Origin: Tabrizicola sp.
GTDB taxonomy: Bacteria > Pseudomonadota > Alphaproteobacteria > Rhodobacterales > Rhodobacteraceae
Length of the DNA stretch: 64,000 nt
Direction of reading: 5' to 3'
NCBI RefSeq assembly: GCF_016793705.1
Contig: NZ_JAEULO010000031.1
Location: 30,511-94,510 of the forward strand
Shown: positions 1 to 64,000 of the stretch, one piece after another
Position numbering within the stretch: the first letter of the stretch is position 1
Layout: each line of letters starts with the position of its first letter
Translations under genes and position numbers: made by a program
The notes under the pieces: generated by a model
What the model was told of the DNA's origin: nothing
The model's input: the letters and a program-made list of their open reading frames with translations, nothing else
Database searches by the model: none

Positions 1-803
1 GGCAGCGCGGCCAGGGCGGTGGCGGCGTTCTCCGATCCCTCCTCCGGGTCGGTCTCGCCGATGCCGCTGTGGGCCAGTGCCACGATGATGTCGGCCCCGC
101 ATGCGCGCAGCCGGGGCAGCCAGGCACGGGCCGCGGCAAGGATGTCGCGTGTCTGTATCGATCCCTCTGGCGTATTCCGGTCCCACTCGGCGATCTGCGG
201 TGGGGCGAAGCCGATCACCCCGATCCGCAGAAGATGGGCATGGCCGTCGTGGTCGATGATCTGGCGGCGCAGGATGGCAAAGGGCGGCACCAGCGTTTCG
301 TCGCGCGAGGCGCTCTTGCCAAGCCGGGTGGCGACATTCGCCGAGACGACCGGAAAGCTGGCGTCGGCAAGCACGCCGGAGAGGAAGCGCAGCCCATAGT
401 CGAATTCGTGGTTCCCCAGCGTCGCGGCGTCATAGCCCAGGGTGTTGAAGGCGGTGATGACCGGATGCGCCCGCCTTCGGCGGGTCGTGGCGGCATAGTC
501 GGCCAGCGGATTGCCTTGCAGGAAATCGCCATTGTCGAACAATAGGCAGTTGCGCGCCTCGCCACGGGCCTCGGCAATTTGCAGCGCAATTGCACCCAGG
601 CCTAGATTGGCATTCGGGCGATCCGCACGATAATCGTAGGGCATCAGGCTTGCGTGCAGGTCGCTGGTAGCGATCAGCCGCAGAGACGCGCGGGGACGAG
701 GGGATGTCGCAGGGAGAATCTCATGGGCGGCAGGCATTCTGTCCGCTTCGGAATCCTTTCGGGTCAGCGACTTGGCGACCGATGCGACGGGTACTTGATA
801 CAT
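1..803 (-). CDS. cpdB: 2',3'-cyclic-nucleotide 2'-phosphodiesterase / 3'-nucleotidase (partial, 3' end outside window)
   Basis: Metallophosphatase of the 5'-nucleotidase/CpdB family, which releases nucleosides and phosphate from 2',3'-cyclic and 3'-nucleotides. The frame stays open from an ATG at 803 to the window edge (about 267 residues), so the C-terminal part of a protein normally around 650 residues is missing. Metal-binding motifs are in order: TSDLH (about residue 46-50), FDNGD (89-93), GNHEFDYG (130-137) and a later LAHSG. I see no clear signal peptide after the first ATG although E. coli CpdB is periplasmic; a second ATG at complement 737 is an alternative start. It is divergent from nudC. 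The family call is firm; exact substrate is inferred. Confidence 0.85.
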   Translation of the reverse strand, partial: MYQVPVASVAKSLTRKDSEADRMPAAHEILPATSPRPRASLRLIATSDLHASLMPYDYRADRPNANLGLGAIALQIAEARGEARNCLLFDNGDFLQGNPLADYAATTRRRRAHPVITAFNTLGYDAATLGNHEFDYGLRFLSGVLADASFPVVSANVATRLGKSASRDETLVPPFAILRRQIIDHDGHAHLLRIGVIGFAPPQIAEWDRNTPEGSIQTRDILAAARAWLPRLRACGADIIVALAHSGIGETDPEEGSENAATALAAL

Positions 804-1025
804 CGAACCCCCAGTGGCTTGCCAGGGCTCGGAACCGCCTGAAACCACGAACCGCTTTCCACACTTTATGCGTGAGCGATCTATCGTTCCGGTTGTGTCA
901 ATGTTGTGGCGAATTGTCGTTATTCGCGCGAAGCCCTGTATTCGCCGCAAGTTGACAATTGAAATTGCAAGCGAAGCGGTGGATTCTAGGAGAGACAGGA
1001 ACAATCAGCGGGATGTATATCTTGA

Positions 1026-1973
1026 ATGCGGATTGCTGAAACAGTTACTTTCGGCGGGTCGGCGCTTGACCGGCGGGCGGGTCTGCGGCGCGATGCCGCA
1101 GGATTGGCGGCGGCGCTGGCTTCGGGCGCGGTGCTGCCACTTTGGCGCGGCAAACCGCTCATGGACGGCGAGCGTCCGGTGTGGGTTCCGGCGGGGCATC
1201 CGGCCCTGGCGCCGGCAAGCGAGCCGGTCTTCCTCGGGATCGACGATGGCGTCGCACGCTTTGCCGCCGACCTGTCGGACTGGTCGCCCGAAGCCGGGGC
1301 CCAGGGCATCGAGGCGGGGTTCTTCGACACTTCGGTGCAGCAGCATCCGGCAGTGACAAAGGGCGGGTTCACCGAACTGCGCGGCGTCATGACCCTGCTG
1401 ACCCCGCGCGAGGCGGAACTGGTTGCCACCGCCAAGGCGCTTCTGCAATGGCATCGCAGCCACGGCTTCTGTTCCACCTGCGGCGCGAAATCCGGGATGG
1501 CGCAAGGCGGGTGGCAACGGACCTGCCCCGCCTGCGCCGCCCAGCACTTCCCGCGTACCGACCCGGTGGTGATCATGCTGGTGACGCGGGGCAATTCCGT
1601 CCTCCTGGGCCGTAGCCCCGGCTGGCCCGAGGGGATGTTCTCGCTGCTGGCGGGCTTCGTCGAACCGGGCGAGACGCTGGAAGCCGCCGTGCGCCGCGAG
1701 GTGCAGGAGGAGACGGGCGTGACCTGCGGAGCGGTGTCCTACCTTGCCAGCCAGCCGTGGCCCTTCCCCGCTTCGCTGATGATCGGCGCGCGGACCGAGG
1801 CCACGAGCCATGACATCCGCATCGACCCGGAGGAGCTGGAGCAGGCGCTATGGGTCACGCGGGAAGACCTGGTGCAGGTCTTTGCAGGCAGCCATCCGCT
1901 GATCCGGCCCAGCCGCAAGGGGGCGATCGCCCATTTCATTCTGCGCGCCTGGCTTGCGGATCGGCTTGATTGA
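1026..1973 (+). CDS. nudC: NAD(H) diphosphatase, Nudix family with zinc ribbon
   Basis: Hydrolyses NAD(H) to NMN(H) and AMP; NudC enzymes also remove NAD caps from RNA. The 315-residue protein has a variable N-terminal domain (1-140), a zinc ribbon with Cys149, Cys152, Cys167 and Cys170 followed by HFPRTDP, a Nudix box starting at GFVEPGETLEAAV (210-222) and continuing through REVQEETG (224-231), and the NudC-specific SQPWPFP motif (242-248) that separates this family from ordinary Nudix hydrolases. All these diagnostic elements are intact. It is monocistronic or leads into the SRPBCC gene 56 bp downstream. Confidence 0.95.
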   Translation: MRIAETVTFGGSALDRRAGLRRDAAGLAAALASGAVLPLWRGKPLMDGERPVWVPAGHPALAPASEPVFLGIDDGVARFAADLSDWSPEAGAQGIEAGFFDTSVQQHPAVTKGGFTELRGVMTLLTPREAELVATAKALLQWHRSHGFCSTCGAKSGMAQGGWQRTCPACAAQHFPRTDPVVIMLVTRGNSVLLGRSPGWPEGMFSLLAGFVEPGETLEAAVRREVQEETGVTCGAVSYLASQPWPFPASLMIGARTEATSHDIRIDPEELEQALWVTREDLVQVFAGSHPLIRPSRKGAIAHFILRAWLADRLD

Positions 1974-2029
1974 CCCGATCTTCCTGCTATCCGGGTGTCG
2001 TGACCTGATGTGCAACCTGTGGAGCGGCG

Positions 2030-2497
2030 ATGAAGCTGGCGGCGAAGACCGATCTTGAAGTTCCTGCCGCCGCCGTCTTTGCCGCGCTGATCGACACCCC
2101 GACCTGGGAGCGCGAGGCGATCCGCAACGGGGTCGAGGTGGAGCGTCCTGCGGGGACGCCGGACAGCGGCGTCGGGGCCGAATGGCGCATCCGCGGTCAT
2201 TTCCGGGGCAAGGCGCGCAAGGTGACGGTCCGCATCGCAGAGATGACGCCGGGCCAGCGCCTGGCGATGGGGATGGACAGCCCCTCCGTCGAGGGCACGG
2301 TCCAGATCGAGGTCATGGTCCTGTCGCCCCGCCGCAGCCGGCTGCGCGCCGATCTGGAGATCAAGCCGAAGACGCTGGCGGCGCGGCTTTTCATCAACAC
2401 GATGCGGCTGGCCAAGGGCCGGGTGCAGGCCCGGTTCGAGAAGGGGCTGATCCAGCTTGGCGCCCGGATCAAGGACCGCTACGACCGTCAGGCCTGA
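2030..2497 (+). CDS. SRPBCC (START/Bet v1-like) family protein
   Basis: 155 residues with the pattern of the SRPBCC fold: an N-terminal strand starting MKLAAKTDLEVPAAAVF, a DTPTWER segment, central beta strands and a long C-terminal helix (about 125-150). Such proteins bind hydrophobic ligands in a deep cavity; some relatives (CoxG/polyketide cyclase-like) assist enzymes or membranes. The ligand cannot be read from the sequence. The gene's 3' end overlaps pheA on the other strand by 10 bp, a convergent arrangement. No signal peptide or membrane segment was seen. Confidence 0.75.
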   Translation: MKLAAKTDLEVPAAAVFAALIDTPTWEREAIRNGVEVERPAGTPDSGVGAEWRIRGHFRGKARKVTVRIAEMTPGQRLAMGMDSPSVEGTVQIEVMVLSPRRSRLRADLEIKPKTLAARLFINTMRLAKGRVQARFEKGLIQLGARIKDRYDRQA

Positions 2498-3333
2498 ACC
2501 GGACCGCGCTCGCGGTCGGCGGGGTAGACCCCCAGGATGCGCACTTCCGAGGTGAAGTAGCGCAATTCCTCCAGCGCCAGCGCGACATTGGCGTCTTCTG
2601 GATGGCCCTCGATGTCGGCGTAGAATTCCGTCGCAGTGAAGGTGCCGCCGACCATGTAGCTTTCCAGCTTGGTCATGTTGATGCCATTGGTGGCGAACCC
2701 GCCAAGCGCCTTGTAAAGCGCAGCCGGAATGTTGCGGACGCGGAAGGTGAAGGTGGTGATCATCTTTCCGGCGCCGCGACGTGTCAGGTCCGTGTCGCGC
2801 GACATCACAAGAAAACGGGTGGTGTTGTTCGCGTGATCCTCGATATGCCGGGCCAGCACGTTCAGCCCGTAGATTTCGGCCGCCAGTTCGCTGGCCAGGG
2901 CGGCGCGGGACTTGTCCCCGGCCTCGGCCACCTCGCGCGCGGCGCGGGCGTTGTCAGAGCTGACCTTGCCACGAATGCCGTGCGCCTTCAGGAAGCCCGC
3001 GCATTGCGGCAGGATCACCACATGGCCATGCGCTTCCTTCACGTCCTCGACCTTCGCGCCCGGGACGCCCAGAAGATTCACATGCACGCGAACGAAGGCC
3101 TCGTCGATGATGTGCAGGCCGGATTTCGGCAGCAGGGAATGCACGTCGGCGACCCGGCCGTAGGTGGAGTTCTCGACGGCAAGCATCCCCAGGTCGACAT
3201 CGCCGCGCGCGACGCGGTCGACGACCTCTTCGAAAGTGGTGCTGGGGACCGCCTCGAAATCCGGGCGCGACTGCTGGCAGGCCTGGTGCGAATAAGCCCC
3301 GAGTTCCCCCTGAAAAGCGATGCGTCCGGCCAT
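2488..3333 (-). CDS. pheA: Prephenate dehydratase with ACT domain
   Basis: Converts prephenate to phenylpyruvate in phenylalanine synthesis. The 281-residue product, read from the ATG at 3333, has the PDT domain (begins RIAFQGELGAYSHQ, contains the catalytic NNTTRFLVM segment around residue 170-180) and a C-terminal ACT domain (about 195-275) for feedback control, with ESYMVGGTFTATEFYAD in place of the more common ESRP-type effector motif. The frame is open further upstream to 3540, but those residues overlap the cytochrome gene and look noncoding, so the ATG directly before RIAFQG is preferred. There is no fused chorismate mutase, as usual in alphaproteobacteria. Confidence 0.93.
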   Translation of the reverse strand: MAGRIAFQGELGAYSHQACQQSRPDFEAVPSTTFEEVVDRVARGDVDLGMLAVENSTYGRVADVHSLLPKSGLHIIDEAFVRVHVNLLGVPGAKVEDVKEAHGHVVILPQCAGFLKAHGIRGKVSSDNARAAREVAEAGDKSRAALASELAAEIYGLNVLARHIEDHANNTTRFLVMSRDTDLTRRGAGKMITTFTFRVRNIPAALYKALGGFATNGINMTKLESYMVGGTFTATEFYADIEGHPEDANVALALEELRYFTSEVRILGVYPADRERGPVQA

Positions 3334-3392
3334 TGCGCGCGTCCCCCGTGTCGAAAACCTGCCCCGAGGGCGTTTCGCCGCGCGTCTACACC

Positions 3393-3422
3393 TTGAAACA
3401 TGCCGGTGGAAGCGGATAGATA
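3393..3422 (+). promoter_or_regulatory. Possible sigma-70 promoter for the cytochrome c gene
   Basis: TTGAAA at 3393-3398 is followed after 17-18 bp by ATAGAT/TAGATA (3416-3422), about 35 bp upstream of the cytochrome ATG. The -35 is good and the -10 is weak. Confidence 0.35.
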
Positions 3423-3454
3423 CCCCGCGAACGCAGACCCCAGATAGGTGAACC

Positions 3455-3985
3455 ATGTTCGACACGATGACGATGACCAAGACGGTGGGCGCGGTGTGCG
3501 GTTCGCTTCTGGTCCTGATGCTGGTGGGCTGGGCGGGCAACTCGCTTTACACCGTGGGCGGCGGCGAACATGGCGAACATGCGGAAGGCGAACTGACGCA
3601 GGCCTACACCATCGACACCGGCGATGCGGCGGCCCCGGCCGAAGGTGGCGAGACGGTGGATGTTGCCGCGCTCCTGGCGGCGGGCGATGCGGCAGCCGGT
3701 GAGGCCGTGTTCAAGAAATGCGGCTCGTGCCACAAGCTCGACGGGTCGAATGCCGTGGGTCCGCACCTGAACGGCGTTGTGGGCCGCAACCACGCCTCGG
3801 TCCCGGACTTCGCCTATTCCGAAGCCATGGCCGCCAAATCGGGTGAGCCCTGGACGCCGGAAGCGCTCTTCGCCTTCCTTGAGAACCCCAAGCAGGTGAT
3901 CCCCGGCACCAAGATGGCCTTCGCCGGCCTGCCGAAGCCGGAAGATCGCGCAAACGTCGTGGCGTTCCTCGCCTCGAAGCCCTGA
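3455..3985 (+). CDS. cycM: Membrane-anchored c-type cytochrome (CycM / cytochrome cy type)
   Basis: 176 residues. An uncleaved N-terminal membrane segment (about 11-28) is followed by a linker rich in Ala, Gly, Glu and Asp (about 30-75) and a class I cytochrome c domain with CGSCH at 89-93 for covalent haem and GTKMAF with Met154 as the sixth ligand. This architecture is that of CycM/cytochrome cy, which carries electrons from the bc1 complex to terminal oxidases while tethered to the membrane. It is divergent from pheA and is followed by a strong hairpin terminator, so probably a single-gene unit. Confidence 0.9.
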
Positions 3986-4007
3986 ACCGGCCCCATGGCG
4001 TGATTGC

Positions 4008-4034
4008 AAAGCCGCCCCCTGCGGGCGGCTTTTT
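4008..4034 (+). terminator. Rho-independent terminator after cytochrome c gene
   Basis: A 7-bp GC stem (GCCGCCC at 4011-4017 with GGGCGGC at 4023-4029), extended by AAA/TTT pairs, is followed by five T residues. It sits 22 bp after the cytochrome stop codon. Confidence 0.85.
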
Positions 4035-4134
4035 CATGCTCACGCAAAAGCGCGCGCCAATCGCGGCTTGTTGGCTCGACAATCGCCGGATTAGCATGAA
4101 TGGTCGGAAGCGGAACCGAAGGGGAGGCTGGCGG

Positions 4135-6051
4135 ATGCGGACAGAAAAGCGCGGGACGGCACGGGTTGACGCAGCACGGGTGAAACCCGGCCCGGTCTTC
4201 GCAGCCGGGGCTCTGATCCTGGGTCTCGCCGCGCTGGCCCTGCCTGCCCGGGCGGAAGCCGTGATCAAGTCGCACGGCATCTCCACCTTCGGCGACCTCG
4301 CCCTTCCCGCCGACTTCACGCATCTGCCCTATGCGAATCCGGACGCCCCCAAGGGCGGCGAGATCAGCGAATGGTCGCCGGGCAGCTTCGACAGCTTCAA
4401 CCCTTACGCCATCGCCGGCAACGCCGCCGCGCTGTCGTCGATCTTCTATGAATCGATCCTGACCGGGACGCTCGACGACGTCAGCGCCGTCTACTGCCTG
4501 CTCTGCGAGACGATGGAATATCCCGTGGACCGATCCTGGGTGATCTTCAACCTGCGCAAGGACGTGACCTTCTCGGATGGCAGCCCCTTCACCGCCGATG
4601 ACGTGCTTTTCAGCTACGAGCTGTTCCGCGACAAGGGCATCCCGGAATACCGCAGCGTCGCGAACGGCAAGTTCCAGTCGGTCGAGGTGCTGGATCCCTA
4701 CCGCATCAAGTTCACCTTCACCCCCGGCACCTCGTTCCGCGACATGCCCGCCCAGGCCGGAAGCTCGCCGATTTTCTCGCGCAAGGATTACGAGGAGAAC
4801 AAACGCGACCTTGAAAAATCCAGCCTCCAGCCCTTCCTCGGCACCGCGGCCTATGTGCTGGACAGCTTCAAGCCCGGCCAGCAGGTGATCTACAAGCGGA
4901 ACCCGGATTACTGGGGCGAGAAGCACCCACTGAACGTGGGCCAGAACAACTTCGACCGCATCCGCATCGAGTATTTCGGCGACGACAATGCCGCGATGGA
5001 GGCGTTCAAGGCCGGCGTCTACACGTTCCGGACCGAAGGCGACTCGAAGCGCTGGGCGACCAACTACGATTTCCCGGCGATCCAGGCGGGGGATATCGTC
5101 AAGGCCGTGATCCCCTCGGGCGATATAGCTGGCGGCCAGTCGATCATCTTCAACCTGCGCCGCGCGCAGTTCCAGGACCCGCGCGTGCGCGAGGCTCTGG
5201 GTCTGGTCTTCAACTTCGAATGGTCGAACAAGGCGCTGTTCTACGGGCTTTTGTCGCGGATCAACTCGATCTGGGAAAACTCCGACATGGCCGCGACCGG
5301 GGTGGCGACGCCCGAGGAGGTGGCGATCCTGAAGCCCCTGGTCGATGAGGGCCTGCTTCCCGCCAGCATCCTGACCGACGAGGTGCCGATGGGATCGGTC
5401 TCGTCGGACAGCAACAATCTCGACCGCAAGAATTTGCGCAAGGCCTCGGCGCTTCTGGATGAGGCTGGGTGGACGGTGGGCGACGACGGCATCCGCCGCA
5501 ACGCCAAGGGCGAGAAGCTGCGGATGGAGATGGTCCATGTCCGCACCGACCTGTTGCCGGTGATGAACGCCTATGTCGAGAACCTGCGCGCCCTGGGCGT
5601 GGACGCCAGCTTCGACATCATCGACGACCCGCAGTTGCAGCAGCGCGCCAGCCCGCCGGTCTTCGATTTCGACGCGCTGCCCACGACGGTGGTCAACGGC
5701 GGGCTGGAGCCGGGGGGGGTGCTGAAACAGGCCTGGGCCTCGGTCGCCAAGGATAATTCCAGCCGCAACCGCATGGGCTATGCCAATCCGGCGGTGGACA
5801 AGCTCCTGGACATGGTCGAGGCCGCGAAAAGCCGCGAGGAGTTGACGACAGTGGTCAGGGCGCTGGACCGGGTGCTGCGGTCGGAATTCGTCATCGTCCC
5901 GCGCTATTACAAGAAGGACAACTGGGTCGCCTACTACAACATGTACGAACACCCGGCGAACCTGCCCCCATATGGACTGGGCGAACTGTCGATCTGGTGG
6001 TACAACGCCGAAAAAGCCGACGCGCTGAAGGCCAAGGGCGCGTTGAAGTAA
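4135..6051 (+). CDS. yejA: Peptide/oligopeptide ABC transporter substrate-binding protein (YejA-like)
   Basis: Periplasmic solute-binding protein of the SBP_bac_5 family, about 638 residues from the ATG at 4135, which has AGGGGAGG just upstream; the open frame extends back to 4000 but runs through the terminator hairpin of the previous gene. A signal peptide with a long basic n-region and a hydrophobic core ending [10 protein letters not shown] is present. The mature part begins with the YejA-type HGISTFGD and [10 protein letters not shown] motifs. It leads yejB, yejE and yejF, 19 bp upstream of yejB. By family, this importer takes up peptides and microcin-C-like compounds; the actual cargo is unknown. 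Confidence 0.93.
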
Positions 6052-6070
6052 CCAGGAACGGGCAGGGACC

Positions 6071-7213
6071 TTGGGCGCCTATATCCTTCGCCGCTTGCTT
6101 CTGGTGATCCCGACGCTGTTCGGCGTGATGGTGATCAACTTCGCGCTGACCCAGTTCGTCCCCGGCGGGCCGATCGAACAGATCAAGGCCCGGTTCGAGG
6201 GTGAGGGGGATTCGATCCAGAACCTCTCGGGCACCGAGGGCGCCGGGGTTCAGGACGACGACGGCGGCTATGTCGGCGCCCGCGGCCTGCCGCCCGAATT
6301 CCTGGCCAAGCTCGAGGTCCAGTTCGGCTTTTCCCGCGTGGTCTGCGACGAGGGCTTCACCGGCGAACCCTCGCTGAAGGCGCCAGAATGCCACAAGGAG
6401 GCGATCCCCGCCGTGGAACGCTTCCTGATCATGATGGGTAAATACCTCACCTTCGACTTCGGCGAGAGCTACTTCCGGTCGATCTCGGTGGTGGATCTGG
6501 TGATCGAGAAGATGCCGGTGTCGATCACCCTTGGCCTCTGGTCCACCCTCATCGCCTACCTCGTCTCGATCCCCCTCGGCATCCGCAAGGCGGTGCGCGA
6601 CGGTTCAAGCTTCGACACCTGGACCTCGGGCATCATCATCGCGGCCTATGCGATCCCGGGCTTCCTCTTCGCGATCATGCTGATGGTCGTCTTCGCGGGC
6701 GGCTCCTATTACCAGTGGTTCCCCCTGCGCGGCCTGACCAGCGACAACTGGTCCCAGCTTTCGCTCTGGGGCAAGATCACTGATTACCTCTGGCACATCA
6801 CGCTCCCGGTGACGGCGCAGCTGATCTCCTCTTTCGCGGTGCTGACGCTTCTGACCAAGAACAGCTTCCTGGAAGAGATCAAGAAGCAATACGTCATGAC
6901 CGCCCGCGCCAAGGGTCTGTCGGAGAGCCGCGTCCTCTACGGCCACGTCTTCCGCAACGCGATGCTGATCGTCATCGCGGGCTTTCCAGGGCTGTTCCTC
7001 GCGGTGTTCTTCGGGTCGAGCCTCCTGATCGAGGTGATCTTCTCGCTGGACGGACTTGGCCAACTCGGCTTCCGGTCAGCGGTCGAACGTGACTATCCGG
7101 TGATCTTCGGCACGCTCTTCGCCTTCGGGCTGATCGGGCTGGTGGTCGGTATCCTGTCCGACCTGATGTATGTCCTCGTCGATCCCCGGATCGACTTCGA
7201 AAGGCGCGCGTGA
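6071..7213 (+). CDS. yejB: Peptide ABC transporter permease (YejB-like)
   Basis: 380-residue inner-membrane permease read from a TTG codon (6071) with GGCAGGGA upstream; it begins [19 protein letters not shown], a hydrophobic start typical of DppB/YejB proteins. An extended loop (about 40-110) precedes the core membrane segments, and the EAA-type cytoplasmic loop that docks on the ATPase is visible in [12 protein letters not shown] (about 276-287). The stop overlaps the yejE start (TGATG), so the two permease halves are translationally coupled. Confidence 0.92.
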
Positions 7214-8322
7214 TGGCGCTTTCGGCCCTCAACCAGCGGCGCTGGCGCAACTTCAAGGCCAACCGCCGCGCCTTCTGGTCGCTGTGGCTGCTCCTCCTCC
7301 TTTACGGCCTCTCGCTCTTTGCCGAGTTGATCGCCAATGATCGGCCCGTCCTGGTGCAGTATAACGGCGGCTATTACATGCCGGTGTTCAAGTTCTACCC
7401 CGAAACCACCTTCGGCGGCGACCTCAGGACCGAGGCCGACTACACCACCCCCGAGGTGAAATGCCTCATCGTCTCCGCCGGATCGCTGGATTGCTGGGAT
7501 GACCCCGACGGCATCCGGGCCGAGGTGGAAAGCGAGGGCACCGCCGCCGGACAAGCCGTCAACAAGGGCTGGATGCTCTGGCCGCCGATCCCCTACCGTT
7601 ATAACACCATCGTCGACACCGGCGGCGTCGCGCCCGGCCCGCCAAGCGCCCAGAACTGGCTTGGCACCGACGACACGAGCCGCGACGTGCTGGCGCGGGT
7701 GATCTACGGCTTCCGGCTTTCCGTCACCTTCGCTCTGATCGTCACCGTCCTCACCTCGGTCATCGGCATCGCCGCCGGGGCGGTGCAGGGCTATTTCGGC
7801 GGCCTCACCGACCTTCTCTTCCAGCGCTTCATCGAGCTTTGGTCCTCGGTCCCCACGCTCTACGTCATCATCATCCTGACCGCCGTCTGGGCCAAAAGCT
7901 TCTGGCTGCTGGTGGGCTTGCTGGTCGCCTTCGGCTGGACCGGCCTTGTCGGCGTGGTCCGGGCCGAGTTCCTGCGGGCGCGAAACTTCGAATACGTCCG
8001 CGCCGCCAAGGCGCTGGGTGTCTCCGACTGGCAGATCATGTTCCGCCACGTCCTGCCGAACGCGATGGTCGCGACGCTGACCCTCCTCCCCTTCGCGGTG
8101 ACCGGGGTGATCGGCACGCTGGCCTCGCTCGACTACCTCGGCTTCGGCCTGCCCGCCGACCTGCCCTCGCTCGGCCAGCTCACCCGCCAGGCGCAGCAGA
8201 ACCTTCAGGCCCCGCACCTCGCCTTCGTCGCCTTCTTCACCTTCGCGATCATGCTTTCGCTCCTCGTTTTCATCTTCGAGGGCATCCGCGACGCCTTCGA
8301 CCCGCGGAAGACGTTCAGATGA
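7213..8322 (+). CDS. yejE: Peptide ABC transporter permease (YejE-like)
   Basis: About 369 residues. The first 30 residues hold RRWRNFKANRRAFWSLW, then a membrane helix; a periplasmic insert (about 45-150, with NGGYYMPVFKFYPETTFGG) characteristic of YejE follows, then five or six membrane segments and an EAA loop (YVRAAKALGVSD, about residue 260-271). A GTG three bases earlier (7210) is possible, but the ATG at 7213 gives the usual stop-start overlap. It pairs with YejB to form the channel. Confidence 0.92.
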   Translation: MALSALNQRRWRNFKANRRAFWSLWLLLLLYGLSLFAELIANDRPVLVQYNGGYYMPVFKFYPETTFGGDLRTEADYTTPEVKCLIVSAGSLDCWDDPDGIRAEVESEGTAAGQAVNKGWMLWPPIPYRYNTIVDTGGVAPGPPSAQNWLGTDDTSRDVLARVIYGFRLSVTFALIVTVLTSVIGIAAGAVQGYFGGLTDLLFQRFIELWSSVPTLYVIIILTAVWAKSFWLLVGLLVAFGWTGLVGVVRAEFLRARNFEYVRAAKALGVSDWQIMFRHVLPNAMVATLTLLPFAVTGVIGTLASLDYLGFGLPADLPSLGQLTRQAQQNLQAPHLAFVAFFTFAIMLSLLVFIFEGIRDAFDPRKTFR

Positions 8323-8332
8323 GGCGGGGTCG

Positions 8333-9916
<1,584 letters not shown>

Positions 9917-9919
9917 CGC

Positions 9920-11143
9920 TTGAAGCTTCTCTTCGTCCACCAGAACTTCCCCGGCCAGTTCCTGCACCTCGCGCCCGAGATGCAGCGGCGCGGCCATGAC
10001 GTTCGGGCGCTGACCGCAGCGACCAACAAGACGACCTCGGATGTGCCGCTGCTGCGCTACGCCCACACCGCGCCCGAGGTCGATGCCAAGGCCACCCGCC
10101 TCGGGCGCAACTTCACCACGATGAGCGACCGGGGTGTCAGCGTGGCCCGGTTCTGCCAGCGCCTGCGCGCCCAAGGTTATGTCCCCGACGTGATCTACGG
10201 CCATTCCGGCTGGGGCGAGACGCTGTTTCTGAAAGAGGTCTGGCCCGAGGCCAAGCTCCTGGTCTTCGCCGAATTCTACTATCGGGGCCACGGCGCCGAC
10301 ACCGGCTTCGACCCGGAATTCCAGGTTTCGGGCTTCGACCAGGTGATGATCGCCCAGTCGCGCGCCGCCTATATGGCGCAGGCGCTGGCCCATGCCGACC
10401 GGGGGGTCAGCCCGACCGAATGGCAGGCCAGCACGCACCCGCCGCTCCTGCGCCGGCACCTGGAGGTGATCTTCGACGGGGTGGATTGCGACCGGCTGGC
10501 GCCGAACCCCGATGCGACCTTCACCCTGCCGGACGGCCGCATACTGCATCGGGGCGATGAGGTCCTGACTTTCGTCAACCGCAACCTCGAACCCTATCGC
10601 GGCTACCACATCTTCATGCGCGCCCTGCCGGATATCCTTGCCGCGCGACCGGAAGCCCAGGTCGTGATCGTCGGCGGGAACGAGGTCAGCTACGGCGCGA
10701 AGCCCAGGGACGGCGCCTCGTGGAAAGAGGTGATCCTGGCCGAGGTGAGGGACCGGCTGGACCTGTCACGGGTGCATTTCACGGGCAAGCTGCCCTATGA
10801 CCGGCTGGTCGACCTGATCCATGTCGCCCGCGTCCATGCCTATCTGACCTATCCCTTCGTCCTGTCCTGGTCGATGGTCGAGACGCTGGCCGCCGGGACC
10901 CTGGTCGTGGGCTCGAACACCGCCCCGGTGGCCGAGGTGATCAAGGACGGCGTGAACGGGCGGCTGGTGGATTTCTTCGACGTTAAGGGGTGGTCGGCGG
11001 CATTGACCGATGCCCTCGCCCGGCCCAAGGCCTATGACGCGATACGCGACGCGGCCCGCCGCATGGTGCAGGACCGCTACGACCTGCGCTCGGTCTGCCT
11101 GCCGAGGCAGGTGGAACTTCTGACCCGGCTGGAGCGCGGCTGA
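9920..11143 (+). CDS. Glycosyltransferase family 4 protein
   Basis: 407 residues from a TTG start, with a GT-B layout: an N-terminal domain beginning KLLFVHQNFPGQFLHLAPEM, then the C-terminal nucleotide-sugar domain (about 225-400) with FVNRNLEPYRGYHIFMRALP and a late SWSMVETLAAGTLVV segment holding the conserved acidic residue that contacts the sugar nucleotide. Members transfer a sugar to lipid, protein or polysaccharide acceptors; donor and acceptor cannot be told here. It sits 3 bp behind yejF and probably shares its transcript, an unusual partner for a peptide importer. Confidence 0.8.
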   Translation: MKLLFVHQNFPGQFLHLAPEMQRRGHDVRALTAATNKTTSDVPLLRYAHTAPEVDAKATRLGRNFTTMSDRGVSVARFCQRLRAQGYVPDVIYGHSGWGETLFLKEVWPEAKLLVFAEFYYRGHGADTGFDPEFQVSGFDQVMIAQSRAAYMAQALAHADRGVSPTEWQASTHPPLLRRHLEVIFDGVDCDRLAPNPDATFTLPDGRILHRGDEVLTFVNRNLEPYRGYHIFMRALPDILAARPEAQVVIVGGNEVSYGAKPRDGASWKEVILAEVRDRLDLSRVHFTGKLPYDRLVDLIHVARVHAYLTYPFVLSWSMVETLAAGTLVVGSNTAPVAEVIKDGVNGRLVDFFDVKGWSAALTDALARPKAYDAIRDAARRMVQDRYDLRSVCLPRQVELLTRLERG

Positions 11144-11155
11144 GGCCGCCTTGCC

Positions 11156-12511
11156 TCAGATCGCCGAGGAATGCTTGGCCTTGGCGCTGTCATAGGCATC
11201 GAAGGCCCGCGCGATCATCCGGGTCAGGGGCCGCGCGCGTTCCGGGATCGCGAAGCCCTCGTCGCTGACCCGCACCATGTCGCCGAACTCCCCCGCCGCG
11301 CGCTGGAACAACGCCTCGACCCGTGCGGGCGTAACGTCAAAGGTCCGCAGCACCTCGGCGCGCGAGACGAAGAAATCGCACATCAGCGCCTCGATGATCC
11401 GCGCGCGCAAGAGGTCCTCGCCGGCAAAGCGGTGGCCCTTGTGGACCGAGAACCGGCCCTCACGGATCGCCTTGGTATGCGCCGCCGTGGCCGAGGCGTT
11501 CTGCGCGAAGCCCTGCGGGAAACGGCTGATCGACGAGGCGCCGATGCCGATCAGCGCAGGCGCGGTGTCGTCGGTATAGCCCTGGAAGTTCCGCCGCAGC
11601 GTCCCCGCCTTCAGCGCCCTGGCCATCCCGTCCCCGGGCTTGGCGAAATGGTCGATGCCGACCTCGACATAGCCGTCCCACAGGAACAGCTCCCGCGCCG
11701 TTTCGAACAGCGACAGGCGTTCTTCCGGCGTCGGCATCTTGTCCGAGGGAATCATCTGCTGCCGCCGGCTCATCCATGGCACATGCGCATAGCCGTAAAG
11801 CGCCACCCGGTCGGGCGACAGGGTCAGCAGCTTCTGCACCGAATCGGAAATCCGCGGCCCGGTCTGGAACGGCAGGCCATAGAGGATATCGGCGTTCAGG
11901 CTGGCCACGCCGCGCGCGCGGATGCGCTCGGCCACGTCGCGGGTGAGCTGGTAACTCTGTTCGCGTCCGATCGCCTTCTGGATCAGCGGGTCGAAATCCT
12001 GCACCCCGATCGAGGCGCGGTTCATCCCCGCCACCGCCAGCGCATCCAGCCGGGCATCGTCGATCTCGTTCGGGTCGATCTCGACCGAGAACTCGCCGTC
12101 CGGGGCCATGGGCGCCACCTCGAAGACCGCATCCGCCAGGCCGCGCATCAGGTCGGGCGACAGAAGCGTCGGCGTGCCACCGCCCCAATGCAGCCGAGAC
12201 AGCGTGACCCCCTTCGGCAGGTGGCGCCGCAACAGCTGAAGCTCGGTCTTCAGCGTTTCGACATAGGCGATGACCGGATCGTCCGATGTGGTGCCCTGCG
12301 TCCGGCAGGCGCAGAACCAGCACAACCGACGGCAGAAAGGGACGTGAATGTACAGCGAAACTGCGCTAGACTCGGGCAGCGCTTCAATCCATTGGATGAA
12401 GTCGCCGGGTCCGATATCGGTTCCGAAATGCGGTGCCGTCGGGTAAGAGGTGTACCGGGGTACGCGTGCGTCGAAAAGCCCGAGGCGGGCGAGTTGCGGG
12501 TCGTGTGTCAT
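11156..12511 (-). CDS. hemN: Oxygen-independent coproporphyrinogen III oxidase (radical SAM)
   Basis: 451 residues. HemN decarboxylates coproporphyrinogen III to protoporphyrinogen IX when oxygen is low, for haem and (bacterio)chlorophyll. The iron-sulfur site is HVPFCRRLCWFCACR with Cys60, Cys64, Cys67 and the HemN-specific extra Cys69; the N-terminal RYTSYPTAPHF motif and the C-terminal HemN domain (about 365-440) are present. It is divergent from fnrL across a 63-bp gap that holds a perfect FNR site, so anaerobic induction by FnrL is expected. Related genes in Rhodobacter have been called hemZ or hemN. Confidence 0.95.
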   Translation of the reverse strand: MTHDPQLARLGLFDARVPRYTSYPTAPHFGTDIGPGDFIQWIEALPESSAVSLYIHVPFCRRLCWFCACRTQGTTSDDPVIAYVETLKTELQLLRRHLPKGVTLSRLHWGGGTPTLLSPDLMRGLADAVFEVAPMAPDGEFSVEIDPNEIDDARLDALAVAGMNRASIGVQDFDPLIQKAIGREQSYQLTRDVAERIRARGVASLNADILYGLPFQTGPRISDSVQKLLTLSPDRVALYGYAHVPWMSRRQQMIPSDKMPTPEERLSLFETARELFLWDGYVEVGIDHFAKPGDGMARALKAGTLRRNFQGYTDDTAPALIGIGASSISRFPQGFAQNASATAAHTKAIREGRFSVHKGHRFAGEDLLRARIIEALMCDFFVSRAEVLRTFDVTPARVEALFQRAAGEFGDMVRVSDEGFAIPERARPLTRMIARAFDAYDSAKAKHSSAI

Positions 12512-12545
12512 CAGTTTACCTTAGGGACCGAGCCACCGTCGCTCC

Positions 12546-12559
12546 TTGATGCAGATCAA
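12546..12559. promoter_or_regulatory. FNR/FnrL binding site (perfect palindrome)
   Basis: TTGATGCAGATCAA matches the FNR consensus TTGAT-N4-ATCAA at all ten defined positions. It lies 35 bp upstream of the hemN start codon and 16 bp upstream of the fnrL ATG, in the only gap between the divergent genes. The short distance to fnrL suggests autoregulation there (probably repression), while hemN could be activated. Confidence 0.88.
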
Positions 12560-12574
12560 CAGACAGGCAGCCTG

Positions 12575-13312
12575 ATGCATGACCATTCCGTCCACGTTCA
12601 GTGCGGCGATTGCCCGATCCGCCATCGGGCCGTCTGCGCGCGCTGCGATACGGACGAACTGGGGCAGCTGGAGCAGATCAAATATTACCGCAGCTTCCAG
12701 GCCGGGCAGACGGTCATCTGGTCGGGCGACCGGATGGAATTCGTGGGCTCGGTCGTCTCCGGCATCGCCTCGCTGACGCAGACGATGGAGGATGGCCGCC
12801 GCCAGATGGTCGGGCTTCTGTTGCCATCCGATTTCGTGGGCCGACCGGGCAGGTCGACCGCCGCCTTCGACGTGACGGCGACGACCGACCTGGTGATGTG
12901 CTGCTTCCGCAAGAAGCCGTTCGAGGAGATGATGGCCACCACGCCGCACATCGCCCAGCGGCTTCTGGAGATGACGCTGGACGAGTTGGATGCAGCGCGG
13001 GAATGGATGCTGCTTCTGGGCCGCAAGACCGCGCGAGAGAAGATCGCCTCGCTGATTTCCATCATCGCCCGGCGCGATGCGGCGCTGCACTTGCGCAAGA
13101 AGTCCGGCACGCTGGCCGTCGACCTGCCGCTCACGCGAGAAGAGATGGCGGACTACCTGGGGCTCACCCTGGAAACCGTGAGCCGCCAGATAAGTGCGCT
13201 GAAGAAGGACGGGGTGATCAGCCTGGAGGGCAATCGCCACGTCTCGATCCCCAGCATGGACCGACTGCTGGAAGAGGCTGGCGACGACAGCGACGGCGGA
13301 ATGCTGGTCTAG
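12575..13312 (+). CDS. fnrL: Crp/Fnr-family oxygen-responsive regulator FnrL
   Basis: 245 residues. Senses low oxygen through a [4Fe-4S] cluster and activates anaerobic respiration and tetrapyrrole genes. N-terminal cysteines are at 10, 13, 21 and 24 with further Cys109/Cys110 in the cyclic-nucleotide-binding-like domain. The recognition helix LTLETVSRQISALKKDG carries Glu200, Ser203 and Arg204, the E..SR signature that reads TTGAT, matching the site just upstream. The ATG at 12575 was chosen because earlier in-frame sequence is antisense to hemN. It is divergent from hemN. Confidence 0.93.
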   Translation: MHDHSVHVQCGDCPIRHRAVCARCDTDELGQLEQIKYYRSFQAGQTVIWSGDRMEFVGSVVSGIASLTQTMEDGRRQMVGLLLPSDFVGRPGRSTAAFDVTATTDLVMCCFRKKPFEEMMATTPHIAQRLLEMTLDELDAAREWMLLLGRKTAREKIASLISIIARRDAALHLRKKSGTLAVDLPLTREEMADYLGLTLETVSRQISALKKDGVISLEGNRHVSIPSMDRLLEEAGDDSDGGMLV

Positions 13313-13395
13313 GCCAGCTTGGCCGCTGCTGCTTGCCAGCCGGGGTGCCTTCAGGCACGGTGACGCAGAATGCCTCACGCCGCGAGGGATGCATC

Positions 13396-14397
13396 ATGCG
13401 TCGCGTCACCATTGCCGACATCATGCGCGAGACCGGCCTGTCGCGGGCGACGGTGGACCGGGCGCTGAACGGGCGGGGCAGGGTGCATGACCGCACCCGG
13501 CTGGTGGTCGACGAGACCTTGCGCAAACTGTCCTCGCCGGGGGCCGATCCGGTGCCAAGGCCGGTCCAGGCCGATATCGCGCTGCGCATTGGCAAGGGCA
13601 TGATGGGCCAGCTGCGCGCGGCCTGGGCGGCCAGCGGTGCGAAGGGGGCGTTCCACGACCTGCACATGGCTGACGACACCAGTGTCCTGCGCACGGTCGA
13701 GGGCCTGTGCAAGGACGCCTCGCGCCCGCTCGTCGTGACGATCAAATCCTCCGAGCGGATCACCGCGCTCCTCTCGGCGGCACGGGCGCGCGGCAAGCGG
13801 GTGATCGCCGTCATCTCCGACCTCCTGCCCTCTGCCCGCGACGCCTTTGTGGGGCTTGACGACCGCGCCGTCGGCCAGACCGCCGCCTTCCTGATCGGGC
13901 GGATGCTGGGCGACCGACCCACCACTGTCGGCGTCGTGCTGGGCAGCCCTGCCTTCCGCTGCCACGAAGACCGCGAAATCGGCTTCCGCACCGGGCTCCG
14001 CGCCAATTTCCCCAAGGTCGTCATCTCGGGCGAGGCGCAGGGCGAGGACAGCGCCGAGCTGACCCGCCTTGCCGTCGCCCGCCTTCTGCGCGACCAGCCG
14101 GCGCTGGGGGCGCTCTACAATGTCGGCGGCGGCAACCTTGGCCTGGTCGAGGCGCTGCGGGCTACGGGCCGGGCGCAGGACATGCTGGTCGTGGGCCACG
14201 AGGTGAACCCGGTGACGGCCCCGCTCCTCCGCGCCGGAGAGATCGACTTCGCGCTGGCGGGCGACCCGCGCGAGCTGCTGTCGACCGCCCTGGCATTGGC
14301 CGGCGGCGGCGAACCTGCGAAACAGGGGGCCGAGCGGCTGCTGGATTTCGGCGTCTATACCCGCTTCAACCTGCCTGCCTTCCAGGTCCCGGCCTGA
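13396..14397 (+). CDS. LacI-family transcriptional regulator
   Basis: 333 residues. The N-terminal helix-turn-helix reads VTIADIMRETGLSRATVDRA followed by LNGRGRVHDRT, the classic LacI DNA-binding unit; the rest (about 60-330) is a periplasmic-binding-protein-like sensor domain. The start is the ATG at 13396 after GCGAGGGATGC. It is oriented toward the sterol-desaturase gene and the rbs-type importer, so it probably controls them in response to the imported sugar or a derivative. The ligand is unknown. Confidence 0.9.
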   Translation: MRRVTIADIMRETGLSRATVDRALNGRGRVHDRTRLVVDETLRKLSSPGADPVPRPVQADIALRIGKGMMGQLRAAWAASGAKGAFHDLHMADDTSVLRTVEGLCKDASRPLVVTIKSSERITALLSAARARGKRVIAVISDLLPSARDAFVGLDDRAVGQTAAFLIGRMLGDRPTTVGVVLGSPAFRCHEDREIGFRTGLRANFPKVVISGEAQGEDSAELTRLAVARLLRDQPALGALYNVGGGNLGLVEALRATGRAQDMLVVGHEVNPVTAPLLRAGEIDFALAGDPRELLSTALALAGGGEPAKQGAERLLDFGVYTRFNLPAFQVPA

Positions 14398-14505
14398 CCC
14401 CTCCCGCGAATCGACCGGCCGGCGAGGGTTGCGGCGCCATGACGCAATCAGTTTGTCTCACGGGCGTCGCCGTTCAGGCGGCGAGCTTGGGCGGACTGTC
14501 AGAGA

Positions 14506-14522
14506 ATGATGCGTTATGATGC
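14506..14522. promoter_or_regulatory. Direct repeat ATGATGC x2 spaced by one helical turn
   Basis: ATGATGC at 14506-14512 and again at 14516-14522, exactly 10 bp apart, in the 220-bp gap between the LacI gene and the desaturase-family gene. It could be part of a regulator site or promoter; no direct support beyond position and spacing. Confidence 0.25.
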
Positions 14523-14617
14523 AATTTCTGACGCGAAATGGACAAACCAGTTGCCCGGACACGACCCGCCGCGTCACCTTGCCGCTCACCCCCGACCAGC
14601 ACCCAGCGAGGGCAGCG

Positions 14618-15625
14618 ATGGACGACACGAAGTACGGCACCCACAACAAGCGCGGCGACTATACCCCGAACGAGCCCGCCCAGGTGGCGCCGATCTGGAG
14701 CTTCCCGCCGCAGCCCCTGGCGATCCTGAAATGGCTGCCCGGCTATTTCCTGCCCTGGAACCTCCTCTGGACCGCCAGCGCCTTTGCCTGGTGGGCCTGG
14801 GTCGTCCCCGAGAAAGAGGTCATGACCACGCTGGCCTGGGGTTGGGTCCTGTGGCTTTTCGCCGTCAACGCCATCGCCGTCTTCCTGTTCTACGGCGCGC
14901 TGGAATTGCGCCTCTACATCCTTCGCGCGCAAGGCACCCGCTTCAAGTACAACGCGAAATGGCCGTCGGAGCATAAATCCACCGCCTTCCTGTTCCAAAG
15001 CCAGACCATCGACAGCATCATCCGCGCCTTCGGCACCGGCGTCCCGATCTGGACCGCCTGGGAGGTGCTGGTGCTCTGGGCCTGGGCCAACGACATCGGC
15101 CCCTGGGTCAGCCTGATGGACAACGGCTGGTATCTCTTCGCCGTCTGGCTGTTCCTGCCAGTGCTGCACGAGGTCCACTTCTTCCTGATCCACCGACTGA
15201 TCCACACGCCCTTCCTCTACAAGTGGGTCCACTCGGTCCATCACAACTCGGTCAACCCCTCGCCCTGGTCGTCCTTGTCGATGCACCCGGTCGAACACCT
15301 CCTCTATTTCGCGACCGCCGCCTACCACTTCATCATCCCCTCGCATCCGCTTCTGGCGATCTACCAGTTGAACTTCGCGGGCTTCGGGGCGGTGGTGGGC
15401 CATATCGGCTTCGACAAGATGGAAGTGACCGAGGACAGCGCCGTGGAGAGCCACGCCTTCATCCACTACCTCCACCACAAGTATTTCGAGGTGAACTACG
15501 GCGACGGGCTCATTCCGCTCGACAAGTGGTTCGGGACTTTCCACGACGGCACCAAAAAGGGCGATGCGCTGATGAACGCCCGTTACCAGCGCCGCAAGGC
15601 CAGGGCCAACGCCAAGGCCACCTGA
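14618..15625 (+). CDS. Sterol desaturase / fatty acid hydroxylase superfamily protein
   Basis: About 335 residues. An integral-membrane di-iron enzyme of the fatty acid hydroxylase superfamily: several hydrophobic segments plus the histidine clusters HRLIH, HSVHHN and HYLHHKYFEVNYG that bind two irons. Members hydroxylate or desaturate lipids and sterols. The start is set at the ATG at 14618 behind GCGAGGGCAGCG; an earlier in-frame ATG at 14516 would add residues that look noncoding. It lies between a LacI regulator and a sugar ABC importer, so it may act on a polyol, hopanoid or lipid tied to that substrate; this is inference. Confidence 0.85.
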   Translation: MDDTKYGTHNKRGDYTPNEPAQVAPIWSFPPQPLAILKWLPGYFLPWNLLWTASAFAWWAWVVPEKEVMTTLAWGWVLWLFAVNAIAVFLFYGALELRLYILRAQGTRFKYNAKWPSEHKSTAFLFQSQTIDSIIRAFGTGVPIWTAWEVLVLWAWANDIGPWVSLMDNGWYLFAVWLFLPVLHEVHFFLIHRLIHTPFLYKWVHSVHHNSVNPSPWSSLSMHPVEHLLYFATAAYHFIIPSHPLLAIYQLNFAGFGAVVGHIGFDKMEVTEDSAVESHAFIHYLHHKYFEVNYGDGLIPLDKWFGTFHDGTKKGDALMNARYQRRKARANAKAT

Positions 15626-15654
15626 CCCGCATCCCGATTGAAATCTGAATCCGC

Positions 15655-15669
15655 CTGACGCAAGGTCAG
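15655..15669. promoter_or_regulatory. Palindrome CTGAC-GCAAG-GTCAG upstream of sugar ABC operon
   Basis: Perfect 5-bp inverted repeat around GCAAG, 59 bp before the ATPase start. The 13-bp core TGACGCAAGGTCA recurs, on the other strand, upstream of the caspase-like gene at 61695-61709. Candidate operator. Confidence 0.4.
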
Positions 15670-15727
15670 CGCTAACAGCCCGGGAGGAACGGTCGTTCAA
15701 AGACCGGCGGGCAGGGGAGGGAAGACC

Positions 15728-17251
15728 GTGACGGACGAGCCATCCGCTGTGCCCCTGGTCGAGATGCGGGGGGTGGAGAAATCCTTCCCCGGCGTCCGCG
15801 CCCTGCAAGGCGTCCGCTTCGACCTCCGCTCCGGCGAGGTCCATGCCCTGATGGGCGAGAATGGCGCGGGCAAGTCCACGCTGATGAAGATCCTGACCGG
15901 AGTCTACCAGCCCGACGGCGGCGAAATCCGCATCGACGGCCAGCCCGTCACCCTGCCCACCCCGCACGCGGCGCAGGCGCTGGGGATCAGCATCATCCAT
16001 CAGGAACTTTTCCTGATGAACCACCTGACCGCCGCGCAGAACATCTTCATCGGCCGCGAGCCCCGCAAGGGCCTTGGCATCTTCGTCGACGAGGCGAAGT
16101 TGAAGCGCGACGCCGCCGCCATCTTCAAGCGAATGAAGGTCGACATCGATCCCGGCGCCGAAGTCGGCCACATGACCGTCGCCCGCCAGCAGCTGGTCGA
16201 GATCGCCAAGGCGCTTTCCTACAACGCCCGCGTGCTGGTGATGGACGAACCGACCTCGGCCCTGAACGAGACCGAGGTCGAGCATCTCTTCGCCGTCATC
16301 GAGGACCTGAAGGCGAACGGTGTCGGCGTGGTCTACATCACGCACAAGATGGACGAAGTGAAGCGCATCGCCGACCGCGTGACCGTCATGCGCGACGGGC
16401 AATACATCGACACCCTGCCCGCCGCCCAGACGGCGATGTCCACCATCATTCAGCTGATGGTGGGGCGAGAGTTGGCCGACCAGCACCGCGCCACCGGCAC
16501 CGGCACGGCGGAAGAGGTGCTGCGCGTCGAAGGGTTGAACCGGGGCGCCATGATCCGCAACGTCAGCTTCGCGCTGAACCGCGGCGAAATCCTGGGCTTC
16601 GCGGGCCTGATGGGCGCGGGCCGGACCGAGGTCGCCCGCGCGATCTTCGGCGCCGACCCGCTGGACAGCGGCACCATCCATATCCATGGCCGCGAGCAGA
16701 AGATCGCCACCCCCGCCGATGCGGTGGCGAACGGGATCGCCTATCTCAGCGAAGACCGCAAGCACTTCGGCCTCGTCACCGGCATGTCGGTGCGCGACAA
16801 CGTGACCATGGCCTCCTGGCGGCGTTTCCTCTCCAGCGGGCTTTTCATGCAGGATGACGCGCTGGGGAAGGTCGCCGAGGAATATGTCCGCAAGCTCAAG
16901 GTCAAGACCCCGCATATCCATCAGGAGACCCGGCTGTTGTCGGGCGGCAACCAGCAGAAGGTCGTCATCGCCAAATGGCTTCTGCGCGACTGCGACATCC
17001 TGATCTTCGACGAACCGACGCGCGGCATCGACGTCGGCGCCAAGGCGGAAATCTACCGGCTGCTCGAAGACCTCGCGGCGCAAGGCAAGGCGATCATCGT
17101 GATCTCCTCGGAACTGCCCGAGGTGCTGCGCCTGTCGCACCGCATCGCCGTGATGTGCGAAGGCCGGATCACCGGCGAACTCGACGGCCGCATGGCCAGC
17201 CAGGAAGACATCATGACGCTGGCGACGCAACGCTCCAGCGCGGCAGCCTGA
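15728..17251 (+). CDS. Sugar ABC transporter ATP-binding protein (RbsA-like)
   Basis: 507 residues from a GTG start. Two fused ATPase domains as in RbsA/MglA: the first has GENGAGKS (about 44-51) and DEPTSALN; the second is degenerate at its Walker A (GLMGAGRTE) but keeps LSGGNQQK and DEPTRGID, the usual RbsA asymmetry. It energises uptake through the permease 12 bp downstream. The family imports ribose, xylose, galactose, inositol or similar monosaccharides; the substrate here cannot be named. Confidence 0.92.
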
Positions 17252-17263
17252 ACAGGGGGAACC

Positions 17264-18268
17264 ATGACCGACACCGCCGTCCAGCCCGCCGCCAGCGGCA
17301 AGCCCGGCTTCTTCACCACCCAGACGATGCAGAAGGCGGTGGCCTTCGTGGTGCTGGTTGCACTTCTGGCCTTCTTCAGCGCCTTCGCCTCGAATTTCGC
17401 CACCGGCGCCAACATGGTCGGCATCATGCAGGCGACTGCCGTCAACGGTGTGCTTGGGGTCGCCGTCACCTTCGTCATCATCTCGGGCGGGATCGACCTG
17501 TCGGTCGGCACGATGATGACGCTGACCGCCGTCATGGCCGGGATCATCCTGACCAACCTCGGGATGCCCTTGCCCATCGGCATCCTCGGCGCCATCGCCT
17601 CGGGCGCCTTCATGGGGGCGATCTCGGGCGCGGTCATCGCCAAGCTGAAGATCCCGCCCTTCATCGCCACGCTGGGGATGATGCAGATCGCGCGGGGGCT
17701 GGCGCTGGTCTTTTCCGGCGCGAAGCCGATCTACTTCAACGACACGCCGAACTACGGCCTCTTGTCGCCGGAAAGCAGCATCTCCAAGCTGATCCCCGGC
17801 GTGGAGATTCCGAACGGCGTGATGATCATGTTCATCGTCGCCATCATCGCCTCCATCGTCCTCAACCGCACCATCATCGGCCGGATGATCTTTGCGCTGG
17901 GATCGAACGAAGAGGCCGCGCGCCTTTCGGGCATCAACGTCGACCGCTGGAAGATCCTGACCTACGCGATCTGCGGCGGCATCTGCGGCATCGCCGGGCT
18001 GATCGTGTCGTCGCGGCTGAACTCGGCGCAGCCCGCGCTGGGCCTCGGCTACGAGCTGGACGCCATTGCCGCCGCTGTCATCGGCGGGACTTCCCTGGCC
18101 GGCGGGCGCGGCACGGTGATCGGCACGATCATCGGCGCCTTCATCATGTCGGTCCTGACCAACGGCCTTCGGGTGATGGGCGTGCTGGAAGAATGGAAGA
18201 TCGTCGTCACCGGCGTGATCATCATCGTCGCCGTCTTCATCGACATCGTGCTGCGCAAGAAAGCCTGA
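17264..18268 (+). CDS. Sugar ABC transporter permease (RbsC-like)
   Basis: 334 residues of mostly hydrophobic sequence with about ten predicted membrane segments, the BPD_transp_2 family. Recognisable family stretches are ISGGIDLSVGTMM (about 76-88), the ALGSNEEAARLSGINVDRWK loop and AVIGGTSLAGGRG (about 270-282). It forms a homodimeric channel with the RbsA-like ATPase. Next gene in the operon is the binding protein 80 bp on. Confidence 0.92.
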   Translation: MTDTAVQPAASGKPGFFTTQTMQKAVAFVVLVALLAFFSAFASNFATGANMVGIMQATAVNGVLGVAVTFVIISGGIDLSVGTMMTLTAVMAGIILTNLGMPLPIGILGAIASGAFMGAISGAVIAKLKIPPFIATLGMMQIARGLALVFSGAKPIYFNDTPNYGLLSPESSISKLIPGVEIPNGVMIMFIVAIIASIVLNRTIIGRMIFALGSNEEAARLSGINVDRWKILTYAICGGICGIAGLIVSSRLNSAQPALGLGYELDAIAAAVIGGTSLAGGRGTVIGTIIGAFIMSVLTNGLRVMGVLEEWKIVVTGVIIIVAVFIDIVLRKKA

Positions 18269-18348
18269 AGGGAGAGAGACGACAGAACCAAAGACCAGAC
18301 CACCCGGACGCGAAGCATCGCGCCGGTTCCAACCCAGGGAGTTGAACC

Positions 18349-19278
18349 ATGAAGAAGACCATCCTGACCTCGGCGCTGGCCCTCGGCCTCGCCATCGGCG
18401 CGCCCGTCTTCGCGCAGGAGACCTATTTCCCCATCATCGCCAAGGGCTTCAGCCACCAGTTCTGGCAGGCGGTGAAGGCGGGGGCCGAGGAAGCCGCCGC
18501 GCGCAATGGCGTGACGATCACCTTCGAGGGCCCGAACACCGAAGCCGAGATCGACAAGCAGACCGACATCCTGAACGCCGCCATTGCCAAGGCGCCGCAG
18601 GGCCTGGGCTTTGCCGCTCTGGACAGCCAGGCGCAGGTTCCGGCGCTCCAGAAGGCCGCCGACGCGGGCATCCCCATCGTCGCCTTCGACTCGGGCGTGG
18701 AAAGCGATCTGCCGCTGACCACCTGCACCACCGACAACATGGCGGCGGCGGCGGCGGCGGCGGACGGGCTGGCCAAGGCCATCGGCGAGGAAGGCAAGAT
18801 CGCCGCGGTGATCCATGACCAGACCTCGGCCACCGGTATCGGGCGTCGCGACGGGTTCCTGAACCGGATCAAGGAGGCCTACCCGAACATCGAAGTGGTG
18901 GACGTCCAGTATGCCAACGACGCGCTGAAGGCGACCGACAACGTCAAGGCGATGCTTCAGGCCAACCCCGACATCAAGGGCATCTTCGCCTCGAACGAAG
19001 GTGCGGCCATCGGTCTGGCGGTCGCGATCAAGGAATCCGGAGCGCAGATCGTCGGCGTGGGCTTCGACTCCGGGAAAACCCAGAAGGATGCCATCATGGA
19101 CGGCACCCTGATCGGCTCTGTCACGCAGAATCCGGTCGGCATCGGCCAATGCGTCGTGGATAGCCTGGCGAAGGCGATCAAGGGCGAGGAACTGCCCAAG
19201 GTCATCGACACCGGCTTCTACTGGTACGACAAGACCAACATGGCCGACGAGAAGATTGCCGCCGTTCTCTACGATTGA
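18349..19278 (+). CDS. Sugar ABC transporter substrate-binding protein (RbsB-like)
   Basis: 309 residues. Signal peptide (KKTILTSALALGLAIGAPVFA, cleaved near residue 22-23) then a type I periplasmic-binding-protein fold with YFPIIAKGFSHQFWQAVKAG, a run of alanines (AAAAAAADGLAKA) and AVIHDQTSATGIGRRDGF. Family Peripla_BP_4, typical of ribose-type importers. It is last in the operon, placed where the highest expression of the binding protein is usually arranged by the intergenic region. Confidence 0.92.
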   Translation: MKKTILTSALALGLAIGAPVFAQETYFPIIAKGFSHQFWQAVKAGAEEAAARNGVTITFEGPNTEAEIDKQTDILNAAIAKAPQGLGFAALDSQAQVPALQKAADAGIPIVAFDSGVESDLPLTTCTTDNMAAAAAAADGLAKAIGEEGKIAAVIHDQTSATGIGRRDGFLNRIKEAYPNIEVVDVQYANDALKATDNVKAMLQANPDIKGIFASNEGAAIGLAVAIKESGAQIVGVGFDSGKTQKDAIMDGTLIGSVTQNPVGIGQCVVDSLAKAIKGEELPKVIDTGFYWYDKTNMADEKIAAVLYD

Positions 19279-19291
19279 TCCTGGTGCCTGC

Positions 19292-19318
19292 CCCTCCTCC
19301 GGCCCGTCCGGGGGAGGG
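19292..19318. terminator. GC-rich hairpin between convergent genes
   Basis: Stem 19292-19302 pairs with 19308-19318 (11 pairs, one G-U) in the 46-bp gap between the convergent binding-protein and gbdR-like genes. No clear T run, so it may stop transcription in either direction only weakly. Confidence 0.45.
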
Positions 19319-19324
19319 AACCCC

Positions 19325-20275
19325 TCAGCCGATCTTCGCGCGCTGAACCAAAGGCGAGCGACCGAAATGGCTGCGATAGACTTTCGAGAAATGCGAGGTC
19401 GACTGGAACCCGCAGGCCATGGCGATTTCGGTCACCGACTGCTCGGTCTGCACCAGCAGGTTCTGCGCCCGGTTCAGCCGCATCTCCATGAAATAGTGCT
19501 TGGGCGTCGAGTTCAGATAGCGCGCGAACAGCCGTTCCAGCTGTCGCGTCGAAATGCCCAGCTCATCCGCGATCAGGCTGGGAGAGTCCGGCGCCTCGAT
19601 GCTGCTCTCCATGATCGCGATGGCGCGCTTCAGATGCTCGTTGCGCATCCCGTGCCGTGACTGGATCGACACCCGTTGCGCCGCCGACCCCTCGCGCACG
19701 GCATTGTAGACCATCTGGTCGGCGACTTCGGTCGCCAGACCCGCGCCATGCGCCTTGCCGATCAGATGCAGCATCAGGTCGGCCGCCGCCGTCCCCCCGG
19801 AGGCGGTGATGATCTTTTCCCGCGCGACGAAGACATTGCGGACCAGGCGGACCTCCGGGAATTCTTCCTGGAACAGGTCGTGCCAGGCCCAGTGCACCGC
19901 CGTCTCCACCCCGTCCAGAAACCCGGCCTTCGCCAGCACATAGGCGCCGGAACAGATCGCGCCCAAGGGCGTGCCCGACGCCCGCTCGCGCCGCAGCCAG
20001 TTCAGTACCGGCGCCGTGGTGTGCGACTGCACATCGACGCCCGAGATCACGAACAGCCGGTCGGCGTGGCGGGTCGGCTCCAGCCCCGCCCCGGTCAGCG
20101 TGACCGATCCGTTGGAGCAGGTTGCGGTCTTGCCGTTCTCGCTGGCGAGCGTCCAGCGGTAAAGCGGCTTGCCCGAGACCAGGTTGGCGATCCTGAGCGG
20201 TTCGAGCGCGCAGGAAAAGGCGATATGGGTGAATTCCGGCAGCAGGAAGAAGCTGAAGTGCTGGGTCTCGATCAT
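19325..20275 (-). CDS. GlxA-type AraC-family regulator, GbdR-like
   Basis: 316 residues. N-terminal DJ-1/PfpI-like domain (1-190) with AICSGAYVLA around Cys108, and a C-terminal AraC helix-turn-helix pair (about 215-312: LIADELGISTRQLERLF and IAMACGFQSTSHFSKVYRSHFG). This is the layout of GbdR/CdhR regulators, which respond to glycine betaine, dimethylglycine or carnitine. It lies next to a ProXWV importer and faces the same way, downstream of proX but separated by a terminator, so it likely controls betaine uptake and breakdown here. The exact inducer is inferred. Confidence 0.87.
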   Translation of the reverse strand: MIETQHFSFFLLPEFTHIAFSCALEPLRIANLVSGKPLYRWTLASENGKTATCSNGSVTLTGAGLEPTRHADRLFVISGVDVQSHTTAPVLNWLRRERASGTPLGAICSGAYVLAKAGFLDGVETAVHWAWHDLFQEEFPEVRLVRNVFVAREKIITASGGTAAADLMLHLIGKAHGAGLATEVADQMVYNAVREGSAAQRVSIQSRHGMRNEHLKRAIAIMESSIEAPDSPSLIADELGISTRQLERLFARYLNSTPKHYFMEMRLNRAQNLLVQTEQSVTEIAMACGFQSTSHFSKVYRSHFGRSPLVQRAKIG

Positions 20276-20294
20276 GACGCTTATCCTACAGGCG

Positions 20295-20322
20295 AAAGGG
20301 CCGCCCCGGAAGGCGGCCCCTT
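20295..20322 (-). terminator. Rho-independent terminator after proX
   Basis: On the minus strand GGGCCGCC (20319-20312) pairs with GGCGGCCC (20305-20298) and is followed by TTTCGCC. It ends the proVWX transcript and separates it from the gbdR-like gene. Its loop and inner stem are nearly the same as the terminator at 31483-31511. Confidence 0.8.
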
Positions 20323-20340
20323 GCGCTCATCTGTCAGGCG

Positions 20341-21330
20341 TCACTTCGCTGCGGCGCGGGCCGCAGCCAGCCAGGAATCGTAGTCGGCCTGGTGCGCGGC
20401 GATCCATTCGTCGGCGTGGCGTTGCAGGTCTTCGGGCTTGTCCTCGCCCTTGGAAATGCGCAGTGCCTCGGCCGAGACGTCGTTGATGTCGATCTTGGCC
20501 GCTTCGAACAGCGCCTTGGCAGCCGGGTTGGCTTCCAGGAAGTCGTTGCGCGCCACGACGCGGATCGAGTCGACGGCGAAGCCCAGGTTCTTGCCGTTGA
20601 ACTCGGTGTTCGCGGTCGCGCCATCGGGCAGCGGGGTGCCTTCCGGAACCGACAGCCATTCGGCATCCTTGCCCGGGACCAGCTCACCGGCGACCCAGTA
20701 GGGAACCCAGGTGTAATAGAGGATCGACCCGCCGTTATCCTTGCGTGCCATCGCGTCGCCGATCATCGCCGGATAGGCGCCCTGGTTGTGCGAGACGGTG
20801 TCGCGCAAGCCAAGCGCATCGAGATGCGTCTCGATCACCCGCTCGCAGCCCCAGCCGGGGATACAGCCCGCAAGGTCGGCCTTGCCGTCGCCATCGGCGT
20901 CGAAGCGCTTGGCGATTTCCGGGTCCTTCAGCATCGACAGGTCGGTGACGCCCGCCTGGTAGCTGGCTTCATCAACCATGTAACCCTGGATCGCGCCGTC
21001 GATGTAGGTGCCGACCTTCGACATCACCGCATCGCCGCCGGCCTCCTGGAAGAAGGCGTCATGCAGCACGTCCCAGCTGACGGCCATGAAGTCCGCATCG
21101 CCCGCGCCGACCGCCAGGTGCATGGTCTGGTATTCGGCCTCGTTCGGGGTGGCGATGGTATAGCCCAGGTCTTCCAGCGCCTTGAACAGGATCAGGTGCT
21201 GCATGTGCTCCTCGATCTGCGTCGGCATGATCGGGCGCACGGTCACGCCCTCGCCGGGCTTGTCGGCGTCCTGCGCGAAGGCGGGGACCGCAAGGGCCAG
21301 CGCCAAAGCCGTGGTCATGAACAGTTTCAT
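20341..21330 (-). CDS. proX: Glycine betaine/proline betaine ABC transporter substrate-binding protein
   Basis: 329 residues. Signal peptide ending AVPAFAQD, then an OpuAC-type fold. Stretches close to E. coli ProX are visible: DADGDGKADLAGC, IPGWGCERVIE, HNQGAYPAMI and YYTWVPYWVAGELVPGKD, including the aromatic residues that cage the quaternary ammonium group. The disulfide-forming cysteines around the PGWGCE segment are retained. It follows proW by 21 bp and closes the proVWX operon. By family it binds glycine betaine or proline betaine; neighbours favour proline-type betaines. Confidence 0.93.
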   Translation of the reverse strand: MKLFMTTALALALAVPAFAQDADKPGEGVTVRPIMPTQIEEHMQHLILFKALEDLGYTIATPNEAEYQTMHLAVGAGDADFMAVSWDVLHDAFFQEAGGDAVMSKVGTYIDGAIQGYMVDEASYQAGVTDLSMLKDPEIAKRFDADGDGKADLAGCIPGWGCERVIETHLDALGLRDTVSHNQGAYPAMIGDAMARKDNGGSILYYTWVPYWVAGELVPGKDAEWLSVPEGTPLPDGATANTEFNGKNLGFAVDSIRVVARNDFLEANPAAKALFEAAKIDINDVSAEALRISKGEDKPEDLQRHADEWIAAHQADYDSWLAAARAAAK

Positions 21331-21351
21331 TCGGTGTCTCCCGGTTGGTTT

Positions 21352-22290
21352 TCAGGTGGTCTTCTTGAACATGGCGGTGATCAGGCCCACCGGCCCGGTC
21401 TCCCACCAATGGCGATGCCCGCGGTCCCGGCCCGACCGGCCAAGCCCCTGGGTGATCCGGTCCAGCACGATGGCCAGCATGACGATGCCGAGGCCGCCAA
21501 CGATGGCCTTGCCCGCATCCAGCCGCCCCATCGCCCGCAGCACTTCGTTGCCGAGCCCCTTGACGGAAATCATCGAGGCGATGACCACCATCGACAGGCT
21601 CAGCATGATTGTCTGGTTCAACCCGGCCAGAATGGTCGGCGTCGCCAGCGGCAGCTCGACCTTGCGCAGGATCTGCCCCGGCGAGGCCCCGAACGCCCGC
21701 GCCGCCTCCACCACGCTGGGGTTCACCCCCCGGATGCCAAGGCTGGTCAGCCGCACCAGCGGCGGCAGCGCGAAGATGATCGTCACGATCACGCCCGAGA
21801 CGTTGCCGATCCCGATCATCATCACGACCGGGACCAGATAGACGAAGGCCGGGATGGTCTGCATCGTATCCAGCACCGGCCGGATGAAGCCCTCGAACCG
21901 GTCGCTCTTGCCCGCCAGCACGCCCAAAGGTAGCCCGATCAGCACGCAGAGGATGACCGAGGCCACCACGATCGCCAGCGTCGTCATGGCGAGCCCCCAG
22001 GCCTCGGGTGCGAGCAGGCCGAGGATCACCAGACAGGCGCCCACCACGATGGCCCCACGCCGCCCGGCGGCCTGCCAGGCGATCAGCACCAGCACGACCA
22101 GCATCGCCATCGGCGGCGTCGCCTGCAAAGCGCTCTCGATCCCGACGATCACCGTTTCGAAGAACCGCTTGATCGGCTGGATCATCTCGCGGTTCGAAAT
22201 CGCCCATTGCTTGATGCCATCGGCCCAGGACGCGATGCCCAGGTCGATCGAAGCGAAGGGGTTCAGCCAGTTGAAACCTTCGTCCGCCAT
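21352..22290 (-). CDS. proW: Betaine ABC transporter permease
   Basis: About 312 residues. Long soluble N-terminal segment (1-55) as in E. coli ProW, then membrane helices with the EAA loop VNPSVVEAARAFGASPGQIL and the family stretch QTIPAFVYLVPVVMMIGIG. The ATG at 22290 overlaps the proV stop (TGATG); a GTG one codon earlier is possible. It forms the inner-membrane channel of the importer. Confidence 0.93.
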   Translation of the reverse strand: MADEGFNWLNPFASIDLGIASWADGIKQWAISNREMIQPIKRFFETVIVGIESALQATPPMAMLVVLVLIAWQAAGRRGAIVVGACLVILGLLAPEAWGLAMTTLAIVVASVILCVLIGLPLGVLAGKSDRFEGFIRPVLDTMQTIPAFVYLVPVVMMIGIGNVSGVIVTIIFALPPLVRLTSLGIRGVNPSVVEAARAFGASPGQILRKVELPLATPTILAGLNQTIMLSLSMVVIASMISVKGLGNEVLRAMGRLDAGKAIVGGLGIVMLAIVLDRITQGLGRSGRDRGHRHWWETGPVGLITAMFKKTT

Positions 22291-23360
22291 CACGCAGCCC
22301 TCTCTTCGTCACGTCCCTGGATGCCGCGTAGAAGCGCGCGCTTCGTCACCACGCCCACCGGCTGGCCTTCGGCCGCGATCAGGATCGGGTGATCCGTCCC
22401 CACCGCCAGGTCGACCAACTCGTTCAGGTTCATCTCGGGCTTGCCCACCGGCCAGCCGCCCGTCTCCTGCGGGCCCTGCGCCTGCACATAAGCGGCGAAG
22501 GGCTGCATGATCCGCGCCGCTGTCACCAGGTCCAGCTTGGAGATTCCGGCCACGAAATCAGCCACATAATCATCTGCAGGCTGGGTGACGATCTCCTCGG
22601 GAGTGCCGATCTGCACCAGCACCCCGTCCTTCATGATCGCGATCCGGTCGCCGATGCGGATCGCCTCGTCCAAGTCATGCGTGATGAAGATCGTGGTCTT
22701 GTGCAGTTCCGCCGACAGCTCCATGAACGTGCCCTGCAACTGCCGCCGGATCAGCGGGTCCAAGGCACTGAAGGGTTCGTCCATCAGCAGGATCGTCGGG
22801 TCCGCCGCCAGCGCCCGGGCCAGGCCCACCCGCTGCTGCATCCCGCCCGAAAGCTCGTCAGGGTATTTCCGGTCCCAGCCGGTCAGGTCCACCATGTCGA
22901 TGGCCTTCGCCGCCACCTTGGCCCGCTCGGTCTCGGACACGCCGCGCACTTCCAGCGAGAAGGCTACATTGTCGCGCACTGTCCGGTGCGGCATCAGCGC
23001 CATCGCCTGAAACACCATGCCGATCTTTTCCGCGCGAAGTTTGCGCAGCGTTTCGGCATTCATCGCGTTAACGTTCTGCCCCTCGATGAACACCGTGCCC
23101 GAGGTCGGCTCGATCAGCCGGTTGATGTGGCGGATCAGCGTCGATTTCCCCGACCCCGACAGCCCCATGATGCAGAAGATCTCGCCCCGCCCCACGCTGA
23201 AGCTCGCGTCCTGCACCCCGACGACGCAATCGAACTCTTCACGGATATCCTTTTTTGACAGGCCCTTCGACCGCACGGCCTCCATCGCCTGACGCGACCT
23301 GTCACCGAAAATCTTCCAGATCCCCTCGCAGCGGATCACGTCCTCACGGGCATCAGCCAT
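22290..23360 (-). CDS. proV: Betaine ABC transporter ATP-binding protein
   Basis: 356 residues from the ATG at 23360, which follows a GGGGGAGAG ribosome site. ATPase core with GLSGSGKSTLI, LSGGMQQRVGLARAL and DEPFSALDP; an extra N-terminal region with KGLSKKDI is typical of ProV/OpuAA. The C-terminal 90 residues form a short CBS-like part (about 270-350), which in ProV senses ionic strength, though only one CBS repeat is evident. First gene of proVWX, divergent from the gntR-led operon. Confidence 0.93.
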   Translation of the reverse strand: MADAREDVIRCEGIWKIFGDRSRQAMEAVRSKGLSKKDIREEFDCVVGVQDASFSVGRGEIFCIMGLSGSGKSTLIRHINRLIEPTSGTVFIEGQNVNAMNAETLRKLRAEKIGMVFQAMALMPHRTVRDNVAFSLEVRGVSETERAKVAAKAIDMVDLTGWDRKYPDELSGGMQQRVGLARALAADPTILLMDEPFSALDPLIRRQLQGTFMELSAELHKTTIFITHDLDEAIRIGDRIAIMKDGVLVQIGTPEEIVTQPADDYVADFVAGISKLDLVTAARIMQPFAAYVQAQGPQETGGWPVGKPEMNLNELVDLAVGTDHPILIAAEGQPVGVVTKRALLRGIQGRDEERAA

Positions 23361-23407
23361 GCAGAATCTCTCCCCCCGGTTTCCAGACTTCAACCACAAA
23401 ACTTTTC

Positions 23408-23437
23408 TGTAGACAATATGTATTTTATCCGACTACA
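23408..23437. promoter_or_regulatory. AT-rich divergent control region with TGTAG...CTACA inverted repeat
   Basis: The 136-bp gap between divergent proV and gntR has a locally AT-rich core. TGTAG (23408-23412) and CTACA (23433-23437) form an inverted repeat about 25 bp centre to centre. It is a reasonable place for binding of the GntR or GbdR-like regulator, but the repeat is short. Confidence 0.3.
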
Positions 23438-23496
23438 CAGACGGCAAGCTACCTGAGTCTCTGTGAAGACCGGCGAGATCAGGCAGGAGAGAACCC

Positions 23497-24219
23497 GTGG
23501 ACAGCGATTCCCGCAGCAAGAAGACGCAATGCATCGAGGACCTGCGCCGCCGGGTCCTGACCGAGGCATTGCAGCCGGGCATTTACCTGGACGAGGTGGA
23601 ACTCGCTGAAACCTACGGCATTTCCCGCCCGCCCCTGCGCGAGGTGCTGCGTCAGCTGGCGGGCGAAGGCTACCTCGTCCTGCACGAGAACCGCGGCGCG
23701 CAGGTCGCGCCGATGTCGCACAAGACGATGCGCAACTTCTTCGTCGCGGCGCCGATGATCTATGCGGCGACCACCCGCCTTGCGGCGGAGAACGCGACGC
23801 CCGCGCAGATCGTGAAGCTCAAGGAATGCCAATGGGCCTTTCGCCAGGCGATCAAGTCGGGCGATTCGGCGGAACGCGCGCTCGGGAACGAACGCTTCCA
23901 TTCCATCATCGGCGAAATGGCCGACAACGAATTCCTGATGCCCTCGTTGCGCCGCCTGCTGATCGACCACACCCGCATCGGGATGACCTTCTACAACCCC
24001 CGCAAGCTGCACCTCGCGCCCCAGCGCGAGCTTGCCGCCGACCAGCACGACCAGTTCATCGACCTGATCGAGGCTGGCGATGCCGACGCTGCCGGCGACC
24101 TCGCAGTCGCCCATTGGGAGCTTTCGCGCCAGCAGATCGAAAGCTTCGTTACTCCCGAAAGCATGACCATTCCACTTGGCCGCGCGCCAGGGCAGTCCGA
24201 AACACGAGGAGCCTCATGA
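23497..24219 (+). CDS. GntR-family regulator, FCD (FadR) subfamily
   Basis: 240 residues from a GTG start behind AGGCAGGAGAG. Winged helix-turn-helix at 10-75 (LAETYGISRPPLREVLRQLA) and an all-helical FCD ligand domain (about 85-225) with His residues (ERFHSIIGEM and LLIDHTRIGM) that usually bind a metal and an organic acid. It is the first gene of the operon with the DapA-like lyase, overlapping it by four bases (ATGA), so it very likely regulates that operon and perhaps divergent proVWX. Confidence 0.92.
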   Translation: MDSDSRSKKTQCIEDLRRRVLTEALQPGIYLDEVELAETYGISRPPLREVLRQLAGEGYLVLHENRGAQVAPMSHKTMRNFFVAAPMIYAATTRLAAENATPAQIVKLKECQWAFRQAIKSGDSAERALGNERFHSIIGEMADNEFLMPSLRRLLIDHTRIGMTFYNPRKLHLAPQRELAADQHDQFIDLIEAGDADAAGDLAVAHWELSRQQIESFVTPESMTIPLGRAPGQSETRGAS

Positions 24220-25118
24220 AATTCGAAGGCATCTATACACCCGCCATCACACCGCATCGTGAGGATGGGTCCATCGACCGCGACGCATTCGTCGCCCAGC
24301 TGGAATATCTGATCGCGCAGGGCGTCCACGGCATCATCAACGGCGGCTCGACCGGGGAATACTACGCCCAGTCGATGCAGGAACGGCTGGAGATGGCCTC
24401 CCTCGCCCGCGATGTCACCAAAGGCCGCACGCATCTGATGGTCGGCACCGTGGCGATCCGGCTGGAGGACTCGATCACCATGGCCGAACACGCGGCCAAG
24501 ATCGGGGCCGATTCGATCCTCGTCGGCTCGCCGCCCTATTCGGTTCCGACCGAACAGGAAAACGCCTTGAACGCGCTGGCCATCGACCGCGCCGCCGATC
24601 TGCCGATCATGCTCTACAACTACCCGGGCCGGATGGGCATCAACATGGGCGAGGAGTTTCTCGACCGTGTCGGCCGGTCCGCCAACTTCGCGGCCATCAA
24701 GGAATCCTCGGGCGATATCAACCGGGTGCACCTTCTCGCCCGCGACTACCCGCATATCCAGATGTCCTGCGGCATGGACGACCAGGCGCTGGAATTCTTC
24801 GCCTGGGGCGCGCGCAGCTGGGTCTGCGGTGGCTCGAACTTCCTGCCCGCCGAACACCTCGCCCTCTACAAGGCCTGCGCGGTGGAGGGCAACTTCGACA
24901 AGGGCCGCCGGATCATGTCGGCGCTGATGCCGCTGATGCGGGTGCTGGAACAGGGAGGAAAGTTCATCCAGTGCATCAAGCACGGCTGCGAGATGATGGG
25001 CCAGTACGCCGGCCCCCCGCGCCCCCCGCTCAAAGGCCTGAACAAGGACGACAAGCGCCAGCTGGAACAGACCGTGCGCGTCCTCAAGACCACCATCGCC
25101 CAGATCGTTGCGGAGTAA
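24216..25118 (+). CDS. Dihydrodipicolinate synthase/N-acetylneuraminate lyase family protein (possible 1-pyrroline-4-hydroxy-2-carboxylate deaminase)
   Basis: 300 residues, a DapA-type TIM barrel with Schiff-base Lys162 (AAIKESSGD), Tyr134 (LYNYPGR) and a GGSTGEYY loop at 43-50 in place of the GTTGE of true DapA. It is therefore a catabolic family member, not lysine biosynthesis. In hydroxyproline and hydroxyproline-betaine pathways a DapA-family enzyme opens and deaminates pyrroline-4-hydroxy-2-carboxylate to 2-oxoglutarate semialdehyde; the aldehyde dehydrogenase 3 bp downstream and HpbD nearby fit that. The precise reaction is inferred from context. Confidence 0.8.
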   Translation: MKFEGIYTPAITPHREDGSIDRDAFVAQLEYLIAQGVHGIINGGSTGEYYAQSMQERLEMASLARDVTKGRTHLMVGTVAIRLEDSITMAEHAAKIGADSILVGSPPYSVPTEQENALNALAIDRAADLPIMLYNYPGRMGINMGEEFLDRVGRSANFAAIKESSGDINRVHLLARDYPHIQMSCGMDDQALEFFAWGARSWVCGGSNFLPAEHLALYKACAVEGNFDKGRRIMSALMPLMRVLEQGGKFIQCIKHGCEMMGQYAGPPRPPLKGLNKDDKRQLEQTVRVLKTTIAQIVAE

Positions 25119-25121
25119 GCC

Positions 25122-26615
25122 ATGAGCCTCCTGACCACCGAAGAATACAAGGCCATCGCCGCCGGTCTCTCCTTCCCGACGACCGCCTTCATCGACGGCC
25201 ACTTCCGCCCCGCAATCAGCGGCAAGACCTTCGACACGCTGAACCCCGCCACCGGCGCAGTGCTGGCCAAGGTCGCCGCCTGTGGCCCCGAGGATGTGGA
25301 CCTCGCCGTCCAGAAAGCCCGCGACGCCTTCGAGGATGGCCGCTGGTCGCGCCTGCACCCGAAGGAACGCAAGGAAACGCTCATCAAGCTGGCGAAGCTG
25401 GTGAAGCGCAACGCCCGCGAACTCGCTGTGCTGGAATCGCTCGACTCAGGGAAAACGATCTACGACTGCGAACAGGTCGATGTGCCGGAAACCATCAACT
25501 GCCTGACCTGGCACGCCGAGCTGATCGACAAGATCTACGACCAGGTCGCCCCGGCCAGTGACAACCACATCGCCATGATCGTCCGCGAACCCGTGGGCGT
25601 CGTCGGCCTCGTCCTGCCCTGGAACTTCCCCCTCCTGATGCTCGCCTGGAAGATCGGCCCCGCCTTGGCCGCCGGCTGCTCGGTCATCGTCAAACCCGCC
25701 GAGGAAACCCCCCTCACCACCCTCCGCATGGCCGAACTGGCGATGGAGGCCGGCATCCCGCCCGGCGTCTTCAACGTCGTCCCCGGCGCCGGCCCCGACG
25801 TGGGCGAACCTATCGGTCGCCACATGGACATCGACGCCGTCTCCTTCACCGGCTCGACCGAAACCGGCCGCCGCTTCCTGCGCTATGCCGCCGAATCCAA
25901 TCTCAAGGAAGTCACCCTTGAAATGGGCGGCAAGAACCCCGCCGTGGTCCTCGATGATGCCGAGAACATCGACCGTGTCGCCGCCCATATCGTCAACGGC
26001 GCCTTCTGGAACATGGGCGAGAATTGCTCCGCCTCGTCCCGCCTGATCGTGCAGAAGGGCATCAAGGACGAACTTCTGAAACGCATCGTCGCCCATACCC
26101 GCGAATGGCCGATGGGCGACCCTCTCGACCCGACCAACCGCGTCGGCGCGCTTGTCTCGAAGGCGCATTTCGACAAGGTGGCCAGCTACCTCGACAAAGG
26201 CCCGAAAGTCATCCTCGGCGGCAAGGCCGAAAAGGGTTTCGTCGAACCCACCATCCTCGACACCCCTCGCGACGCGAAGCAGGCGAAGGAAGAAATCTTC
26301 GGCCCCGTCCTCTCCGTCCTCACCGTCGACAGCTTCGACGAGGCCATTGCGTTGGCCAACGACACCGAATACGGCCTCGCCGCCAGTATCTTCACCGCCA
26401 ACGTCAAGCGCGCGCTCCGCGGCGCCCGCGCGCTGCGCGCCGGGACCGTCACCGTGAACTCCTTCGGCGAGGGCGACATCTCCACCCCCTTCGGCGGCTT
26501 CAAGCAATCGGGGTTCGGTGGCCGCGACAACGGCATCCACGCCCATGACCAGTACACTCAGGTCAAGACGATCTGGGTCGACCTCGCCGACGACGCGGAC
26601 GAAGCCGTCGGCTGA
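25122..26615 (+). CDS. NAD(P)-dependent aldehyde dehydrogenase (possible 2-oxoglutarate semialdehyde dehydrogenase)
   Basis: 497 residues, full-length ALDH. Catalytic Cys302 (GENCSASSR), general base Glu267 (LEMGGKNP) and Asn168 (LPWNFP) are intact. Overall it resembles the PuuC/BetB-like group. The gene lies 3 bp after the DapA-like gene and 2 bp before the P5C-reductase-like gene. If the lyase makes 2-oxoglutarate semialdehyde, this enzyme would oxidise it to 2-oxoglutarate; the alternative is a betaine or amino-aldehyde substrate. Confidence 0.88.
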   Translation: MSLLTTEEYKAIAAGLSFPTTAFIDGHFRPAISGKTFDTLNPATGAVLAKVAACGPEDVDLAVQKARDAFEDGRWSRLHPKERKETLIKLAKLVKRNARELAVLESLDSGKTIYDCEQVDVPETINCLTWHAELIDKIYDQVAPASDNHIAMIVREPVGVVGLVLPWNFPLLMLAWKIGPALAAGCSVIVKPAEETPLTTLRMAELAMEAGIPPGVFNVVPGAGPDVGEPIGRHMDIDAVSFTGSTETGRRFLRYAAESNLKEVTLEMGGKNPAVVLDDAENIDRVAAHIVNGAFWNMGENCSASSRLIVQKGIKDELLKRIVAHTREWPMGDPLDPTNRVGALVSKAHFDKVASYLDKGPKVILGGKAEKGFVEPTILDTPRDAKQAKEEIFGPVLSVLTVDSFDEAIALANDTEYGLAASIFTANVKRALRGARALRAGTVTVNSFGEGDISTPFGGFKQSGFGGRDNGIHAHDQYTQVKTIWVDLADDADEAVG

Positions 26616-26617
26616 TC

Positions 26618-27382
26618 ATGCGCGTCGGGTTCCTCGGCACCGGAGAGATCACCGCCGCCATGGTGCGCGGCCTGAAAGGCCAGGGTCACAGGATCCTGGT
26701 CTCGCCCCGCAACGCCGCCATGGCCGCGACCCTCGCCGCCGAAGTGCCCGAAGTCGCCATCGCCCCCAACGAACAGGTGGTAGAGGGGTCCGATGTGGTC
26801 TTCCTCTGCCTCCTCGCCCGCGTGGCAGCCGAGGTTCTCCCCAGCCTTCCCTTCCGCGCGGGCCAATCCGTCATCTCGGTCATGGTCGACGCCCCCCTCG
26901 CCACCCTGCGCACCCTTTGCGCCCCCGCAACCGACATCGCCATCACCATTCCGCTCCCTCCGATCACCACCGGCGGCTGCCCGCTGCCGGTCTACCCGGC
27001 CTCCCCTGCGCTCGACGCCCTTTTCGGCGAGAAGAACCTGATCCTGCCGCAACCCTTCGAGGCCGCCCTCAACGCCCATCTCGGCGCCTCGGCCCTCTGC
27101 TCGCCGATCCTCGACCAGCTCCTCACCGCGACCGAATGGCTGGCCGGTCACACCGGCAACCCCGCCGCTGCCGAGGCCTATATCGCCGCCATGATCCGCG
27201 GCTACCTGCCCGAGCGCGCGGCAGAGGGCGACCTTGCCGAGGCACTGAAAAAGCTTTCCACCGAAGGCGGCCTCAACGCCACCTTGCGCGCGGCGATGGC
27301 GCCTGCGAAAGAATCGCTCCGCCAAGGCCTGACCGCATTCCACAGCCGCCTCGGGCTGGATGATCCCAAAGGACGGACATGA
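26618..27382 (+). CDS. Pyrroline-5-carboxylate reductase-like NAD(P)-binding protein
   Basis: 254 residues. Rossmann start MRVGFLGTGEITAAMVRGL and the ProC-like SVMVDAPLATLRTL / ITIPLPPITTGGCPLPV pattern, where ProC normally has a P-N-TP motif. The C-terminal helical domain is shorter and diverged, so it is not a standard proline-biosynthesis ProC. It overlaps the FAD oxidoreductase gene by four bases and is embedded in a cyclic-amine catabolic operon; reduction of a cyclic imine is a sensible guess, but the substrate is unknown. Confidence 0.7.
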   Translation: MRVGFLGTGEITAAMVRGLKGQGHRILVSPRNAAMAATLAAEVPEVAIAPNEQVVEGSDVVFLCLLARVAAEVLPSLPFRAGQSVISVMVDAPLATLRTLCAPATDIAITIPLPPITTGGCPLPVYPASPALDALFGEKNLILPQPFEAALNAHLGASALCSPILDQLLTATEWLAGHTGNPAAAEAYIAAMIRGYLPERAAEGDLAEALKKLSTEGGLNATLRAAMAPAKESLRQGLTAFHSRLGLDDPKGRT

Positions 27383-28719
27383 CCGCCTTCACCGCCCGCC
27401 GCACCCCCGTCCACAAGGGCCCCGCCGCCTGGTCGGCCATCCTGCCCGGCCAGCCCGCCCCGGTCAGCCTTCCCGGCAACCAGACCGCCGACGTCGCCAT
27501 CATCGGCGGCGGCTTCGCGGGTCTTTCCGCCGCCCGCCGGTTGCGCCAGCTGGACCCGACGCTCAAGGTCGCCGTCCTCGAAGCCTCCCGCCTCGCCGAA
27601 GGTGCCTCGGGCCGCAATTCCGGCTTCATGATCGACCTGCCGCACGAGCTTACCTCCGACGATTACGCGGGTCACGGCGACGACCGCGGCATGATCGCGC
27701 TGAACCGCCAGGCCATCGCCTTCGCCAAGGGCGCGGTGCAGGACTACGGCATCGCTCCTGCCTATTTCGACCCCATCGGCAAGGTGAACGGCGCGGCCTC
27801 CGCCACCGCCGATGCGCTGAATCGCAGCTACGCCGACCACCTCACCTCGCTTGGCGAGCCGAACGAACGCCTTGACGCGCAGGGCATGGCCGACCTCACC
27901 GGCAGCCGCCACTATGTCTCCGGCCTCTACACCCCCGGCACGGTGATGCTGCAACCCGCAGGCTTCATCCGCGGCTTCGGCGAAGGCCTCCGCGCCGTTG
28001 GCACCGGCGTCTGGGAGAACAGCCCCGTCACCGCCTTCAGCCGCTCCGGCAGCGGCTGGGCCGTCACCACCGCCAAGGGCACCGTCAGTGCAGGCAAGGT
28101 GATCCTCGCCAACAACGGCCATCTCGAAAGCTTCGGCTTCGCGAGAGACAGGCTGATGCACGTCTTCCTCTACGCCTCGATGACGGTGGACCTGCCCCCC
28201 GAGACGCTGAAGCAGCTCGGCGGCCAGCCCCGCTGGGGCGTCACGCCCTCCGACCCGATGGGCACCACCATGCGCCGGATCGACACCGCCCTTGGCGGCA
28301 ACCGCATCATCACCCGCACCTGCGCCAGCTTCCTGCCCGGGATGGAGCCTTCCGACGCCACACTGAGACGCACCGCCACCGTCCACCGCCAGAAATTCGC
28401 CGACCGCTACCCCGCGCTTCGGGACGTGAAGCAGGAATACACCTGGGCCGGGCACCTCTGCCTGACCCGCAACGCCGTCTCCATCGCGCGCGAGCTGGAA
28501 CCGGGCCTTTACGCCGCCACCGTCTGCAACGGCCTCGGCACCGCGCGGAGCACCCTCACCGGCATCGCCGCCGCCGAACTGGCGATGGGCCAGGAAACCG
28601 ACGCCACCCGCCATTTCGCCGCCGAGGCCCAGCCCAGCAAACTCCCCCCGAAACCCTTCTCCACCCTTGGCGCGAATATCTTCCTGCGCTTCAAGGAATG
28701 GCGCGCCGGGGCGGAATGA
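27379..28719 (+). CDS. FAD-dependent amine/D-amino acid oxidoreductase (DAO family)
   Basis: 446 residues with the dinucleotide motif DVAIIGGGFAGLSAARRL (about 39-56), an EGASGRNSGFM segment typical of PuuB/DadA/SoxA-like oxidoreductases, and a C-terminal FAD-binding loop NGLGTARSTLTG. It is the last gene of the gntR operon. In a hydroxyproline-betaine pathway such an enzyme could oxidise N-methyl- or free cis-4-hydroxy-D-proline to the pyrroline; a gamma-glutamyl-polyamine oxidase role is the alternative. Confidence 0.83.
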   Translation: MTAFTARRTPVHKGPAAWSAILPGQPAPVSLPGNQTADVAIIGGGFAGLSAARRLRQLDPTLKVAVLEASRLAEGASGRNSGFMIDLPHELTSDDYAGHGDDRGMIALNRQAIAFAKGAVQDYGIAPAYFDPIGKVNGAASATADALNRSYADHLTSLGEPNERLDAQGMADLTGSRHYVSGLYTPGTVMLQPAGFIRGFGEGLRAVGTGVWENSPVTAFSRSGSGWAVTTAKGTVSAGKVILANNGHLESFGFARDRLMHVFLYASMTVDLPPETLKQLGGQPRWGVTPSDPMGTTMRRIDTALGGNRIITRTCASFLPGMEPSDATLRRTATVHRQKFADRYPALRDVKQEYTWAGHLCLTRNAVSIARELEPGLYAATVCNGLGTARSTLTGIAAAELAMGQETDATRHFAAEAQPSKLPPKPFSTLGANIFLRFKEWRAGAE

Positions 28720-28794
28720 ACCGTCGCGATCAACCCAGATCGCCCTCGGCGAGCGGCCCAGAAACCGCCAATAGCCCCTCCCCGCGACCCGCAG

Positions 28795-28820
28795 GGTGCG
28801 TGATTTCACGCACCTTCCTT
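28795..28820 (+). terminator. Hairpin terminator after the gntR-led operon
   Basis: GGTGCGTG (28795-28802) pairs perfectly with CACGCACC (28807-28814) around a 4-nt loop, followed by TTCCTTT. It lies 76 bp after the FAD oxidoreductase stop. Confidence 0.65.
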
Positions 28821-28890
28821 TCGCCTGCATTCCTTGTCAAACGGTTAACGCCCACGCGCAAGCCATTGATTTCGCGCAGTCGGATTTTTT

Positions 28891-28903
28891 GTCCACCGTG
28901 GAC
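28891..28903. repeat. Perfect 13-bp palindrome GTCCACCGTGGAC between convergent operons
   Basis: Arms of six bases around a single C, only 2 bp from the 3' end of the first SDR gene, with a run of six T residues just before it on the plus strand. Not a good terminator for the minus-strand genes because the following bases on that strand are A residues. Role unknown. Confidence 0.35.
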
Positions 28904-28905
28904 AC

Positions 28906-29634
28906 TCACGGCAGCGACAGCTTCGCCATCCGTCCGCCGTCTACCGTCCAGACCTGCCCGGTGACGAACCCCGCCTCCTCGGAGGCCAGCCAGGCCACCA
29001 GCGCCGCCACCTCCTCCGGCCGCCCGGTTCGCCCGACCGGATGGATCTTCCCGATGTTCGCCCGGAACCCCACCGGATCCGGCATCCCCTCGACGAAGGC
29101 CTCGTTCAACTCGGTGTCGATCCATCCCGGAGCCACCGCATTGCACCGCACCTCCCGCGAGTGATCGACGGCAACGGCCCGGGTCAGCCCGTGCAGCCCG
29201 GCCTTCGAGGCACAGTAGGCCGCATGGGTCGGGTTCGACCCCAGCCCCTCGATGCTGCCGATGTTGACGATGCTGCCCCGGACCGCCCGCAGATGCGGCA
29301 GCGCCGCCTTGATCAGCAGGAACGGCGCGGTCAGGTTCACCCGCAGCGTCCGCTCCCAGTCGGCAAGGCTCATCTCCTCGACCCCCGCCTCCTGCATGAT
29401 CCCGGCGTTGTTGACCAGCACGTCCAGCCGCCCGGCCCGCCCGACGACCTCTCCCACCGCCGCCGCCGGGGCCGCAGCATCGGAGAAGTCCGCCTCGATC
29501 CCCTCGAACTCGGCATCCGACCCGCGCTGCGCGGTGAAGACCCGTGCCCCCTCCGAGGCCAGCCTCCGGGCAATCGCCTGCCCGATCCCCGACCGCCCGC
29601 CCGTGACCAGGGCCACCTTGCCGTCGAACCTCAT
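28906..29634 (-). CDS. Short-chain dehydrogenase/reductase (SDR) 1
   Basis: 242 residues, classical SDR: cofactor motif TGGRSGIG (11-18), NNAG (75-78), catalytic Ser127, Tyr140 and Lys144 (YCASK). After the second strand it reads TAQRG, with Arg rather than Asp at the ribose-binding spot, hinting at NADP(H) preference. Start is the ATG at 29634, overlapping the stop of SDR 2 by four bases. Last gene of the minus-strand set that includes hpbD. The substrate is unknown; SDRs are not part of the hydroxyproline-betaine route I know. Confidence 0.9.
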
Positions 29635-30359
29635 TTGACCGGCTTCCCGCCATTCACCTCGACCACCGCGCCGACCATGTAGCGCGCGGCGTCGGAAGCG
29701 AGAAACAGGATCACATCGGCGATGTCCTCCGGTTCCGCGATCCGGCCCAGCGGCACGGTCTTGCCCAGCTCCGCCACCGCCGTATCCGGATCGAACCCGC
29801 GCTTGGCAAAGCCCGTGCGCAGCATCGGCGTGTTGACCTCGTTCGGGGCCACCGCGTTGATGCGGATGCCCTTGTCGGCATGATCCATCCCCATGCACTG
29901 CGTCAGCGAGGCAATCGCAGCCTTGGTCATGCAGTAGACGGCGTGCCCCGGCCCCGGCCTGAGCCCCCAGCAGGAGGCGACATTGACGATGGCCGACCCC
30001 GGCGGCAGCAGCGGGATCGCCGCCCGGCAGATGCGGAACGGCGCCTGCACGTTCACCCCCACCGACAGGTCCCAATCGGCATCCGAGGTCTCGTCCACCT
30101 TGCCCCGCGTGATCACGCCCGCGTTGTTGACGATGATGTCGAGGCCGCCCAAAGCCGACTTCGCCGCCGCAGGAAGCCCATCGGCATAGGCAGCTTCCAG
30201 CAGGTTCCCCGGCAGATGCGCCTCGGCCTCCACCCCCGACACGTCGCGGTCCGCCACCGCCACAAGCACGCCCCGCGCCCGCAGCGCCTTCACAACCGCC
30301 GCCCCGATGCCGCCCGCGGCCCCCGTGACCAGCGCCTTCTTGCCTTTGAGATCGCTCAT
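29631..30359 (-). CDS. Short-chain dehydrogenase/reductase (SDR) 2
   Basis: 242 residues, classical SDR with TGAAGGIG (12-19), NNAG (78-81), Ser129, Tyr142 and Lys146 (YCMTK). Asp residues after strand 2 (VADRD, 35-39) suggest NAD(H). It ends in [15 protein letters not shown], the usual SDR C-terminus. It starts 8 bp after hpbD and overlaps SDR 1, so the three are probably one transcript. The two SDRs have the same length but their sequences differ, including apparent cofactor preference, so together they could shift a hydroxyl group through a ketone (inference). Confidence 0.9.
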
Positions 30360-30367
30360 CTTCTTCC

Positions 30368-31471
30368 TCACCCGAACGCGAGAACCGGCTTGCCGAACAT
30401 GCCTTCTTCTGGCTCGACCCCCAGGCCGGGGCCTTCCGGCAGCTTGATGTGGCCGCCGACGATATTGACGCCGCTCCTGTCGTAGTTGCCCTCGATGTAG
30501 GGCGCGGCCAGCCAGACCCCTTCGTTCAGCCGAGGTTGCACGGTCGCGCCGATATGGGTGCAGGCCGCCGCGATGATGTCGCCACCCCAGGCGTCGTCGC
30601 AGGTGTGGGGCAGGCTGCGCGCCTCGCAGATGTCGCGGAAGGCGGCCATCTGCTGCAACCCGCCGATCCGCGTGACCTTCATGCCGAAGCCGTCGACCAG
30701 GCCCTGCCCCGCGACGCGCACCACCGTCGCGAGGTCCTCGCCCATCTCGTCGAGGTAGATACCGTGATGGACCTGCCCCCGGATCGCCGCCAGTTCCTCG
30801 ATGGTGTTGCAGGGCTGCTCGAGAATGAAGGGAATATCCTGGCATTCGCGCGACAGCCGCAGCGCATCGCGCGTCGGAAGGCCCCGGTTGCCGTCCGCCG
30901 CCAGCCGCACGCCCTTGCCCTTGATCACGTCCCAGACCTTGCGCAGCACGGCGATGTCGATTTCCACCGGACGCCCGCCGATCTTGATCTGCAGCCGGGG
31001 ATAGCCCTCGGCAACCTTCTCGGCGGCGATGCGGGCGATCTCGTCGGGCTCTCCGACGCCGGTGGCGTAATAGGAGGGGACGCTTTCCTGCGCCACCCCG
31101 CCCAGAAGCTCGGCGACCCGCAAGCCGGTCGCCTTGCCCATGATGTCATGCGCCGCAATGTCCACCGCGGCCTTGGCATAGCGATGCCCGTTCAACAGGC
31201 TGTCCATCTTCCGCCGCAGGCTCAGCGGATGCGGCGAGGCGCCGATCAGCCCCGGCCCCATCTCCTCCAGCGCCGCGCGTGCCCCCTTGGCATGCGCCGG
31301 AGCATAGGTGGACCCCACCGGGCAGGTCTCGCCCCAACCGACAAGGCCGGTGTCGGTGACGATCTTCACCAGCGTGGTGTCCAGCGAATACACCTTGGCA
31401 TTGGCCATCTTGTAGGGCCCGTTCTTGACCGGCAGGTCATGGGCGTAGACGTGGAGTTCCTTGATCTTCAT
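30368..31471 (-). CDS. hpbD: 4-hydroxyproline betaine 2-epimerase (enolase superfamily)
   Basis: 367 residues, mandelate-racemase/muconate-lactonising branch. Two catalytic lysines and three metal ligands are at Lys163 (LQIKIGG), Asp193, Glu218, Asp241 and Lys265 ([11 protein letters not shown]); these are the same residue numbers I recall for Pelagibaca bermudensis HpbD, and the N-terminal [13 protein letters not shown] and C-terminal [18 protein letters not shown] regions match it closely. HpbD epimerises trans-4-hydroxy-L-proline betaine (and proline betaine) at C2 as the first catabolic step. It starts directly behind a terminator hairpin that follows mttB. Confidence 0.9.
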
Positions 31472-31482
31472 CGGTCTTTCGC

Positions 31483-31511
31483 AAAAAAATTGGCCACCCC
31501 GGAAGGCGGCC
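31483..31511 (-). terminator. Terminator/attenuator between mttB-like gene and hpbD
   Basis: On the minus strand GGCCGCC (31511-31505) pairs with GGTGGCC (31498-31492), then A and seven T residues. It follows the mttB stop by about 12 bp and ends about 12 bp before the hpbD ATG, so hpbD needs read-through or a hidden promoter. Confidence 0.75.
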
Positions 31512-31522
31512 GGTCACAGGGA

Positions 31523-33073
31523 TCAGTGTTCGGTGTTCAACTCGTCCACCGCCGGAATCTCGCGCTCCCGCCGGGCGATGTAATCCAGCAAAGCCTCGTT
31601 GACGCCTTCGTCCAGCTTCGGCTCCTCGTAGTCGGCCAGCAGCTGCCGCGCCCGGTCCAGCGCGCGCTGGGTGATCTCGACCGAACCCTCGGCCTGCCAT
31701 TGCTCGATACTGTTGTTGTCGAACAGCTTCGGCATGAAGAAGGCCCGTTCGAAGTTCTCCAGCGTGTGCGGATGGCCCAGGTAATGCCCGCCGGGCCCCA
31801 CGTCGCGCACTGCCTGCATCGCCTCGTCAAAGTCGTCCCAGCGCGGGCCTTCCGCCATGCGGTAGCCCATCTGGCACATCTCGGCATCGACGACGAACTT
31901 GGCGATGGAACAGTGCATTCCGGCCTCGTTCCACCCGGCGGAGTGCCAGATGTAGTTGGCCCCGGCGTGCAGGACCGCGTTCATCGTCATGGCACTTTCA
32001 TACCCCGCCTGCGCGTCGAAGGTCTTGGCCCCGCCGAGAAGGTTCGAAGTGCGCCACGGCACGTTGTAGTAGCGCGCCATCTGCCCGATCATGAAATTCA
32101 TGAGGGAAATTTCCGGCGTCCCTGCCATCGGCGCGCCGGATTTCATGGAGACGGTCGAGAGGTAGTGGCCGTAGATCGCCGGGGCGCCCTTGCGGATCAC
32201 CTGCGTATAGGCCAGCGCCGACAGCGCCTCGGCGTTGAGCTGCGCCACGGCGGGGGCGACGGAGGCGGGGGTGTTCGCCCCGCCGAGGACGAAGGGCGAG
32301 CAGAGGACGGGCTGCTTCCGCTTCACGAAGGCGCGCATGGCCGACAGCATCGTCTCGTCCCAGACGAGGGGCGAGTTGCCGTTGCAGTTGCCGGTGGTGA
32401 CGGGGGTTTCCTCCATCACATCCTTGCCGAACAGGATCTCGCACATCGCCATCACATCCTCGGCGTTCTTGCCCGAGGTCGTCATGCCCATGAAGGTCTT
32501 GTCCGAGTGTTTCATCGACGAATAGGTGATGTGCAGGTGCCGGTGGCTGACCTTCATGTCCATCGGCTCGACGATGTGGTGCGCGGTGGAATGCAGCGCG
32601 GGCGACATATGGGCCAGCTTGTGGAAGGTGTTCAGGTCGGCGATCGTCGGCCAGCGGCGCACGTCGTCGAGGTCGCGGATGAAGGGCGCGCCGGTCATCG
32701 GGACAAAGATCGAATGCTTGCCGCCGAAGGGCAGGCTGCGCTCGGGGTTCCGCGCCCGATAGGTCCAGCCCGAGGGAATGGTTGCGATCAGTTCCCGCAC
32801 AAGCCCACGGTCCAGATGCACCCGGTCGCCGACCACCTTGGCGCCCGCCCGCTTCCAGTCGGCTAAGGCGATCTCGTCGCGGAAGGTCACGCCGACCTCT
32901 TCCAGGATCGACATCGAGGCATTGTCGATCTGTTCCACCCGCGCGGGGTCCATCACCTCGCAGTCGGGGATGCCGCGTTTCAGCGCGGGGAGCATGTCGA
33001 AATCCGGGGCCGAGCGGAGCGCACGGCGGGCCCCGCGGCCTCCGGCACGGGCGGTTCTGACGACTTCGTTCAT
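31523..33073 (-). CDS. Trimethylamine methyltransferase (MttB) superfamily protein, non-pyrrolysine type
   Basis: 516 residues, full-length TIM-barrel member of the MttB family, with an uninterrupted frame (no internal stop that would encode pyrrolysine). The start at 33073 has a strong CAGGAGGGACGCC ribosome site. Non-pyrrolysine MttB proteins demethylate quaternary amines such as glycine betaine (MtgB) or proline betaine (MtpB), passing the methyl group to a corrinoid protein. Next to hpbD it is the best candidate for N-demethylation of the betaine, but no corrinoid protein or reactivation protein gene is in the window. Confidence 0.88.
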   Translation of the reverse strand: MNEVVRTARAGGRGARRALRSAPDFDMLPALKRGIPDCEVMDPARVEQIDNASMSILEEVGVTFRDEIALADWKRAGAKVVGDRVHLDRGLVRELIATIPSGWTYRARNPERSLPFGGKHSIFVPMTGAPFIRDLDDVRRWPTIADLNTFHKLAHMSPALHSTAHHIVEPMDMKVSHRHLHITYSSMKHSDKTFMGMTTSGKNAEDVMAMCEILFGKDVMEETPVTTGNCNGNSPLVWDETMLSAMRAFVKRKQPVLCSPFVLGGANTPASVAPAVAQLNAEALSALAYTQVIRKGAPAIYGHYLSTVSMKSGAPMAGTPEISLMNFMIGQMARYYNVPWRTSNLLGGAKTFDAQAGYESAMTMNAVLHAGANYIWHSAGWNEAGMHCSIAKFVVDAEMCQMGYRMAEGPRWDDFDEAMQAVRDVGPGGHYLGHPHTLENFERAFFMPKLFDNNSIEQWQAEGSVEITQRALDRARQLLADYEEPKLDEGVNEALLDYIARREREIPAVDELNTEH

Positions 33074-33198
33074 GGCGTCCCTCCTGGCGCTGCGGTCGCG
33101 CCATCAGGCGTCGGATTGCGGGCATCCACAGTAGCGGCTGCGAAGCGGATCGGGGTTTTTGCGACATCCCCGACAGAGCGGCAGCCGCAGGCGGCCCC

Positions 33199-34821
33199 TC
33201 AACCCGCCCGCGCGAAGCTGTCGGCCGACGAGGCGGCCCAGGCCTCGGCGAACCGGGGCGAGGAGGCAGGGTCGGCGGTCAACTGGCCGGACGCCAGCTG
33301 TTCGTATTGCTCGGCCAGAGAGATCACCTTGTCCGACGACGCCCGGCGCAGGAAATGATGCGGGCGCAGTTCGGAGGGATGCGCCAGTCCGGCGGCCGCG
33401 ACCAGTTCGGCCAGCGCATGCAGCGTGTTCCGGTGGAAGCTTGCGACCCGAAGGGCCTTGTCCGGCACCACGATGGCCCGCTGGCGCAACGGGTCCTGCG
33501 TGGCCACCCCGGTCGGACACTCCCCGGTGTGGCAGGACTGCGCCTGGATGCAGCCCACCGCGAACATGAATCCCCGCGCCGCATTGCACCAGTCGGCCCC
33601 GAGCGCAAGCGTCCGGGCCATGTCGAAGGCCGAGGTGATCTTGCCGCTCGCCCCGATCCTCACCTTGTCGCGCACCCCGATCCCGACCAGAGCATTGTGA
33701 ACGAAGGAAAGCCCGTCGCGCAGCGGCATGCCAACATAGTCCATGAACTCCAGCGGAGCCGCGCCGGTGCCGCCCTCCTTGCCGTCGACAACGATGAAGT
33801 CGGGCGTGATCCCGGTGGCGAGCATCGCCTTGCAGATCGCCATGAACTCCCACGGATGGCCGATGCACAGCTTGAACCCGGCCGGTTTGCCGCCCGACAG
33901 GTCACGCATCCTGGCGACGAATTCCAGAAGCCCGACCGGGGTGGAAAAGACCGAGTGGCTGGCGGGGGAAACGCAGTCTACCCCCATCGGCACGCCGCGG
34001 ATACGCGAAATCTCCTCGGTGATCTTGGCAGCCGGCAGGACACCGCCATGGCCGGGCTTGGCGCCCTGCGACAGCTTCAGCTCGACCATCTTGATCTGGG
34101 GATCGGTCGCGACGTCGGCGAACCTTGCCGGGTCGAAGCTTCCGTCGTCGGCGCGGGCGCAGAAATAGCCCGAGCCCAGCTCCCATACGAGATCGCCGCC
34201 GTTCTCGCGATGATAGGGCGACACGCCGCCTTCCCCGGTATCGTGAAAGAACCCGCCGGCCTTCGCCCCTTTGTTCAAGGCCCGGATCGCATTGGCCGAC
34301 AGCGAGCCGTAGCTCATCGCAGAAATGTTCAGGAGGCTTGCGGAGTAGGGCAGGGCGCAGGTCGCCCCCACCGTGATGCGCAGCGCCTCATGCGGGAGGG
34401 CCTGCTTCGGCGCGATGGAATGGTGCAGCCATTCGTACTGTTCCTGGTAGACGTCGAACTGTGTGCCGAAGGGACGCTTGTCCAGCTCGCGCTTGGCGCG
34501 CTGGTAGACGATGGCGCGCTTGTCGCGCGGGAAGGGGGTGCCGTCCTTGTCGCCCTCGAAGAAATACTGCCGCATCTCCGGCCTGATCGATTCCAAGAGG
34601 AACCGCAGATGCGCCGCCACCGGATAGTTGCGCAGCACTGCATGACGGGTCTGGCGCAGGTCATGCAGGCCCAGGAGCACCGAACAAAGACAGAGCGTGG
34701 CGAAGGGTACCAGCCACCAGTCCTGCGACGGGAAGACTGGCATCAGGACCGCCGCCGCGACGATCAGGATCGCGGGCCAGGTGATCAGGGCAAAGCGCAG
34801 GTTGAAGATCGTCGTCAGCAT
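33199..34821 (-). CDS. FMN-binding glutamate synthase family protein
   Basis: About 540 residues. Two N-terminal membrane helices (about 1-50), then the GltB-type FMN/iron-sulfur domain: SAMSYGSLSANAIRALNKGA, GAKPGHGGVLPAAKI, GGTGAAP and the 3Fe-4S cysteines in SCHTGECPTGVATQDP. It lacks the glutaminase domain of full glutamate synthase. Similar stand-alone proteins occur beside one-carbon and methylated-amine genes; N-methylglutamate synthase also uses this domain. It could capture ammonia or methylamine released in betaine breakdown. The ATG at 34821 is preferred to an upstream TTG. Confidence 0.85.
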   Translation of the reverse strand: MLTTIFNLRFALITWPAILIVAAAVLMPVFPSQDWWLVPFATLCLCSVLLGLHDLRQTRHAVLRNYPVAAHLRFLLESIRPEMRQYFFEGDKDGTPFPRDKRAIVYQRAKRELDKRPFGTQFDVYQEQYEWLHHSIAPKQALPHEALRITVGATCALPYSASLLNISAMSYGSLSANAIRALNKGAKAGGFFHDTGEGGVSPYHRENGGDLVWELGSGYFCARADDGSFDPARFADVATDPQIKMVELKLSQGAKPGHGGVLPAAKITEEISRIRGVPMGVDCVSPASHSVFSTPVGLLEFVARMRDLSGGKPAGFKLCIGHPWEFMAICKAMLATGITPDFIVVDGKEGGTGAAPLEFMDYVGMPLRDGLSFVHNALVGIGVRDKVRIGASGKITSAFDMARTLALGADWCNAARGFMFAVGCIQAQSCHTGECPTGVATQDPLRQRAIVVPDKALRVASFHRNTLHALAELVAAAGLAHPSELRPHHFLRRASSDKVISLAEQYEQLASGQLTADPASSPRFAEAWAASSADSFARAG

Positions 34822-34885
34822 TCCGGCCCCCAAGGTTCGGTCTGGTCAGACTTAAGCATGGAAATTGAAGCTTGTTTAACGGAAT

Positions 34886-35554
34886 TCAGAAAGGCGACGG
34901 GGCCGTGAAACGGACCCAGGCGCCGGTTGTCGGATGGTGCAGGGCCAGGCTCTCGGCGTGGAGCATCAGGCGGGAGTGCTCCGCCAGGGTCTCGGGCGCG
35001 TAGATCTGGTCGCCGAGGATCGGGTGGCCAAGCGCCAGCATGTGCACCCGCAACTGGTGGCTGCGCCCGGTGTGCGGGGTCAGGCGGACGCGGGTCTCAT
35101 GGCTGGCGCGGTCGATCACCTGCCAGTCGGTGACGGCGGGGCGGCCATGCACCGGGTCGATCTTCTGGCGCGGGCGATAGTCCCAGTCGCTGCCGATGGG
35201 CAGATCGACGGTGCCGCTGTCGGGGGTGAGGCGACCCTTCAGCCGCGCGACATAGGTCTTCTCTGCCCGGCGCTGCTCGAATTCCTGCCCGAGGAAGCCC
35301 TGCGCCTGTTTGGTGCGTGCGAAGATGATTACGCCCGAGGTGTCACAATCGAGCCGGTGCACGGTCAGCGCATCCCAGCGCGCGGCCTGCAACCGTGTGA
35401 TCAGGCAATCCTTCCGGTTTTCCAGTTTCCCCGGGACGGTGAGAAGGCCTGCGGGCTTGTCGACCACGATGATCGCCGCGTCCTCGTGAAGGATGGACAG
35501 GGGCACGTCCGGTGGATCGTAGGCGAAGTCGGGGATCAGCGAGGGCTTATGCAA
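34886..35554 (-). CDS. RNA pseudouridine synthase, RluA family
   Basis: About 222 residues from a TTG start (35554) preceded by GAAGGGCACCAGA; this overlaps the end of the homocysteine methyltransferase gene by eight bases. The catalytic motif VHRLDCDTSG contains the active-site Asp, and the family motifs IIVVDKPAGLLTVPG and TGRSHQLRVHM follow the expected order. No S4 RNA-binding domain. It isomerises uridine in rRNA or tRNA; which position is not known. It looks like a housekeeping gene caught between catabolic genes. Confidence 0.9.
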   Translation of the reverse strand: MHKPSLIPDFAYDPPDVPLSILHEDAAIIVVDKPAGLLTVPGKLENRKDCLITRLQAARWDALTVHRLDCDTSGVIIFARTKQAQGFLGQEFEQRRAEKTYVARLKGRLTPDSGTVDLPIGSDWDYRPRQKIDPVHGRPAVTDWQVIDRASHETRVRLTPHTGRSHQLRVHMLALGHPILGDQIYAPETLAEHSRLMLHAESLALHHPTTGAWVRFTAPSPF

Positions 35555-36437
35555 TCTGGTGCCCTTCGCCGATGAGCCGGTGGTGCAGGTGGCGGATATG
35601 CGCGGGCCCGACCTCGCAGCAGCCGCCGATGAGGGTGGCCCCCTGCGCGACCCAGCCGAGGGCGAAATCGGTGTAGCGCTCGGGGGAAAGATCGTGGCGG
35701 GCGCAGTAGTCGGGGGCGCTGGTGCCGTGGCTGTGCGAAGTGATCTCGGAAAACCCGTTGGCATAGGCGCCGAAGGGCAGGCCGAAGGGTTTCAGCGCGA
35801 TGAGCGCTGTCGCCATCGCCTCGGGCATCGAGCAGTTGGCGAGGACGGCGTCGGCGGGGGTCTCCGCCAGCACCTCGGCGAGGGCAGCGACGGGTTCGCC
35901 GGAGCGGAGCCGGGTGCCGTCACGGTCCTGGACGGAGACCGAGAGCCAGACCGGGCGGTCGGTGGTCCGCGCGCCCTTCAATGCCCCCCGGGCAAGGTCG
36001 AGCGAGGAGATCGTTTCGATCAGGATCAGGTCGACATGCGGGGCGAGGAGGCGGGCCTTCTCGGCATAGAGCGCAACGGAGACCTGCACTGGCGGGGTCA
36101 GGTCGGGGCGGTAGCTTTCGCCCAGGGGGCCCATCGACCCCGCGATCAACCCGCGCCCGGCGGCAGCGCGGGCCTCATGCGCCTCGGCCAGGGCACGGAG
36201 GTGGAGGGCGTGGTAGAGATGGTCGAGGCCCTGCGGGGCCAGCCGGTCGTGCAGGATGTTGTAGGTGTTGGTGGTCGCAAGGCTGGCCCCGGCGGCGAAG
36301 TAATCCTCGTGGATCGCGCGGACCAGGCCGGGGTGGTCGATCATCACCCGCGTCGCCCAGAGCGGGCCGGGGTCGGACCCGGCGCGAGCGATCAGTTCCT
36401 GGCCCATGCCGCCGTCAAGGAGGGTGATCGTGGTCAT
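35547..36437 (-). CDS. Homocysteine S-methyltransferase family protein
   Basis: 296 residues, Pfam S-methyl_trans type. It starts TTITLLDGGMGQELIARAG and carries the zinc-ligating cysteines in LANCSMPEAM and IGGCCEVGP near the C-terminus. Relatives move a methyl group from betaine, S-methylmethionine or a methylated cofactor to homocysteine. In this locus it could accept methyl groups from betaine demethylation. The active-site zinc motif (C..GGCC) is complete, so it should be functional; the donor is unknown. Confidence 0.88.
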   Translation of the reverse strand: MTTITLLDGGMGQELIARAGSDPGPLWATRVMIDHPGLVRAIHEDYFAAGASLATTNTYNILHDRLAPQGLDHLYHALHLRALAEAHEARAAAGRGLIAGSMGPLGESYRPDLTPPVQVSVALYAEKARLLAPHVDLILIETISSLDLARGALKGARTTDRPVWLSVSVQDRDGTRLRSGEPVAALAEVLAETPADAVLANCSMPEAMATALIALKPFGLPFGAYANGFSEITSHSHGTSAPDYCARHDLSPERYTDFALGWVAQGATLIGGCCEVGPAHIRHLHHRLIGEGHQIA

Positions 36438-36502
36438 ATCAGGTCTCGTCTTTTCGCCCCGTGGCTGGTGGGTGGGGCTTCCGCACCCCCAGGCCCCCGG
36501 TG

Positions 36503-36530
36503 GAGTAGTCAGGCCAAGAGGAAGCGCAAT
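36503..36530 (+). repeat. Degenerate 28-bp intergenic repeat, copy A
   Basis: Starts GAGTA and ends GAGGAAGCGCAAT; 22 of 28 positions match the copy at 55262-55289. It follows a G/C-rich hairpin-like stretch (about 36468-36500) in a gap between minus-strand genes. Confidence 0.5.
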
Positions 36531-36543
36531 CTAGTCGAATGGT

Positions 36544-37020
36544 TCAGGTCGCATCACGAAAGACCTCGGCGAGGAGGGGGGCAAGCCAGTCCTCATCTTC
36601 TTTCGTGAAGGCAGCGGCGGTGTTGCTGTCGAGGTCGAGGACGCCCAGAAGCTTGCCTTGGCCGTTCCGGACCGGGAGGACCAGTTCAGACTTTGTCGAG
36701 GAGGAACAGGCGATATGGCCGGGGAAGGCCTCGACATCGGGGACGTTCTGGACCTGTCCCGTGCGGGCGGCGGCGCCGCAGACGCCTCGGGAGAAGGGGA
36801 TCACCAGGCAGCCGTGGCCGCCCTGATAGGGGCCGATCTTCAGAAGCTCCGGCGCGGTGACGCGGTAGAAGCCGGTCCAGTCGGCAAGCGGATGCGCATG
36901 GTGGATTTCGCAGGCTACGGTGGCCATCAGCGCGACGGTATCCGTCTCGCCATGGGTAAGGGCGCGGATCGAAGCGGTGATCGCGGGGCGGTCGATATCA
37001 GTAGCCAAGGGCGCAGCCAT
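36544..37020 (-). CDS. msrC: Free methionine-(R)-sulfoxide reductase (GAF domain)
   Basis: 158 residues, one GAF domain. Cysteines at 71, 81 and 105 have the same spacing (10 and 24 residues) as the catalytic Cys84, Cys94 and Cys118 of E. coli fRMsr, inside GPYQGGHGCLVIPFSRGVCG and AFPGHIACSSSTKSELVLPV. It reduces free L-methionine-(R)-sulfoxide using thioredoxin. The first 22 bases overlap the 3' end of the GGT gene, so the two are co-transcribed. The symbol msrC is the one used for E. coli yebR-type enzymes. Confidence 0.9.
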   Translation of the reverse strand: MAAPLATDIDRPAITASIRALTHGETDTVALMATVACEIHHAHPLADWTGFYRVTAPELLKIGPYQGGHGCLVIPFSRGVCGAAARTGQVQNVPDVEAFPGHIACSSSTKSELVLPVRNGQGKLLGVLDLDSNTAAAFTKEDEDWLAPLLAEVFRDAT

Positions 37021-38572
37021 CCTTTCTGGGGTCCGAGGCGCCGACCAGCACCTCGCCGTCGATGCGGATCGCCTGGGCGCCGCCGAGGGGTGCTGCAGGG
37101 ACCACGACCGGGTGGCCCATGGCGGCAAGCTCGGCGCGGACCTGGTCGGAATAGCCGCGCTCGACCTCCATCCCCTCGGGGCCGGAGAAGGAGCGGGGGG
37201 CGTCGATGGCCTCTTGCAGGTCCATGCCGTAGTCGGTGAGGTTGGTGACGAAGCGGGCATGGCCGCAGGGTTGGTAAGCCCCGCCCATCACTCCGAAGGG
37301 CATCAGGACCTTGCCGTTCTGGCGGATCATGCCGGGGATGATCGTGTGCATCGGGCGCTTGCCGCCCCCCGCTTCGTTCGGGTGCCCCTCGGCGAGGGTG
37401 AAGCCCGCGCCGCGGTTCTGGAAGTTGATGCCGAATTTCGAGGAGGCGAGGCCCGAGCCGAAGCCCCAAAATACCGAGTAGATCAGCGAGACCGCCATCC
37501 GGTCACGGTCAACGACAGTGATGTAGATCGTGTCCCGATGTACGGCCTCGGTCAGGGGGGCGGCGGCGGGCATGGCGCGTTTCGGGTCGATCAGGGCGGC
37601 AAGCTTCGCGGCGGTCTCGGGCGACAGCATGTGCGCCAGCCGCGTCGTGAGGTCGGGGTCGGCGATGAAACGGTTGCGGGCGTCGTAGGCGAGCTTCGTC
37701 GCCTCGGCCTCGATATGGGCGCGCTGACTGCCGAACGGGTCCACCGCGCCGAGGTCGAAATGCCTGAGGATGTTGAGCATCAGGATCGCTGTCGCGCCCT
37801 GGCCGTTCGGCGGGTGCTCGACCAGTTCGACCCCCTTGTAGGGGCCGGAGACCGGGGTGGTATAGTTGCAGGCGCTGGCGGAGAGGTCATCGAGTGTATG
37901 GGTGCCGCCGAGGGCGCGGAGCGAGGCGATCATGTCCTCGGCCACCTCGCCTTCATAGAATCCGGCGCGGCCTTCCTTCGAGACGCGGCGCAGGACCTCG
38001 GCCTGACCGGGGGCGCGAAACACCTGCCCGACGGCAGGAGCCTTGCCGCCGAAACTGTAGAAGTCCCGCGCGGCCCCTTTCAGGCATGGCAGGTCATCCA
38101 CCCAGTCGAAGGCGACGCGGGGCGCTACGGGGACACCTTCCTCGGCATAGTGGATGGCGGGGGCAAGGACCTCGGCCATCGATTTCATCCCGTAGTCGGT
38201 GTTCAGGCGGCAGAAAGCGTCCACGGCGCCGGGCAGGGTGACCGCCTCGATCCCCTGGATCGGGATCGCGCTCAGCCCGCTCGCGCGAAGGTCGGCAGCG
38301 TTCAGTCCCATCGGCGCGCGACCGGAGCCATTCAGCGCGATCACGTCTTCGGATCCGGCGGGCTTGACCAGCACGAAGCAGTCACCGCCGATCCCGGTCA
38401 TCTGCGGCTCGGCAATGCCCAGGACCAGTGCACCGGCAATGGCGGCGTCCACCGCGTTGCCGCCGGATTTCAGCATGGCAACGGCCACCTGTGCGGCCAG
38501 CGGATGCGAGGTGGCGCAGATGCCGTTCCGTGCATAGACAGCCGACCGGCCGGGAAAGTGAAGATCGCGCAT
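36998..38572 (-). CDS. Gamma-glutamyltransferase family protein
   Basis: 524 residues, Ntn-hydrolase of the GGT family. The self-cleavage nucleophile is Thr348 in RDTIYITVVDRD, aligned with the TTHYSVVD of E. coli GGT; the small-subunit C-terminal GGGKRPMHTIIPGM motif is present. There is no signal peptide at the chosen ATG (38572), unlike classical periplasmic GGT, so it is likely a cytoplasmic acylase-type member acting on gamma-glutamyl or other amide compounds. Overlaps msrC. Upstream ATG at 38590 (MSLGATMRD) is an alternative. Confidence 0.88.
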   Translation of the reverse strand: MRDLHFPGRSAVYARNGICATSHPLAAQVAVAMLKSGGNAVDAAIAGALVLGIAEPQMTGIGGDCFVLVKPAGSEDVIALNGSGRAPMGLNAADLRASGLSAIPIQGIEAVTLPGAVDAFCRLNTDYGMKSMAEVLAPAIHYAEEGVPVAPRVAFDWVDDLPCLKGAARDFYSFGGKAPAVGQVFRAPGQAEVLRRVSKEGRAGFYEGEVAEDMIASLRALGGTHTLDDLSASACNYTTPVSGPYKGVELVEHPPNGQGATAILMLNILRHFDLGAVDPFGSQRAHIEAEATKLAYDARNRFIADPDLTTRLAHMLSPETAAKLAALIDPKRAMPAAAPLTEAVHRDTIYITVVDRDRMAVSLIYSVFWGFGSGLASSKFGINFQNRGAGFTLAEGHPNEAGGGKRPMHTIIPGMIRQNGKVLMPFGVMGGAYQPCGHARFVTNLTDYGMDLQEAIDAPRSFSGPEGMEVERGYSDQVRAELAAMGHPVVVPAAPLGGAQAIRIDGEVLVGASDPRKDGCALGY

Positions 38573-38781
38573 TGTTGCCCCCAGAGACATGCGCGTCGAA
38601 GCTAGGCCGTGACTGGCGGGAAGCCAAGGGGGAAGGGTCCCTGACATCCGGAGAGAGGAGCGTTGAGGTCCGAACGTCAGGGAGCAGCGCAGTCGCCGCA
38701 CCTACAGCCTTGCCTTGCCCGGGCGGCGCATGCTCGTCGACCCGATGGCGAAACTGCGGCGACTTCCAAGAACTTTCGGCA

Positions 38782-39237
38782 CTACCCATCGTCCGGAAGA
38801 CGGAAGCTGAGCCTGTTCTCCTCATGGCTGCGGACGTAGATCAGATCGCAGGTCAGGCTGCGGATCAGATGCCAACCGAACCCGCCTTCCGGCAGATCGT
38901 CGAGCGCAAGATTCAGACGGTCGGGCAATTCCCCTTCAGGCAGGCGGTTCCCTGGCATTGCCAAGCCCCGGTCGACGATCTGGCAGCAGACGCCATCATC
39001 AACCCGGCGCAGCAAGATCGAGACCGGGCCTGCCCGTTCGGGATACGCATGTTCTGCCACATTGTTCAGCACTTCGGCGAGAACCAGCTCGGCGTTGCCA
39101 CGCGCTTCGGCGGACAGACCGGACAGCGGCGGAACCGCCAGGATGCGGAGCAAGGTGTCCCGGATCACTGCAGGGTTGGCTGGAAATGCAATGTGCAGAT
39201 CCGTTGTCTGCCCTTCCAGGTCAGGCGGTTGCGGCAT
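38782..39237 (-). CDS. RsbW-like anti-sigma factor / HATPase domain protein
   Basis: 151 residues, a single GHKL ATPase domain. N-box around LAEVLNNVAEHAY (53-65), G1 box DRGLAMPG (89-96) and G2 region EGGFGWHLIR (117-126). Such small kinases phosphorylate a STAS partner and hold a sigma factor or other output protein. The STAS gene overlaps it by 17 bases upstream, giving an RsbW/RsbV-like pair. No sigma factor or PP2C phosphatase gene lies beside them, so the output is not evident. Confidence 0.83.
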   Translation of the reverse strand: MPQPPDLEGQTTDLHIAFPANPAVIRDTLLRILAVPPLSGLSAEARGNAELVLAEVLNNVAEHAYPERAGPVSILLRRVDDGVCCQIVDRGLAMPGNRLPEGELPDRLNLALDDLPEGGFGWHLIRSLTCDLIYVRSHEENRLSFRLPDDG

Positions 39238-39562
39238 GCGATACGGCCACCTCGAGCGAGGGATGGATCGTGAAGATGCTGTCCATCCGGGTCAGGCGAA
39301 AGACCTTTTCGACTGTGGGCGTCAGGCCGGAAAGCTCCAGCATCCGGTCTGGGCCGAGAAGCTTCTTCACTGCCACGATCGCGCCCAGTCCGGATGAATC
39401 GAGGAATTGCACTCGGGCCAGGTCGAGCACCACCCGGGCGGGGCTGTCCTTCGTGGCATCGCGCATCTTTTCCTTGAACTGGATCGCCGTGGCCGCATCG
39501 ATCCGGTCTTCCAGCACAGAAACCGAGATCACCTTGGGCCTGGTCTGAGTTTGCAGTTGCAT
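39221..39562 (-). CDS. STAS-domain anti-anti-sigma factor (RsbV/SpoIIAA-like)
   Basis: 113 residues, a complete STAS domain. The phosphorylation loop FLDSSGLGAI has Asp55-Ser56-Ser57, where Ser57 matches SpoIIAA Ser58. It should be the substrate and partner of the HATPase protein encoded immediately downstream and translationally coupled to it. Its ribosome site AAGGGGTGCGAC lies just before the ATG at 39562. Confidence 0.85.
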   Translation of the reverse strand: MQLQTQTRPKVISVSVLEDRIDAATAIQFKEKMRDATKDSPARVVLDLARVQFLDSSGLGAIVAVKKLLGPDRMLELSGLTPTVEKVFRLTRMDSIFTIHPSLEVAVSHAATA

Positions 39563-39624
39563 GTCGCACCCCTTTGCTTGCGTTTCCCGCAGGCTAGGGG
39601 CAAAGGGTGAACAACTGGTAAGTG

Positions 39625-39951
39625 TCAGTTGAGCTGGAACGTCACCGGATAGCGGCCATCCTCGAAGTCACCGAACAGGTCGCCCAGGTCGGGATGATCG
39701 ACAGGCTCGCCGGTTTCATCGGGAACCAGATTCTGTTCCGAGACATAGGCCACATAGTAGCTTTGGCCGTTCTCGGCGAGCAGGTGGTAGAAAGGCTGGT
39801 CCTTCGAGGGGCGGCTGTCTTCGGGAATGTTGTCGTACCATTCCTCGGTGTTGGAAAACATCGCATCGACGTCGAACACCACGCCCCGGAACGGATGCTT
39901 CCGATGACGGAGCACCTGCCCGATATGATACTTGGCGTGCGTCGTCTGCAT
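39625..39951 (-). CDS. hspQ: Heat shock protein HspQ (hemimethylated-DNA-binding family)
   Basis: 108 residues from the ATG at 39951. The HspQ/YccV fold is recognisable by KYHIGQVLRHRKHPFRGVVFDVD, then EEWYDNIPEDSRPSKDQPFYHLL and YYVAYVSEQNLVPDE. In E. coli, HspQ affects DnaA stability and enhances Lon proteolysis. It is a single gene; its upstream gap of about 200 bp is shared with the divergent lipoprotein gene. Confidence 0.92.
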   Translation of the reverse strand: MQTTHAKYHIGQVLRHRKHPFRGVVFDVDAMFSNTEEWYDNIPEDSRPSKDQPFYHLLAENGQSYYVAYVSEQNLVPDETGEPVDHPDLGDLFGDFEDGRYPVTFQLN

Positions 39952-40118
39952 CACACAATCCCCTGCATTTTCTTTACGCTTTCGCAACGAATCTGTCCAC
40001 TTCGCCACGCTGCCGCGGGGGAAACAGTCTGTGGGCACAGCCCCTACAGTCCGGTCGCTCGCGGGTTTCTGATGGGCAGGTCAGGCGTTCCCCATTTCAT
40101 CCACGCAGCGAATAAGCT

Positions 40119-40136
40119 AAACTTGCGTCAAAAGAA
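40119..40136. promoter_or_regulatory. Half-site CTTGCGTCAAA upstream of the SLT lipoprotein gene
   Basis: CTTGCGTCAAA also occurs in the palindrome at 61695-61709. Here only one arm is present, about 20-30 bp before the lipoprotein start codon. It may be part of a promoter or a weak operator. Confidence 0.2.
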
Positions 40137-40153
40137 AAGTGCACGAGGGGCAG

Positions 40154-40735
40154 ATGAGCAGGTTTCTCCGTGCGTCGTTGGTGGTCCTATGCCTTGCCTC
40201 CTGCGGGGGCGGCGGCAACTACTCGGCGCCGAGGCAGTTGGACGATGCTTGCGCGATCCTGCGCGAGCGGCCGCAGTACCGGCGGGCGATGCTGGCGACC
40301 GAACGGCGCTGGGGCATTCCGGTGCATGTCCAGATGGCGACTATCTACCAGGAATCGAAGTTCATCGGCAACGCACGCACGCCGCATACCTTCGCTCTTG
40401 GCGTGATCCCGATGGGGCGGCAGAGCACCGCCTATGGCTACAGCCAGGCCCTGAACGCCACCTGGGAGGAATACCAGCACAGCGCCGGAAGTCGCCGGGC
40501 CAAGCGTGACGACATCGGCGACGCGACTGATTTCATGGGCTGGTACATGGACGAATCCGCGCGCAAGCTGGGCCTTTCGAAGGGCGATGCCGAGGCGCAG
40601 TATCTCGCCTATCACGAGGGCCGCACCGGCTATGCCGCTCAGTCCTACCTGAACAAACCCTGGCTGGTGGAAGTGGCGGCGGCGGTCGGTGCGCGGTCCG
40701 AGATGTATCGCGAGCAGCTTGCCTATTGCCGGTGA
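40154..40735 (+). CDS. Lipoprotein with lytic-transglycosylase-like (SLT) domain
   Basis: 193 residues from the ATG at 40154 behind GAGGGGCAG. Signal peptide with lipobox LASC (Cys near residue 17), so membrane-anchored after lipidation. The domain contains VHVQMATIYQESKFIGNA, with the Glu expected as the catalytic acid of goose-type/SLT transglycosylases, then AYGYSQALNATWEEY and YLAYHEGRTGYAAQSY. It probably cleaves peptidoglycan glycans in the periplasm. It is divergent from hspQ. Confidence 0.82.
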   Translation: MSRFLRASLVVLCLASCGGGGNYSAPRQLDDACAILRERPQYRRAMLATERRWGIPVHVQMATIYQESKFIGNARTPHTFALGVIPMGRQSTAYGYSQALNATWEEYQHSAGSRRAKRDDIGDATDFMGWYMDESARKLGLSKGDAEAQYLAYHEGRTGYAAQSYLNKPWLVEVAAAVGARSEMYREQLAYCR

Positions 40736-40762
40736 GGGCAACGGGCAGGGTGCTGCCCTGCG

Positions 40763-41362
40763 TCAGTTCTTCCGCGTCTCGATCTCGGCGCTGATGTCGA
40801 AGAGCCGGGTGCCCATCTGGCCGCCCTTCTTCATCTCGCCCAGGATCACAGTCGTCTGCGAACCCAGATCATCAGTGATGATCCACTGTCGCAGCTCCAC
40901 CGGATTGGCGGTGAAGACCAGCTCGATCGAGCCATATTCCGGATGCTCGGGATCCTGCGCGCGGACGCGCGTCGAGGTCCCGTCCTCGCTGTGACCGACC
41001 ACCATCTTCGCCCGGCCGAGGTCGACGTTTGCGGCCAGGATCAGGTTCAGCGGTGTGCGCTTCAGCGGGTACTGCTCGGGCGGCTGGTTGGACTTGGAAT
41101 CGAAGATCGCCACGGTGTTGCTCCCTGCGATCACCAGGCTGCGGTCGGGCGGGCCATATTCGAACCGTACCCGCCCGGGCCGCTTGATGTAGATCTTGCC
41201 GGTCGAGATGGTGCCATCGGCGTTCACTTGGGTGAAATCCGCCTCTACGGTCGTCAGGCTGTTCAGATAGGCCGAGATTTCCTTGAGCGGCAGCTTTTCG
41301 GCTGCGGCGGGAAACGGCAACAGGAAGGCGAGCGGGGCCAGAAGGGCAAGGCGACGGTTCAT
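40763..41362 (-). CDS. lolA: Outer-membrane lipoprotein carrier protein LolA
   Basis: 199 residues. Signal peptide ending FPAAAEK, then the LolA fold: LNSLTTVEADFTQVNADGT, GKIYIKRPGRVRFEY and YPLKRTPLNLILA. LolA ferries lipoproteins through the periplasm from LolCDE to the outer membrane. Many Rhodobacterales carry lolA directly after ftsK; here about 4.1 kb with three other genes lies between them. It is convergent with the SLT lipoprotein gene. Confidence 0.93.
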   Translation of the reverse strand: MNRRLALLAPLAFLLPFPAAAEKLPLKEISAYLNSLTTVEADFTQVNADGTISTGKIYIKRPGRVRFEYGPPDRSLVIAGSNTVAIFDSKSNQPPEQYPLKRTPLNLILAANVDLGRAKMVVGHSEDGTSTRVRAQDPEHPEYGSIELVFTANPVELRQWIITDDLGSQTTVILGEMKKGGQMGTRLFDISAEIETRKN

Positions 41363-41528
41363 GCGCCTTATATAGCGGCGCCCCGGCCCGGTTGCACCCC
41401 CGGCGCCAGCTCTGTTGCAGGGACCTGCCGATGGCGTGATCGCCGCGTGAGGCGAATTTCTTCGCTGTCTGGCGGGGATACGATGAAATATTCTATATTT
41501 TTCCGATTATGTCGTACTTTCTCCTAAT

Positions 41529-41540
41529 ATTTGCGCAAAT
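41529..41540. promoter_or_regulatory. Perfect palindrome ATTTGCGCAAAT upstream of dadA-like gene
   Basis: A 12-bp perfect palindrome in an unusually AT-rich 60-bp stretch (41485-41545), 82 bp before the dadA ATG. Candidate site for an Lrp/AsnC-type or other dimeric regulator. Confidence 0.4.
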
Positions 41541-41621
41541 CGCTCCGATCTTTACGAAGAAATCCCGGATCGGCGTAGCTATCTTCCCGGTGCAGGAAAT
41601 CATTGCATCGGGAGTGGCGGG

Positions 41622-42926
41622 ATGAAGGTCGTTGTGCTGGGCGCGGGTGTGATCGGGGTGACGTCGGCCTGGTACCTGGCCAAGGCCGGGCATGAGGTGA
41701 CGGTGATCGACCGCCAGCCCGCTGCTGCGCTGGAGACCTCGTTCGCCAATGCGGGCGAGATCAGCCCCGGCTATGCCTCGCCCTGGGCGGCCCCCGGCAT
41801 TCCGTTGAAGGCGCTGAAATGGATGTTCATGGAGCATGCGCCGCTGATCATCCAGCCGCGCCCCGACTGGGCGAAGCTCTCGTGGATGGCGCGGATGCTG
41901 ATGAACTGCACGGCGTCGGCCTATGCGGTGAACAAGTCGCGCATGGTCCGGCTGGCGGAATATTCCCGCGATTGCCTGATGGAACTGCGCGCCGAGACCG
42001 GGATTTCCTATGACGAGCGCACGCAGGGCACGCTGCAACTGTTCCGGACCGAAAAACAGGTCGCCGCAGCGGAAAAGGACATCGCAGTGCTGAAGGCCGA
42101 TGGCGTTGCGTTCGAAGTGCTGGACGCCGATGCCTGCGTCGCCGCCGAGCCCGGCCTTGCCTCGGCCCGGCACAAGATCGCCGGCGGCCTGCGCCTGCCG
42201 GGCGATGAGACCGGCGATTGCTTCAAGTTCACCCAGGGCCTTGCCCGAAAGGCCGAAGAGCTGGGTGTGACCTTCCGCCTCGGTGTCTCGATCGAGCGGC
42301 TGGAGGCCGAGATCGGCCGGATCACCGCCGTCCGCACCTCTGAGGGCCGGGTGACCGCCGATGCCTTCGTGGTCGCGCTCGGCTCCTATTCGCCGATGCT
42401 GGTCCGTGAATTCGGGATCAGGCTGCCGGTCTACCCGGTCAAGGGCTACTCGATCACGGCGCCGATCGTCGACGAGGCCCGCGCCCCGGTGTCGACCGTG
42501 ATGGACGAGACCCACAAGATCGCCATCACGCGCCTCGGCGACCGCATCCGCGTTGGCGGCATGGCGGAGATCGCGGGCTTCGACTTCAGCCTGAACCCGA
42601 AGCGCCAGGCCACGCTGACCCATTCGGTCGAGGATCTGTTCGGCGGCGCGGGCGACCAGTCGCGGGCGAGCTTCTGGTGCGGTCTGCGCCCGATGACGCC
42701 CGACGGTACGCCGATCGTTGGCCGTTCGCCGCTGTCGAACCTGTTCCTGAACACCGGCCACGGCACGCTGGGCTGGACGATGGCGGCAGGCTCGGGACGG
42801 GTGCTGGCCGACATTCTTTCGGGCCGCCGCGCCGCGATCGAGAGCGAGGATCTCGGTTATGCCCGCTATCTGCGGGAAGCGCGCAAGGGCCGGGCGCCGG
42901 CTGCTGGTGTGGCCGTTCCGGCCTGA
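41622..42926 (+). CDS. dadA: D-amino acid dehydrogenase (DadA-like, FAD)
   Basis: 434 residues. Dinucleotide motif [20 protein letters not shown] at 4-23, then [22 protein letters not shown], a DadA hallmark, and the C-terminal [18 protein letters not shown] that closes over FAD. It oxidatively deaminates D-amino acids (D-alanine in E. coli) to 2-oxo acids at the membrane, feeding the respiratory chain. It is distinct from the FAD enzyme at 27.4 kb. D-proline-type substrates from the betaine locus are possible but unproven. Confidence 0.92.
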
Positions 42927-43019
42927 CCACCGGCGGACCGAAGCAGCTCGGCAATATCCACTGGATTACCAGCCAATCTGGGGGCAGACTGAGCATCGGG
43001 GGTTGCTGGGGATGCCGTC

Positions 43020-43844
43020 GTGGCAGAGGAACGGAACGGACTGGCCGACTACGGTCGCTTTGCAGCAGCGCTCGGCATTGTCTGGTTCGGCCTTGAGGCT
43101 CCGGGCCAGAGGATCGCCTACATCGCCTTGCCGTTCCTTCTTGTCATGCTGATGGCGCCTTCCCATACCGGTGTTGCGGGGCGGGCAAGGCGGCTGCTCT
43201 TGCCGTTCCTGATCTGGTCGGTCGTCTTCGGCGTCTTGCACATGGCCCTGGTCCTCAAGGGCAACAGGCCACCATTCGACTGGTGGTCCTGGGATATGGT
43301 CCTGATGGGCACCTGGGGCCATCTGTGGATTCTGCCCTTCGCCTTTCTGGCTTCCAGCATCGCGCCCTGGCTCCAGCACCCGATCGCCTCGCTCGGCGCG
43401 GCATGGACAGCGGCCTTGTTGATCGTGGTGAAGGGAACGCCGGACGGGATGCCCTTCGAGCAATGGAGTTTCGGCGTCATACCGGTGCTTGTCGGGATCG
43501 CCTATTTCGCGTGGGGATGGCGGCTGGCGGTGGTCGCGCTGCTCGGCAGCTGGCTGATCCTGCACTTCGGTCGACCGGAACCCGACAACGTCACCATCCT
43601 GATCGGAACCGGACTGGCATTGGCCTGCCTGACCTGGCGGATTCCCGCAAGCGCCCTGTCCGAAAGATGCGCGCGGATGTCGGTGCTGATCTACCTCGCG
43701 CATCCGCTGGTCGTCTTCGTCGGCCAGTCGCTGCGGATTTCCTGGGTCGAGCTGGGACTGTTCTCGATGGTGGGCAGTGTGATCCTGGCCCAGTTGCTTG
43801 ACACCGCAGCCAACAACTCGCGCCGGGGCGACCTGGAGTTCTGA
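43020..43844 (+). CDS. Acyltransferase-3-like integral membrane protein
   Basis: 274 residues from a GTG start, with about nine hydrophobic segments. RLLLPFLIWSVVFGVLHM and SVLIYLAHPLVVFVGQSL resemble acyltransferase family 3 proteins, which O-acylate sugars and lipids, but the usual early RG.D/H motif is replaced by NGLADYGRFAAALGI and the protein is shorter than the typical 330-400 residues. It may be a diverged or partly degenerate member. No clear partner; the Ser/Thr kinase gene is convergent. Confidence 0.6.
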   Translation: MAEERNGLADYGRFAAALGIVWFGLEAPGQRIAYIALPFLLVMLMAPSHTGVAGRARRLLLPFLIWSVVFGVLHMALVLKGNRPPFDWWSWDMVLMGTWGHLWILPFAFLASSIAPWLQHPIASLGAAWTAALLIVVKGTPDGMPFEQWSFGVIPVLVGIAYFAWGWRLAVVALLGSWLILHFGRPEPDNVTILIGTGLALACLTWRIPASALSERCARMSVLIYLAHPLVVFVGQSLRISWVELGLFSMVGSVILAQLLDTAANNSRRGDLEF

Positions 43845-43856
43845 CGGGCTACGGCG

Positions 43857-45239
43857 TCAAGGACGCAGGCTTTGGGCGATCCGGCGCAGCTGCATGCGGG
43901 CCAGAAGCGGGTTTGCGTCTTCGCTGTCGAGTGCGATGCAGAGACACAGCCGGGGCGAGCCGTCCAGCGGACGGATCAGATGCATGCGCTGACCGAGCGA
44001 GATCAGTATGTCGTCGATACGCTCTTCCCGGTGGCCGGTGCACAGGGCCTTCAGGTTTGCCTTCGCCATGGCGATCGCCGTCGTCATGGTCGCGTCGTGA
44101 TCGCCGTCGTTGCGGGCCGTCTCGCTGGCCATCACCGATCCCGTCTCGCTGTCGACCAGCCACCCGCCTGCGAAACCACCGATCCGGCGCAGCGCAGAAA
44201 GGTCGGGTGCCGCGGCCCGCGAGACCGGACGGCGTGGCCGCACCATCGGCACCGGTGCGGCGGCGGTTTGCGGTGCCACCCGGCGCAGGAGCACGACCTT
44301 GCGCTCGTTCTGCGGACCGGGCTGCGGCAGGGCACGAAGCCAGTCCTCCGCGGACTTGAACCGCGCGGTCGGTATGACGGCCATCGCCTTGTCGATGCTT
44401 TCCAGAAAACCGCGCGGATAGCCCGCGACCGATCCGGTCAGCGGCTTCAGCGGGTCGGGGCGTTTCTCCGCCAGGTCGGCAAGGCGGCGCTGGCAGTTTT
44501 CGGGGGCGACCCCGACAATCGCATGGTAAAGCGAGGCCGCGAGCGAGTAGATGTCGCTCCAGGGCCCGCTGTTGCCGCCCGGTGTGTAAAGCTCATGCGG
44601 CGAATAGCCGTCCTTCACCACGCTCAGGCCGGAATATTTCTGCGACTCTCCGGTCGCGCTGCGGCGGGCGGCCCCGAAGTCGATCAGGATCGGTTCGCCG
44701 TCCTGGTTGATGAAGATGTTGTCGGGCGAGATGTCGCAGTGCAGAAGGCCGTTGTCATGGATGTAGCCGATGGCCGACAGCAGCCTGGTTGCAATGCCGA
44801 CGATCTGGTCGGGCGACAGATCGGCCTTCCTCGCCTCGATGATCTCCAGCAGATCGCTACCGCGGATATAGTCCAACGCCATATAGGCGGTGTCGTTGTC
44901 CTCGAAGACCTGATGCACACCGACAATGTTCGGGTGCCGCAGTGAAGCCAGGCTCCGCGCTTCGTTCAGGAAGCTTTTCACGATCTTCGACATATGCTCG
45001 CGTGTGCCCTGCGACCGGGCGCGGACCCGGGTTTCGGTCCGGCGGCAGAAGGTCGAGGAGAAGCATTCCTTGATCACGACCTCACGGTCGAGACTGTCCT
45101 TGGCGAGATAGGTGATCCCGAACCCGCCGGAGTTGATGAAGCGCGAGATGCGATACTGACCGTGAAACAGCGAGGTTCCGGGAAGAAGTTCGTCTCCAAA
45201 GGTATCGGCCGTCAGCGGTTCGGACGTATCGAATGCCAT
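43857..45239 (-). CDS. Serine/threonine protein kinase with C-terminal Roadblock-like domain
   Basis: 460 residues. Hanks-type kinase domain at about 28-300: glycine loop INSGGFGITY, Lys57 (VVIKE), Glu93, catalytic loop HCDISPDN (Asp169, Asn174; Cys replaces the Arg of HRD) and DFG at 187-189. Loss of that Arg suggests activity without activation-loop phosphorylation. A Pro/Arg-rich linker (about 310-345) joins a 110-residue end, GGWLVDSETGSVMASETA through ALDSEDANPLLARMQL, that looks like a Roadblock/LC7 domain. No membrane segment. Target unknown. Confidence 0.83.
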   Translation of the reverse strand: MAFDTSEPLTADTFGDELLPGTSLFHGQYRISRFINSGGFGITYLAKDSLDREVVIKECFSSTFCRRTETRVRARSQGTREHMSKIVKSFLNEARSLASLRHPNIVGVHQVFEDNDTAYMALDYIRGSDLLEIIEARKADLSPDQIVGIATRLLSAIGYIHDNGLLHCDISPDNIFINQDGEPILIDFGAARRSATGESQKYSGLSVVKDGYSPHELYTPGGNSGPWSDIYSLAASLYHAIVGVAPENCQRRLADLAEKRPDPLKPLTGSVAGYPRGFLESIDKAMAVIPTARFKSAEDWLRALPQPGPQNERKVVLLRRVAPQTAAAPVPMVRPRRPVSRAAAPDLSALRRIGGFAGGWLVDSETGSVMASETARNDGDHDATMTTAIAMAKANLKALCTGHREERIDDILISLGQRMHLIRPLDGSPRLCLCIALDSEDANPLLARMQLRRIAQSLRP

Positions 45240-45396
45240 GATGGTCCAGAAGCCCCCTTATTCAGACGAACCGTCGGCCTCCGCATCAGCACCATGTCGA
45301 TTCTGTGGCGAAAACCAGACACGAAATACAACTTCAGGTTGTGTTTGGAATTGGGCGGGATTGAGGCAGGTTTGTGTTCAATTTGCCCAAATGCTT

Positions 45397-45430
45397 AAGG
45401 CCCCCACCAGTTATCCCCGGCGGGGGCCTT
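45397..45430 (-). terminator. Hairpin downstream of ftsK
   Basis: AAGGCCCCC (45397-45405) and GGGGGCCTT (45422-45430) form a perfect 9-bp stem, 33 bp beyond the ftsK stop on the minus strand. The downstream T run is weak, but the stem is strong. Confidence 0.65.
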
Positions 45431-45463
45431 GCGTCGATTTCCTCGCAAGATCCCTGTAAGGGC

Positions 45464-48430
45464 TTAGCGTTCCTCGACCAGGATTTCCCGCTTGCCGACA
45501 TGGTTCGCGCGGGTGACGACGCCTTCGTCTTCCATCTGCTCCACCAGCCGCGCGGCCTTGTTGTAGCCGATCCCGAGCTTGCGCTGGATGTAGGAGGTGG
45601 AGCACTTCCGGTCCCGCGCCACGATCGCTACCGCCTGATCGTAGAGCGCATCGTCCGACGCCTCGCCCGAGCCCAAGCCCAGCACCATGTCGATATCGCC
45701 CGCGACCTCGTCCTCCGGCCCTTCCACGACGCCCGACATATAGACCGGCGGGCCGAAGCTCTTCAGGTGGTTGACGATCTCTTCCACTTCCTCGTCCGAA
45801 ACGAACGGCCCATGGATACGAGTGATTTTCGCCCCGTTGCCCATGTAGAGCATGTCCCCGGCGCCCAGCAGCTGCTCGGCCCCCTGTTCACCAAGGATGG
45901 TCCGGCTGTCGATCTTCGACGTCACCTGGAAGGAAATCCGCGTCGGGAAGTTCGCCTTGATCGTGCCGGTGATCACGTCGACCGAAGGCCGCTGCGTCGC
46001 CATGATCAGGTGGATGCCCGACGCCCGCGCCATCTGCGCCAGACGCTGGATGCAGGCTTCGATCTCTTTCCCCGCGACCATCATCAGGTCGGCCATCTCG
46101 TCGACGATGACGACGATATAGGGGAAGGGCTGCGGCGCGAATTCCTCGGTCTCGAAAACCGGATCGCCGGTTTCCTCGTCGAACCCGGTCTGGATCGTCC
46201 GCTTGAACATCTCGTTCTTCGACAGCGCCTCACGGACGCGGCCGTTGTAGCCCTCGATGTTGCGGACGCCCATCTTGGACATCTTGCGGTAGCGTTCCTC
46301 CATCTCGCCGACGACCCATTTCAGCGCCACGACCGCCTTCTTCGGGTCGGTGACGACAGGCGACAGAAGATGCGGGATACCGTCGTAGACCGACAGTTCC
46401 AGCATCTTCGGGTCGATCATGATCAACCGGCATTCTTCGGGCGTCAGCTTGTAGAGAAGGCTCAGGATCATCGTGTTGATCGCCACGGATTTGCCCGACC
46501 CCGTGGTCCCCGCGATCAGCAGGTGCGGCATCTTCGCCAGGTTCGCCACCACCGGCTCGCCGCCGATGTCCTTGCCCAAGGCCAGGGGCAGCCGCAGGTG
46601 GCTGTCGCCGAAGTCGCGGGCGGCAAGGATTTCGCGCAAAACCACCTTCTCGCGGTGGGCGTTCGGCAGTTCGATGCCGATCACCGACCGTCCCGGAACG
46701 GTGGAGACGCGCGCCGACAGTGCCGACATGCTGCGTGCTATGTCATCGGCCAGCCCGATCACCCGGCTGGCCTTCAGGCCCGGCGCGGGTTCCAACTCGT
46801 ACATGGTGACGACCGGGCCGGGGCGGACGGCGGTGATCTCGCCCTTCACGCCATAGTCGTCCAGCACGCTTTCCAGCATCCGCGCGTTCTCTTCCAGCGC
46901 CTCGTCCGACAACTGGTGGCCCTGCACCTTGACCGGCGCCGACAACAACGACAGCGGCGGCAGTTCATAGACCTGCGCCTGTTCCTCGAAGCGCAGGGTC
47001 GGCTGGCTTTCCGCCATCGCCTGCCGCGATGGAGCGGGCTTCTTCACCGCGTGCTGCACCACCGCCTTGCGGTCGGAGGCAAAGCCCAGTGACCGGGCCG
47101 GAGGCAGCTCATCCTCCAACTCGTCCAGCGGGTAATCCGCCAGGTCATCCTGATCCTCCCAGGCCGCATCCTGCGTGAAGGAAACCTGATCTTCGTCCTC
47201 GTCAACCTCCGGCTCCCAGGCCGGTTCGGCGGCAGGCGACGCCATGCGGGGCAGCGGCCGCGTGTCGGCCATCAGCACCACCGGCCCCTTGGGTCGCATC
47301 ACCGGCGGTTCCACCCGCGCAGCAGTGGGCAAGGGCGGCGGAGCCGTCGGGAAATCCGGCGACCGCTGCACACGCGAGCGGATGACATCGGAAATCCGCG
47401 CCTTTATCCGGGCGTCCTGCGGCATCGACATGTCCCAGGTCGGTTCCAGCTCGATCAGCTCCGGATCGGGTTCCGGCTGCGCCTTGCGGCGCAGGCGCTC
47501 CAGCAGGCCCAGCTTCTCCTTCACAGGGGCGGGGGCCATCTCCGGCTCCGGAGCCGGATAGCGCAGTTCCGACCGCAGCGAGGACGGCGTGGCCCGCGCT
47601 TGCGTCGTCCGCAGCGGTTCGGGGGCCAGATCGCCTGTCACCGGCGGCATCACCCGTCGCGAGAGTGGCGCATCGCGCCCCATTGCAACGGGTGGCTCAT
47701 AGGCTCGCGCCGCCGCCATGTTCTGCGACCGTGCCCGTGCCCGGTCCTGCAAGGCTGCCGCCCCGCTCAAAGCGCCCCGCGCGCCATAGCCCATGCCCTG
47801 ACGCAGGGCGGAATAACCCATGATCGAACCCAGCAGCAGGAAGCGCCGGATCGTTTTCAACTCCTCGATATCGAAGCCGGTCACGAAGAGCATCACGGCG
47901 ATCAGGCCCGCGAAGGTCATCAGCGACAGGAGTTTGAGGCCGAAACCAGCGCTGCCGGGGATCACGCCCAGCAGTGACCCCGTCACCGTATCGCCGAACA
48001 GCCCGCCCAGCCCGAAGGTATGGGTCCAGGCATCGCCCGGCACCAGCGTCGCGCAATGCACTGCCGCGAAGGCCACCGCGATCACGGCAAAGACCACCCG
48101 GCCCACCGCGCGCTCGCCGCCCCGATGGACCATGAAGCGCACGCCCCAGGCGCCGAAGATCAACGGGATCGTCCAGGCCCCCTTGCCGATCAGGATGATC
48201 AGCGTCGAGGCCAAGGCCGCGCCGAACCGCCCGAAGATGTTCTGCGCCGGTTCCTCGGTCGCGACCATCCAGCCCGGATCCTCGGGTGAATAGCTCCACA
48301 GCATCAGCGTGAAGCAAAGCGCTACCAGCACCAGCGCCAGCCCCAGAAGCTCGCGCCCCCGGCGTTCCAGCATTGCCTGCGTGCCCTGGTCCAGAAGCGG
48401 ATCGCGCTGCCGTGCCTGATACGAAGCCAT
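45464..48430 (-). CDS. ftsK: DNA translocase FtsK
   Basis: 988 residues, full length. Four or so N-terminal membrane helices (about 25-200) place it at the septum; a Pro/acid-rich linker follows (about 240-480); the motor has Walker [15 protein letters not shown] near residue 645, Walker [14 protein letters not shown] and the C-terminal gamma DNA-reading domain ([20 protein letters not shown], about 935-985). It segregates chromosome termini with XerCD during division. It lies 7 bp after dapC and is probably co-transcribed with it. Confidence 0.96.
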
Positions 48431-48437
48431 TCGTCCC

Positions 48438-49616
48438 TCACCGATAAAGACAGTCGCGGAGCAAGGTCAGCCCGCGCTGCGTTTCTTCTTGCGGGGCCAC
48501 GAGGGCCACGCGGATATATCCCTTGCCGGGGTTCTGCCCCCCGGCGTCCCGCGAGAGATAGCCGCCGGGCAAGACCCGCACACCCGTCTCGCGCCACAGT
48601 TTCAAGGCCGCCTCTTCGCCATCCTCGACCGGCAGCCACAGGAAGAACCCGCCGCCGGGCGCCTGATAGCCCTGCAACCCCGCGAAGATGCCGTCCGCAT
48701 CGCGGAACTTCTGCTGATAAAGCGCGCGCGAGGCATCGACATGCGCCTCATCCCGCCAGCAGGCCTCGGCCACCCGCTGCAGGGGCAGGGGCAGGGGGGC
48801 GCCCGCGAAGGCGCGCAACTGCCGGATGCGCAGCATCGACTCCGGCCCCGCCACCACGAAGCCCGACCGCAGCCCCGGCAGGTTCGACCGTTTGGAAAGG
48901 GAATGAAACACCAGCGCCCGCTCGGGGTCGGCACCTTGCTGATGCGCGATTTGCAGAAGTCCGGGCGGAGCGGTCTCGCGCCAGATCTCGGAATAGCACT
49001 CGTCGGCCAGCACCCGGAAATCGTGCTTCTCGGCCAGCGCCAGGAGGTCCGCCAGATACTCCTTCGAGGCCACAGCGCCCTGTGGGTTGGCGGGCGAGCA
49101 GATGTAGACCAGCGCCACCCTGTCCAGCACATCCTTCGGAAGGCTGCCATAATCGGGAAGGAAGCCGGTCGCGGCGGTGGCGGGCACATAGACCGGCTCG
49201 GCCCCCACCGCCAGCGCGGCCACGGCATAGACCTGATAGAACGGGTTCGGCATCAGGACGACGGGGCGCTTTCCGTTCTTCGTCTCGGGACACAGCGCGA
49301 TGCAGGCGTTGAAGAGACCCTCGCGGGTACCGTTCAGCACCATCAGGCAGTCTTCCGGAATGGCCAAGCTGTAACGCCGCGTGATCCAGCCCGAGATCGC
49401 AGCGAGAAGCTCCGGCGTGCCGTCATTCGGCGGGTAGATCCCGAAGCCCGACAGGTTCGCCTGAAGGATCGGCCCGACGAAATCGGGCATCGCATGGCGG
49501 GGCTCGCCGATGGTCATGGCGATGGGATCGCCGCCGGGGGCGTGCGCGTCGAGAAGCTTCCGCAAGCGCGGAAACGCATAATCCGGCAGGTTCGAAAACC
49601 GCTCTGGAAACGCCAT
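48438..49616 (-). CDS. dapC: PLP-dependent aminotransferase, probable N-succinyldiaminopimelate aminotransferase
   Basis: 392 residues, fold type I aminotransferase class I/II. PLP-binding Lys242 in [16 protein letters not shown], Asp205 (LADECYSE) and the family start [19 protein letters not shown], typical of alphaproteobacterial proteins annotated as DapC. It would make N-succinyl-LL-2,6-diaminopimelate for lysine and peptidoglycan. Paired with ftsK. Other aminotransferase roles cannot be excluded from sequence alone. Confidence 0.85.
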
Positions 49617-49795
49617 AACTGCCTCAAGCCCGGGGTCGTAACGCCCCGTTTTCCCGGACGATAGCCAGTCGCGCGCGTCAGGTCCAGAAAAACCCTTCCC
49701 GGAGAGAGGCTTGAGGCGCGCCCTGTGGCTTTTCGGCTAAGGCGGCACGGCAGGCCCGGCGCCCGCCGAGCGTCCCATTCCGGTGCCGACCCGTC

Positions 49796-50281
49796 CTATT
49801 CGGCCTTGCTCGCCGGTTTGGCGTTCAGAAGCGCATAGCGCTCTGCGCCGAGCGTGTCGAAGAGACCAAGCTGAGTCTCCAGAAAGTCGATGTGACCTTC
49901 CTCGTCCGCCAGGAGCGAATCGAACAGCGCGCGGGACACATAGTCGCCGACGGAATCGGAATGCTGCCGCGCCTCGATGTACAACTTGCGCGCGTCCCGC
50001 TCGGCGGCAAGATCGGCCTCCAGGGTTTCGCGCACGGTCTGGCCGATGCGCAAGGAGTCCAGCTTCTGAAGGTTCGGATGGCCCTCCAGGAAGATGATCC
50101 GGGCGATCAACCGGTCGGCGTGATGCATCTCCTCGATCGACTCGGCCCGCGACTTGTCCGCCAGGTGGCCAACGCCCCAGTCCTCCTGCAAGCGATAGTG
50201 CAGCCAGTACTGGCTGACCGCGGTCAGTTCCGACCGGAGTGCCGCATTGAGATATTCGATGACTTTCGCGTCGCCCTTCAT
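49796..50281 (-). CDS. bfr: Bacterioferritin
   Basis: 161 residues from the ATG at 50281 (AGGAAGCGGCC upstream). All ferroxidase-centre residues are in place: Glu18, Glu51, His54, Glu94, Glu127, His130, and the inter-subunit haem ligand Met52. It oxidises and stores iron as a 24-mer shell. It is preceded on the same strand by bfd (145 bp gap) and an imelysin gene, forming an iron uptake, storage and release set. Confidence 0.96.
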
Positions 50282-50426
50282 GGCCGCTTCCTTTCGCACT
50301 GTGCGGGGCTGACCCTGGCTGGGATATCCTTGCTGGAGTCGACCGAAAAATAGGCCCGCCGCGCCCCGGTGTCCAGAGCGCGGCGGAGATTTCCCAACAT
50401 TTCCAAAAGTTTACAGAAACCCTCGG

Positions 50427-50675
50427 CTATTCGGCGGCGATAATTCTTGGGCGGCGCAGCATCGGAACCTCGTCCCGGCGCGGCACCTGGAAGTTCTCGT
50501 TCGCGCGCATGGTGTTCAGGAACAAGGGCATGCACCCCCCGCAATCGGCGCGCTTGCCGAGTGCATGGTAGATCTTGCCGGGGGTGATCACGGTGTCTGC
50601 GTCCGAGGCGCGCATCCAGTCCACCGCCGCGCGGATGTCGTGATCGGTGATGGACTGGCAGTGGCAGATGATCAT
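50427..50675 (-). CDS. bfd: Bacterioferritin-associated ferredoxin
   Basis: 82 residues. Four cysteines for a [2Fe-2S] cluster at 4 and 6 (ICHC) and 45 and 48 (CGGC), the Bfd/BFD-like fer2 pattern. Bfd passes electrons to bacterioferritin haem to release stored iron. It starts 4 bp after the imelysin stop, so those two are translationally linked, and bfr follows. Confidence 0.92.
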   Translation of the reverse strand: MIICHCQSITDHDIRAAVDWMRASDADTVITPGKIYHALGKRADCGGCMPLFLNTMRANENFQVPRRDEVPMLRRPRIIAAE

Positions 50676-50679
50676 GGCA

Positions 50680-51930
50680 TCACTGGAAAACGGCGTTCGG
50701 GTTGTCCAGGCTGTCGGAGCCCTCGAATTCGACCTTCGACAGGCCGAGCGCCGTCACCGCCCGATCGACCGAAGCGGTCTGCGTGACCAGTGCGTTCACG
50801 GCGCCCATGATCAGCGCCTCGCCCTCGGCATTGCCGGCGGCGAGCAGCGTGTCATAGGCCTTGCCGCCATCACCCGCATCTTTGAGCGCCTGGAGCGCTG
50901 CGACCGAGGCGTCGAGTTCCGATTTCAGCTGGCTGTCCACGGCCGGGTCGGCGGTGGCGACGAGTTCGGACAGCGACGGTCCGGCCAGCGTGCTGCCATC
51001 GGTCCGGGTATAGGTGCCGAGATAGACGTTCCGGATGCCAAGACCGTCATAATAGTGGCTGTTGTAGGTGTTGTCAGAGAAGCAGTCGTGCTCTTCCTCG
51101 GGGTCGTTGAGCATGAGGCCGAGCTTCATCCGCTCGCCACCGAGTTCGCCGTAGGACAGGCTGCCCATCCCGGTGAGCATGGCAAGGATGCCCTTTTGCG
51201 GGTCGGCGGTCACGGCGGCGCGGGCGGGGCCTTCGGCCTCCCAGTTGCCGACCATCTCGGTCAGGTCAGAGACCAGCAGGTCGGTCGCGGCTTGCAGATA
51301 GGCGGCGCGACGGTCGCAGTTGCCGCCGGTGCAGGCGTCGCCGGTGGCGAAATCGGTCCAGGGACGCGCCCCGGCGCCAGGGTTGGTGCCGTTCAGGTCC
51401 TGGCCCCAGAGCAGGAATTCGATGGCATGATAGCCCGAGGCGACGTTGGCCTCGATCCCGTCGGCTTCGTGCAGGGTGCCGGAGATCAGCTCCGGGGTGA
51501 TGGCGGTGGCGTCGACCTCGGTGCCCGAGAGGGTGAATTTCGGGGTGGCGATGACGTTCAGGTTGGCAAGGGCGTTCTCCTCGTTGCCGTAGTCGCCCGA
51601 GGTATAGTCGATCAGGCCTTCGTCCAGTGGCCAGGAGTTTACCCTTCCTTCCCAGTCGTCGACGATGGGATTGCCGAAGCGGAAGGCCTCGGTCTGCTGG
51701 TAGGGCACGCGAGCGGCCTTCCAGGCGTCGCGGGCGGCTTGCAGGGTTTCGTCCGAGGGCGTGGCGATCAGCGCGGCGACTGCGGTCTGCAGGGCTTGGG
51801 CGGTCGTCAGGCTGTCCTGGTAGCCGGCAAGCGCGATGTCGGCATAGTGCTGCGTCACCTCTTCCGGCGTGGCGGCAAGCGCGGGGGCGGCAAGAGCGGT
51901 GGTGAGGCAGAGGACAGACAGGAGGCGCAT
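50680..51930 (-). CDS. Imelysin family protein (periplasmic iron-regulated, IrpA/ICMP-like)
   Basis: About 416 residues from the ATG at 51930 (AAAGG upstream; a TTG two codons earlier is possible). Signal peptide ending LAAPALAAT. The imelysin GxHxxE motif is present in GYHAIEFLLWGQD, with VDSQLKSELDASVAALQ in a helical second half. Imelysins are insulin-cleaving-peptidase-like proteins linked to iron acquisition, often induced by low iron. First gene of the set with bfd and bfr. Confidence 0.9.
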   Translation of the reverse strand: MRLLSVLCLTTALAAPALAATPEEVTQHYADIALAGYQDSLTTAQALQTAVAALIATPSDETLQAARDAWKAARVPYQQTEAFRFGNPIVDDWEGRVNSWPLDEGLIDYTSGDYGNEENALANLNVIATPKFTLSGTEVDATAITPELISGTLHEADGIEANVASGYHAIEFLLWGQDLNGTNPGAGARPWTDFATGDACTGGNCDRRAAYLQAATDLLVSDLTEMVGNWEAEGPARAAVTADPQKGILAMLTGMGSLSYGELGGERMKLGLMLNDPEEEHDCFSDNTYNSHYYDGLGIRNVYLGTYTRTDGSTLAGPSLSELVATADPAVDSQLKSELDASVAALQALKDAGDGGKAYDTLLAAGNAEGEALIMGAVNALVTQTASVDRAVTALGLSKVEFEGSDSLDNPNAVFQ

Positions 51931-52003
51931 GGGCAAACCTTTTCAGTCGGGATCTGCCCGATTGTCTGACTAAAAGCCTTGGATTTGTAAAGCCCGATTC
52001 TTT

Positions 52004-52016
52004 TGATTGGGAATCA
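52004..52016. promoter_or_regulatory. Palindrome TGATT-GGG-AATCA upstream of iron operon
   Basis: Perfect 5-bp arms, about 75 bp upstream of the imelysin ATG and next to an AT-rich patch. It may be an iron regulator site (Irr, Fur/Mur or RirA), although it does not match a consensus I can recall well. Confidence 0.35.
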
Positions 52017-52050
52017 CGGTCGGGCGATCCGCGCGGATTGGCCGCAGGTT

Positions 52051-52755
52051 TCAGCCGACCCGGCGCGGCAATTCCGCAATGACCGCGCGGGCGGCGGCGG
52101 CGGGGTCTTTCGCCTGCCAGATCGGGCGGCCGACGACGATGTGGTCGGCGCCGTCGGCGATGGCCTGCCCAGGCGTGGCGATGCGCTTCTGGTCGCCGGT
52201 GGCGCTGCCTGCCGGGCGGACGCCGGGGGTGACGATCAGCTTGCCTTTCGCCTCGGGCAGCGCGCGGATCATCGCGGCTTCCTGCGGGCTGGCGATGACG
52301 CCATCGGCCCCGGCCTGCAAGGCACGGGCGGCGCGTTCCAGCGTGATCTGGTGGATGTCGCCGGGTTTGATCAGGTTCGCGTCAAGGTCGGCTCGGTCGA
52401 GCGAGGTGAGCACCGTCACGGCAAGGATCTTGAGGCCGGTGCCGCCCTTGCCAGTGGCGGCGGCGGTCACGACTTGCGGGTCGCCATGGACGGTGAGGAA
52501 GTCGAGGTCATATTGCGACAGGCCCCGGACTGCGGCCTCGACGGTGGCGCCGATGTCGAAGAGCTTGAGGTCGAGGAAGACGCGCTTGCCCTGTTCCTGC
52601 TTCAGTTGGTTTGCCAGAGCCAAGCCGCCGCCGGTCAGCATCCCGAGGCCGATCTTGTAGAAGCTGGCCGCCTCGCCGATCCGTGTGACGAGGTCGAGGC
52701 CCTGCACCAGATTCGGCACGTCGAGGGCGACGATGAGGCGGTCATCTGCGGGCAT
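52051..52755 (-). CDS. pyrF: Orotidine 5'-phosphate decarboxylase
   Basis: 234 residues from the ATG at 52755. Makes UMP from OMP in pyrimidine synthesis. The catalytic tetrad signature FLDLKLFDIGATV (Asp-x-Lys-x-x-Asp) is intact, as are the N-terminal RLIVALDVPN and the phosphate loop GADHIVVGRPIW. The frame is open further upstream but there it is antisense to the ROK gene. It is divergent from the ROK kinase gene. Confidence 0.95.
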   Translation of the reverse strand: MPADDRLIVALDVPNLVQGLDLVTRIGEAASFYKIGLGMLTGGGLALANQLKQEQGKRVFLDLKLFDIGATVEAAVRGLSQYDLDFLTVHGDPQVVTAAATGKGGTGLKILAVTVLTSLDRADLDANLIKPGDIHQITLERAARALQAGADGVIASPQEAAMIRALPEAKGKLIVTPGVRPAGSATGDQKRIATPGQAIADGADHIVVGRPIWQAKDPAAAARAVIAELPRRVG

Positions 52756-52830
52756 GGGCGTCTCCGGGATTTGGCGCGGTTTGACGGGGCGGGGGCAGCC
52801 TGTCAAGACTGGCGCGAAACGGGAGGCGGG

Positions 52831-53700
52831 ATGATCCTGGCATTCGACATCGGCGGCAGCCGGATCAAGGCGGCGGTCTGGGACGGAACCTTGCAGCCGG
52901 TGGGCGAGGTGGCGACCCCGCTGGGCGACACTGCGGCCTTCACGGCGGCAGTCGCGGGGTTCGTCACGGGGCGCGAGGCAGGGATCGCGATTTCGATTGC
53001 CGGGGTGGTCGATCCCGTCAGCGGTCTGGGGAAGGTCGCGAACATCCCGGCGATCGACGGGCTGCGGCTGGGGCCGGAGGTGCAGGCCGCGACGGGGCTG
53101 CCGGTGCGGGTGCTGAACGATGCCGACTGCTTCGCTCTGGCCGAGGCGCTGCAGGGCGCGGGGCGCGGGCATCACTCGGTGCTGGGGGTGATCCTGGGTT
53201 CGGGCGTCGGCGGCGGGCTGGTGATCGGCGGGCAGGTTGTGACGGGTGCGGGCGGCTATGCCGGGGAATGGGGCCACGGGCCGGTGATCCGGGGCGAGTT
53301 CGCCTTTCAATGCGGCTGCGGTCAGGTGGGCTGCGTGGACACTGTGGGCTCCGCGCGCGGGCTGGAGCGGCTGCACCGCAAGCGGACGGCAGAGTTGCTG
53401 GGATCGGAGGCGATCATCGCGGGCTGGATGGCCGGGGAGGCCGAGGCGGGCGAGACAATGGCGCTGTGGCGCGAGCTGGTGGCGGGGCCATTGGCGATGG
53501 TGGTGAACGTTGTGGGGGCCGATTTGGTGCCTGTGGGCGGCGGGTTGTCGCGCGCGCCGGGGCTGGTCGGCTACCTGGACGAGGCGGTGCGGGTGCGTCT
53601 GCTGCGGCGGACGAAGGGGCCGCTCTTGGTCCCGGCGGAATGCGGGGCAGATGCGGGGCTTTTAGGCGCGGCGATGGCGGGGGTCGCGGCATGGGGGTGA
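52831..53700 (+). CDS. ROK family sugar kinase (N-acetylglucosamine/N-acetylmannosamine-kinase-like)
   Basis: 289 residues. ATP motif AFDIGGSRIKAAVWDG (4-19), sugar-binding LNDADCFALAEA, GSGVGGGLVIGG, EWGHGPV and the zinc motif CGCGQVGCVDTVGS of ROK kinases. It phosphorylates a hexose or N-acetylhexosamine; specificity is not readable. Followed by cutC with a 10-bp overlap. The gene has GGGAGGCGGG right before its ATG. Confidence 0.87.
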   Translation: MILAFDIGGSRIKAAVWDGTLQPVGEVATPLGDTAAFTAAVAGFVTGREAGIAISIAGVVDPVSGLGKVANIPAIDGLRLGPEVQAATGLPVRVLNDADCFALAEALQGAGRGHHSVLGVILGSGVGGGLVIGGQVVTGAGGYAGEWGHGPVIRGEFAFQCGCGQVGCVDTVGSARGLERLHRKRTAELLGSEAIIAGWMAGEAEAGETMALWRELVAGPLAMVVNVVGADLVPVGGGLSRAPGLVGYLDEAVRVRLLRRTKGPLLVPAECGADAGLLGAAMAGVAAWG

Positions 53701-54401
53701 GGCTGGAGGTCTGCGTCGACAGCGCCGGGGGGCTGGCCGAGGCCGTGGCGGGCGGGGCCGACCGGATCGAATTGTGCGCGGCGCTGGCGCTGGGCGGGCT
53801 GACACCATCCGCCGGGCTGATCGCGCTGGCGTCGGGGTGCGGAGTGCCGGTGGTGGCGATGATCCGGCCGCGCGCGGGGGATTTCGTCTGGTCCGAGGCG
53901 GAGGTCGGGATGATGGAGGCGGAGATTGCCTCGGTGCGGGCAGCGGGGTTGCATGGAGTCGCGCTGGGGGCCTCGCTGCCGGACGGGCGGCTGGACGAGC
54001 CGGTGCTGCGGCGGCTGGTGGCGGCGTCGGAGGGGCTGGAACTGGTCCTGCATAGGTGCATCGACCTGACGCCGGATATGGATGCAGCGCTGGAGGAGGC
54101 GGTCGGCCTTGGCTTCCAGCGTATCCTGACCTCGGGTGGCGAGACGACTGCGGAAGCCGGAGCGGGGCAGATCGGGGCGCTGGTGCGTCAGGCCGCCGGG
54201 CGGATCACGGTTATGCCGGGGTCGGGGGTGAACCCGGGGAATGCGGCGATGCTGAAGGGGCTTGGCATCGGCGAGATTCACGCCTCATGTTCGGCATCAA
54301 GGCCGGCTTCGGGCCGGGTGGTGGAGATGGGTTTCGCGCCGCCTGTGCAGCGGCAGACTTCGGCGGATGCGGTGCGGGCCTTGCGCAGGGCGTTGGAATA
54401 G
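53691..54401 (+). CDS. cutC: Copper homeostasis protein CutC family
   Basis: 236 residues, TIM barrel. Typical stretches are RLEVCVDSAGGLAEAVAGGA, DRIELCAALALGGLTPS, GDFVWSEAE, HRCIDLTPD and RILTSGGETTAE. CutC was first linked to copper tolerance in E. coli, but its biochemical role is still debated. Overlap with the ROK kinase gene suggests a shared transcript; the pairing with a sugar kinase recurs in other bacteria and may point to a sugar-related function. Confidence 0.9.
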   Translation: MGVRLEVCVDSAGGLAEAVAGGADRIELCAALALGGLTPSAGLIALASGCGVPVVAMIRPRAGDFVWSEAEVGMMEAEIASVRAAGLHGVALGASLPDGRLDEPVLRRLVAASEGLELVLHRCIDLTPDMDAALEEAVGLGFQRILTSGGETTAEAGAGQIGALVRQAAGRITVMPGSGVNPGNAAMLKGLGIGEIHASCSASRPASGRVVEMGFAPPVQRQTSADAVRALRRALE

Positions 54402-54410
54402 GAGCGGGCG

Positions 54411-55184
54411 ATGGAGATCAGGCTGGATTACGACCGCCCGGAGGAAGGCCCCGGTTCCGGCCCGCTGACCGTGGGCTGGTTCCTCGCGCAGGACAAGGGC
54501 GCGGTGCTGTATGACCCGCCGGAGCGGGTGGTGATCCGCCCGCCGAACAAGGCGCATGCCAAGTCGGCCAGCCGCTGCCCGGCGGTGATCCAGCTGGAAA
54601 GCCGGTACTTCCTGGTGAAATGCCCGTTCGACCTCCACATCGGTTTCCAGCGCGACGACAAGGGCAAACCGGTGCTGGTGAACCGGGCGGGGGCGGCCTC
54701 GCCGATCCGGTCCTCGAAGCTGAACGAGGTGCTGACGCTGGTCTCCGAAGTGGAGTGGCGCTTCCCGGACCGGCCCACGCTGCAACTGCACCTGCCCTAC
54801 TACTTCATCGCCGACGAGATGGTCTACCTGACCCAGCTTGCCGCCTTCGCGCATTACCGGCCCGATCCCCTGCCCGGCACGATCTTCGGCGGGCGCTTCC
54901 CGATCTCGATCTGGCCGCGGCCGTTGATGTGGGCCTTCGAATGGCACGAGCCGCAGAAGGACCTGATCCTGAAGCGCGGCGAGCCCCTGTTCTATGTGCA
55001 GTTCGAGGGGATGGACCCCTCGCGCGCCGTGCAGGTGGTGGAAGCAGAGCGGACGGTGGAACTGCAGGCCTATCTGGAGAAGGTCTCGGGCGTGGTGAAC
55101 TATGTCAACCAGACGTTTTCGCTGTTCAAGGCGGCAGAGGGCTTGCGGCCGAAGAAGCTCTTGGTCGCGAAGGCCCGGGAGTAG
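54411..55184 (+). CDS. Conserved hypothetical protein, function unknown
   Basis: 257 residues, not recognised with certainty. It starts MEIRLDYDRPEEGPGSGPL and continues with aromatic, beta-rich sequence (KAHAKSASRCPAVIQL, WRFPDRPTLQLHLPYYFIAD) and a C-terminal helical part (ELQAYLEKVSGVVNYVNQTF). No signal peptide and no membrane segment. Nine bp after cutC, on the same strand, so possibly in that operon. Ends on KKLLVAKARE. The sequence looks soluble and well folded with codon use like its neighbours. Confidence 0.75.
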   Translation: MEIRLDYDRPEEGPGSGPLTVGWFLAQDKGAVLYDPPERVVIRPPNKAHAKSASRCPAVIQLESRYFLVKCPFDLHIGFQRDDKGKPVLVNRAGAASPIRSSKLNEVLTLVSEVEWRFPDRPTLQLHLPYYFIADEMVYLTQLAAFAHYRPDPLPGTIFGGRFPISIWPRPLMWAFEWHEPQKDLILKRGEPLFYVQFEGMDPSRAVQVVEAERTVELQAYLEKVSGVVNYVNQTFSLFKAAEGLRPKKLLVAKARE

Positions 55185-55261
55185 CGCCTGTGCCCGACAC
55201 CGGGGCGCTGCCCCTGCGTCCACGGTTTCTCGAACCGGTGGCGCAACCGTGAACGCACCCC

Positions 55262-55289
55262 GAGTATTTGGGTAAAGAGCAAGCGCAAT
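55262..55289 (+). repeat. Degenerate 28-bp intergenic repeat, copy B
   Basis: Starts GAGTATTTGGG and ends AAGCGCAAT; 22 of 28 positions match the copy at 36503-36530, same strand. It lies in the gap before the TolB-like gene and next to an AT-rich ribosome-site region. Confidence 0.5.
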
Positions 55290-55315
55290 TTGATTTAAAT
55301 TTGGGAGGTTAGCCC

Positions 55316-56140
55316 ATGCGCAGCATCATCGAGATTTACGAGGTCGCTTCGGGCCGGGTGCGCGAGGTGCTGGCGGTGGAAGGGCGGATCGAGGCGCCGA
55401 ACTGGGCGCCCTCGGGCGACTGGCTGCTGGTGAACGGCGAGGGACGGTTGTTCCGGGTGCCTATGGCGAAGCCCGCGCTGGAGCCGGTGGAAACGGGCGC
55501 GGCGGTGAAATGCAACAACGACCACGGGATCAGCCCGGATGGCAAGACGATCATCCTGTCCTCGCATCATGAAGGGGAGGGGTCGCAGATCTATGTGATG
55601 CCGGTGACAGGGGGAGAGCCGGTGAAGGTTTCGCCGGAAGCCCCCAGTTGGTGGCACGGGGTTTCGCCGGACGGAAAGGTGCTGACCTATGTCGCGGCGC
55701 GGGGCGGCGCCCGTGTGATCGACGTCTATACGCTGGTGCCGGGGGCGGAGGAGGGGCGGCTGACCTTCGGCGAGGGGCATTGCGACGGGCCGGATTTCAG
55801 CCCTGACGGCAGCCGCATCTTCTACAACTGCGACCGCAGCGGGCATGCGCAGATCTGGGTGATGGCGGCGGACGGGGCGGGACAGCGGCAGTTGTTCGAG
55901 GACGGGTTCGTGAACTGGTTTCCGCATCCCTCGCCCAATGGGCGACATCTGCTGTACCTGGCCTATCCGCCGGGAACCACGGGGCATCCGGCGGACCTGG
56001 AGGTGGCGCTGGTGCTGTGCGATCCCGAAGGCGGTAACCGGCGCCGGGTACGGGAGTTCACCGGGGGGCAGGGGACGATCAACGTGCCCTGCTGGGCGCC
56101 GGATGGCAGCGCCTTTGCCTATGTGCGCTATGAGCCCTAG
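55316..56140 (+). CDS. TolB-like beta-propeller (WD40-like PD40) protein
   Basis: 274 residues, cytoplasmic by lack of a signal peptide. Repeating propeller blades are visible as ISPDGKTIILSS, VSPDGKVLTYVA, FSPDGSRIFYNC, PSPNGRHLLYLA and WAPDGSAFAYVR at about 40-45 residue steps. Such proteins often are TolB-C-like binding propellers or a biopolymer transport component; some bind oligosaccharides. Its 3' end overlaps the next gene (other strand) by 4 bp. Ribosome site GGGAGG precedes the ATG. Confidence 0.78.
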   Translation: MRSIIEIYEVASGRVREVLAVEGRIEAPNWAPSGDWLLVNGEGRLFRVPMAKPALEPVETGAAVKCNNDHGISPDGKTIILSSHHEGEGSQIYVMPVTGGEPVKVSPEAPSWWHGVSPDGKVLTYVAARGGARVIDVYTLVPGAEEGRLTFGEGHCDGPDFSPDGSRIFYNCDRSGHAQIWVMAADGAGQRQLFEDGFVNWFPHPSPNGRHLLYLAYPPGTTGHPADLEVALVLCDPEGGNRRRVREFTGGQGTINVPCWAPDGSAFAYVRYEP

Positions 56141-56577
56141 GCCGGACGAAGCCCGCTGAGGCCCTTCGGTGCCTTCGGTTTCGGCGTCTCGGGTGGTGGC
56201 GGGAGATCGACGGCGGCCAGGACAGGTTGCAGGTGGCGCGGGTCGCCCCAGACCGAGATATAGACCTCGGGCGGGTAGCCGTTGGCCAGATGCTCGGGCG
56301 TCAGGTCGATGATCCGCACGCGCAGGTCGTCGCCATGGACGAGCGAGGGGGCGATGATCTCCTCCGCCACCGGGCCGAGATGGCCGACCAGCCCTTCGGT
56401 GTGATGCGGGATCAGGCCCAGGATCGGCTTCTTCAGCCGGGCGAAGACGCCGATACGGCCATCAGACAGCCGGTCGAGCCAGGCGGGATCACCGATGGAC
56501 AGGCCGGTGCGGGCGACGTGGATCGCCAGGCCCTCGACCGGGGCCTTGTGGATCAGGGGAAGTTTGGCGTCGCTCAT
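56137..56577 (-). CDS. Hypothetical protein
   Basis: 146 residues from the ATG at 56577. Not recognised. It is mostly beta-like in the first 110 residues ([55 protein letters not shown]), followed by a proline-rich tail ([15 protein letters not shown]). The tail suggests a flexible C-terminus. Convergent with the TolB-like gene and divergent from clpB. The beta pattern is faintly like a HIRAN or Obg-type small domain, but I would not assign it. Confidence 0.6.
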
Positions 56578-56872
56578 GCCTTGGGCCTTTCGTCTTCGGA
56601 AGCACCGAGGATGGGGAGGCGTGGCGACAGGATGCAAGGCAAGGTTGCGCTGTCGGATGAAGGCCAGCCCGATACCGCCGATGGGGTGGCGCGGTATCGG
56701 CAAGGAAAGGCCGATTTCATGGACCTGCGCCGGGTTTTTGCGCAGTGTGGTTTTTGCGCAAGCGGGGATTGCAAAGGCCGCGGGCCACGCCCAAGTGAGG
56801 GTCAAGGCCTTGAGCGGTGGGCTGGAGATCCGGGCACCGCAGGCAAGGCGCTTCAGAGGAAGGAGAATGCCG
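56578..56872. other. 295-bp gap upstream of clpB with hairpin and tandem direct repeat
   Basis: Holds a 10-bp inverted repeat (56669-56678 with 56691-56700, 12-nt loop) and a tandem 12-mer GGTTTTTGCGCA at 56733-56744 and 56749-56760 (16-bp period). I see no clear RpoH (sigma-32) promoter or CIRCE element. The gap probably holds divergent promoters for clpB and the hypothetical gene. Confidence 0.5.
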
Positions 56873-59488
56873 ATGAATTTGGAGAAATTCACGGAACGGT
56901 CGCGTGGCTTCCTTCAGGCCGCCCAGACCATCGCGATGCGGGAAAGCCACCAGCGGGTGCTGCCCGATCATCTGTTGAAGGCATTGATGGATGACGATCA
57001 GGGCCTGGCCGCGAACCTGATCCGCAAGGCGGGAGGCTCGCCCGAGCAGGTCAATGCGGCGGTGAATGCGGCGATTGCCAAGCTGCCGAAGGTTTCTGGC
57101 GGCGATGGCCAGACCTATATCGACCCGCAGCTGGTGCGGGTGCTGGACGAGGCGGAAGCCGTGGCCAAGAAGGCCGGGGACAGCTTCGTGCCGGTGGAGC
57201 GCCTGCTGACCGCGCTTGCGCTGGTGAACACCCGGGCGAAGGATGCGCTGACGGCGGGGGCGGTGACGGCCCAGGGGCTGAACACGGCGATCAACGAGGT
57301 CCGCAAGGGGCGGACGGCGGACTCGGCCTCCAGCGAGGACACGATGGAGGCGTTGAAGAAATACGCCCGCGACCTGACCGAGGCGGCGCGGGACGGCAAG
57401 ATCGACCCGATCATCGGCCGCGACGAGGAAATCCGCCGGGCGATGCAGGTGCTGTCGCGCCGGACAAAGAACAACCCGGTGCTGATCGGAGAACCCGGCG
57501 TCGGCAAGACCGCCATCGCCGAGGGCCTCGCTCTGCGTATCGTCAATGGCGACGTGCCGGAGAGCCTGAAGAACAAGAAGCTGATGGCGCTGGACATGGG
57601 TGCCCTCATCGCCGGGGCCAAGTACCGCGGCGAGTTCGAGGAGCGGCTGAAGGCGATCCTGAAGGAGATCGAGGCGGCATCCGGCGAGATCATCCTCTTC
57701 ATCGACGAGATGCACACGCTGGTCGGCGCGGGGAAATCCGAAGGCGCGATGGATGCGGCGAACCTGATCAAGCCGGCCCTGGCGCGGGGCGAGCTGCACT
57801 GCATCGGCGCAACCACGCTGGACGAATACCGCAAGCATGTGGAGAAGGACGCGGCCCTGGCCCGTCGCTTCCAGCCCGTGTTTGTGGAAGAGCCGACGGT
57901 GGAGGACACCATCTCCATCCTGCGCGGGATCAAGGAGAAGTACGAACTGCACCACGGGGTGCGGATCACCGATGCGGCGCTGGTCGCGGCGGCGACGCTG
58001 TCGCACCGCTATATCACCGACCGCTTCCTGCCCGACAAGGCCATCGACCTGGTGGACGAAGCGGCCTCGCGCCTGAGGATGGAAGTGGATTCCAAGCCGG
58101 AGGAACTGGATGCGCTCGACCGGCAGATCCTGCAATTCCAGATCGAGGCGGAAGCGCTGAAGAAGGAAGACGATGTCGCGAGCAAGGACCGGCTGGAAAA
58201 GCTGGAGAAGGAGCTTGCCGATCTTCAGGAGAAATCCTCCGAGCTGACCGCGAAGTGGCAGAACGAACGCGCGAGCCTGGAGGCGGCACGCGGGCTGAAG
58301 GAACAGCTGGACGTCGCGCGGGCGGAACTCGAGGGCGCCAAGCGCGAGGGCAACTTCGCCAAGGCCGGGGAACTGCAATACGGCCGGATTCCCGAGCTGG
58401 AGAAGCAGCTTGCCGAGGCGGAAGCCAAGGAAGGCCAGGCGCTGGTCGCCGAGGCGGTGCGGCCCGAGCAGATCGCCGAGGTGGTCGAGCGCTGGACCGG
58501 CATCCCCACGACCAAGATGCTGGAAGGCGAGAAGGAGAAGCTCCTCAAGATGGAAGAGGAACTGGGCAAGCGTGTGGTCGGCCAGCGGGCAGCGGTGGAA
58601 GCCGTCTCCAAGGCCGTGCGCCGGGCGCGCGCGGGCTTGTCGGACGAGAACCGTCCGCTGGGCAGCTTCCTGTTCCTGGGGCCCACCGGCGTCGGCAAGA
58701 CCGAGTTGACCAAGGCGCTGGCGGCTTACCTCTTCGACGACGACCAGGCGATGGTCCGCATCGACATGTCGGAGTTCATGGAGAAACATTCCGTGGCCCG
58801 GCTGATCGGCGCCCCCCCCGGCTATGTCGGCTATGACGAGGGCGGGGTGCTGACCGAAGCGGTCCGCCGCCGCCCATATCAGGTCGTGTTGTTCGATGAG
58901 GTGGAAAAGGCCCACCCGGACGTGTTCAATGTGCTGTTGCAGGTGCTTGACGATGGGCGCCTGACCGATGGCCAGGGCCGGACGGTCGACTTCCGGCAGA
59001 CTCTGATCATCCTGACCTCGAACCTCGGGGCGCGGGCCTTGTCGGAACTGCCAGACGGCGCGGATGCCAGCGCGGCCAGGGCCGAGGTGATGGAAGCGGT
59101 GCGCCAGCATTTCCGACCCGAATTCCTGAACCGGCTGGACGAGCAGATCATCTTCGACCGGCTGAACCGGGGCGACATGGCCGGCATCGTGGAAATTCAG
59201 TTGCACCGGCTGGAGCAACGCCTTGCTGCGCGGAAGATCACGCTGGATCTGGATGCGACGGCGAAGACCTGGCTGGCCGACGAAGGCTACGATCCGGTCT
59301 TTGGGGCGCGGCCCTTGAAGCGGGTGATCCAGCGCCAGTTGCAGGACCCGCTGGCCGAGATGCTGCTGGCCGGAGAAATCCTCGACGGCAGCGTGATCCG
59401 TGTCACTGCGGGGCCGGAGGGGCTCATCATCGGCGACCGGGTGGTGCAAAGTCGCCGGGAGCGCCCGCAATCGGCGGTGGTGCACTAA
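56873..59488 (+). CDS. clpB: Chaperone/disaggregase ClpB
   Basis: 871 residues, usual ClpB length. Clp N-terminal repeats (1-145), first AAA+ domain with [13 protein letters not shown] near 206-218, a coiled-coil M domain (about 400-530, rich in Glu/Lys with [18 protein letters not shown]) that distinguishes ClpB from ClpA/ClpC, and a second AAA+ domain with [12 protein letters not shown] near 603-614. It dissolves protein aggregates with DnaK. ATG at 56873 follows AAGGAGAATGCCG; an ATG at 56867 is too near the ribosome site. Confidence 0.97.
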
Positions 59489-59497
59489 GCGACTGGG

Positions 59498-59531
59498 AAG
59501 GGGTGGGCGATTTTGCCCACCCTTTTCGTTT
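59498..59531 (+). terminator. Rho-independent terminator after clpB
   Basis: GGGTGGGC (59501-59508) pairs with GCCCACCC (59515-59522), then TTTTCGTTT. It lies 12 bp past the clpB stop and could also stop the convergent gene from the right. Confidence 0.85.
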
Positions 59532-59538
59532 CACCGTG

Positions 59539-60165
59539 TCAGGCCGAACGCAGGACTACGAGGTTGTCTTCAACCGCCGCCGCGACCTCGTTGTAATGCT
59601 CCGTCCGCCGCGCCGGATCGCCGCCGGAACGGATGATGATCAACTCGGTCTCCTTCACCACATCGGCAGCCTCAGCGGCGGCGACTTCGGCAAAGCCCTC
59701 CTTCACCGCGCGGACCGGGGGCAGGCGCTTGGCCATCGGCTTGTGCCCTTCGCGCAAGCGCAGCGGGGGGGCGTTTACATCCTCATATTTCCTGACGATG
59801 GCATCCAGCTTGTCAGCCGCGTCCAGCATCGCCGACTTGATCGGCAGGTAGTCGCCCGAATTCGGCAGGTTCGCTGCAACTTTCAGGTAGTAGAGCCGCA
59901 GGCAATCGATCCGGTAGCGCAGGTCGATGCGGGCGTCGCAGGTCTTGTCGGCGCCTTGCAGAATCTTCACGATTCCCTTCGTGACATTGGTATTGACGGC
60001 TGTTCCGATCTGCGGGCTGCCGTCCTCGCAGGAAATGCTCAACAGACCAATGCCCGACGGCGTTTCGGGTTCCGGTTCATAGCAGTCTGCCCGCGCGGCC
60101 CCGGCCGGAATCAGCCAGAGCAGGCCCAGGGCGAACAGGAATGGGGGCAGGATTGATTTCGTCAT
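59539..60165 (-). CDS. Secreted hypothetical protein paired with caspase-like gene
   Basis: 208 residues. Signal peptide TKSILPPFLFALGLLWLIPA ending ARAD, followed by DCYEPEPE and a mature part with cysteines in ISCEDGS, KTCDARI and DCLRLYY (possible disulfides). Middle section ARIDLRYRIDCLRLYYLKVAANLP and a long helix-rich end. No known domain recognised. It starts one base past the stop of the caspase-like gene, so both are almost surely made together; a chaperone, inhibitor or substrate role is possible. Confidence 0.75.
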   Translation of the reverse strand: MTKSILPPFLFALGLLWLIPAGAARADCYEPEPETPSGIGLLSISCEDGSPQIGTAVNTNVTKGIVKILQGADKTCDARIDLRYRIDCLRLYYLKVAANLPNSGDYLPIKSAMLDAADKLDAIVRKYEDVNAPPLRLREGHKPMAKRLPPVRAVKEGFAEVAAAEAADVVKETELIIIRSGGDPARRTEHYNEVAAAVEDNLVVLRSA

Positions 60166-60166
60166 T

Positions 60167-61672
60167 TCAGTTCTCCGTTTCAAAAATTCCGTAAGCTGCA
60201 AGCACCGCACGCCTTGTGCCGGGTCCGAACGACCCATCCACCGTGCCGTCATAAAGGCCCTTCTCGGCGAGGATGGCCTGAAGGTCGGCCCAGGTTTCCT
60301 TCGGGAACTTGTCGGCATTGTTCAAAAGCCCGTCCAGCGCCAACTCGCTGCCACCGCGCAGCGCGCGATATAGAAGGTCAGCCGCATCCTTCGGGCCAAG
60401 GTCGGGCACCAGCCCGTTGGCCGCGAACGAGGCCACGTTGAACATCGCCTCGGTATGGCCCTGGGCCGCCGCCTCACGGAACAGCGCCAGCGCCGCGTCC
60501 CGATCTGCCGTCAGGCCAAGCTCGCCGGTGAAGTGGAAATAGCCCATGTCGTTCAGCGCAGCGGGGACTTTCGCTTCAGCGGCCTCCTGATACAGCTTCA
60601 GCGCCCGGGTCGGGTCGGGGTCCACGCCGATCCCGCCCTCCAGCACCTTGGCCAGCCGGTATTTCGCATCGGGGTCGCCCGCCGCGACCGCCTGCTCCAG
60701 CAGTGCCTGCGCCTCTTGCGGGGCGTAATCGGTGCTTTGGCGGTCAAGCTTGGCCAGCGCCAGCCCGACCAGCGACCGGGAATCGCCCGCCGCGGCCGAC
60801 TTTTCCAGATTGGCGCGGTCCGCCGCGACAACGCGCTGCCAGGCGACGGCCAACTCCTCCACGCCGGGCTCCGACGATCCGGCGGCGGCATCGGCGGTCA
60901 GATAGAAGGGTTCGCCGGGAAGCGAGCCGTAGACGGTCGGTTCCTGCCGGTTCCCCGTGGCGGCAAGCACGTCATCGCGTACCTGTCGGAACAAAAGACT
61001 GATCTCCAGGTTCGGCTTCACCATGTTGGCGCGCAGCGCGATGTTGAACGGGCTGTTCGCGCTGTCCCCGTCCAGCGCCACCTCGCCATCGCGGGCCGCA
61101 TAGGCCACCAGCGTGCCGCGTTCCGGCGACGGCGGGGCCAGGCCGCCCTTGCCGGTGGTCAATCCCTTGGCGACCTCGGGATCTCGCAGGTCGATCACAT
61201 CGGGGAAGGGGTTGTCGCGGCAGCTGTCCAGGATCACGACCGACATCTTCCGCGCCCCGTCGACGGCGGCCATCATCTGATCCATCGTGACCGAGGCCGA
61301 GACGATATCCTTCGCTTGCCGCACCTTCGCATCGACCGGGATCAGGAAGGTGGTGCCCTGGACCGAAACGCCATGCCCGGCATAGTAGATCAGGGCAATG
61401 TCGGCGGTTTCGGCCTCGAAGGCGAACTTGTCCAGCGCGGCCAGAGTCTCTTCCCGTGTGGCATCCATCCGGACATCGACGTGAAAACCAATCTCCTCCA
61501 GCGTCCGGGCCAGCGCCGTGGCGTCGTTGACGGTGTTCCTCAGCGCGGTGACGTTCTGGTAGGCGGCCATGCCGAAAACCAGGGCGACGCGGTCCTTGGC
61601 ACGGGTTTCGGCAAGGGCGGAGGCCACGAAAAGCAGCAGGAACAGCGGCAGGGCCAGCAGGCGGCGGAGCAT
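60167..61672 (-). CDS. Secreted caspase-like (peptidase C14) protein with Sel1 repeats and peptidoglycan-binding-like end
   Basis: 501 residues. Signal peptide LLALPLFLLLFVASALAE, then a caspase-fold domain (about 27-255) with catalytic His100 (IYYAGHGVS) and Cys151 (VILDSCRDNPF). Next comes a Sel1/TPR-like region (about 285-440: ALLEQAVAAGDPDAKYRLAK, ALKLYQEAAEAKVPAALNDM, ALFREAAAQGHTEAMFNVAS). The last 40 residues, LYDGTVDGSFGPGTRRAVLA, resemble a peptidoglycan-binding repeat. It likely acts in the periplasm; target unknown. Confidence 0.87.
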   Translation of the reverse strand: MLRRLLALPLFLLLFVASALAETRAKDRVALVFGMAAYQNVTALRNTVNDATALARTLEEIGFHVDVRMDATREETLAALDKFAFEAETADIALIYYAGHGVSVQGTTFLIPVDAKVRQAKDIVSASVTMDQMMAAVDGARKMSVVILDSCRDNPFPDVIDLRDPEVAKGLTTGKGGLAPPSPERGTLVAYAARDGEVALDGDSANSPFNIALRANMVKPNLEISLLFRQVRDDVLAATGNRQEPTVYGSLPGEPFYLTADAAAGSSEPGVEELAVAWQRVVAADRANLEKSAAAGDSRSLVGLALAKLDRQSTDYAPQEAQALLEQAVAAGDPDAKYRLAKVLEGGIGVDPDPTRALKLYQEAAEAKVPAALNDMGYFHFTGELGLTADRDAALALFREAAAQGHTEAMFNVASFAANGLVPDLGPKDAADLLYRALRGGSELALDGLLNNADKFPKETWADLQAILAEKGLYDGTVDGSFGPGTRRAVLAAYGIFETEN

Positions 61673-62044
61673 GGCAGAACCGGGGCAGGAGAAATTGACC
61701 TTGCGTCAAAGGCTACGCCCAATTCGCGAACGCGGCAAAGGCCAAACCGTCAGCAGCCCGTCAAAAGCGCGTGCCCATGGGTCGGAAAGGGTGACTTGAC
61801 GCGGATATGGGCCTGGTGCGGTCTCCTCTGCGGAGAAGATGGCTAACCGATCATGAACGCCCACGGCCAAGGCCTTGATTTCGCTCCGCCGGGAAAGCCG
61901 CCGCGCATGGACAACTGCGGACGGACCGGTGATCCGTCGGGCCCGGGACGGAATATTTCAGGCTACTGCCGCACACGTGAGCCGGATTGCTTTGCCTTTT
62001 CTGCGCAGAGGCGCATCCTTGCAGAAATCCCGGAGGAGCCGCCG
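61673..62044. other. 372-bp gap between divergent caspase-like and msrP genes
   Basis: Noncoding as far as I can tell. It contains the TTGAC-CTTGC-GTCAA palindrome close to the caspase-like gene start, then G/C-rich sequence with no clear promoter, and a GGAGGAGCCGCCG ribosome site before msrP. An in-frame ATG at 61853 would give msrP 64 extra residues, but these look unlike a signal sequence. Confidence 0.5.
61695..61709. promoter_or_regulatory. Palindrome TTGAC-CTTGC-GTCAA upstream of caspase-like gene
   Basis: Perfect 5-bp arms around CTTGC, 23 bp upstream of the caspase-like ATG. Its 13-bp core matches (reverse complement) the palindrome at 15655-15669 upstream of the sugar importer. Its position near a start codon suggests a repressor or MerR-like operator. 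Confidence 0.45.
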
Positions 62045-62944
62045 ATGCCCCTGAAATGGTCCGACGTCACGCCGAAGCCCCTGTGGCTGAACCGCCGCCA
62101 GCTGATCGCCGGTGCGGCGACCCTGCTTGCCTCCCCAGCGCTGGCCCGGATCGAGGCGGCGCCGAGCAAGTATTCCACCGATGCCGAGCCGAACAGCCTG
62201 GAAGACATCTCGACCTACAACAATTTCTACGAATTCGGCACCGGCAAGGGCGATCCTGCGTCCTACGCGGGTGGCCTGACCGTCGACCCCTGGTCCGTCG
62301 TGATTGACGGCCTCGTCGACAAGCCCGGCACCTACGACCTTGCCGACGTCGTCAAGGGCCAGCCGCTCGAGGAGCGCATCTACCGCTTCCGCTGCGTCGA
62401 GGCCTGGTCGATGGTCGTCCCTTGGATCGGCTTCCAGCTTTCCGGCCTCCTGGAGCGGGCCGGCGTGCAGCCGGGCGCGACCTTCGTGGCCTTCGAGACA
62501 CTGCTTCGCCCCGAAGAGATGCCAGGCCAGGCCTCGCCTTTCATCGACTGGCCCTACCGCGAAGGGTTGCGGCTGGACGAGGCGATGCACCCGCTGACCA
62601 TCCTTGCAACGGGCCTCTATGGCGAGGAGATGCCGAAGCAGAACGGCGCGCCGATCCGTCTGGTGGTGCCCTGGAAATACGGGTTCAAGTCGATCAAGTC
62701 GATCGTGCGGATTTCGCTGGTCGACAAGATGCCGCTGACGACCTGGAACATGCTGCAACCGCAGGAATACGGCTTCTATTCCAATGTGAACCCCAAGGTG
62801 GACCATCCGCGCTGGAGCCAGGCCTCCGAACGCCCCCTCGGTGGCGGGCTCTTCGCCGGGCGGCAGGACACGCTGATGTTCAACGGCTACGAGGCCGAGG
62901 TGGCGTCGATGTATGCCGGTCAGGATCTGGCGGTCGACTATTGA
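62045..62944 (+). CDS. msrP: Protein-methionine-sulfoxide reductase catalytic subunit MsrP
   Basis: 299 residues from the ATG at 62045. Twin-arginine signal [19 protein letters not shown] exports the folded molybdopterin enzyme; the molybdenum-ligating Cys is in [15 protein letters not shown]. It repairs oxidised methionines in periplasmic proteins. It ends on a base shared with the msrQ start (TGATG), forming the usual msrPQ pair. The ribosome site GGAGGAGCCGCC is strong. Confidence 0.95.
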
Positions 62945-63552
62945 TGGACCGGCTGAACGGGCTTGCCCGCAGGGTGCCGACCTGGGTGGTTTATCTCTTT
63001 GGCCTGGTGCCGCTGGGGTTTCTTGTCTGGGGGGCGGTCTTCGGTGGCCTAGGGCCGGACCCGGTCAAGGCCATCGAACGGGGGCTTGGCGAACGCGGCT
63101 TGCAGTTCCTGCTGGCCTCGTTGGCGGTCACGCCCATGCGGCGGCTGGGGCTGAACCTTCTGCGTTTCCGCAGGGCGCTCGGGTTGCTCTCCTTCCTCTA
63201 TGTCAGCCTGCATCTGGTCGCGTGGGTCTGGCTCGACATGGGCCTGCGCTGGGGCGAGATGCTGGCTGACCTGACAAAGCGGCCGTTCGTGATCCTGGGG
63301 ATGATCGGCTTCCTGGTGATGGTTCCCCTGGCCGCGACCTCGTGGAATGGTGCGATCCGGCGCATTGGGGCGGTCGGCTGGAACAGGCTTCACAAGCTGG
63401 CCTATGTAGCGATTCTGGCGGGAACGGTGCATCTGGCGCTGATCTCCAAGGTGTGGACCGGCGAGGTTCTGGTCTATCTGGGGCTTGCCTTGGGCCTTCT
63501 TGCCTCGCGCCTGCTTCCGAAGGCCCCGATCCGGCGCCGCGCGTCGGCCTGA
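62944..63552 (+). CDS. msrQ: Protein-methionine-sulfoxide reductase haem-binding subunit MsrQ
   Basis: 202 residues, about six membrane segments, ferric-reductase-like transmembrane family. Haem-ligand histidines are expected in LHLVAWVW, RLHKLAYV and TVHLALI. It passes electrons from the membrane quinone pool to MsrP. Coupled to msrP by a one-base overlap. Ends shortly before the rRNA operon promoter region. Confidence 0.93.
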   Translation: MDRLNGLARRVPTWVVYLFGLVPLGFLVWGAVFGGLGPDPVKAIERGLGERGLQFLLASLAVTPMRRLGLNLLRFRRALGLLSFLYVSLHLVAWVWLDMGLRWGEMLADLTKRPFVILGMIGFLVMVPLAATSWNGAIRRIGAVGWNRLHKLAYVAILAGTVHLALISKVWTGEVLVYLGLALGLLASRLLPKAPIRRRASA

Positions 63553-63691
63553 CTCGGGTTCCAACGGCGCTGCAGGCGCAAGAAAATTGCCGCAATGCCG
63601 CGGCAGTTGTGGGCTTTCTTGCGCCAACCACCAGATTTTGCGGTGTTTTCCGGCTTCTGCAAAAATTTTGCGACGAAGATGTTTTTTGCTC

Positions 63692-63720
63692 TTGCGGCTT
63701 CCCGATGGCCTCCGTAAATA
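63692..63720 (+). promoter_or_regulatory. Likely rrn promoter
   Basis: TTGCGG (63692-63697), a 17-bp spacer and TAAATA (63715-63720), then a C-rich discriminator CCCCCTCACC, typical for growth-controlled rRNA promoters. A second, weaker set begins with TTGCGG at 63638. Confidence 0.5.
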
Positions 63721-63857
63721 CCCCCTCACCGAAGCAGAGACGCGACGGTGACGGACGGAAGCGGCTGGCGACGGAAGCGGAAGTTCGGAAAATCTGAAGG
63801 CAAGGCGCGAAGGGATACGCCAAGAAGTTGGCGGATCGCATGTTTTTTGTCTGACGA

Positions 63858-63871
63858 TGGCTCTTTGAAAA
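63858..63871 (+). promoter_or_regulatory. rrn boxA antitermination site
   Basis: TGGCTCTTTGAAAA resembles boxA (E. coli TGCTCTTTAACA), bound by NusB/NusE as part of ribosomal antitermination. Its placement about 130 bases before the window edge fits a 16S gene starting just beyond. Confidence 0.75.
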
Positions 63872-64000
63872 CTGAATGAATGAAGGGATATGCGGGCGGT
63901 TTGGGCGCATCGGCGTCTAACGTCTAGCATATCGGCCTACTAGGGTGAGCGACCGCGAGGTTGCCGACCGATGATGTAGGTGTCAGCTTCACTACTTGTG

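Follow-up and report, generated by a model that had tools for sequence, protein, structure and literature searches.

Sequence analysis of a Tabrizicola locus suggests corrinoid-linked demethylation in the degradation of proline-type betaines

Comparative analysis of a locus within a 64,000-nucleotide stretch of Tabrizicola sp. DNA (the window) makes it somewhat probable that its genes import and degrade proline-type betaines, most likely 4-hydroxyproline betaines, with the first demethylation carried out by an MttB-family methyltransferase and a corrinoid protein. Proline-type betaines are salt-stress compounds. The initial annotation had proposed a betaine uptake and catabolic locus here, and the present analysis supports that view: reading of the open frames and Pfam profiles of the window recovered every gene it had named, in the order it gave, and most of them belong together.

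Results

Organization of the locus

The regulator annotated earlier as GbdR-like is present on the minus strand (19325..20275; Pfam HTH_18 and DJ-1_PfpI), but at 311 bits it stays below the 480-bit NCBIfam GbdR equivalog cut-off, and is therefore described here as a GlxA/AraC relative, not as a demonstrated GbdR. The same strand carries genes for a ProX-like betaine-binding protein (20341..21330; PF04069, 117 bits), a ProW-like permease (21352..22293; PF00528, 90 bits) and a ProV-like ATPase (22290..23360; PF00005, 120 bits), whose open frame extends to 23399, with the in-frame ATG at 23360 as the more likely start. Divergent from proVWX, the plus strand encodes a GntR/FCD regulator (23497..24219; PF00392 and PF07729), a DapA/DHDPS-family lyase (24216..25118, starting at 24216; PF00701, 172 bits), an aldehyde dehydrogenase (ALDH; 25122..26615; PF00171, 554 bits), a ProC-like reductase (26618..27382; PF03807; 161 bits to PRK06476, below its cut-off of 254) and an FAD-dependent DAO-family oxidoreductase (27379..28719; PF01266, 145 bits). 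On the opposite strand from this operon, and with a different upstream element, lies a second one encoding an MttB-family non-pyrrolysine corrinoid methyltransferase (31523..33073), the predicted (4-hydroxy)proline betaine 2-epimerase HpbD (30368..31471), SDR-A (29631..30359; PF13561, 169 bits) and, as its final gene, SDR-B (28906..29634). The two SDR frames overlap by 4 bp, and their NCBIfam SDR scores (191 bits for SDR-A, 219 bits for SDR-B) do not reach the cut-off of 312. The frame 28730-29446, tried as an SDR, matched no family, and the SDR-B frame was adopted instead.

A conserved site, TGTAGACAATATGTATT (23408..23424, plus strand), occurs once in the window, in the gap that separates gntR from the divergently transcribed proVWX operon. 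With up to 3 mismatches allowed, 27 of the 36 loci with GntR in the HpbD set (best 80 of 119 relatives) and 19 of 42 in the MttB set, two records being common to both, have it in the 350 bp upstream of gntR, against 7 sites elsewhere in 2.59 Mb. This site is probably the GntR operator. By PWM scan the mttB upstream region of this locus has no GntR site, and only 5 of 99 such regions scored above 99% of background, so that general co-regulation of mttB by a GntR operator was rejected; the matches in L057 and L141 were read as the conserved ALDH C-terminus, those in L019 and L169 are one record, and the fifth is L155. The stretch before mttB also holds a spaced TCGCA repeat (33138..33166, minus strand), found nowhere else in the window, which might conceivably be a regulator site; similar repeats precede mttB in 8/44 and 2/59 loci and occur at 85 sites elsewhere.

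HpbD and MttB

Alignment of the window HpbD with 4e8g/4izg/4j1o covers residues 1-366, with 283 of 366 residues identical (77%; 652 bits). These PDB entries carry generic names, and we take them to be Paracoccus denitrificans HpbD. By this alignment the protein is orthologous over its whole chain to the structurally solved HpbD, and it is predicted to be a betaine epimerase; the motifs KIGG and GMKxTRIGG, whose lysines are presumably those of the active site, are both kept.

MttB had been listed in the initial annotation, where it was not linked to demethylation. The protein matches PF06253 over the full length of the profile (1-500, 728 bits) with no in-frame stop or TAG, which assigns it to the non-pyrrolysine MttB/MtgB superfamily. 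It scores 347 bits against 2qne and 9yce and 494 bits against 4yyc; 9yce is titled glycine betaine methyltransferase in the PDB, and 2qne is, we assume, D. hafniense MtgB. Seven pfam06253 genes are present in the genome. In a tree of 111 sequences the window MttB falls within a clade of 100, apart from the six other paralogues of its own genome; this group was first chosen by identity of at least 60% and then found in the tree to contain no others.

In Ruegeria pomeroyi, MtgBCDE demethylates glycine betaine aerobically with cobalamin, a process linked to methionine synthesis; mtgC and mtgD are required for glycine betaine use, and such bacteria carry up to seven pfam06253 ORFs (PMC12478193). 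Counterparts of the Ruegeria MtgB partners are encoded in the Tabrizicola genome outside the locus. The gene for an MtgC-like corrinoid protein adjoins a DUF1638 gene and lies 1.5 kb from a homocysteine-methyltransferase gene, a RamA-like reductive activase is encoded, and on contig C1 a pterin-binding protein, the MtgD-like candidate, adjoins a MetF-like protein. This candidate is the weaker of two Pterin_bind matches in the genome; the other, on C28, was dropped as MtgD and is probably FolP, because GlmM- and FolB-like frames adjoin it in our reading of the frames. The presence of RamA discriminates nothing, since it is matched in 233 of 248 family genomes, and in 64 of the 65 with the MttB clade; one 99% complete genome (G054, record L128/L061) with the full gene set gave no RamA match in the genome search. 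The two systems thus share a pfam06253 methyltransferase whose corrinoid, pterin, RamA and DUF1638 partners are separate proteins, whereas the window MttB clusters with HpbD and proline-type catabolic genes and belongs to a clade that excludes the six other paralogues of its genome. Proline betaine is demethylated by another member of the MttB superfamily, Eubacterium limosum MtpB (PMC8604678). MtpB comes from an anaerobic acetogen, while MttB here clusters with an apparent whole-molecule degradation route, and the two are likened at the level of the family.

The DapA, ALDH and DAO enzymes

The gntR operon combines DAAO, DHDPS and ALDH family enzymes, the trio typical of 4-hydroxyproline degradation. 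The trans-4-hydroxy-L-proline pathway comprises 4HypE, cHyp oxidase, Pyr4H2C deaminase and KGSA dehydrogenase, the last three of which belong to the same classes (PMC4113996). The DAO would accordingly be placed as a D-hydroxyproline/N-methyl-hydroxyproline oxidase, the DapA-like lyase as a deaminase of the cyclic imine and the ALDH as an alpha-ketoglutarate-semialdehyde dehydrogenase. NCBIfam profiles leave the specificity of the ALDH undecided, and the DAO has no PDB relative at 1e-15. Unlike that pathway, the locus has a betaine epimerase and MttB in place of the free-amino-acid epimerase.

DapA and ALDH are 65% and 67% identical to Rhizobium homologues from a single gene cluster that includes a 4-hydroxyproline epimerase. 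On Rhizobium and Agrobacterium plasmids such a trio is accompanied by an annotated 4-hydroxyproline epimerase and an ABC transporter of the betaine type, and the genes listed in the plasmid stretches examined include no MttB. Similarity to S. meliloti 1021 pSymB (NC_003078 260000-305000), a stretch without annotation in the record that presumably spans the hyp locus, is not close: identities are 27.5% for DapA and 25.8% for ALDH, the DAO has no match there at 1e-8, and no Stc2 match was found in it. In two loci (L008 and L010) the trio has trans-3-hydroxyproline-dehydratase-like genes (f23) next to it. TMADH-like genes occur in 7 of 59 MttB loci; those of L117 and L118, for which N-methylproline demethylase (StcD, we assume) was a candidate name, reached no NCBIfam cut-off in that comparison.

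Conservation of the gene neighbourhood

A survey of 248 genomes of the same family (247 genera) revealed the MttB clade in 14 of 15 HpbD genomes versus 51 of 233 others (Fisher p 2.8e-8). One genome (G033, 49% identity) was taken out of the MttB set, leaving 65; 51 of these lack HpbD, and the main substrate of the clade may thus be something on which HpbD does not act. Comparison of hpbD neighbourhoods, as the initial annotation had recommended, was carried out on the best 80 of 119 relatives, with counts limited to the fetched flanks. The MttB clade lies near HpbD in 42 of these 80 loci from other genomes, and 33 of the 42 also carry at least two of DapA, ALDH and DAO, an arrangement therefore beyond chance. 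MttB stands outside the directon of HpbD in 17 of the 42, and 30 of the best 80 have neither MttB nor a Rieske at 50%. In L084, GntR-DapA-ALDH-MttB-HpbD-SDRA-SDRB-DAO form a single directon (gaps <250 bp); in L026, L027, L049 and L061 the order is identical and all on one strand, with wider gaps.

The MttB set comprised 59 loci (65 genomes besides G000, less G033, G078, G115, G180, G198 and G236). It shares records with the HpbD set (L061=L128, L019=L169, L064=L178), and L178, without MttB, was excluded from MttB tallies. The whole DapA/ALDH/DAO trio is present in 46/59 loci; among the 46 loci that come from HpbD-less genomes, 37 have it. In 28/59, MttB and at least one gene of the trio lie in one directon. 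The SDR pair occurs in 20/59. ProC-like genes occur in 8/59 by clustering (10/59 by tblastn) and in 5 of the best 80 of 119 HpbD loci, four of them inside the trio operon. The conserved core is thus GntR-DapA-ALDH-MttB-DAO, to which HpbD and the SDR pair seem to have been added as modules, and the ProC-like reductase is an occasional accessory. These frequencies do not bear out the earlier proposal that SDRs and a ProC-like enzyme make the difference from the known pathway. FMN glutamate-synthase-like, RluA-like, homocysteine-methyltransferase, GAF and GGT genes probably lie outside the module, because they are grouped only in L008 among the best 80 of 119; the previously listed genes and their order are real, but the glutamate-synthase-like and homocysteine-methyltransferase genes among them look like bystanders. 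Single weaker matches were a GAF protein (44%) in L037 and a GltS-like protein (57%) in L157 of the MttB set, and several loci are shortened.

Plasmid pB of Cereibacter (Rhodobacter) sphaeroides 2.4.1 carries the same core genes and arrangement (MttB WP_011331276, HpbD WP_011331277), although no ProC-like gene is annotated between ALDH and the FAD oxidoreductase and the flanking genes differ. R. sphaeroides 2.4.1 degrades proline betaine, according to a review citing Kumar 2014. A statement of the HpbD-MttB link was not found in open-licence PMC text; Kumar 2014 could contain one.

Distribution of Rieske demethylases

The locus was compared with the hydroxyproline/proline betaine (hpb) pathway, reportedly described with HpbD in Pelagibaca bermudensis and Paracoccus denitrificans in work by Zhao in 2013 and Kumar in 2014. 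Both have an HpbD orthologue, a betaine transporter and the DAO, DapA and ALDH enzyme classes. The hpb pathway has a Stc2-type Rieske oxygenase and reductase, whereas this locus adds MttB and two SDRs, and Pfam reading of its genes confirmed that it contains no Stc2-type demethylase or reductase, as previously annotated. A search of the assembly for the oxygenase gave no match at 1e-120. The three Rieske oxygenase alpha-subunits of this genome share 26-34% identity with the Stc2 type linked to HpbD, the 34% covering just 214 residues, and score 117-139 of the 670 bits for NCBIfam GbcA. With the assembly 94.5% complete, a Rieske gene could have escaped it. A Rieske demethylase elsewhere in the genome had been named as the finding that would count against a different route; given this search, the suggested departure from the Rieske route is probably right.

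Across the 248 genomes, a Stc2-like Rieske at 1e-120 was found in 6 of 15 HpbD genomes, none at 70% identity or more, versus 41 of 233 others (p 0.04), a threshold that also lets in relatives of about 48-59% identity, perhaps glycine-betaine GbcA types. Strict mutual exclusion of MttB and Rieske was rejected: 8 of the 248 genomes carry both (p 0.14), as do 4 of the best 80 of 119 HpbD loci, where a Rieske lies near MttB. In a further check of 42 genomes, which covered all but two of the 42 HpbD+MttB loci and also L009 and L031, where MttB is a fragment, 15 had no Stc2/GbcA-like Rieske at 1e-120 and 27 had one, only four at 70% or more. As controls, four Paracoccus loci with a Stc2-type Rieske beside HpbD (L022, L025, L032 and L034) gave 83-100% (one is the query itself), and four others (L052, L060, L062 and L071) gave 51-58% at best.

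Discussion

In the proposed pathway, ProVWX would import the betaine, and MttB, likely the first N-demethylase of the locus in place of the Rieske oxygenase of the described pathway, would transfer one of the N-methyl groups to MtgC, the corrinoid protein, whose active state RamA and DUF1638 would maintain. MtgD would pass the methyl group to tetrahydrofolate, followed by oxidation via the MetF-like reductase. The second N-methyl group might be removed by a flavoprotein, for which the DAO and a TMADH/OYE-family enzyme from another part of the genome are the candidates. The D-hydroxyproline skeleton would then be converted through the cyclic imine and ketoglutarate semialdehyde to 2-oxoglutarate by the trio of DAO, DapA-like lyase and ALDH.

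The 51 of 65 MttB-clade genomes without HpbD, the complete trio in 37 of 46 of their loci and the 26-28% identity of DapA and ALDH to the S. meliloti stretch could instead mean that the MttB/DapA/ALDH/DAO core degrades a non-proline quaternary amine, and that some lineages have added HpbD and the SDRs to supply a side substrate or a downstream step held in common. This is unlikely, since 14 of 15 HpbD genomes have this MttB, such a trio clusters with an annotated 4-hydroxyproline epimerase in Rhizobium and Agrobacterium, ProC-like (8/59) and TMADH-like (7/59) genes recur in MttB loci, and trans-3-hydroxyproline-dehydratase-like genes lie beside the trio in two loci.

An ordinary Rieske pathway, in which a Stc2/GbcA-type demethylase elsewhere acts first and the substrate of MttB is glycine betaine or some other amine, appears quite improbable. 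The Paracoccus loci, the three Rieske genes of this genome and the 27 of 42 checked genomes with a Stc2/GbcA-like Rieske speak for it, but those three genes are distant from both types, and this genome, like 15 of the 42, gave no match at 1e-120. Most improbable is a locus made of two independent units, in which the importer takes up osmoprotectants and belongs with a hydroxyproline operon, and the HpbD/MttB/SDR operon has some other function. Opposite strands, different upstream elements and the missing GntR site at mttB would fit such a split, against which speak the eight-gene directon of L084, the four loci with its order on one strand and the presence of at least two trio genes in 33 of 42 HpbD+MttB loci (best 80 of 119).

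Returning to the demethylation of hydroxyproline betaines by MttB, a tentative and rather doubtful extension is a modular cobalamin route in aerobes, in which an MttB paralogue loads a corrinoid protein that methionine synthesis also uses. A fixed MttB-DAO-DapA-ALDH core would handle one stereoisomer and be extended by clip-on adaptors of stereochemistry, with inversion at carbon 2 by HpbD and at carbon 4, via a ketone, by the SDR pair. Where a core-only locus lacks a second demethylase, methylamine instead of ammonia might even be released by DAO and the DapA-like lyase.

For the MttB-family genes of marine bacteria of this kind, methylated substrates other than glycine betaine have been proposed without being assigned (PMC12478193). 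If the proposed pathway is correct, one widespread MttB clade would gain a substrate class, and aerobic cobalamin-dependent demethylation would extend from glycine betaine to proline-type osmolytes. Another nutrient route would then hinge on vitamin B12 supply and on a corrinoid protein shared with methionine synthesis.

Organization of the locus and identity of HpbD

Gene calls and family searches of the window (G000:C27:30511-94510, in a 3.84 Mb genome of 73 contigs, 94.5% complete) bore out the gene list of the initial annotation. The genes fall into a gbdR-like/proX/proW/proV transcription unit on the minus strand (19325-23360, from gene coordinates), a gntR-dapA-aldh-proC-dao unit on the plus strand (23497-28719), in which start and stop codons overlap or adjoin, and a minus-strand mttB-hpbD-sdrA-sdrB unit (33073-28906), whose genes are separated by 51 and 8 bp and, at the last junction, overlap by 4 bp. 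Immediately before the locus, on the plus strand at 15728-19278, inspection of the sequence shows an apparently complete sugar-type ABC transporter (ATPase, permease and binding protein). The conserved site TGTAGACAATATGTATT lies upstream of gntR (23408-23424) and is kept there in 27/36 loci of the HpbD set and 19/42 of the MttB set, and the site occurs 7 more times elsewhere across 2.59 Mb; it is a predicted GntR operator, probably serving both divergent operons. No site of this type is present in the region upstream of the window mttB.

By phmmer, the window HpbD scored 652 bits against the protein of PDB entries 4e8g/4izg/4j1o (283/366 residues identical), of which it is, judged by sequence, an orthologue, and about 515 bits against 2pmq/4h2h. 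We take all five entries to be HpbD, their PDB titles themselves being generic. The closest NCBIfam model, cis-3-hydroxy-L-proline dehydratase, gave 283 bits, under its cut-off of 500.

HpbD neighbourhoods and Rieske demethylases

HpbD neighbourhoods were compared at 80 loci, taken from named genomes as the best 80 of 119 relatives, with flanks of at most 10 kb and several shorter. MttB clade members lay near HpbD in 42 loci; the ProC-like enzyme was found in 5. A Rieske protein (at least 50% identity to that of locus L022) was near HpbD in 12 of these best 80, together with MttB in 4, and 30 had neither within the flanks. Among the 80, L008 alone repeats the group of glutamate-synthase-like, RluA-like, homocysteine-methyltransferase, GAF and GGT genes, which probably do not belong to the module. 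At four loci from SAR92/Porticoccaceae and a gammaproteobacterial MAG (L059, L063, L080 and L082), HpbD is 67-69% identical and sits beside two other SDRs and an epimerase-type SDR, with an FAA-hydrolase family protein nearby in three of the four; MttB and Rieske were not detected in their fetched flanks. This gene context suggests another use of HpbD.

The L022 Rieske scored 798 bits against 3vca and 800 bits against 4qup and is by this similarity of the Stc2 type; 4qup bears the PDB title 'Monoxygenase; demethylase'. No Rieske demethylase lies in the locus, and no Stc2-type match was found at 1e-120 in the 94.5%-complete assembly. Its three Rieske alpha-subunits are 26-34% identical to the HpbD-linked type and scored 117-139 bits against NCBIfam GbcA (cut-off 670), the glycine-betaine type. 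We searched 50 genomes, comprising 42 with MttB by HpbD (40 of the 42 loci plus two MttB fragments) and 8 controls. Among the 42, a Rieske match at 1e-120 was present in 27 and absent in 15, and reached at least 70% identity in 4. Matches of 55-59% identity may be GbcA-type enzymes, so lack of any Rieske demethylase is not general.

Candidate corrinoid machinery

On contig C33 lies a gene for a B12 protein of two domains (PF02607 and PF02310), adjoined by a DUF1638 gene and, at a distance of about 1.5 kb, accompanied by a homocysteine methyltransferase gene. The genome also encodes a RamA (C8) and a Pterin_bind protein (C1) whose neighbouring frame matches a 5,10-methylenetetrahydrofolate reductase. 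This set resembles the MtgC / DUF1638 / MtgE / MtgD-MetF2 set of Ruegeria pomeroyi described in PMC12478193; the homocysteine S-methyltransferase close to the C33 corrinoid gene looks like MtgE. Two homocysteine S-methyltransferase genes occur in the genome (window 35547-36437 and L096:11642-12703). According to the same paper, R. pomeroyi mutants in mtgC and mtgD can neither synthesize methionine nor use glycine betaine, and such bacteria have up to seven pfam06253 ORFs, for which its authors suggest further methylated substrates. Our genome has seven. Counting against the corrinoid scheme, a RamA search of G054, a genome with MttB and HpbD, gave no match.

The downstream trio and a possible second demethylation

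The window DAO, DapA and ALDH belong to the DAAO, DHDPS and ALDH families, those of cHyp oxidase, Pyr4H2C deaminase and KGSA dehydrogenase, respectively, in PMC4113996. A Rhizobium trio is 65/67/46% identical (DapA/ALDH/DAO) to that of the window; it and the equivalent annotated Agrobacterium trio are grouped with a betaine-type ABC transporter together with a 4-hydroxyproline epimerase (in Rhizobium, 577 bits to NCBIfam PRK13971, cut-off 376), with no MttB among the genes listed in the stretch shown. This arrangement suggests that the trio acts on D-hydroxyproline, supplied by an epimerase matching the imported form. Compared with an S. meliloti pSymB stretch, which we take to be the hyp locus, the window DapA and ALDH are only 26-28% identical to places within it, and DAO had no match there.

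In annotated 4-hydroxyproline epimerases at L182:16594-17592, L183:3753-4748 and L184:16611-17609 the motif is DRSPGGTG, and in the S. meliloti homologue DRSPCGTG; as we read PMC4113996, glycine occupies the expected second catalytic cysteine position. At L008:12423-13451 and L010:13546-14574 a proline-racemase-family protein lies beside dao (L008 nearest to trans-3-hydroxyproline dehydratase, 328 bits, under the cut-off of 550). Since both loci also contain the ProC-like gene, this is a hint that ProC might act as a pyrroline-2-carboxylate reductase.

Outside the locus, the genome has two TMADH/OYE-family proteins that are 68% and 59% identical to HpbD-linked ones, and either could be a candidate for removing the second methyl, as a putative N-methylproline demethylase. 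The TMADH/OYE-family open frame at L118:499-3288 is 930 aa long, its flavoprotein portion beginning near residue 262. Several S. meliloti records show a match of the same kind, one that covers a TetR regulator as well as an NADH:flavin oxidoreductase.

An MttB core with HpbD as an add-on

R. sphaeroides 2.4.1 carries the same locus on its plasmid pB, with mttB (WP_011331276), hpbD (WP_011331277), the SDR pair (WP_011331278/279) and dapA (WP_011331282). According to a review (PMC11337228), which cites Kumar 2014 (10.1128/mBio.00933-13), the breakdown of proline betaine was elucidated in P. denitrificans and R. sphaeroides and takes two demethylation steps; Kumar 2014 may already have treated this MttB.

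The family survey covered 248 genomes from 247 genera and yielded matches to MttB in 66 (1e-150), HpbD in 15 (1e-100), Stc2-like Rieske in 47 (1e-120) and RamA in 233. After removal of one MttB match of 49% identity, MttB was present in 14/15 HpbD genomes versus 51/233 others (p 2.8e-8), and the Stc2-like Rieske at 1e-120 in 6/15 versus 41/233 (p 0.04), none of those six reaching 70% identity. A FastTree phylogeny of 111 MttB proteins placed 100, including that of the window, in one clade (local support 0.987), within which HpbD-linked and core-only proteins are intermingled; the six other MttB paralogues of the genome, 26-41% identical to the window MttB, all fall outside.

DapA, ALDH and DAO were all present in 46/59 fetched MttB loci, and in 37/46 of those from HpbD-less genomes. 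The SDR pair occurred in 9/46 of the latter versus 11/13 where the genome has HpbD (p 3e-5). MttB shared a directon (same-strand run, gaps below 250 bp) with at least one trio member in 28/59 loci, and the exact GntR-DapA-ALDH-MttB-DAO arrangement was seen in 11/59. In L084, a single directon of eight genes reads GntR-DapA-ALDH-MttB-HpbD-SDRA-SDRB-DAO; L026, L027, L049 and L061 (the same record as L128) keep this order, likewise on a single strand, but are more widely spaced. Because the trio and MttB persist in HpbD-less genomes, and from the directon counts, the system is a core plus add-ons, HpbD among the latter. That the core is wider than HpbD is equally the strongest caution on the substrate and the strongest result.
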